Origin: a virus
Direction: 5' to 3' (one strand)
IMG/VR virus record: IMGVR_UViG_3300003890_000033
Coordinates: 18,105-41,631 of that record
Length of the DNA: 23,527 bases
The notes under the pieces are model-generated. The model was not told where the DNA came from and did no database searches. It was given only the letters and a program-made list of their open reading frames with translations. Positions within the stretch are counted from its first letter, which is position 1, and every line of letters begins with the position of its first letter. A program made the translations under genes and the position numbers. This document shows positions 1 through 23,527 of this stretch, one piece after another.

Positions 1-671
1 AACCTATTTTAGTAGCTTCAAATTATGGAACAATCCAAGCTTATAGTTCTTTTTCAGGAGTTAATGCTCAGGTTCCTATAGATTCTTACTATCTAATTAG
101 GATAGATTCTAAAGAACGTGATACGCACATAGATGTGTTAAATAGGGTTTGGGAAGAATTCAATCCCCCAAGAACTGGACTACCAGTCATTGTCAGAAGT
201 GCTGAATCTGCAGAAACCCTCTTATCTGTAGACGTAACGTCGGGTGGCAGCTCAACGATTAATGTTTCCAGCAATGCTGATTTTAACTTAAATGACCCTA
301 TCTACATATTTGATGATGTTTCACCTACTAAGAGTGATTCAGATGTGTATGAACGGCCTTTTTCAACAAAGGTTATAGGTAAAGTCTCAACTAACCAATT
401 AGTGTTAGCGGACACTGTACCAGATACCTATAAAGTATCTAATAAAACCCGAATAGTAAGTAATGCTGAATTTAAATTACTAATGTTTAACTTCGTAGAT
501 CATAATACAAGAGACGTAGAAGGGGCTCAGTACTGGATACATGAGTTTACTTTCTGGGTACAAATGTGGGTTGATAGAAACGAAGCACCAGAAATTACTT
601 CAGTAATTCAAGACATCTCTACTCCTATTGAAGACATAGACAGAAATATCGTTCTTGTTGAAGATCCATAA
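1..671 (+). CDS. Virion protein upstream of sheath, partial (possible tail terminator)
   Basis: The reading frame is open from base 3 to the TAA at 669-671, so the true start lies before the window; the GTG at 135 is internal and should not be taken as the start. At least 222 residues are present. The C-terminal part (about 475-585) has an aromatic pattern, HEFTFWVQMWVDRNE, resembling strand-rich tail-completion or terminator proteins, and the place directly before the sheath fits a tail terminator or neck protein. This role is inference from position and weak sequence feel. Bases about 231-458 encode a beta-rich segment (TINVSSNADF, then NDPIYIFDD, then VIGKVSTNQLVLADT) that looks like a divergent copy of the module found in the sheath and wedge proteins downstream. 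An alternative is a generic virion structural protein. The sheath start follows 19 bases after the stop. Confidence 0.5.
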   Translation, partial: PILVASNYGTIQAYSSFSGVNAQVPIDSYYLIRIDSKERDTHIDVLNRVWEEFNPPRTGLPVIVRSAESAETLLSVDVTSGGSSTINVSSNADFNLNDPIYIFDDVSPTKSDSDVYERPFSTKVIGKVSTNQLVLADTVPDTYKVSNKTRIVSNAEFKLLMFNFVDHNTRDVEGAQYWIHEFTFWVQMWVDRNEAPEITSVIQDISTPIEDIDRNIVLVEDP

Positions 672-690
672 AAATTGGAGAGGAAAATAA

Positions 691-2130
691 ATGTCATTAT
701 TAAACACTAATATTGGTCCTGAAAGAGTTCAGGTATTTGATGTGCCTATTGGTACTGTTCAAATTCCTGGAGTTCCTACTTCAGTGACCGCTTTTCTAAT
801 CGGGACGACTCAAGTTGGCGCACCTGTCAATACCCCGACAAAAGTGACTGATCTAGCCGCTTTTGAAGAGCTTTTTGGAGGACCAGATGAGGTTCTTTAT
901 GAAGCTTACTATGCAGTTCAAGGCTTTTTTGATAATGCCGGAACTGGCAACACTGCTATTATAGTTAATTGTGGTTCAGCGCCTACCGCTGCGGATTTCG
1001 TTGGAAATGCTTCTGCTGGTACAGGTCTTCGTGCTCTTGATGCCGAAGATATTCTCGGACTAGTTTGCGTTCCTGGTCTACCGCTAAATATGGCTTATAT
1101 CGTTCACGCCGCTCTTATTGATTATACTGAAACTGTTCGTGCTGAATTTGGTGCGACTCTTTCAACGTCATACTCACTACTAGCAATGCCAGAAGTTATC
1201 ACTAAAGCAAATACTGATGTACAAGTTATGTCTTTAACTGTTGCGTCTGTTGCTTCTTTAGTTGTGACTTTAAGCGGAACTCCCAACCTTTCCACCATCA
1301 CCGCTGGAATGATTGTTAAAAAAGCTGGAGTTTTCGTTGGCACTATTACTGCTGTAAACGATGGAGCGGATCAATTAACTTTAACGTCAGTTGGCACTAT
1401 TGCTGCGTCTGATACTCTTACTGTTCATGTACCTTCTGCTATTACGTATAAGGATTCTGTTGTTAATAATCCTTCTCGTGTTGCGGCTTGGTATTTTAAC
1501 CCTGTTCTCGTACTAGATCGTAGCTCTTCTGCTGCTCCTGGTGCGGTTATTGCGGTTGATCCTATTGGTCATGTTGCGGGCATTATGGCTCGTATGGATG
1601 CCAATATCAGTATTGGTGGACCTTCGCATGCTCCTGCCGGTATTAAATTTGCTGGTATTGCGGGAATCACTGGTCTTTCACTCACTATTTCAGAACGAGT
1701 GGATGCCGGTCCTCTTCGCTCAGCGTTTATTAACCGAATCACTTCCTTCCCTGGTGCTGGAAATATTATATTTGGTGGATATAGTGCTGGTGGTTCAGCG
1801 GTTACGGCTGATGAACAACTTATTCAGGTTATGCGAACTCTACAATATATTAAAGGTTCACTTGAGCGTGGTCTACGAGGTTTCCTCTGGGAAAACTTCT
1901 CACCGGCTACCCAAGAACAAATTCATCGGGCTATTGAATCATTCCTAAGGAATAACATTCATCTATTCCCGGCTGGATTACCTGAATCACAGCAATTTAA
2001 AGTGGCAGATGTAACCCCCACTCAGGATGATCTAGATGTTGGCCTATTAAAGGTTCGTGTTTTAGTGAAACCTAATAAAGCTGTTCGATTCATTGAAGTG
2101 GCCTTAGAATTCCCATTACCTACGGCTTAA
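691..2130 (+). CDS. Contractile tail sheath protein
   Basis: A 479-residue protein that forms the contractile outer cylinder of the tail. The N-terminus (GVPTSVTAFLIGTT, about residues 27-40) and the stretch ending LFGGPDEVLYEAYYAVQGFF (to about 80) match the usual sheath opening, where a tail protein enters a 'fails to connect unless ring name' region. The middle has WYFNPVLVLD then IGHVAGIMARMDA (about 267-304), the usual 'apW..v.d......PsGhvAGi.Ar.D' signature. The C-terminal domain (about 385-479) has LRGFLWENF, IESFLRNN and a closing strand VRFIEVALEF. Residues about 176-252 look like an inserted beta module between the two conserved parts (see repeat entry). The start has a good ribosome site, GGAGAGG at 676-682. 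Arginine codons are 14 CGN to 2 AGA/AGG, unlike most genes further downstream, which fits high expression. Confidence 0.93.
   Translation: MSLLNTNIGPERVQVFDVPIGTVQIPGVPTSVTAFLIGTTQVGAPVNTPTKVTDLAAFEELFGGPDEVLYEAYYAVQGFFDNAGTGNTAIIVNCGSAPTAADFVGNASAGTGLRALDAEDILGLVCVPGLPLNMAYIVHAALIDYTETVRAEFGATLSTSYSLLAMPEVITKANTDVQVMSLTVASVASLVVTLSGTPNLSTITAGMIVKKAGVFVGTITAVNDGADQLTLTSVGTIAASDTLTVHVPSAITYKDSVVNNPSRVAAWYFNPVLVLDRSSSAAPGAVIAVDPIGHVAGIMARMDANISIGGPSHAPAGIKFAGIAGITGLSLTISERVDAGPLRSAFINRITSFPGAGNIIFGGYSAGGSAVTADEQLIQVMRTLQYIKGSLERGLRGFLWENFSPATQEQIHRAIESFLRNNIHLFPAGLPESQQFKVADVTPTQDDLDVGLLKVRVLVKPNKAVRFIEVALEFPLPTA
1213..1449 (+). repeat. Beta module inserted in the sheath
   Basis: This codes for about residues 175-253 of the sheath. 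Its core, LSGTPNLSTITAGMIV followed by GTITAVNDGADQLTL, aligns by eye with LSGSPDLSTVRLGNVI followed by AVITAINDITDTLTV in the 724-residue protein at 18978-19175. The flanking sheath sequence (LLAMPEVITKA before, NNPSRVAAWYFNP after) would join naturally in a normal sheath, so the segment reads as an insertion in a surface loop. Function is unknown. Confidence 0.65.
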
Positions 2131-2150
2131 TCGGTTAAAGGAGTATAAAT

Positions 2151-2723
2151 ATGGCAAGAAGTTGTGCAGTTGACCCTATTGAAAAATTTCGCTTTTCAGT
2201 ATCTTGGTCTTCTGATGCTGGTTCCGAAGGTACTGCCTTAGTTCGATTAGGCTTTCATGACATTCAGTCACCGAAGCGTACTACGAATAAAGGTACTTAC
2301 CGTGAAGGAATTGATCCTGATATTAACCAGCTATTTGCTGGTCTTAGTAGCATGGAAGATGTCACGCTAAGTCGTGGTGTCGTCATTCAAGATCCGAACA
2401 ATGAGTTCTATAAATGGGCGAGTGCTATTCATAATCCTGGTAAAGGACATGATAGCCGCTTTGCTCTACATGCTCGTCCTGTGAACTCAGGTGCGAATCA
2501 GTACAGAAAAGATATTACTATTAAAGCGCTTGATCGTGAAGGCAATGTTGCTCGCCAGTGGACGCTATATAATGCATTTCCTGTGAATTTCGTTGCGGCT
2601 TCAGATTTTAACGCTGCGGAAGACGGAGAAAAGTCTTTAGAAAGCCTAACGTTAGGCTACGAAGATTTCCGAGAAGAAATTCCCGGTTCAAGTGCTCCTG
2701 TTCCCGTAAGTTCATCTTTATAA
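2151..2723 (+). CDS. Major tail tube protein (T4 gp19-like)
   Basis: A 190-residue protein of the T4 gp19 tail tube family, which stacks as hexameric rings to form the inner tube inside the sheath. It opens with the family-like MARS..DPIEKFRF motif, shared with the two paralogues that follow. It also has the expected features YRKDITIKALDREGNVARQW, then LYNAFPVNF and LESLTLGYEDFREE (about residues 122-178). The place right after the sheath, the strong ribosome site AAAGGAG at 2137-2143, the CGN-rich arginine use (10 of 12) and the terminator right after the stop all mark this copy as the abundant tube subunit. The sheath stop is 20 bases upstream. Confidence 0.92.
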   Translation: MARSCAVDPIEKFRFSVSWSSDAGSEGTALVRLGFHDIQSPKRTTNKGTYREGIDPDINQLFAGLSSMEDVTLSRGVVIQDPNNEFYKWASAIHNPGKGHDSRFALHARPVNSGANQYRKDITIKALDREGNVARQWTLYNAFPVNFVAASDFNAAEDGEKSLESLTLGYEDFREEIPGSSAPVPVSSSL

Positions 2724-2731
2724 TATAATAC

Positions 2732-2776
2732 GAGGGGAAAGGATTGGTTTTTCCCGGTTCTTTCCCCTCTTTTTTT
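2732..2776 (+). terminator. Intrinsic terminator or attenuator after the main tube gene
   Basis: A perfect 10-bp stem, GAGGGGAAAG (2732-2741) with CTTTCCCCTC (2760-2769), encloses an 18-base loop and is followed by seven T (2770-2776). This is a textbook rho-independent terminator. The next gene starts only 11 bases past the T-run and no promoter fits between them, so downstream baseplate genes probably depend on read-through or on a promoter inside the tube gene. It likely sets the ratio of abundant sheath and tube to low-copy parts. Confidence 0.92.
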
Positions 2777-2787
2777 ATTTGTGGATT

Positions 2788-3471
2788 ATGGCAAGAAGCT
2801 CATCTGAAGACCCTATTGAAAAATTTAGATTTAAAGTGGAAATATTTTCCATTGATTTGCTTGCGACTGGAGACTTAAGCCAAAGCGCAGCTAATGCTGC
2901 CTTTAGTGGACTAAGGAATCTTATAGTTCCTACTCTTACTAGAGCAGGTTTTAGTGAAATAGTTCTTCCCGAAGTCACGGTTAATACCATAAGTTATAGG
3001 GAAAATATAGATAATCAAAGATTTAGCAAAGGCCCTGGATTAGTAAAGTACGACCCTGTTGTTTTACGTAGAGGCGCTACTAAAAGTCGGGAGTTGTATG
3101 AATGGTATAGATTAGTAAACAACGATACTTCATTACTAGGAGCAGCACAAGAAATAGGTGGAGACGCTACTGTACCAGGCCAAAGTGAGAATTTTAGAAA
3201 AGAGGTTCTTATAACCTCTATAGATCGAGAAGGTAATACCGTTAAGCAATGGATGCTATTTAATGCATACCCTGCTAAGTATAAAGGCGGTAATGACTTA
3301 AACGCCCAATCAGAAGAAAAGCTAGTAGAAGAATTAACTATTGAATATGAATTCTTTTTAGAACTAGATAGTGGTGGATTGGCAGTTGAATTGGAAAAGG
3401 ATGCGGCTATTGCGGGAGCGAATACAGCAGCTAACATAGCAGCAAAAGTAAATCTACCCTTTACGAGGTAA
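2788..3471 (+). CDS. Tail tube paralogue, probable tube initiator
   Basis: A 227-residue protein in the T4 gp19 tube family. I chose the ATG at 2788 (MARSSSEDPIEKFRFKV) because it aligns with the start of both neighbouring paralogues; a TTG nine bases upstream would add only three residues. Shared features are the N-terminal motif, EVLITSIDREGNTVKQWMLF, then NAYPAKY and LTIEYEFFLE. It is longer than the main tube owing to extra residues near the N-terminus and an alanine-rich tail (about 200-227). In T4 and in Afp/PVC-like systems, extra tube-fold proteins form the first rings on the baseplate, and that is the likely role here. There is no clear ribosome site: the preceding bases are the terminator T-run and ATTTGTGGATT. 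Arginine codons are mostly AGA/AGG (10 of 13). All this points to low expression. Confidence 0.8.
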   Translation: MARSSSEDPIEKFRFKVEIFSIDLLATGDLSQSAANAAFSGLRNLIVPTLTRAGFSEIVLPEVTVNTISYRENIDNQRFSKGPGLVKYDPVVLRRGATKSRELYEWYRLVNNDTSLLGAAQEIGGDATVPGQSENFRKEVLITSIDREGNTVKQWMLFNAYPAKYKGGNDLNAQSEEKLVEELTIEYEFFLELDSGGLAVELEKDAAIAGANTAANIAAKVNLPFTR

Positions 3472-3474
3472 TAT

Positions 3475-4002
3475 ATGGCTAGGCCATCAAGCAAAGACCC
3501 TTTAGACAAATTTAGATGGATTGTAGAAGTAGATGGCTTTAGCAGATTAGGCTTTACCTCAGTAGAAGTACCATCAGTTAGCATTAATGTGAAGAATTAT
3601 GCTGAAGGTGGAAGTCATTTGTTTCCTAGAAAGATTATTGATGGAGTGACATATTCTCCAATAGTTCTTCAAAGAGGAGTTACTTCAGATAGAAGCTTTC
3701 ATGAATGGGCCGCAGGATTCATAGATTTACTTCATAATGTAGACGGAGTCGCAGGTTATAGACGTAACCTAGTTATTAAACATTTAGATAGATTAGGTAG
3801 AGTAGTTAGGGAATATCGTATTTATGATGCCTTTCCTAGCGAATATAAACCGGCTTCAGATTTTGCCGCAGATTCAGATGATACGTACAGTTTAGAAAGA
3901 ATAACTCTAGAATATGAAAGTTTTGAAGTTATTGTTCCTGGACAAGAGAACAATGCATTCAACATTAAAGATTTAGCAAAACGTTTAATTAGAGGCACTT
4001 AA
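3475..4002 (+). CDS. Second tail tube paralogue, probable tube initiator
   Basis: A 175-residue T4 gp19-family protein starting MARPSSKDPLDKFRWIVEV, clearly paralogous to the two genes before it. Conserved features are YRRNLVIKHLDRLGRVVREY, then YDAFPSEYKPASDF and LERITLEYESFEV (about 100-155). It sits 3 bases after the previous stop, with CGAGG (3463-3467) as the ribosome site inside the end of that gene, so the two are probably co-translated. Arginine use is 12 AGA/AGG to 3 CGN, in contrast to the main tube. It most likely forms a ring joining tube and baseplate hub, comparable to T4 gp48/gp54 or Afp5. The exact position in the particle is inference. Confidence 0.82.
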   Translation: MARPSSKDPLDKFRWIVEVDGFSRLGFTSVEVPSVSINVKNYAEGGSHLFPRKIIDGVTYSPIVLQRGVTSDRSFHEWAAGFIDLLHNVDGVAGYRRNLVIKHLDRLGRVVREYRIYDAFPSEYKPASDFAADSDDTYSLERITLEYESFEVIVPGQENNAFNIKDLAKRLIRGT

Positions 4003-4021
4003 AATTTTAATACGAGGAAAA

Positions 4022-4633
4022 ATGAAAAAATGTACTAAATGTTTTGAATTAAAAACTAATGAAAATTTTTACAAAAAGAAAAATAGTTTAAGGTCAGAAT
4101 GTATAGTATGTTCAAAAGCATATAATAAATCGTTTAAAATTAAAAATCCTAATTATTCTAAAAATTATGAAGAGCAAAACAAAGAAGTTATTAAACAAAG
4201 AAAAGCAGATTATTGGCTAAATAATAAAGATAAGTATCAAAAATATAGAGATCTTAATAAAGAAAAATTAAGAATTTATTATAAAAATAGAGCTAGACAA
4301 AAAAGAAAGTCAGATATTAATTTTAGATTGACTTTAAGTTTACGTTCTAGATTGAATAAAGCAATTAAAAGACAACAAAAAGCTGGGTCTTTCATAAAAG
4401 ATTTAGGATGTTTTATAGAAGAATTAAAACAACATCTACAGTCCAAATTTCAACCAGGAATGACTTGGGAGAACTACGGTAAATGGTATATTGATAATAT
4501 TAGACCATTAAGTAGTTTTAATTTAGAAGATAGAAAAGAATTTATTTTAGCATGTAACTATAATAATTTACAACCTTTGTGGGCTAAAGACAATTTAAGA
4601 AAAAGTAATAAAATTTTACAAGAGGAGATGTAA
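4022..4633 (+). CDS. HNH-family endonuclease with degenerate active site
   Basis: A 203-residue protein of the phage HNH endonuclease type, probably a free-standing homing endonuclease gene lodged among the tail genes. The N-terminus is a zinc-ribbon-like CxxC...CxxC (C4, C7, C27, C30), followed by a lysine-rich helical stretch (about 40-120). The C-terminal domain has GMTWENYGKWYIDNIRPLSS (about 146-165) and NNLQPLWAKDNLRKS (181-195). In active relatives the first block reads WHIDHI; here both histidines are replaced (Y156 and N159), each explained by one base change from CAT. The asparagine of NLQPLW and the last motif asparagine remain. The gene is visibly more AT-rich and lysine-rich than its neighbours, which fits horizontal arrival. 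The next gene's ribosome site (AGAGGAG, 4621-4627) lies in its 3' end. Confidence 0.85.
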   Translation: MKKCTKCFELKTNENFYKKKNSLRSECIVCSKAYNKSFKIKNPNYSKNYEEQNKEVIKQRKADYWLNNKDKYQKYRDLNKEKLRIYYKNRARQKRKSDINFRLTLSLRSRLNKAIKRQQKAGSFIKDLGCFIEELKQHLQSKFQPGMTWENYGKWYIDNIRPLSSFNLEDRKEFILACNYNNLQPLWAKDNLRKSNKILQEEM

Positions 4634-4634
4634 A

Positions 4635-5396
4635 ATGTTAGTTATGCTACCAAACGGCTTGCTCGATGGGCAAGACCATTTTAATATAGCTGAGATTGAC
4701 GAATTGCGAGGCAAGCAACAAAACTATTTGGTCGATAAAGAACTAGTAGTCGGAAATATAGGACACTTACCTAAAATTCTAGCGGATATGATTCTTTCGC
4801 TTCAAACGAAAGAAGGAGTTCACTGGAAAGGGGACATGAGTGAAGCTATTTATAAGCTTCCTTCTGGAGATCTAGAAACTATTCTAGTTAAAGTTCGTGA
4901 GAATACTTACGGACCTAAGTTCTATCATGAAGCAGAGTGCCCTCACTGTCAACATATCAATAAAAATTTACGCTTAGATTTAGACAAACTAGAGATTAAA
5001 TATTACCCTTTAGAGCAAATGCTTACTAAAAAAGTTGTGCAATTGCCTAAAGCTAAAGTGGAAGTTGAGCTTAAGCCTATTTACCTTAAAGACCTTTTTG
5101 AGGTTGTTAAGATTACTAAGAATAAGCACGACGCTCTAGTTACTTCATTGATGGCCGTGTCCATCAAGAGAATTGGAGATAACACTAAGATTGATAGTAG
5201 TTCTATCGAAAAGATAACTGCTAGCGATCTAATGCATCTTCAAGAAGAAATGTCAAAGGTTACTTTAGAAGGAAGCATTGATACTAATATTCAAATTGAC
5301 TGCTCCAAATGTGAGAAAGAATTTGAAATTAAGTTGAATTGCTTTGATCCCTCTTTTTTCGACCATACCAAGGGCTCCAAGAGTACGACTATATAA
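4635..5396 (+). CDS. Tail/baseplate assembly chaperone, T4 gp26-like, zero-frame product
   Basis: A 253-residue protein resembling the T4 gp26-like baseplate family common upstream of tape measure genes in contractile-tailed phages. It has two CxxC knuckles, CPHC (102-105) followed by the strand KNLRLDLDKLEIKYYP, and CSKC (223-226) followed by EFEIKLNCFDP. Together these probably bind one zinc. The family acts during baseplate hub and tail assembly rather than as an abundant virion part. The gene lies directly between the tube genes and the tape measure, the classic place of frameshifting tail chaperones, and a perfect slippery heptamer sits at 5354-5360, 11 codons before the stop. The start ATG at 4635 is 1 base after the HNH stop. 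Confidence 0.8.
   Translation: MLVMLPNGLLDGQDHFNIAEIDELRGKQQNYLVDKELVVGNIGHLPKILADMILSLQTKEGVHWKGDMSEAIYKLPSGDLETILVKVRENTYGPKFYHEAECPHCQHINKNLRLDLDKLEIKYYPLEQMLTKKVVQLPKAKVEVELKPIYLKDLFEVVKITKNKHDALVTSLMAVSIKRIGDNTKIDSSSIEKITASDLMHLQEEMSKVTLEGSIDTNIQIDCSKCEKEFEIKLNCFDPSFFDHTKGSKSTTI
5354..5360 (+). promoter_or_regulatory. Probable programmed -1 ribosomal frameshift site (T TTT TTC)
   Basis: In the zero frame the codons are TCT TTT TTC GAC, so the bases form a perfect X XXY YYZ heptamer. The -1 frame is open from 5348, just after a TGA at 5345-5347, and stays open to the TAA at 5552-5554. The site is thus at the very start of the overlap, as in lambda G/GT and P2 E/E'. The shift would join 242 residues of the chaperone to 64 new ones, giving a 306-residue product. 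Confidence 0.82.
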
Positions 5397-5554
5397 GCCA
5401 CGAAGTAGATCTCTTGGATGATTATGTGTTCTTCGGGCAGACATATAGATGGCCTCCTAGTGAGATAGATGCAATGAGATGGTCAGTTAGAAAGACCATT
5501 AAGCAAGCATATAAAGATCATATGTCTAAGGTAAACAGTAAATCAAATGGCTAA
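5360..5554 (+). CDS. -1 frameshift extension of the assembly chaperone
   Basis: This -1 frame codes for 64 residues after the shift, beginning RPYQGLQEYDYISHEVDLL and including YVFFGQTYRWPPSEIDAM and WSVRKTIKQAYKDHM. It has no good start codon with a ribosome site: the candidates GTG 5426 and ATG 5474 would discard conserved-looking sequence. That supports expression only by frameshifting. The pattern of an acidic start, aromatic 'Y.F..Y.W', P..EI and a basic helical end resembles the small proteins found just after gp26-like genes in other contractile systems (DUF6760-like). That resemblance is from memory and weak. It ends inside the tape measure gene (8-base overlap with ATG at 5547), so it fills the apparent 150-base gap and couples the two genes. 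By analogy the extended form should bind the tape measure protein. Confidence 0.75.
   Translation, partial: RPYQGLQEYDYISHEVDLLDDYVFFGQTYRWPPSEIDAMRWSVRKTIKQAYKDHMSKVNSKSNG
5376..5418 (+). promoter_or_regulatory. Candidate stimulatory hairpin/pseudoknot for the frameshift
   Basis: TCCAAGAG (5376-5383) is perfectly complementary to CTCTTGGA (5411-5418), with a 27-base loop, and begins 15 bases after the slippery site. A second short pairing, GGCT (5373-5376) with AGCC (5396-5399), would cross the first and could make an H-type pseudoknot if one base is shared differently. The spacing is longer than usual for a stimulator, so this is only a candidate. Confidence 0.4.
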
Positions 5555-7646
5555 TAAATCTCTTGACATAGTAATAAAAGTTAGAGACGCTGCTACTGAT
5601 AAACTAAGGGAAGTTCAAAAATCCCTTAAAGATACTGGAAAAGCGGCACAAGATGCTTCTACCGATTTTACTAAGTTCAATAGAGTTTTATTCTCTGCTA
5701 CGGCCTTTATTGGTACCTTTCAACGAGCTTTTACCAGTATTGGTGCGAGCATTGAAAAGGGAGCAGAGTTCGACAGACTAAGCACACAATTTGAAAGAGT
5801 TCTAGGTCCAAGAGGAACGTTCTTTCAGAACGTAAAAACTCTAACAGATAACTCTATAGATCAATTTACGGCCATGCAGGAGGCGATTTCTCTTAAATCT
5901 GCTGGCATAGTAAAAAATGGTACTCAAATTGCAGACCTAATTGCTAAAGCTGGTACTGCGGCTAAGATGGCTGGTAAGTCTTCAGAAGAAGGCATTACTC
6001 ACGTATCTAAGTTCTTAAAAGATGGGTCTATTTCTCATCTAGAGTTCTTAAATTTAATATCTAGAACTAATCCAGAGCTACAAGCTCAATTGTCTATTCT
6101 TAAGGCAACTGGCGGAGTTTTAGGCACTGTTATAGAAACTCAACAAAAGCTAAGAATTGGTACGGCTTTACTAGATGCGGCTACAAAAGGATTTTTAAAA
6201 GGGCAACGAGATTTATTAGATGTAGTAAAAGATTTAAAGCAATCCTTTACTTTATTTAGAGCAGAAGTCGGCCTTTTCTTAGGAACCGCTTTAGGTGGAT
6301 TAGTTGATAAAGTAACAGAAGTTGTAACAAAGTTTACTGATTTCTTAGGAAATATCAGAAAAACTGATAAAAACTTCATAACCTTTACGAAAAACGTTAT
6401 TTTAGTAACTTCTGCACTTACAGGTTTTATTGCAGTTTTAGGCACCTTAAGATTAACTTTATTAGCTTTATCTTCTATCGGTATTGGTATTCCTCAATTT
6501 ATAGCTTTAATTGTAGCTGTAGGATTAGCCTTTAAAAATACTGATAAAGCTATTGATGGAGTTATTGGTAAGTTAAAAGGATTTTTTGAAGTATTTCGAG
6601 GGGTTGTACAGTTAATAAGTAATTTAGACCCCGCTACTGGCATTTCTAAGATGGACAAAAGTCTTCATGACTTCTTAAAGAAGCAAGGACTCTTAGAAAT
6701 AACCCTATTATTCGCTAAAATGGCTTCTGTTGTAAAGGCAGTGGTCAAGGATATATCTGAAGCCTTTGATTGGCTAAGCAACAAAATAGGCAAGTTCTTC
6801 GATATGTTAAAGAACTTCCTAGGAGACTTTAAAAGTCTTTGGAGCAATTTTTGGGTGTCTGAATCTTTGACACCAGTTGGTAAGTTTGCTCGTGCTGCTG
6901 CAGTTGTCCTTGGTGGTATTTTAGCATTTAAGGCTATGAAGGGTATTGGTGATCTATTATCCAAAATACCTGTAATAGGTAAACTATTTGGTGGTGGTGG
7001 TTCTAGAGGTGATAGTCCTCAAAATCCATTATATGTTCAAAATGTCAATGGTTTAGGGGGCTTAGGCGCTCTAGATTTTGGCGGAGTAATGGGAGATCTA
7101 GAAAAAGGTAAGCTAGTCAGTACTTTATCTGGTTTAGCTGTAACTTTAGCTAGGTTTGCTCCATTAGCATATTTATTGGCTACCGCTGGTGGTGTAATTC
7201 AAAATATCTTAAACCCTGAAAATGCTCCCAGTTCTGATGAGATTATAAATCGTGGCGTTATAGGTAATTTGATGCATCCTGGCGATTTTGCTTACGCTTT
7301 TGGTAGAGATGTATTAGGAGACATAGCTGGTAATTTATTAGAAAACAGCGTGTTTAATCCTTATAAAACTGCTACCGTTATTCCAAGTATGCCAGAGGAT
7401 AACCAAAAGAAACTAAATATTCTTAATAAAGTTCAATCTGATTTAAGAGCAGTTGATGTCGCTAGAGCAGATTTAATGGTTGATGCTATTGCTAGAGCAT
7501 TTAAACAAACTTCAGACGCTGGTAATAATATTTCATCTAGAGAATGGGTAGATATATTTAAAGTTGCTTTAGATAATTCTGTCGTTCTATCAAATATTGA
7601 TAAAGGTGTTAAGGATAAATCGCTAGGTAGTTCTAGTAGAAGGTAA
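5547..7646 (+). CDS. Tape measure protein
   Basis: A 699-residue protein that sets tail length and occupies the tube lumen until ejection. It starts MANKSLDIVIKVRDAATDKL and carries a helical, coiled-coil-like N-terminal third with KVRDAATDKLREVQKSLKDT. Two very hydrophobic stretches follow, at about 283-309 and 310-329, typical of tape measure proteins. A glycine-rich linker (GGGGSRGDSPQNPLYVQNV, about 482-500) resembles linkers seen in other phage tape measures. The position just after the frameshifting chaperone is diagnostic. At roughly 1.5 angstrom per residue the tail would be about 100 nm, if the whole protein acts as a ruler. The start overlaps the frameshift product by 8 bases. No peptidase or lysozyme motif was seen. 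Confidence 0.88.
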   Translation: MANKSLDIVIKVRDAATDKLREVQKSLKDTGKAAQDASTDFTKFNRVLFSATAFIGTFQRAFTSIGASIEKGAEFDRLSTQFERVLGPRGTFFQNVKTLTDNSIDQFTAMQEAISLKSAGIVKNGTQIADLIAKAGTAAKMAGKSSEEGITHVSKFLKDGSISHLEFLNLISRTNPELQAQLSILKATGGVLGTVIETQQKLRIGTALLDAATKGFLKGQRDLLDVVKDLKQSFTLFRAEVGLFLGTALGGLVDKVTEVVTKFTDFLGNIRKTDKNFITFTKNVILVTSALTGFIAVLGTLRLTLLALSSIGIGIPQFIALIVAVGLAFKNTDKAIDGVIGKLKGFFEVFRGVVQLISNLDPATGISKMDKSLHDFLKKQGLLEITLLFAKMASVVKAVVKDISEAFDWLSNKIGKFFDMLKNFLGDFKSLWSNFWVSESLTPVGKFARAAAVVLGGILAFKAMKGIGDLLSKIPVIGKLFGGGGSRGDSPQNPLYVQNVNGLGGLGALDFGGVMGDLEKGKLVSTLSGLAVTLARFAPLAYLLATAGGVIQNILNPENAPSSDEIINRGVIGNLMHPGDFAYAFGRDVLGDIAGNLLENSVFNPYKTATVIPSMPEDNQKKLNILNKVQSDLRAVDVARADLMVDAIARAFKQTSDAGNNISSREWVDIFKVALDNSVVLSNIDKGVKDKSLGSSSRR

Positions 7647-7648
7647 TT

Positions 7649-8425
7649 ATGCCTATAAAGAAAACTGATAAACCAATATCATTTAATAATATTGCTAATC
7701 AGCAAAATTATCCTGCTACAGCGCAAGCTGGTGAAAGTGGTCGCAGAATTGCTAATTTTCAATCTGCAGCTATTTTTGCAGTAGACTCCAAAGGTAAAAT
7801 TCTTAAACATGTGAGTGGCATCTTTTTACTTAATCCCGAAAGTTGGGAAGATAATAAAACAGCTAATTGGGTGCAACAGAGCATTCCTGGACAAAGTGAC
7901 CCTGTTTTACAATGGGTTTCTTCAGGTGCTAGAACAGTAGCCTTTGATGCCTTAGTCACTAATGACACATCAAACTTTGATTTTTTCGCAGATAAACTAG
8001 GTTCAAACGGAGAGAAATCTGTTATAGATAACAGTTTGCAAGCTGTTGCTTCTATTGCAACTAAGTTCTTTGCTGTAGCGAATCCGGCTAAGCGAAATTA
8101 TACCAAAACATCTAATGCTGAAAGTTTGGATATTTCAGAACGACTAAACTATTATCGTTCATTTTTATATCCGCAATACAACGATCAAAAGAATCCTAAA
8201 AGTCTTTTGAATAGTCCTCCTCTAGTAGTTCTAGTGGTGGGAAGTTCATTAACTAATATTAAGTATGCTGATAAAATCAGTAATAATGATGAAGTGTGGG
8301 TTCTAACAGATCTTAAAATAAAGATTACTAAACAACTACCAAATTTAGCTCCTATGGAAGCAGTAGTTAGTTTTCAATTAATGCAATACAATATTAAGTC
8401 ATTTAGTAGATCTAGATTCCTATAA
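7649..8425 (+). CDS. CIS-tube-like baseplate protein (Afp7-type N-domain)
   Basis: A 258-residue protein. Its central pattern, FLLNPESWEDNKTANW (about 59-74), then PVLQWVSSGARTVAFDALV and a later PPLVVLVVG (about 192-200) and FQLMQYN near the C-terminus, matches the contractile injection system tube domain. That domain is found in Afp7/PVC7 proteins, which bridge the inner tube and spike complex. In Afp7 it is fused to a LysM domain; here the LysM-like protein is the separate next gene, which supports the call. The ribosome site is AGAAGG at 7639-7644 inside the tape measure stop region, and the start is 2 bases after that stop. Loss of the C-terminal LysM is a domain split, not a truncation. 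Confidence 0.7.
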   Translation: MPIKKTDKPISFNNIANQQNYPATAQAGESGRRIANFQSAAIFAVDSKGKILKHVSGIFLLNPESWEDNKTANWVQQSIPGQSDPVLQWVSSGARTVAFDALVTNDTSNFDFFADKLGSNGEKSVIDNSLQAVASIATKFFAVANPAKRNYTKTSNAESLDISERLNYYRSFLYPQYNDQKNPKSLLNSPPLVVLVVGSSLTNIKYADKISNNDEVWVLTDLKIKITKQLPNLAPMEAVVSFQLMQYNIKSFSRSRFL

Positions 8426-8432
8426 GGAAGTT

Positions 8433-8750
8433 ATGGCTAATTTTAAATCTTTAACTAGATATACTGGCGGGACAGCCGTAAAAAATAGGTCAGAACAAAA
8501 CTTCTTAGTTCTTAGACAACCTCTAGAATTAGCTAAAGATGAAGGTGACATATTTGTTACCATTACTAAAGACTTAGAAAATAGACCTGATTTAGTGGCT
8601 TCTAAAACGTATGACAATCCTGATTTGTGGTGGGCTATATATGAATTTAATGGCATACGAGATCCACTATTCAATTTGAGAGCTGGGCAAATTCTACGAA
8701 TTCCTAAAATAGAAAGAGTTCTAGAAGCTATTTCTAAATTAGAGAGTTAA
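8433..8750 (+). CDS. Baseplate wedge protein, gp53/LysM-like
   Basis: A 105-residue protein with YDNPDLWWAIYEFNGIRDPL (about 62-81), then LRAGQILRIP (84-93). That is the signature of short LysM-like tail proteins such as P2 gpX and T4 gp53, where a structured 'dP.LWw.Ia..N.i.dP..l..G..L.iP' unit sits in the baseplate. It probably contacts the hub and wedge, holding the tube-end proteins; this is known for gp53-type proteins and assumed here. The ribosome site AAGGAAG (8426-8432) lies directly upstream. The hub gene follows after 1 base. The small size is normal for the family. Confidence 0.78.
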   Translation: MANFKSLTRYTGGTAVKNRSEQNFLVLRQPLELAKDEGDIFVTITKDLENRPDLVASKTYDNPDLWWAIYEFNGIRDPLFNLRAGQILRIPKIERVLEAISKLES

Positions 8751-8751
8751 T

Positions 8752-10350
8752 ATGTTAAGAGAATACAGTAATTTTAAAACTCCATATTATGAGATTAAAG
8801 TCGGGGATTCCATAGGCAATCGTATGGTTAGCTTACCTCATCAGATTTTACGTCTTATTGAAAAAGTGGAAATTACTGAAGCTCTAGAACAAAATAAGAT
8901 TTATACTGCTAGCATCGTAATAAATGAGGGTTCAAGAGAACCTGCTGCTAGGAGTGCATTTTCCGGGACTGAAGGGCTTTATCAAGTTCCAAATGGTGGA
9001 AATGAAGCTGACGCAAGTATAGCTGGCAGTTTCACTAATAGAACTGGATTAATTTTTGATCTTAGATTCAGCGGAAACAAGGGGATTACGTTTACCACTG
9101 CTTCTGAATTAAAGAATTCTAAGGTCGGAGCCCAAACTGAAACTGAAGTTCAGGCAGGTACTACGACTAGATATCATAAGAGAGAGAATGTTAAGCCCAC
9201 TTTTTTATTTCAAGCTAGAAACCTAGTATCTATAACTTGGGGATATAAAGAAGATCCCGCAACGGTTAGATCAATAGTTTTACGTATATTAATTATTAAC
9301 ACTGAATTTCCAGAAATGGGAATGCCTAGAACTACTATAGTTTGTCAAAGCGAACGAGTGGCAATCGATGCACTAGTTCCTAGAAAAGGTGTAGCTTTTG
9401 GAGATACAGTTGTTAATAGTAATGGGGTTCAATCTAAAAAAGATATCCCAGTTTCCAAATTACTAAACGACATTTGTGATAAACTTAGTATTGATAGAAT
9501 TATCAGTCCTATTTTTTCAAACGAATTATTAGACAAAGATAGAGAAAAATCTTGGACCTCTTCTGAGAGTTTTGACCAATTTCTTAGAAGGTTGGCTGAA
9601 AATCATAGTGCTTATTATGACTTTATATTAAGTCCTAAAACACTTAAACCAACGTTAATTTTTATAAGAAAATCAGATTTTGAATCAAAAACGTTACCTA
9701 TTCCGCAAGAATATTTAACATACAAATCTCCGCAAAGTATTATAAAGAGTTTATCAATTAGTGCAGATTTTGGAATGATTCAAGGTGCTGCAAATGCTGG
9801 CATGGACGATAATGGTAATATTATTAATACTGCTACAGAAGATGGTCAAGTAGAGATATCTTTATTTGCTGGTGAAAAACACGTAGATTTAAGTCCACTT
9901 GGCAGTAATCCAGTACCTTTAGCTCAAAGCATTGCTTCACAAATTGCTACTAGTGGAGTTACTGGAAGATTAGAAGTTATACCTAATAATCAAGGTGAAG
10001 GCGCTTTTACGGAAGACGCTAAAGTTAAAGCTAGAGCGGCTGTAGAAAGTGCTGTTAAACTAGATATGCAAACATTAGGTTATACTCGGTTTACTCCTGG
10101 GGTAGTGAATATTCAAGGTATAGGGGTTAGATATAGTGGAAGATATAGATTAATTTCTATAGCACATACCCTAGATAGTAGTGGATATCATTGTAAAATA
10201 ACTGGAACTACTTACACAGATTTTGCTGGATTCTCAGTAGGAGATACAGCTAAAGGTATAGATAATAAAGAACAACAAGTTTCTGCACAGTTATTTAAAG
10301 GTAAACCTACTACTTTGGACAATTTTAGAAAATTCATTTACCAGAAGTAA
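8752..10350 (+). CDS. Baseplate hub protein, gp27/gpD-like
   Basis: A 532-residue protein in the position and with the architecture of the trimeric hub (T4 gp27, P2 gpD, VgrG N-terminal part). It carries the tube rings above and the spike below. Features are an N-terminal PYYEIKVGDS...VEITEALEQNKIYTASIVI strand pair, ITWGYKED (about 161-168), an internal helical block SWTSSESFDQFLRRLAENHS (267-286), and a C-terminal closing barrel VVNIQGIGVRYSGRYRLISI followed by AHTLDSSGYHCKITGT (451-486). These are typical of gp27-like proteins. It precedes the spike gene by 3 bases, as expected. The middle (about 65-145) is a low-similarity insertion. No lysozyme or peptidase domain is seen. Confidence 0.82.
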   Translation: MLREYSNFKTPYYEIKVGDSIGNRMVSLPHQILRLIEKVEITEALEQNKIYTASIVINEGSREPAARSAFSGTEGLYQVPNGGNEADASIAGSFTNRTGLIFDLRFSGNKGITFTTASELKNSKVGAQTETEVQAGTTTRYHKRENVKPTFLFQARNLVSITWGYKEDPATVRSIVLRILIINTEFPEMGMPRTTIVCQSERVAIDALVPRKGVAFGDTVVNSNGVQSKKDIPVSKLLNDICDKLSIDRIISPIFSNELLDKDREKSWTSSESFDQFLRRLAENHSAYYDFILSPKTLKPTLIFIRKSDFESKTLPIPQEYLTYKSPQSIIKSLSISADFGMIQGAANAGMDDNGNIINTATEDGQVEISLFAGEKHVDLSPLGSNPVPLAQSIASQIATSGVTGRLEVIPNNQGEGAFTEDAKVKARAAVESAVKLDMQTLGYTRFTPGVVNIQGIGVRYSGRYRLISIAHTLDSSGYHCKITGTTYTDFAGFSVGDTAKGIDNKEQQVSAQLFKGKPTTLDNFRKFIYQK

Positions 10351-10353
10351 TAT

Positions 10354-11172
10354 ATGTTTCAAGTAAAAGACCAGAATTTAGGTAGTACAAAATTTGTAGG
10401 TAGAGCGAGAGCTAAAGTCACGGATAATAGAGATCCTTTACAAAAGGGTCGTATTAGAGTTAACCATCCTGTATTGGGAATTACTGGTTGGATTCCATAT
10501 CTAAAAACTAATTCGGTCTTTGATCCGCCTTCTATAAATGATATCGTGTATGTAGAAGCTGATGCTGGATATTATACTCATCCAATAGCATGGGGTAATG
10601 TTACTAGAGGACCAGATAATGCTCCAAATTTAAATCCAGTATTTCGGCGAGAAGTGCCGACTAATAGAGGATTTCATACTCCTGGTGGACACACTATAGA
10701 ATTAGATGACGGCATAGCACCAATCACTCAGGTACCTCAGGATACAAATACTACAGCAGAAAATAAAGGTATAAGAATAACCAGTTCAGGTAATAATAAG
10801 ATCCATATAATTGAAGATACCGTTACTGGTAGCCAACATATTTTAATTCAAGATGCAGGCGGTAATTTAATAAAATTAGATTACCAAAATAATGAGTTAA
10901 AAATAAATGCTGTAGGAAAAATGATTTCTACTGTCGGTGGAAATCAAGAAGAAACAATTTCAGGTAAATTACAGATCACTGTGACTGGAGATATTGATAT
11001 AAGTACTAGTGGAAAAACCACTATTAACTCTAGTGGAGAAACCGTAGTTAATGGATCTACCATAAAACTTAACGGTTCTACAGGGGAAGTACTAACTAAC
11101 ATTACAGATCCTGTAATTGATTTAATTTATGGAACTCCTACTATAGGAGTACCTACAGTTAAAGCAGGTTAA
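10354..11172 (+). CDS. Central spike, gp5/VgrG-like OB fold and beta-helix, no lysozyme
   Basis: A 272-residue protein. Residues about 15-88 form an OB-fold as in T4 gp5 and VgrG (DPLQKGRIRV, then VNHPVLGITGWIPYL and VYVEADAGYYTHPIAWG). Then comes HTPGGHTIELDDG (108-120), the usual entry to the spike stalk. The C-terminal half is a strand-rich beta-helix with repeated short units (GKLQITVTGDIDISTSGKTT, then INSSGETVVNGSTIKLNG). It makes the membrane-piercing needle under the hub. Unlike T4 gp5 it lacks a lysozyme domain between the two parts, so cell-wall cutting, if needed, comes from another gene outside this window. It starts 3 bases after the hub stop. Confidence 0.87.
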   Translation: MFQVKDQNLGSTKFVGRARAKVTDNRDPLQKGRIRVNHPVLGITGWIPYLKTNSVFDPPSINDIVYVEADAGYYTHPIAWGNVTRGPDNAPNLNPVFRREVPTNRGFHTPGGHTIELDDGIAPITQVPQDTNTTAENKGIRITSSGNNKIHIIEDTVTGSQHILIQDAGGNLIKLDYQNNELKINAVGKMISTVGGNQEETISGKLQITVTGDIDISTSGKTTINSSGETVVNGSTIKLNGSTGEVLTNITDPVIDLIYGTPTIGVPTVKAG

Positions 11173-11175
11173 TTT

Positions 11176-11760
11176 ATGGCTCTATCAGCATCTACATTAG
11201 GGAGCTTAATAAGCGCTAATTTGACATCTGATGGAGCTATTGGGATTAAAAGAGATACCTTTTCTTTAGCATTAGCAGAAGGTATAATAGAGCATATAGT
11301 AGGCAAAGCTTTTGTTACTGCAGACGTTGGTTCTGGTACAGGCGGCATAGGTTTAGGAACTGGTATTACTGGTTTATCTGCGGCTAATATGGCAACAACA
11401 GCTTTAGGCTTAATGACCACACAAGGTCCAAAAGCACCGACGTTTATGCTACAAATAATGACAGCAGTAGTAAGTCATTTATCTTCTAATGCAACGTTAA
11501 CAACGGTAAATCCTTCTGTAGGAGTTGGCGTTGGTACAGTTGTTGTAGGATCTATAGCGGTAAATGCCTCTGCTTTAGCTTCGAGCATACAAAGTAAATT
11601 AGTCGCCGACGGCGCACAAGGATCAATGTTAGGTAATATATCTTTAGCAATAGCTACTGGAATAGCTACAGAAATTATAACTGCTGGAACAGGCACTGTA
11701 GTAATTTCTGGTATAGCCAATTTGCCTAGTGCGGGTTCTGGAACAGGAGTAATAAGCTAA
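11176..11760 (+). CDS. Unknown baseplate-region protein with internal duplication
   Basis: A 194-residue protein that I do not recognise. It is rich in Ala, Gly, Ile, Val, Thr and Ser, with no charged core. Residues 6-62 and 132-194 are repeats: STLGSLISANLTSDGAIG aligns with SALASSIQSKLVADGAQG, followed by SLALAEGIIEHI aligned with SLAIATGIATEI, each ending in a Gly-rich strand (GSGTGGIGLGTGI and GSGTGVIS). A third, partial unit (about 87-127, MLQIMTAVVSHL then NPSVGVGVGTVVV) lies between. It sits between the spike and gp25 genes, where eCIS loci carry the PAAR tip, but it has no PAAR pattern. A spike-tip or hub accessory role is inference. The stop overlaps the gp25 start (TAATG). Confidence 0.55.
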   Translation: MALSASTLGSLISANLTSDGAIGIKRDTFSLALAEGIIEHIVGKAFVTADVGSGTGGIGLGTGITGLSAANMATTALGLMTTQGPKAPTFMLQIMTAVVSHLSSNATLTTVNPSVGVGVGTVVVGSIAVNASALASSIQSKLVADGAQGSMLGNISLAIATGIATEIITAGTGTVVISGIANLPSAGSGTGVIS

Positions 11761-12173
11761 TGGCAAACATTACTTCAAATGATGAAAGTTTAAAAATAAG
11801 GTTAGGTTCAGACCTAATGTTTCCTATTTCAGGGGATTTTAAGTCAGTAAGCGGATTAGACTTACTTCTTCAAGATATACAACAATTACTACTAACTATT
11901 CCCGGTGAACGAGTTAATAGACCAGATTTTGGATGTAATTTAAGAGATCAAGTCTGGGAAAATATGGATGCTGCAGAAGTTAATGGCGCTGGAGCAATAA
12001 GACAAGCTCTAGAGAATTTTGAACCTAGAATAACTATTCTAGATGTAAACAGCACTTCTAATTACAATACTGGATTAATTACTTTTAATATTCAATTTAT
12101 AGTTAACGACTCTGATAGATCAGTAAATTTAATTTTTCCCTTTAGAGTAGGAACAGCGTTATCATTCGCTTAA
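11760..12173 (+). CDS. Baseplate wedge protein, gp25/gpW-like
   Basis: A 137-residue member of the gp25/GPW family, which initiates sheath polymerisation and triggers contraction. Diagnostic sequence is SGLDLLLQDIQQLLLTIPGE followed by RVNRPDFGCNLRDQVWENMD (about 31-71), including the family's 'l..iPGER..rPdfG' motif. A conserved ALENFEPRITILDV follows (88-101), and then closing strands (107-135). Length is normal for the family. The start ATG overlaps the preceding stop by one base (TAATG), so translation is coupled. The gp6-like gene follows 13 bases downstream. Confidence 0.93.
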   Translation: MANITSNDESLKIRLGSDLMFPISGDFKSVSGLDLLLQDIQQLLLTIPGERVNRPDFGCNLRDQVWENMDAAEVNGAGAIRQALENFEPRITILDVNSTSNYNTGLITFNIQFIVNDSDRSVNLIFPFRVGTALSFA

Positions 12174-12186
12174 TTAAGAGGAAATA

Positions 12187-15100
12187 ATGGCCAATACTAC
12201 AAACAAAGATATTGATTATATAGTTAAAGACTTTAATTCTACTGTTGACGCTCTTGTTACGTTTGCAACAGTGAATTATGGTTCTGATACTAGTGCCAAT
12301 AGACTTTGGACCAATTTCAACGTGGATTCTTTTTCACGAAATTGGCTAGAGATTGTTGCTTATGTGTCTGATCTTTTCTTCTTTTATTTTGATAATCAAG
12401 CTACTCAATCTTATTTGCAAACTGCTACTATCCGTAGCGCAATTAAGAATATAGCTGAGCAATTTGGATATAGTCCTGCTAGTGCTACTAGTGCTTCAGG
12501 TATAGCACAATTTACTATTAATGCTGCTGGGACTGTTCCTAGAGGCTTTAGAGTGAGGGCGACAAACGGTGAAGAGTTCTACCTTACTTCGGATATTGTT
12601 GCTGCTATTGCTGGTACTTATAGCGGTTCAATGCTACAAGGCGTTATCAAAACTGAACAATTTACTTCCCAAGGTCTTCAGAATGAGGAGTTTGACCTCA
12701 TTGGACCAAATGTAATCAAAGATTTGACTAATTTAAATCCACTAGACATTACACCAAAAGTCACGGTAAACGGCAACGCCTATACTTTAGTTGATACGTT
12801 TATCAGAAATAATGGGACTGATACTGCAGCAATCTCAGACTCTTTAGGTAATATCGTAGGCGGTGGTGGTCGGGTATTTACTGTTAATGAACGTCCAGAA
12901 GGCACTCCATTTATTAGATTTGGTGATGGTATTTTTGGAAGAAAGCTCCAACCTGGAGAACTAATCAGTATTTCTTATCGTACTGGCGGCGGAACTGTCG
13001 GTAATATTGGTAAACAAACTCTCACTACTCTTGTTGATTCTAGTCCCATTGTTACGTCAGTTACAAATGATGCTGACTTTTCAGGTGGTGCTGATGAACA
13101 AACTATTGAGCAATTAAGAGAGCTTATTCCTGCTAGCTTGCGCACTCTAGAAAGAGCAGTAGCAGAACAAGATTATTCTGATATTCTAATCGCTAATTTC
13201 CCACAAGTTTTAGCTGCATCTACAGAAATAAATAATGATGATCCTGCGGTGGACATCAATATTTATGTAGTGCCGTCAGCAAATACTATTACTAATATCA
13301 GCGATAATGCTGTATTAAAGAATACTCTTACTAATTTTATTGATAGGCGTAAAACTGTCACAGTACAATTCCAAATTTTAGATGCCTTTGGTGTAGATAC
13401 CTTAGTATCTGTAGAAATTTTCTTAGATGATACTACTAGTAAAAGTACTGTACTCGAAACCGTTCAATCTTCTATTGAAGACTTCTTTAGTTTAACTACT
13501 GGTGGAGTTAATGGGGCTGGTATAGGATTTGCAGAAAACGTCCTATTAAAAGATATATCAAATTTAGTAGAATCAGTCTCTGGAGTCGAACGTTTTGAAA
13601 TAAAACGATTGACTTATAGACCTCGTATAGAACAAGATATAGTAGAACTAGTTACTAGCTATAATAATAGCAATGTTACAGTATTCCCTAATGTGTCTGA
13701 ATCTGAATGGTTGGTTGGGGCAGCAGGAAACGTTTCAGAAAATCCTGGAGATATCTTATTTAGTAATAGCGGACTAGTATCTTATACTTATACCAGTCTA
13801 ACAGGTGTTGTTCAATATAGTACTTTTGTAAATTTATCTTCAGTAGCTCCTGGAGACTATTTTCAAGATGGGGCAGGGGCTCAATTTATAATTCTAGCCG
13901 TAGATAACAGCAACAATAATTTGACTTTAAATTCAGGACTCACGGTTAATACTACTGTTAACGATAGTACCGATGGCTCTGTTGTAAACGGTTCCACTTC
14001 ATATAAGTCTTTTAAAGTGTTTAAAAAGACCAATGCCGTGGCTACAAACCTATCAATTAATAGTATTACTGATAACAATTTAGATCTTTCAGTAAAAACT
14101 GGTATAGGTGTTGCTATTGCTCCCAGAACACTATTAGATAACTCTAGTATTTTTATTCCTAGTGAATATGCTACTGGAGAATTCTTCTTAGTAGACGGAG
14201 CTAGTAATATATGGACTATTTTGAGTAATGATAGCAATACTATCAATACTTCAATTACTGCAGTAAATGACGCATCAGTAACTAGTATTACGGCAGGATC
14301 TTATAGAATTGTTAAAAACTTTAGTAATAAGCAGGTGATTTTCAATGATAGTATTTTCACTATTCAATACAATAGTCATAATACCATATTTTCTACTGGA
14401 GCACAGTTTGGTAATATTGGCACTATTGGCGACCCATTTCAGTTAAGTGAAACTCAATCTAATATTGGAAATCTAGGAATTGATTTAGATCTAATTTCTT
14501 ATGATTCTAGTACTGGAAGAATTAAGTTAAATGGTTCTCCAGACCTAGCTGGTGTCAGCGCTAAATGGGATCTAGTAGATTCTAATGGACAAATTTTTAA
14601 CGTTGTGGGTATTGATAATAGAGCACAACCGTTTACTTTGTATGATATAGGAAACCAAAGCGATCAGTTTACTTTAACAGGAACTGGTTTAGGTTTACAA
14701 GCGGCACAAGGATTTCAAGTTCCAAGTACTGAAACTTATTCAGTAGTTAGTTTATGGCTAAAACGTGAAGGTAATATTACTGGAAACGTCGTTGCTAATA
14801 TAACTACTGATTCAGGTGGATTACCTAACTTGGGTGGTATTATTGCTACTTCAAATCCTATAGCAGTTTCTACTATAAATAATTCATCTTTTGCAGAAGT
14901 TACTTTCTTTTTTACGACACCTCCTACTTTGACAGCTTCTACGCAATATCATTTAGTATTAAGTAGCGATGCAGCTTATTCAGCTTCTGAAGCAAGCGGC
15001 GTCACGGTATTCAGTAATACTGGATTAGTTGGGTTTACTTATAGTGCTATAACAGGAACTGTTCAATATGCTGCAGCAGTAAACTTATCTTCAGTACTAC

Positions 15101-15678
15101 CTGGAAACTTCTTTCAAGATGGCGCAGGAAATTTATTTAGAATCTTGGCTGTGGATGATGCAGCAAATGTCTTAACTTTAGATGTAGGACTTTCTGTTAA
15201 TAATACTGTTAATGATCCTTCTGATGCTTCTGTTCTTAAAAATGATAGGGTATTTATAGCGATCGATAATAGTGCTCCCTCTTATGCAAATGGGGGATTC
15301 TCTCAATATGACGGATCTACTTGGTTTGCAGTAGCAAATACAGACGCTGTATTCTCAGTAAAAGGCACAAAAAATATTACTGTAAATAGTAATTTAACTC
15401 CTACTATAGAGCCTGGAGCAACATTATCAGAACGATATTATGATGATGATCAAGAGATATCGTTCGTACTAGGTGTGTCTGGAGGTTTAGTAACTTCTGC
15501 GACAGATGTTAATGCTTTAGGTAGAGGAACCGTATCAGGTAATCCAAATAGTGATGTAGATAATTTTGTATTTAGAACTTCTAGATACGCTGATGATATT
15601 GTCAATTTAAGGTTAAATGAAATACCTCAAATTGTTTCATCAGATATAAGCTTATCAATATTTGGTGGAGTAGATTAA
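12187..15678 (+). CDS. Baseplate wedge protein, gp6/gpJ-like, strongly extended
   Basis: An 1163-residue protein whose first 480 residues form a baseplate-J/gp6 core (DSFSRNWLEIVAYVSDLFFF, then FIRFGDGIFGRKLQPG, LRELIPASLRTLERAVAEQD and LIANFPQVLAAS). The wedge ring is built from gp6-like proteins, with gp25 and gp7-like partners encoded on each side. It is much longer than P2 gpJ (about 300 residues) or T4 gp6 (about 660). The C-terminal 680 residues hold two near-copies of the beta module (525-600 and 942-1017), a divergent third (771-823), and a beta-sandwich (about 830-1060) that resembles a common adhesion-type domain but is split by the second module. The ribosome site is AAGAGGAAAT (12176-12185). 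The stop overlaps the next start. Confidence 0.88.
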   Translation: MANTTNKDIDYIVKDFNSTVDALVTFATVNYGSDTSANRLWTNFNVDSFSRNWLEIVAYVSDLFFFYFDNQATQSYLQTATIRSAIKNIAEQFGYSPASATSASGIAQFTINAAGTVPRGFRVRATNGEEFYLTSDIVAAIAGTYSGSMLQGVIKTEQFTSQGLQNEEFDLIGPNVIKDLTNLNPLDITPKVTVNGNAYTLVDTFIRNNGTDTAAISDSLGNIVGGGGRVFTVNERPEGTPFIRFGDGIFGRKLQPGELISISYRTGGGTVGNIGKQTLTTLVDSSPIVTSVTNDADFSGGADEQTIEQLRELIPASLRTLERAVAEQDYSDILIANFPQVLAASTEINNDDPAVDINIYVVPSANTITNISDNAVLKNTLTNFIDRRKTVTVQFQILDAFGVDTLVSVEIFLDDTTSKSTVLETVQSSIEDFFSLTTGGVNGAGIGFAENVLLKDISNLVESVSGVERFEIKRLTYRPRIEQDIVELVTSYNNSNVTVFPNVSESEWLVGAAGNVSENPGDILFSNSGLVSYTYTSLTGVVQYSTFVNLSSVAPGDYFQDGAGAQFIILAVDNSNNNLTLNSGLTVNTTVNDSTDGSVVNGSTSYKSFKVFKKTNAVATNLSINSITDNNLDLSVKTGIGVAIAPRTLLDNSSIFIPSEYATGEFFLVDGASNIWTILSNDSNTINTSITAVNDASVTSITAGSYRIVKNFSNKQVIFNDSIFTIQYNSHNTIFSTGAQFGNIGTIGDPFQLSETQSNIGNLGIDLDLISYDSSTGRIKLNGSPDLAGVSAKWDLVDSNGQIFNVVGIDNRAQPFTLYDIGNQSDQFTLTGTGLGLQAAQGFQVPSTETYSVVSLWLKREGNITGNVVANITTDSGGLPNLGGIIATSNPIAVSTINNSSFAEVTFFFTTPPTLTASTQYHLVLSSDAAYSASEASGVTVFSNTGLVGFTYSAITGTVQYAAAVNLSSVLPGNFFQDGAGNLFRILAVDDAANVLTLDVGLSVNNTVNDPSDASVLKNDRVFIAIDNSAPSYANGGFSQYDGSTWFAVANTDAVFSVKGTKNITVNSNLTPTIEPGATLSERYYDDDQEISFVLGVSGGLVTSATDVNALGRGTVSGNPNSDVDNFVFRTSRYADDIVNLRLNEIPQIVSSDISLSIFGGVD
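13759..13986 (+). repeat. Beta module copy 1 in the gp6-like protein
   Basis: Residues 525-600. The core is YTYTSLTGVVQY, then VNLSSVAPGDYFQDGAGAQ and FIILAVDNSNNNLTL. It matches copy 2 at 15010-15237 at about 60% of residues by eye (roughly 48 of 76), and the gp7-like copy at lower identity. The unit is about 75 residues and predicted to be all beta strands. Confidence 0.88.
14497..14655 (+). repeat. Divergent beta module copy 3 in the gp6-like protein
   Basis: Residues 771-823, YDSSTGRIKLNGSPDLAGV followed by LVDSNGQIFNVVGIDNRAQPF. It keeps the pattern TG.I..., xPDL..V, a VDSNG.xF.VVGID turn and a final strand. It is shorter and more diverged than copies 1 and 2. Confidence 0.55.
15010..15237 (+). 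repeat. Beta module copy 2 in the gp6-like protein
   Basis: Residues 942-1017, with GLVGFTYSAITGTVQY, then VNLSSVLPGNFFQDGAGNL and FRILAVDDAANVLTL. It sits inside a beta-sandwich whose halves (LTASTQYHLVLSSDAAYSA before; VFIAIDNSAPSYANGGFSQY after) would join naturally without it. Confidence 0.88.
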
Positions 15679-17672
15679 TGGCTTTAATTAGGAATTTAAC
15701 ATCTTCCCCTTTTACTTCTAATCAAATTAGTTTAAATTGGGACCAACCCTCAGGATTTGGGTCAAGTGACGATGAAATTATCGTTACTAGGACTATTACT
15801 CATTTTCCTATGGAGTTGTATAATACATCATTTCCTAATAAGGCAACTGACTCTAGACCTATAGAAATATTCAGAGGAAGGGTTATAACGGGTTTAGACG
15901 CAGGTACTGTCTCAGTGTCAATGAGCACTTTAACAGATACTTCAGCGGCTTTTCCTACTAACCCTTCTCTCAAGGGTAGATTACTACGAGATCAAAATAG
16001 TCAGGTATTCAAAATTTTAAGTAATACCTCTACTAGTATTACAGTAGAAACAGGTACTCCTGCTGTTGGAAAATATGTAGTTTTAGCAGATTTTCCTTCA
16101 GAAGTACGTATTCAACAAAATTTTGAATTGGATATTAGAACTACAGCAAACTATAATTCTATTTCAAATTTAGTGGAAAATGTTGGCGGCATCCTACAAA
16201 TAGTTAACTTTGATGCCAACGAACTAGATAATTTAATCTTTAGAGATGGTGCTGGAACTAGATTTATCATAAAGAATAATAACAATAGTACTATAAACTT
16301 CTACGAAAATTTCAACTTTAGAAATGAAAATTTAGTAACATTTACTTATAACACAGTAACTGGAGTTATACAGTTTGACAGCGCTGTTGATTTGAGTAAT
16401 GTTTCTGCAGGAGATATCTTTAAAGATACTTCTAATAATAAATACGTTATTCTTACTGTTAGTGATGCTATGGATTTTATAACCATAGCGGTAAATAAAA
16501 ATGTGGACACTACTGCTCCTACTTTAAGTGAACATGGAGCTATAGTTGCTCCTGAAGTTCCTGTAGTTGGTTCAGGTATGGCTATTTTTAATAGTTATAC
16601 TAATAGTCAGTTAAAACCATATATTGATACTTATAAAACAGAAGCGGAAGCCTCCTCAAGAACTGGTTCTGGTTTATTAGATGACACTTTTTATTACTAC
16701 ACAGGATTTATTAAAAAAGTAGGAGTTAATGTTGCACAAGCAGATTACGCTACCTACGATAGTGCTAGTTCAACTCAAACAGTAGCTTTAAGTTTAAGAA
16801 ATCGTCAATTTGGAGATTTACTTTATTCTTTATGGCCAAGTTTACATAGAGAATTAGATACTACAGAAGATTTATATGATTTAATGCAAGTATTTGGATT
16901 TCAAATGAGTGAGATCCATTCTTTGATTGAAACTTATAAATTACAAAATACACACACAGTCTTTACAAATGCTTTAGAAGCTCTAGCAGATCAAACTGGA
17001 CTACCTTCAGTTAGTTATGCTATTGGAGCAGATACTCTACGAAGAATATCAAATGATATGATTTCGGCGTGGAAACTTAAAGGTTCTAAAGAAGGTATTG
17101 CGTTATTTATTAGAATTATTACTACATGGGATGTTACAAATGGTACGGGAGATTCCAGTGGATCTATTGAAGACTTCCTACCAAATATTGAAGCTCTACG
17201 ATTTTTTAGCGCTAGTTTGGGAAGTTTAAATACTAGAATAACTCAAACCAGCCCTTTTGTAACCGGAGGAAGATTTGCTAGATCTTTACCAGGAGTAGTA
17301 ATTCCAGGATTCTTTTCTTTTAGAGAATTCGTTATAACCATTCCAAATGTTGCTCTTTATATTGGAGAAAGCACTGCTTATACAGTTTCAAGTGATACTA
17401 CTACGATGACTGATAGTGCTGCCAATTTTGGAACAGATGATAGTTTAGTTGGAAATTTCTTATTGCCCAATCAAGAAGAAGTAAATGATCTTTTTGAAAT
17501 TGTAGCAAATACGGCTACTACAATCACGGTAAAAGGCACTATCATTAATAGAACGATAGGCGGAAATTATGCCGTATTATCTCCGCTAAATGCAAATAGA
17601 TTCATAATTTTGAACCGATTATTGCCAGGTTATATCCCAGTTAAAACTCGTGCTGGGTTCATATTTACCTAA
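15678..17672 (+). CDS. Baseplate wedge protein, gp7/gpI-like
   Basis: A 664-residue protein. Residues about 375-485 match the P2 gpI / tail protein I core: GDLLYSLWPSLHRELDT, then MSEIHSLIETYKLQ, LEALADQTGLPS and LRRISNDMISAWKLKGSKEG. It partners gp6 and gp25 in the wedge, and directly follows the gp6-like gene as gpI follows gpJ. The N-terminus (SNQISLNWDQP...DDEIIVTRTITHFPMEL) looks like a fibronectin-type strand unit. One beta module occurs at 215-290. Two related units of another flavour (TDTSAAFPTN, then GRLLRDQNSQVFKILSNTST at 80-138; MTDSAANFGTDDSLVGNFLL then IVANTATTITV at 568-637) flank the protein. Translation is coupled to the upstream gene by TAATG. Confidence 0.83.
   Translation: MALIRNLTSSPFTSNQISLNWDQPSGFGSSDDEIIVTRTITHFPMELYNTSFPNKATDSRPIEIFRGRVITGLDAGTVSVSMSTLTDTSAAFPTNPSLKGRLLRDQNSQVFKILSNTSTSITVETGTPAVGKYVVLADFPSEVRIQQNFELDIRTTANYNSISNLVENVGGILQIVNFDANELDNLIFRDGAGTRFIIKNNNNSTINFYENFNFRNENLVTFTYNTVTGVIQFDSAVDLSNVSAGDIFKDTSNNKYVILTVSDAMDFITIAVNKNVDTTAPTLSEHGAIVAPEVPVVGSGMAIFNSYTNSQLKPYIDTYKTEAEASSRTGSGLLDDTFYYYTGFIKKVGVNVAQADYATYDSASSTQTVALSLRNRQFGDLLYSLWPSLHRELDTTEDLYDLMQVFGFQMSEIHSLIETYKLQNTHTVFTNALEALADQTGLPSVSYAIGADTLRRISNDMISAWKLKGSKEGIALFIRIITTWDVTNGTGDSSGSIEDFLPNIEALRFFSASLGSLNTRITQTSPFVTGGRFARSLPGVVIPGFFSFREFVITIPNVALYIGESTAYTVSSDTTTMTDSAANFGTDDSLVGNFLLPNQEEVNDLFEIVANTATTITVKGTIINRTIGGNYAVLSPLNANRFIILNRLLPGYIPVKTRAGFIFT
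15915..16091 (+). repeat. Related beta unit, N-terminal, in the gp7-like protein
   Basis: Residues 80-138, with TLTDTSAAFPTNPSL, then GRLLRDQNSQVFKILSNTST and SITV. It shares the 'L.G..L.D.nsq.F.I.sNT.T.ITV' pattern with the C-terminal unit at 17379-17588 and, more weakly, with the tail-wide module. Confidence 0.5.
16320..16547 (+). repeat. Beta module copy in the gp7-like protein
   Basis: Residues 215-290, LVTFTYNTVTGVIQFDSAVD followed by LSNVSAGDIFKDTSNNKYVI and LTVSDAMDFITI. It aligns along its length with the two gp6-like copies, LV.FTY...TG.iQ...aV.LS.V..Gd.F.D..nn...IL.V.da...iT. Confidence 0.82.
17379..17588 (+). repeat. Related beta unit, C-terminal, in the gp7-like protein
   Basis: Residues 568-637, TTTMTDSAANFGTDDSLVGN followed by FEIVANTATTITVKG. 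It pairs with the N-terminal unit of the same protein at 15915-16091. Confidence 0.5.
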
Positions 17673-17687
17673 TAAAAGAGGGCGTTA

Positions 17688-19862
17688 ATGCTTAAGTTTA
17701 ATACTATTCGTACCGCAAGATATCTACGAAGTCGATTCGTAGAGGGTAAATTCTTACTTGCGTCAGAAGGTACTGACATTCAGCTTGAGATTATAGACTT
17801 ACTTCGACGTACCATTAAATCAGATTTAGGTAATATCTTCATTGGGGACGCTTTTAAATTAGAACGTATTTCAGCTACACAAGTATTAGTAAGAAAAGGA
17901 GACGCTTGGTATGAAGGTCTTCCTTTTTCTATGCGTTCTAGTAAAGATGAACTAATTTCTGGCTCAGTTCTTACTAACGGCATTTTACCTCCAGGAGTAA
18001 CTATAACTGATTACTCTACTGGAGAAGGTAAGTTACTAACTTTTAGTATAGGTACTACTCCTGCCAATACGTACAAAATAATCATAACTGCAAGTGAAGA
18101 AGCAGTTACTGATGTTCAAGATCCGTTTTTAAAGAATGTTACTATTACCGAGTCTACTGGCCAAAAGATTCGTTTAAACTACAAAATCAATGTAGTTTTA
18201 AATTCCATTCAAACCGAAACTCCTATTCCATATATGGGAGAAACTGGAGCTTATAACGCTGCCAATTTAATTAATCAAGTTATGATTACTCCTACGGCTA
18301 GTGGAAATGGTGAATTGCTTGCTACCAATCTTATTGCTGGCTCAAGTATTGACGGTCGTGATTTAGAATTAGTTTTCAGAAATGATCCCGCTATTGGTGG
18401 TGGAAACCCCATGCCCATTACTACAGCACATCAAGAAGCTTTTTTTAATGGTAAGTTAATTGATAGTCGTGGCACTGAGTATCATATTAATGCTATCTTT
18501 TTAGATGCAGATACTACTAAAACTGTTATTCGTATTGATAAAGAATTTGGTCAACCAGATCCTCAAATCATCAATACTGTCCCTTTTTATATTAAGAAAA
18601 AGGATGTATATGTTGCTGATGATAGTTCTGGAGTGCCTAATGGATTCTTATTTCTACCTTTAGGAACAATTGAATGGACTTCTAGTGGTATTACTCACAA
18701 TTCTAAAGTAGTTGATAGTAGATCACGTATTGTTTTAGAAAAAGATTTTCAAAATATCTCTAATCAAAAATTTGATATTAAAGTTGTTTTAGGATCAGGA
18801 ACAGTACGTTTTAATCAAAGTGGCAGCCCTTTAGCTTTAAATTGGACTGGACCTTTCCAATTAATTAATCCTCATAGCTCTTTGATTCAAACTATTGCGT
18901 CAAATAATGTTCCAATGGTAGATCTAGGTTCATTAGCTTATGAAATGAATTTTTCTGGCGGAGCAATAGAACGTGGAAATCTTGCTGTTACAGTTTCTTC
19001 TGCTGGAGCTAATACAATTTTATCTGGATCTCCAGATTTATCTACAGTTAGATTAGGTAATGTTATTCAAGACTCTGGCGGCAACGTAGCTGTTATAACA
19101 GCTATAAATGATATAACTGATACTTTAACTGTCAATCCTTCACTAGTATCTACAGGGGCAGCGGTAATTTATAAAGATTCTTTTGGTCCTGGTTACGTAC
19201 CTTCAACCGAAAATACTTTTATTCTAGCTACTAGAAAAGGTAATTTCGTTTATGGGTCATTTCCTGTGGCCACAACCGATTTTTCAAGCGATATACGTGG
19301 TATAGAAGCCGAACCTCTGCACGATAGAATAGGCACTTTAACTGATGTTATTGGTGATGAACAAGAAGATCGTTCATTATATATGCGTTCAGCCAACACT
19401 GTATCGTGGACTGGTGGAAACAGCTTTGTTTGGACAGCAGATATTCTAATTCAAATAATTAATACAAAAAGTGGTACTGTAACAGAACATTCAATACCTG
19501 CAGGTTCTTTTACCTTAATTGATGGTGAAAGTGTTTGGGTATCTATTAATAGAACCGCCGCATCAGAAGTTTTGACTTATAATAAGTCTTCGATCACTCC
19601 TATTCCTGCTCAATCACAAGCGAATAAAGATGTATTAGTTTTATTCCGTAGGGTAGGTTCTGATCTTCAAATCCCAATTTTAAAACAAATGATAGTGTCT
19701 CCTAATACAGCTTTTTACCTAGGAGCAGTAGCGGGTACGTCATTCGATCTAACGCAAATACTAACCTCATCAGAGCAAACCATGGTAATCAATGGAGTTG
19801 TTAGTAACGTTAAAACCGGCAGTGTTTTAATTAGTAATGACGGTAATATACTTTTAGCTTAA
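17688..19862 (+). CDS. Large structural protein near the fibres, unknown
   Basis: A 724-residue protein that I do not recognise as a named family. It lies between the wedge and fibre genes, so it is probably a baseplate-periphery or fibre-network component, in the place of T4 gp8-gp10 or an Afp13-type adaptor; this is inference. The N-terminus (RTARYLRSRFVEGKFLLASE, then TDIQLEIIDLLRRTIKSDLG) is helical with many charges. A middle unit (about 225-303, FNGKLIDSRGTEYHINAIFL) looks like a loose beta module. A clear module copy is at 431-496. The rest is strand-rich. The start has a ribosome site AAAGAGG (17676-17682). The 15-base gap upstream and the CGN-rich first codons suggest a translation unit of its own. 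Confidence 0.72.
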   Translation: MLKFNTIRTARYLRSRFVEGKFLLASEGTDIQLEIIDLLRRTIKSDLGNIFIGDAFKLERISATQVLVRKGDAWYEGLPFSMRSSKDELISGSVLTNGILPPGVTITDYSTGEGKLLTFSIGTTPANTYKIIITASEEAVTDVQDPFLKNVTITESTGQKIRLNYKINVVLNSIQTETPIPYMGETGAYNAANLINQVMITPTASGNGELLATNLIAGSSIDGRDLELVFRNDPAIGGGNPMPITTAHQEAFFNGKLIDSRGTEYHINAIFLDADTTKTVIRIDKEFGQPDPQIINTVPFYIKKKDVYVADDSSGVPNGFLFLPLGTIEWTSSGITHNSKVVDSRSRIVLEKDFQNISNQKFDIKVVLGSGTVRFNQSGSPLALNWTGPFQLINPHSSLIQTIASNNVPMVDLGSLAYEMNFSGGAIERGNLAVTVSSAGANTILSGSPDLSTVRLGNVIQDSGGNVAVITAINDITDTLTVNPSLVSTGAAVIYKDSFGPGYVPSTENTFILATRKGNFVYGSFPVATTDFSSDIRGIEAEPLHDRIGTLTDVIGDEQEDRSLYMRSANTVSWTGGNSFVWTADILIQIINTKSGTVTEHSIPAGSFTLIDGESVWVSINRTAASEVLTYNKSSITPIPAQSQANKDVLVLFRRVGSDLQIPILKQMIVSPNTAFYLGAVAGTSFDLTQILTSSEQTMVINGVVSNVKTGSVLISNDGNILLA
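18360..18596 (+). repeat. Possible divergent beta module in the 724-residue protein
   Basis: Residues 225-303, including FFNGKLIDSRGTEYHINAIF followed by LDADTTKTVIRIDKEF. The 'G.lIDS.G...xI.aI..D...T.i.I' pattern resembles the module, but the flanks do not align well. Confidence 0.3.
18978..19175 (+). repeat. Beta module copy in the 724-residue protein
   Basis: Residues 431-496, TILSGSPDLSTVRLGNVIQD followed by SGGNVAVITAINDITDTLTV. It is closest to the sheath insertion: both have LSG.P.LST...G..I......V..ITA.ND..D.LT. Confidence 0.75.
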
Positions 19863-19881
19863 TTTTTAAGGAGTTAACAAA

Positions 19882-21981
19882 ATGGCATTTCATAAAGATG
19901 AAGCGGGACTTAGTTTACACGCTTTACACGCCTTTACCTTTGCCACTGCTGTAGAACGAGTAGCCGGTACCGGATACACTATCACAGCGGCAGATATCGG
20001 TAAAGTTGCTAAACAGACTGATGCTAATAGATTTTATCTACTAGTTAATAATAGCCCTCTTACTTGGAGCGAAGTGACTGCTCCAGGGGGTAGTGGTGGA
20101 ATCAACTATATTTCTAATGATGGCGCTGAAGATAGTGCTGCTAGTTGGAGTGCTTATGCTGATGCTGCAGCCGCATCTCCTGATGATGGAACTGGTGGAT
20201 TTCCTAATATCACTATTACTAGAACTACTTCCAATCCACTTCGTACTAATGCTTCATTTTTAATTACTAAAGATGCTGTAGACCGTCAAGGTCAAGGTGT
20301 TTCTTTTGATTTTACTATTGATCGAGCTGATGAAGCTAAACCTTTATCTATTGAATTTGATTATGAACCTCTTTCTGGTTTTGTAGCTGGAAGCGATTCT
20401 ACTAATTCTGATTTAGTTGTTTATATTTACGATTTAGATTATTCTACTTTAATTCAACCTGCTCCTTTTAAACTAGTTGGTGGAGTTGGAGCGAAACATA
20501 AGTTTTTAGGAGAATTTCAATCTAGTGCAGCTTCTGGTGGAGCTAATGCTAGAAAATATCGTTTAATTCTTCATATTGCTACTACAAACGCCGCTCCTTG
20601 GACGTTTAAGTTCGATGGAGTACGAGTTGGACCTAGAGTTACTAATTACGGAACTCCAATTACTGATTGGCAAACCTATACTCCGGCTTTTACTGGATTT
20701 GGGACAGTATCAGTACATTCAATGCAATGGCGACGAGTTGGCGGGAATGTCGAAATTAAAGGAACATTTACTACTGGAACGACTACTGGAGTTGAAGCAA
20801 GAGTTGGCCTTCCTTCAGGATTAACTACATCCGATACTTCAGTAATTTCATCAATACAAGTTTGCGGTAATTGGGCTTCAAGTGTGGCAGGTGCTGCAGG
20901 TTTAAGTATGCTCGTGGAACCTTCTAAAACCTATGTAACTTTTGGATCACAAAATGCTGGTAATGGAAGCATGTTTTCTATTACTGGATCACAAATTAAT
21001 AGCAATAATGCTCTTTCAATTAAAGTAAGCGTTCCAATCGCTGGGTGGTCTTCTAATTTAGAAATGTCAAATGACACTTCTACTACGATAGTGTCTGTAG
21101 AAGCATTTAAAACCTCAATCAATGGTACACAAAATGTTTCTCCGGGTCCAGCAGTAAAAATTATATTTGGGGGTACTAATCATGATACGCATTCTGGATG
21201 GTCTACTGTAAATAATAGATATACTATTCCAGTAGCAGGATTATACAGCTTTACTATTAATTTGTGCCTTTCAAATGCGGTTTCTAATGGTAACGTATCT
21301 GTCCTGTTACATAAAAATGGTTCTCCAATAAAACAAGCCCAAGCTGTAATACAAACGGCAGGAAATGCTGGAGCTAATCCTGTTTTTATTGATAAAGCTA
21401 TGGCGGGAGATTACTATGAAGTATTTTTAGCCACCACTGCCACTGTAGATGTTTGTAGCGCAGCAACAGTAACTGGCGGATCTACTTTTAGCGTAAAAAA
21501 AGTTTCTGGTCCTGCACAAATTGCTGCTTCAGAAATTGTTGTAGCAAGATATACCTCTGGTAATACTCAAACAATAGTAGGTGCCGATGACTCTGCAGCA
21601 GCGATAAGAAATTATGAAACCAAAGTAATCGACACTCATAATGCTGTAACAACTGGAGAATCAGTGTGGAAATTTACTGCTCCTGTTAGTGGTTTATATA
21701 GAGTTACGGCTCAAGGTGAGTCTGCCTCTGGTGGTGGCTGGGATACCACAGAAAAATGGGCTCTTAGATTATTTAAAAATAGTACGGCTTATTCATATTT
21801 AGGTATCGATTATTCAGAAGGAATACATACAAATAGGTTGTGTGCCGCTGGTACAGATATCGTTTCTCTAAAAGCTGGAGAATATATTGATATTAGAATT
21901 GAACAAACTTGTCAATCTTTATTAGGAACAGGCAATAATCACCAAGTTAATTACGTAAATATTGAAAAAATTAAACAATAA
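19882..21981 (+). CDS. Tail fibre or receptor-binding protein with two C1q-like domains
   Basis: A 699-residue protein. Its parts are: an N-terminal attachment region (1-65, with TAADIGKVAKQTDANRFYLL then PLTWSEV); a carbohydrate-binding-like sandwich (about 75-250, with YISNDGAEDSAASWSAY and GQGVSFDFTIDRADEAK); and a domain starting WQTYTPAFTGFGTV with MQWRRVGGNVEIKG (263-395), common in tail fibres. Two C1q/TNF-like jelly rolls end it: residues 423-542 with YTIPVAGLYSFTINL and 548-699 with WKFTAPVSGLYRVTA. C1q-like tips trimerise and bind receptors in other phage fibres, so this is probably host-recognition. The ribosome site AAGGAGTT (19868-19875) is strong. Confidence 0.85.
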   Translation: MAFHKDEAGLSLHALHAFTFATAVERVAGTGYTITAADIGKVAKQTDANRFYLLVNNSPLTWSEVTAPGGSGGINYISNDGAEDSAASWSAYADAAAASPDDGTGGFPNITITRTTSNPLRTNASFLITKDAVDRQGQGVSFDFTIDRADEAKPLSIEFDYEPLSGFVAGSDSTNSDLVVYIYDLDYSTLIQPAPFKLVGGVGAKHKFLGEFQSSAASGGANARKYRLILHIATTNAAPWTFKFDGVRVGPRVTNYGTPITDWQTYTPAFTGFGTVSVHSMQWRRVGGNVEIKGTFTTGTTTGVEARVGLPSGLTTSDTSVISSIQVCGNWASSVAGAAGLSMLVEPSKTYVTFGSQNAGNGSMFSITGSQINSNNALSIKVSVPIAGWSSNLEMSNDTSTTIVSVEAFKTSINGTQNVSPGPAVKIIFGGTNHDTHSGWSTVNNRYTIPVAGLYSFTINLCLSNAVSNGNVSVLLHKNGSPIKQAQAVIQTAGNAGANPVFIDKAMAGDYYEVFLATTATVDVCSAATVTGGSTFSVKKVSGPAQIAASEIVVARYTSGNTQTIVGADDSAAAIRNYETKVIDTHNAVTTGESVWKFTAPVSGLYRVTAQGESASGGGWDTTEKWALRLFKNSTAYSYLGIDYSEGIHTNRLCAAGTDIVSLKAGEYIDIRIEQTCQSLLGTGNNHQVNYVNIEKIKQ

Positions 21982-21995
21982 CTTTGGAGTAACCA

Positions 21996-23527
21996 ATGGG
22001 AAGAATTTCCATAAGGATCTTTAATAACCCCGATATTGGTGGTTACTACCATCGTAAAGCGGTTAATATATTAGATTCTGTTACCACTAGTTTACCCACA
22101 GGTATAACTATAACCCTTGATGGATATCAGATTACTGATGGTGACAGAGTTCTATTTACCAATCTATCAGACCCTTCCTTAAATGGTAGGATCTATGAAG
22201 CTGATATTGTAGATAAAAAACTTATCTTTAAATTGGCTAGAGATGGTCGTGCGTCTAATGGTGATACCTTGGATGGTGATACTACTTACGTATACTTCGG
22301 TTCACATAAAGGTGAACTATGGACGTATGACGGCGGCACTTGGATACAATTAGATGTTGATATTCTAGAATCAGATGATATCAAACGTGATGGTTCAGCG
22401 CCCCCATTAGCCGATATTTCTTGGGACGGATATAAATTAACGGATTTGGGCGCTCCTACTAATCCTAATGACGCTGCTACAAAAGCTTATATTGATGCTG
22501 GTATTTCTGGTATCACTGAGCAAGTTCAAGATACCGTTGCGGCTTTAATTCAAAATGGAACGGGATTAAACTGGACTTACAATGATACTCTTAATACATT
22601 AACTGGCAACGTCACTCTTTCTCCTTTTAACACTACTGATTTAGCTGAAGGATCTAATTTATATTATACAGATGAACGAGTTGATGATCGTGTATCAACT
22701 TTAATACAGAATGGTACTGGTCTAACTTGGACTTATAATGATGGATTAGGTACTTTACAAGGTAATGTTTCCTTATCTCCCTTTTCTACTTCAGATCTAG
22801 TAGAAGGTTTAAATCTATATTATACTCAAGCTAGATTTAATATAGCTTTTGCAGCTAAAAGCACTACTGATTTAGCAGAAGGCAGTAATCTTTACTATAC
22901 CGATGAGCGAGTTGATGATAGAGTTGCAGCATTAATTATTGACGGTCCAGGTATTACTTGGACTTATAATGATGGTGCTGGAACACTTCAAGCCTCTTCT
23001 TCTCTTGCAGGATTCGATACTGATGATCTTGCTGAAGGAGCCACAAATCTATATTTTACTAATGAACGTGTAGATGATAGAGTAGCGGCGTTAATTCAAA
23101 ATGGTACTGGTATCCAATGGACTTATAATGATGGTGCCAATACTCTTCAAGCTAATGTCTCTTTGTCTGCATTTTCAACTTCAGATTTAGCAGAAGGTTC
23201 AAATCTTTATTATACTGAGGAACGAGTCGATGACCGAGTTTCTACATTAATACAAAATGGAACCGGTCTAACTTGGACTTATAATGATATTCTTAATACT
23301 TTTACTGGTAATGTCAGTTTAGCATCATTCAGTACTACTAATCTTGCTGAAGGCAGCAATCTATATTTTACTGATGAGAGAGCGCAAGATGCCGTCGGCG
23401 CTGCGCTACTTAATAGCTCATCTTTAACTTGGAGTTATAACGATACAGCTAATCAAATTAGTGCAGTTGTTGTTGCTTCAGGTATTACCCACGGAAATTT
23501 ATCAGGACTTTCTGCGGACGATCACCC
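21996..23527 (+). CDS. Tail fibre with 52-residue tandem repeats, partial
   Basis: Open from the ATG at 21996 (ribosome site TTGGAGT at 21984-21990) to the window end, at least 510 codons, so the C-terminus is missing. The N-terminus (MGRISIRIFNNPDIGGYYHR) is followed by a conserved fibre segment, YVYFGSHKGELWTYDGGTW, and KLTDLGAPTNPNDAATKAYI (about 147-166), the usual linker from fibre shaft to repeats. About six copies of a 52-residue repeat follow (22536-23480), then GITHGNLSGLSADDHP, the 'HGNLsGL..DDHpqY' motif seen in many fibres. It is a likely long or side fibre of the tail, and the receptor-binding tip lies beyond the window. Confidence 0.87.
   Translation, partial: MGRISIRIFNNPDIGGYYHRKAVNILDSVTTSLPTGITITLDGYQITDGDRVLFTNLSDPSLNGRIYEADIVDKKLIFKLARDGRASNGDTLDGDTTYVYFGSHKGELWTYDGGTWIQLDVDILESDDIKRDGSAPPLADISWDGYKLTDLGAPTNPNDAATKAYIDAGISGITEQVQDTVAALIQNGTGLNWTYNDTLNTLTGNVTLSPFNTTDLAEGSNLYYTDERVDDRVSTLIQNGTGLTWTYNDGLGTLQGNVSLSPFSTSDLVEGLNLYYTQARFNIAFAAKSTTDLAEGSNLYYTDERVDDRVAALIIDGPGITWTYNDGAGTLQASSSLAGFDTDDLAEGATNLYFTNERVDDRVAALIQNGTGIQWTYNDGANTLQANVSLSAFSTSDLAEGSNLYYTEERVDDRVSTLIQNGTGLTWTYNDILNTFTGNVSLASFSTTNLAEGSNLYFTDERAQDAVGAALLNSSSLTWSYNDTANQISAVVVASGITHGNLSGLSADDH
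22536..23480 (+). repeat. Six-fold 52-residue (156-bp) fibre shaft repeat
   Basis: Units begin at 22536, 22692, 22923, 23082, 23238 and 23394, each with VAALIQNGTG..WTYND..., then TDLAEGSNLYYTDERVDDR. The spacing is 156 bases, except 231 from the second to third (one 25-residue half unit, LVEGLNLYYTQARFNIAFAA, is added) and 159 from the third to fourth (one extra codon). The units are diverged at the base level. Confidence 0.92.

Follow-up and report, generated by a model that had tools for sequence, protein, structure and literature searches.

The question raised by this locus is why a similar beta-rich segment should recur in several structural proteins of one phage tail that are otherwise unrelated. 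The stretch of DNA analysed, hereafter the window, comprises 23,527 nucleotides and corresponds to the tail region within a virus record of 41.6 kb (G000:C1:18105-41631), in which PHROG and Pfam profiles identify a sheath, three tube-like genes, a tape measure, hub proteins and a Baseplate_J wedge. The sheath and the gp6-like protein of the window recur, identical in sequence, in a 114.9 kb IMG/VR contig. The proteins that host the segment are the following, in window coordinates.

3..671, plus strand: C-terminal part of a 481-residue protein encoded upstream of the sheath, whose copy of the segment lies outside the window.
691..2130, plus strand: sheath protein of the tail, 479 aa, with one copy (match to PHROG 23, tail sheath, E=4e-20).
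12187..15678, plus strand: gp6-like wedge protein of the baseplate, 1163 aa (aa 14-536 match PHROG 6, baseplate wedge, at E=2.5e-30; Baseplate_J, E=4.7e-14).
15678..17672, plus strand: gp7-position protein, 664 aa, encoded 3' of the gp6-like gene in every relative compared.
17688..19862, plus strand: 724-residue protein with one copy, whose relatives range from 669 to 1656 aa.

The sheath profile of the window also matches solved sheaths of contractile injection systems (E=4e-23). Within the gp6-like protein, the conserved wedge part covers approximately aa 14-536, and all three copies of the segment lie in the C-terminal extension. The 664-residue protein has no gp7 family match in Pfam or PHROG and is named here by gene order alone. 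No match was obtained for the 724-residue protein in Pfam, PHROG and NCBIfam, nor for the 481-residue protein in PHROG, NCBIfam and PDB.

The sequence-only reading of this DNA had proposed that a single small domain was copied into several tail proteins, with five clear copies and three weaker ones. All five clear copies are in frame where that reading had placed them, and a profile HMM built from them, run against all 267 stop-to-stop frames of the record, finds each one. When each copy is omitted in turn, the remaining four recover it with E-values of 2.6e-7 to 3.2e-13. The copies of the module, as the segment is called below, and the one borderline candidate are listed here.

1213..1449, plus strand: module copy in the sheath, aa 175-253 (leave-one-out E=2.6e-7).
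13759..13986, plus strand: module copy gp6a (five-copy, leave-one-out and iterated profiles).
14494..14652, plus strand: divergent module copy gp6m (55 bits with the iterated profile), present at the same place in complete gp6-like relatives.
15010..15237, plus strand: module copy gp6b (profiles; AlphaFold pLDDT 90.3 with 51 homologous copies).
16305..16556, plus strand: module copy of about 84 aa in the gp7-position protein (leave-one-out E=3.2e-13).
18978..19175, plus strand: module copy in the 724-residue protein (leave-one-out E=1.5e-9).
18366..18503, plus strand: borderline, possible divergent copy in the 724-residue protein (profile-profile score 16.6).
G000:C1 ~17846-18016: module copy in the 481-residue protein, outside the window (profile search), which the relatives also have (18 copies aligned).

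The last of these lies about 90 bases upstream of the window start. Copies gp6a and gp6b are recovered by leave-one-out profiles at E-values of about 1e-11 to 1e-12 and share 61-63% of residues, in agreement with the figure of about 60% put forward from the sequence. The closest kin are the gp6a/gp6b/gp7 trio and the sheath/724 duo, and either set also reaches the other; the trio profile alone retrieves the 724-residue copy at 5e-5 and, weakly, the sheath copy at 0.016. As a null, the best score in 200 shuffled proteomes was 11.6-15.2 bits, and reversed proteins reached at most 4.3 bits. The three weaker copies fared differently: the one originally placed at 14497-14655 is gp6m and is confirmed, part of 18360-18596 remains borderline (it scores 16.6, and the best of 25 column shuffles 15.2), and 231-458 was rejected, as it is matched neither by the iterated profile nor by profile-profile comparison. 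Two module-like stretches at aa 99-125 and 185-210 of the gp7-position protein score 20.2 and 18.5, where shuffles reach no more than 17.2. A BLAST hint of extended homology between gp6 and gp7 upstream of the module dissolved on inspection of nine gp7-position proteins.

Single pairs such as sheath versus gp7 are not significant, which could suggest that there is no real family but a chance likeness of short beta-hairpin motifs. The leave-one-out E-values, the shuffle null, the recurrence in relatives and the matching predicted strands make such a coincidence extremely improbable, and the leave-one-out profiles together with the 200 shuffles led to its dismissal. On the strength of these profile comparisons, a single autonomous domain of about 75 residues is present as paralogous copies in at least five structural tail proteins.

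The predicted structures are in line with a common fold. The gp6b copy, modelled by AlphaFold with 51 homologues, is all-beta, with seven or eight short strands (pLDDT 90.3). A second model, of the sheath aligned with sheaths alone, is poor outside the module and the N-terminal domain (overall mean 59.6) but gives the module a pLDDT of about 86-95, with strands at 177-188, 191-194, 208-211, 214-223, 228-231 and 242-247. When mapped through the sequence alignment, these strands match those of the gp6b model, so that in the two copies modelled the order of strands agrees and no difference of fold appears. The sheath model also gives 65-column matches to chains of phages 7-7-1 and Milano, which may fall in the module or in the core.

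The suspicion that the unit is not a plain Ig fold is borne out, as the best 50 PDB matches of the module model include no Ig-named protein, but comprise F1/V-ATPase barrels and three phage tail proteins, and the Pfam matches are sub-threshold. Foldseek matches to the PDB are weak. The N-terminal barrels of the F1-ATPase alpha and beta subunits are the best by E-value (E≥0.036, probability up to 0.94), a resemblance only given TM scores of 0.37-0.49, and a phage tail-tube chain reaches TM 0.54 (E>0.001). In the BFVD viral library, the matches are phage tail proteins with TM scores up to 0.62, among them a baseplate wedge subunit at 0.61, all with E>0.001. From these weak matches and from the strand pattern, the module is predicted to be a small beta barrel. 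Family searches place it nowhere convincing: in Pfam, Big_5 is matched by 3 of 52 copies (best E=0.0011); the 52-copy profile searched against PDB sequences yields only the Homer EVH1 domain at E=0.03, taken as chance; and the links to PHROGs are weak and lead to PHROGs of unknown function (best E about 3e-4).

How widely the module occurs was addressed by sheath and gp6-like searches of IMG/VR, which returned about 20 related contigs, all uncultured; no sheath relative was found in GTDB genomes. Module copies are present in all 18 related contigs scanned and, where a contig spans the relevant genes, they occupy the 481-type protein, the sheath, three sites of the gp6-like protein and the 724-type protein. 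The 115 kb contig with the identical sheath has seven copies, all within tail genes, and across four contigs of 97-115 kb the only module match outside tail genes is one of 15.7 bits in G010, in a frame of 83 aa, and is probably due to chance. One contig, reached solely via a profile of the 481-protein copies, has one module copy each in ORFs of 482, 480 and 1656 aa and three in an ORF of 1194 aa, six in all; its sheath-sized, gp6-sized and large distal ORFs thus carry the module, as the site pattern predicts. When single copies served as tblastn queries against 50,697 phage records, two of them had no match at E≤0.01 and another two had none below E=2.

The distribution of the copies over sites and genomes carries a record of their history. 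In a tree of 52 copies, grouping is by site and not by genome: it takes 7 label changes, where at least 6 are needed and shuffles average 30. The 481, sheath, 724, gp6m and gp7 copies each form a single group, and gp6a and gp6b nearly do so. Because the copies group by site, the main dispersal is older than these lineages.

Later events are also apparent. The gp7-position module, a unit of about 84 residues, occurs in the window and in the relative L020 and is cleanly absent from seven other relatives, whose flanks align well on both sides. The gp6 tree makes sisters of the window and L020 (95/96), and the nearest kin of the gp7-position copy are gp6a and gp6b. The simplest reading of this sisterhood and kinship is a gain by copying from gp6, unless the root, on which the direction depends, lies on that branch. 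A fourth gp6 copy, shortly upstream of the last one, occurs in a further relative, L035 (G003). In the sheath, the module tree unites L028 with L031 (100/99), whereas the tree of the sheath body unites L011 with L031 (98/98) and the body rejects the L028+L031 grouping (p-AU 0.015), a conflict that points to exchange of the module between genomes. The synonymous changes of two close pairs cluster in the module, with 27/54 module codons against 91/383 elsewhere in the first (p=1e-4) and 27/67 against 69/393 in the second (p=7e-5), which suggests replacement by recombination and not just rapid evolution of the protein. One of the two pairs, L030/L032, has also diverged in a second patch of the sheath, so that recombination there would extend beyond the module. 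The module thus shows the behaviour of a promiscuous mosaic domain: homologous copies in unrelated virion proteins, presence or absence as a unit, and exchange between genomes, for which two further pairs are suggestive. To judge from these comparisons, the gp7-position gain, the fourth gp6 copy and the sheath exchange indicate that the spread of the module is ongoing.

The position of the sheath copy can be described more closely. In the sheath-only model it lies between a core strand at 161-164 and a helix at 250-258, and in matches to solved sheaths it falls between profile positions 131 and 263, a gap that Streptomyces injection-system sheaths bridge with a shorter stretch. The insertion is located in the outer N-terminal alpha/beta part of the protein and not in the C-terminal core. 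The module is the most variable 75-residue window of the sheath, with 43% identity against 70% for the remainder.

Other domains have entered the same region. A domain X of about 120 residues is found at aa 94 in the sheaths of L014, L015 and L033, and a different domain Y, of about 130 residues, at the module start in those of L016 and L017. Three to four copies of X occur in the gp6-like protein of L025 (best E=2e-23), which makes it a second domain common to sheath and wedge proteins of the clade. Its sheath and gp6 copies are at most 46% identical, and so the sharing of X is not recent either. Judging by contig names, L025 and L033 come from the same metagenome.

Such permissiveness invites the proposal that the spread is neutral or selfish, a well-folding domain being tolerated in exposed loops and copied by recombination with no function of its own. 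That the sheaths of other relatives accept unrelated domains, X and Y, at these sites or close by fits this idea, as do the high variability of the module and its presence or absence at the gp7 position. However, the module is retained at the same sites in all relatives having the relevant genes, and dN/dS between sheath copies is low (0.07-0.26, with synonymous sites saturated in most pairs), well below 1. We consider neutral spread unlikely.

If the module has a function, its sequence offers some indications of what kind. The 52 copies are acidic (431 Asp+Glu against 178 Lys+Arg) and nearly devoid of Trp and Cys, with 4 Trp in 4356 residues. The conserved positions (Leu, Gly, Ile/Val and Asp) are mostly core hydrophobics and turn Gly or Asp and look structural. 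No ligand-site signature and no conserved polar surface patch was found in the 52 copies. Nor do these copies present the conserved aromatic platform of a carbohydrate-binding module: conserved aromatic positions fall in predicted strands and are often aliphatic instead. The near absence of Trp and the lack of a conserved polar patch argue against a shared sugar-binding site, whereas the high variability, the acidity and the choice of sites fit exposure of the module, which we infer to be displayed outward on the tail, for decoration or contact. Adhesion to mucus or capsule, as suggested by the sequence-only reading, stays a conjecture.

Contacts within the virion offer two other accounts. In the wedge of Anabaena phage A-1(L), one copy of an insertion domain sits in a cleft of the hub, while the other holds the long tail fibre (PMC10966104). 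The modules could similarly act as structural clamps that touch each other or neighbouring subunits (sheath-sheath, wedge-hub) and stabilise the virion without any external ligand, as the A-1(L) insertion domains do (PMC10966104), and retention at the same sites in relatives fits such clamps. Yet a tight interface would not usually show what the module shows, namely the lowest conservation in the whole sheath and exchange between phages. The gp7-position copy is, moreover, dispensable in most relatives, and clamping seems possible but not probable. It could also be that tail fibres or other appendages fold back along the sheath and the baseplate and dock on the modules. The A-1(L) long fibre is held by the wedge insertion domain with an arm in a sheath groove (PMC10966104), and one module present on the sheath, wedge and distal protein could serve as a repeated handle. 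With no conserved surface common to sites that are about 15-40% identical, and no fibre partner identified, docking appears a rather remote prospect.

Altogether, the explanation that we favour, with a probability of roughly 0.6, is that of a paralogous barrel domain, anciently dispersed and later gained and exchanged, that serves an external decoration or contact role. In this model, the domain would have been copied, in the ancestor of an uncultured myophage clade, into sites tolerant of insertions: the strand-to-helix crossover of the sheath N-terminal domain, the C-terminal extension of the gp6-like protein (three times), the 481-residue protein and the 724-residue distal protein. It would thereafter have been inherited site by site, with the later gain in the gp7-position protein, the fourth gp6-like copy in one relative and the exchange of the sheath site among phages. 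On the outside of the tail, the module may make weak multivalent contacts with the cell surface or with polysaccharides, the main alternative partners being neighbouring virion parts. Weak multivalent surface contact is the first-choice role, at a likelihood well under even odds. The lack of a ligand-site signature and the low dN/dS weigh against the favoured explanation. A broader version is tentative and on balance doubtful: the exchangeable domain would form a common exterior coat over the whole tail, from the sheath-adjacent neck-side protein through the sheath and the wedge to the distal parts, and the tail surface would evolve by copying and swapping of cassettes within and between genomes, with domain X following the same route.

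Several features of this system have precedents. The promiscuous domains described in phages come mostly from fibres, capsid decoration and tube ends. Phage Ig-like domains are small beta domains found in several unrelated virion proteins, exposed where this is known and variably present. The module resembles them as a small beta domain of variable presence across unrelated virion proteins, but it is not recognisably Ig, and a single genome carries it in its sheath, its wedge and its sheath-adjacent protein at once. Published sheath structures carry inserted or divergent domains away from the tube (PMC11915804, PMC10457771): domain III of the Mu sheath extends outward (PMC11915804), and the InD of the XM1 sheath is inserted in the NTD (PMC10457771). 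Like these, the module is an extra sheath domain that differs between phages; unlike them, it is homologous to domains that other tail proteins contain. Its place in the sheath is aa 175-253 and not aa 94, the site of domain X in L014, L015 and L033. In the parts of Smug et al. 2023 (PMC10684548) drawn on here, domains common to different functional classes are described as recently exchanged, with tail and baseplate proteins as hot spots; the mosaicism reported there concerns tail spikes, fibres, baseplate and endolysins, and nowhere does the text use the word "sheath". Compared with the mosaicism they describe, the present case involves one domain common to the sheath, wedge and other tail genes within one genome.

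Promiscuous virion domains were thus already known. What is new, within the scope searched, is the module family itself and its joint presence in the sheath, wedge, sheath-adjacent and distal proteins of one tail, together with natural events of gain and swapping. A well-supported profile is now available to annotate an otherwise dark group of tail proteins, and the natural cases of presence, absence and swapping make the function of the module directly testable.

Stretches of the pattern 'G..l.D....F.I.sNT.t.itv', similar to a shortened module, occur in the gp7-position protein, and the first two of them score slightly above the shuffle null.

Window 15972-16052 (+): shortened-module-like stretch
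Window 16230-16307 (+): shortened-module-like stretch
Window ~17380-17600 (+): shortened-module-like stretch, C-terminus

Between the sheath and tape-measure genes, three genes in a row (window 2151-4002) match the tail-tube family PHROG 4542. They are followed, before the tape-measure gene, by a gene (window 4022-4633) whose small product is rich in Lys, contains CxxC pairs and, judged by eye, resembles a free-standing HNH-type endonuclease. Near the 3′ end of the window, the 699-residue protein (window 19882-21981) contains a C1q-like stretch with a sub-cut-off Pfam match (E=0.0045) and also has PHROG matches of unknown function. The long protein that follows (window 21996-23525), which carries regular repeats (TDLAEGSNLYYTDERVDDRV...) and matches the structural protein PHROG 697, is incomplete, its gene being cut by the window end. 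At the opposite edge, two undetermined bases (G000:C1:18103-18104, on the source record) lie inside the 481-residue gene, immediately 5′ of the window start; the counterpart of this gene in contig L005 reads through.

Other domains are found in contigs of relatives. An unrelated domain, Y (~130 aa), is located at the module start in two sheaths. Sheath aa 94 is the insertion site of a second domain, X (~120 aa), in three relatives (L014, L015 and L033). Domain X is also present in the gp6-like protein of L025, as three to four copies in tandem.

L016 sheath, aa 176-319: domain Y
L017 sheath, aa 176-300: domain Y
L014:10280-10640: domain X, sheath (further sheath carriers L015, L033)
L025:11771-13105: domain X tandem copies, gp6-like protein

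Follow-up and report, generated by a model that had tools for sequence, protein, structure and literature searches.

The window, by which we mean the whole stretch of 23,527 nucleotides analysed here (positions 18,105 to 41,631 of the IMG/VR virus record IMGVR_UViG_3300003890_000033), contains paralogues of a tail tube gene followed by a putative tail assembly chaperone gene and, directly downstream of the latter, by a tape measure gene. The chaperone gene (4635 to 5396, on the plus strand, as are the heptamer, the extension, the stem and the tape measure gene described below) codes in its zero frame for a short product of 253 aa, TAC-N, which matches the T4 gp26/gp51 family (PF12322 and phrog_150) and ends at a TAA codon (5394-5396). 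Before this stop lies a zero-frame slippery heptamer, T_TTT_TTC (5354-5360), within the codons TCT TTT TTC GAC. The -1 frame is closed upstream of the heptamer by a TGA (5345-5347), stays open for 64 codons after the slip and ends at a second TAA (5552-5554). The resulting extension, TAC-C (5357 to 5554 including the stop), overlaps by 8 bases the start, at 5547, of the tape measure gene (5547 to 7646; phrog_1272, phrog_9145 and phrog_167, tail length tape measure). Taking both parts together, a -1 shift at 5354-5360 would yield a predicted long product, TAC-N plus TAC-C, encoded from 4635 to 5554. The initial annotation had described this heptamer and its phase, the opening of the -1 frame after the TGA, its length and the 8 bases that it shares with the tape measure gene, and all of these coordinates proved exact when the sequence was read again.

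Upstream, the tail tube paralogues occur as three tandem copies (2151-2723, 2779-3471 and 3475-4002), which are also found in relatives where the locus reaches that far; a similar tail-tube triplication is described in the Vandenendeviridae (phage Adele paper, PMC12846349). Between the third copy and the chaperone gene, an endonuclease-like ORF (4022-4633; phrog_1035, endonuclease VII, E 1.3e-11) is missing in the compared relatives, in which the corresponding gap measures 18-42 bases, and it looks like a mobile insertion.

The zero-frame protein matches the PF12322 profile (T4_baseplate) with an E value of 6.9e-12 and 46 bits, above the curated cutoff of 24.5, and T4 gp26 and gp51 both fall in the same family by profile scan. 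By sequence, it is thus a member of the PF12322 tail assembly chaperones of T4-like phages, in agreement with its earlier description as gp26-like. Two CxxC pairs, C102/C105 and C223/C226, are invariant in 13 sequences, which suggests that the protein binds zinc. The structure predicted for it (mean pLDDT 84.8) is similar to models of SP-15 and T4-like hub proteins, and the better of two matches among solved structures was the HK97 tail assembly chaperone 2ob9 (HK97 gp13 fold), a match that is weak by itself (Z 4.2, 92 residues aligned, 4.5 A). Relatives of the chaperone were not found in bacterial and archaeal genome contigs.

A slippery heptamer is in itself an unremarkable feature of this DNA. 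The ORFs of the window contain 41 zero-frame X_XXY_YYZ sites, several of them T6 runs, and, for a genome as AT-rich as this one, the codons that make up the heptamer are by themselves nothing rare. Since such heptamers are common in the window, the case for frameshifting rests on position and conservation. Three queries, namely the baseplate J protein, the chaperone and the extension, were used to scan viral contigs for relatives, and we counted those whose contig reaches the site after removal of identical copies. This left 13 distinct relatives with 49-64% chaperone protein identity to the window; two pairs among them (L017/L023 and L025/L026) are near-identical, so that the independent lineages are fewer than 13. 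Both the heptamer and the extension are kept in all of them. The homologous codons read TTTTTTC in 12 of the 13 and TTTTTTA in the remaining one (L018), both of which permit perfect tandem slippage. The surroundings of the site are freer: the preceding residue can be Ser, Asp, Thr or Gly, always with a codon ending in T, the following codon specifies Asp, Ala, Ser or Tyr, and the short zero-frame tail that follows is variable.

Past the zero-frame stop, the mean pairwise pN/pS over 12 sequences was 0.29 in the -1 frame, which lacks stops, versus 1.15 in the zero frame (1-4 stops) and 1.21 in the +1 frame (2-8 stops), each of these two frames being interrupted in every one of the 12 sequences; the values are Nei-Gojobori counts, uncorrected for multiple hits and averaged over non-independent pairs. 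Purifying selection acts on the extension in the -1 frame alone. The extension measures 61-65 codons in the sequences that cover it completely, a count over the relatives giving 61-63, and keeps 56-68% identity in relatives.

Such a conserved reading frame might belong to a separate small protein initiated by translational coupling at a start of its own, namely TTG at 5414, GTG at 5426 or ATG at 5474. Start-type codons do exist in the -1 frame, and relatives of the extension in the GpE family (see below) are often annotated as separate genes. However, in the window these codons occur only at the three positions just given and at 5522 (ATG), and all four fall inside the conserved domain. In the five loci examined, the first -1-frame start-type codon appears +57 or +117 bases past the site, and in L005 and L008 it is an ATG at +117, downstream of a conserved FRPYQG...SHE.DLL block. 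The first residues of the extension are therefore conserved before any start codon, and independent initiation would lose conserved residues. As the initial annotation had stated, the -1 frame has no usable start, in the sense that no start codon in these five loci could yield the whole extension. Together with the retention of the heptamer, this makes an independent start very improbable, and strongly favours entry into the -1 frame from the chaperone gene by frameshifting.

A candidate stimulatory RNA stem accompanies the heptamer. Seven bases past it, CCAAGGG.TC (5' arm, 5368-5377) can pair with GA.CTCTTGG (3' arm, 5408-5417) about 30 bases on. Across 13 sequences 91.5% of the stem cells are paired, versus 31-62% in controls with the partner displaced by 1-3 columns. 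Compensatory change is seen at one pair, which is A-U in nine sequences and G-C in four; both changes are synonymous in the -1 frame (CAA/CAG and TTG/CTG). The stem, for which this is the single covarying pair and of which L005 has a weaker version, is probably real, judging from pairing across the alignment. Folded singly, the region of the window downstream of the heptamer favours a different partner and does no better than shuffled sequences (z -0.35). Inspection by eye showed no conserved Shine-Dalgarno-like stimulator upstream.

The extension itself points to the P2 phages. A profile-profile comparison (hhalign) with nine P2-like GpE' extensions gave a score of 32.7 (E 2.3e-6, probability 89%), 200 column-shuffled controls scoring at most 19.1; the first run, with one more option set, gave a score of 26.8 (E 4.5e-5). 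The diverse GpE' sequences were taken from annotated phages because scans of viral contigs gave only near-identical P2 copies. The Pfam profile PF06528 (Phage_P2_GpE) matched one of 12 extension members (E 0.0057), the window's own member not being the one matched. The model of the extension consists of three helices, with block-mean pLDDT values of 92-95 over residues 21-60. Direct tblastn of the extension in phages returned chance-level matches only, sequence searches of NCBIfam and solved structures gave no relevant relative, and a fold search with the predicted model yielded nothing clear. A single common extension family was also considered; we do not claim one, as the profiles had no match to the extensions of T4 gp51, SP-15-type or jumbo phages.

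The locus resembles that of P2 in several respects. In P2, gpE and gpE+E' are the short and long chaperones of one gene, whose T6 heptamer lets ribosomes pass into the -1 frame, the gene lies between those for the tube and the tape measure, E' overlaps T by 8 bases, as here, and the extension domain is similar (W-P-P-S-E...M). By contrast, P2 gpE has 91 aa whereas the zero-frame domain of the window is of T4 gp26 type, with 253 aa and two CxxC pairs, and the P2 heptamer, T_TTT_TTG, ends in G instead of the C or A found in the window and its relatives. This comparison bears on the earlier proposal that the extension corresponds to a small protein encoded by a separate gene in other contractile systems. 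The likeness holds insofar as the extension resembles the GpE family, with its frequent annotation as separate genes, and this family is probably what the proposal referred to, but in P2 itself the corresponding sequence is a -1 extension of gpE. The further proposal that two genes had been fused here has the direction wrong, since P2 GpE' is itself the frameshift product of gpE; as a rule, both the short and the long chaperone come from a single gene. In lambda, too, a -1 frameshift just ahead of the tape measure gene yields two chaperones, gpG and gpGT; this relation rests on the literature. A chaperone with a conserved -1 frameshift is also reported for myophages of the Vandenendeviridae/Andersonviridae (phage Adele paper, PMC12846349); as described there, it resembles the present one in shifting into a region before the tape measure gene and differs in its slippery motif, given as GTTTTT.

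Frameshift-like junctions extend to the wider PF12322 family, as seen in small samples that were picked by similarity and do not amount to a survey; the Pfam scan covered SP-15, LIS04, GXN1 and BRock, and the other phages were linked by tblastn. Junctions read directly in Atu_ph07, Phosso, Paride, 121Q and GAP32 show T_TTT_TTC at the same Phe-Phe codons followed by an open -1 extension, and LR756511 has the same arrangement. The extensions of these five named jumbo phages differ from that of the window in having no recognisable sequence relation to it (hhalign probability ~1%). In SP-15, LIS04, GXN1, BRock, GiJojo, Mel-JY01 and LR756508, the extension is open in the +1 (equivalent to -2) frame, and none of them has T_TTT_TT(C/A) in the relevant phase. 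In the annotated records that we fetched, the extension is either a separate hypothetical gene or unannotated, never joined to the chaperone. In the jumbo phage loci of this kind (L053, L147, L148, L149 and L150), the frame after T_TTT_TTC is entered as a distinct hypothetical gene or left out of the annotation. The gp26-family loci with a +1 (or -2) extension (L009, L010, L011, L012, L054, L052 and L051), two of them Streptomyces phages, frequently have it at TTT_C and are likely unannotated frameshifts.

These junctions also bear on how the two frames might be joined. RNA polymerase slippage on the T6 run would produce the same fusion protein as ribosome slippage, and a homopolymeric T6 run is indeed what is conserved. 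Yet a run of six T is short for transcriptional slippage, and this one keeps the phase that lets both tRNAs re-pair, its sole variant being a C to A change in the last base. Moreover, the PF12322 phages with a +1-frame extension have their T runs in another phase or none at all, and the downstream stem is conserved, all of which leaves polymerase slippage little credit as compared with slippage of the ribosome. Homopolymer runs are also error-prone, but the idea that one longer gene has been split by a recent indel, or only seems split through faulty sequencing or assembly, is ruled out for practical purposes because independent contigs share the site: the break recurs in 13 distinct relatives, which come from different metagenomes, and cultured jumbo phages have it at identical codons.

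We consider that the tail assembly chaperone gene of the window most probably undergoes genuine programmed -1 frameshifting, of the kind known from lambda G/GT and P2 E/E' (probability about 0.93 on the comparative evidence). In our judgement, a T4-type chaperone appears to be joined here to a P2-type extension, which would represent a mosaic of parts and not a new mechanism. We infer the occurrence and efficiency of slippage, the role of the stem and the mechanism of the chaperone as follows. The majority of ribosomes would terminate at 5394-5396 and release the short, gp26-like form (PF12322). In a minority, with both tRNAs on T_TTT_TTC (5354-5360), the ribosome would slip back one base, probably aided by the downstream stem, and read on to 5551, and the resulting long form would carry a helical domain like that of GpE'. 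If the pairs gpG/gpGT of lambda and gpE/gpE+E' of P2 are a guide, numerous short copies might coat the tape measure protein encoded directly downstream, and the few long ones might recruit tail-tube subunits. The phage carrying the chaperone gene (4635-5396) would be contractile-tailed.

The T4 system offers an instructive comparison. T4 gp26 and gp51 share their N-terminal family, PF12322, with the zero-frame protein of the window, the end of gp26 (...EFFELL) falls, by eye, near where the window has its slippage site, and gp51 has a C-terminal extension carried in frame. From the shared PF12322 domain and the protein lengths, we read 26 as the likely short chaperone gene of T4 and 51 as the long one. 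Unlike the locus studied here, T4 would thus use two separate genes and no frameshift, and the extension of gp51 did not align with that of the window (hhalign probability 0.4%). T4, with its separate short and long chaperone genes, is presented as an exception in literature on these chaperones. According to the PRFect article (PMC10274946), which cites Vladimirov et al. 2022 on this point, a short chaperone gene exists beside a fused long one in some T4-like phages. Part of the wider gp26-family picture may already have been published in the cited work.

A tentative scenario, to which we give slightly less than even odds, is that the gp26 family is an old frameshifter. Slippage in the -1 direction at a fixed Phe-Phe T_TTT_TTC would have been kept in uncultured contractile phages and 121Q-type jumbo phages, others would use +1/-2 shifts at this same position, T4 would have lost frameshifting by duplication into 26 and 51, and the branch of the window would have swapped in a P2 GpE'-type extension. 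Apart from this scenario, the proposed frameshift places T4-type hub-assembly proteins alongside the frameshifting chaperones of lambda and P2, and it offers a clear test of how T4 acquired its separate short and long chaperone genes. It also points to a likely two-product gene whose parts stand unjoined in the present annotation of several cultured phages of the jumbo and SP-15 types.

Another frame break was seen in the neighbouring tape measure gene of one relative, L004, where matches lie in two frames around positions 2670-2690. The gene is continuous in the close relative L006, and in L004 the break probably stems from an indel or from faulty sequencing.
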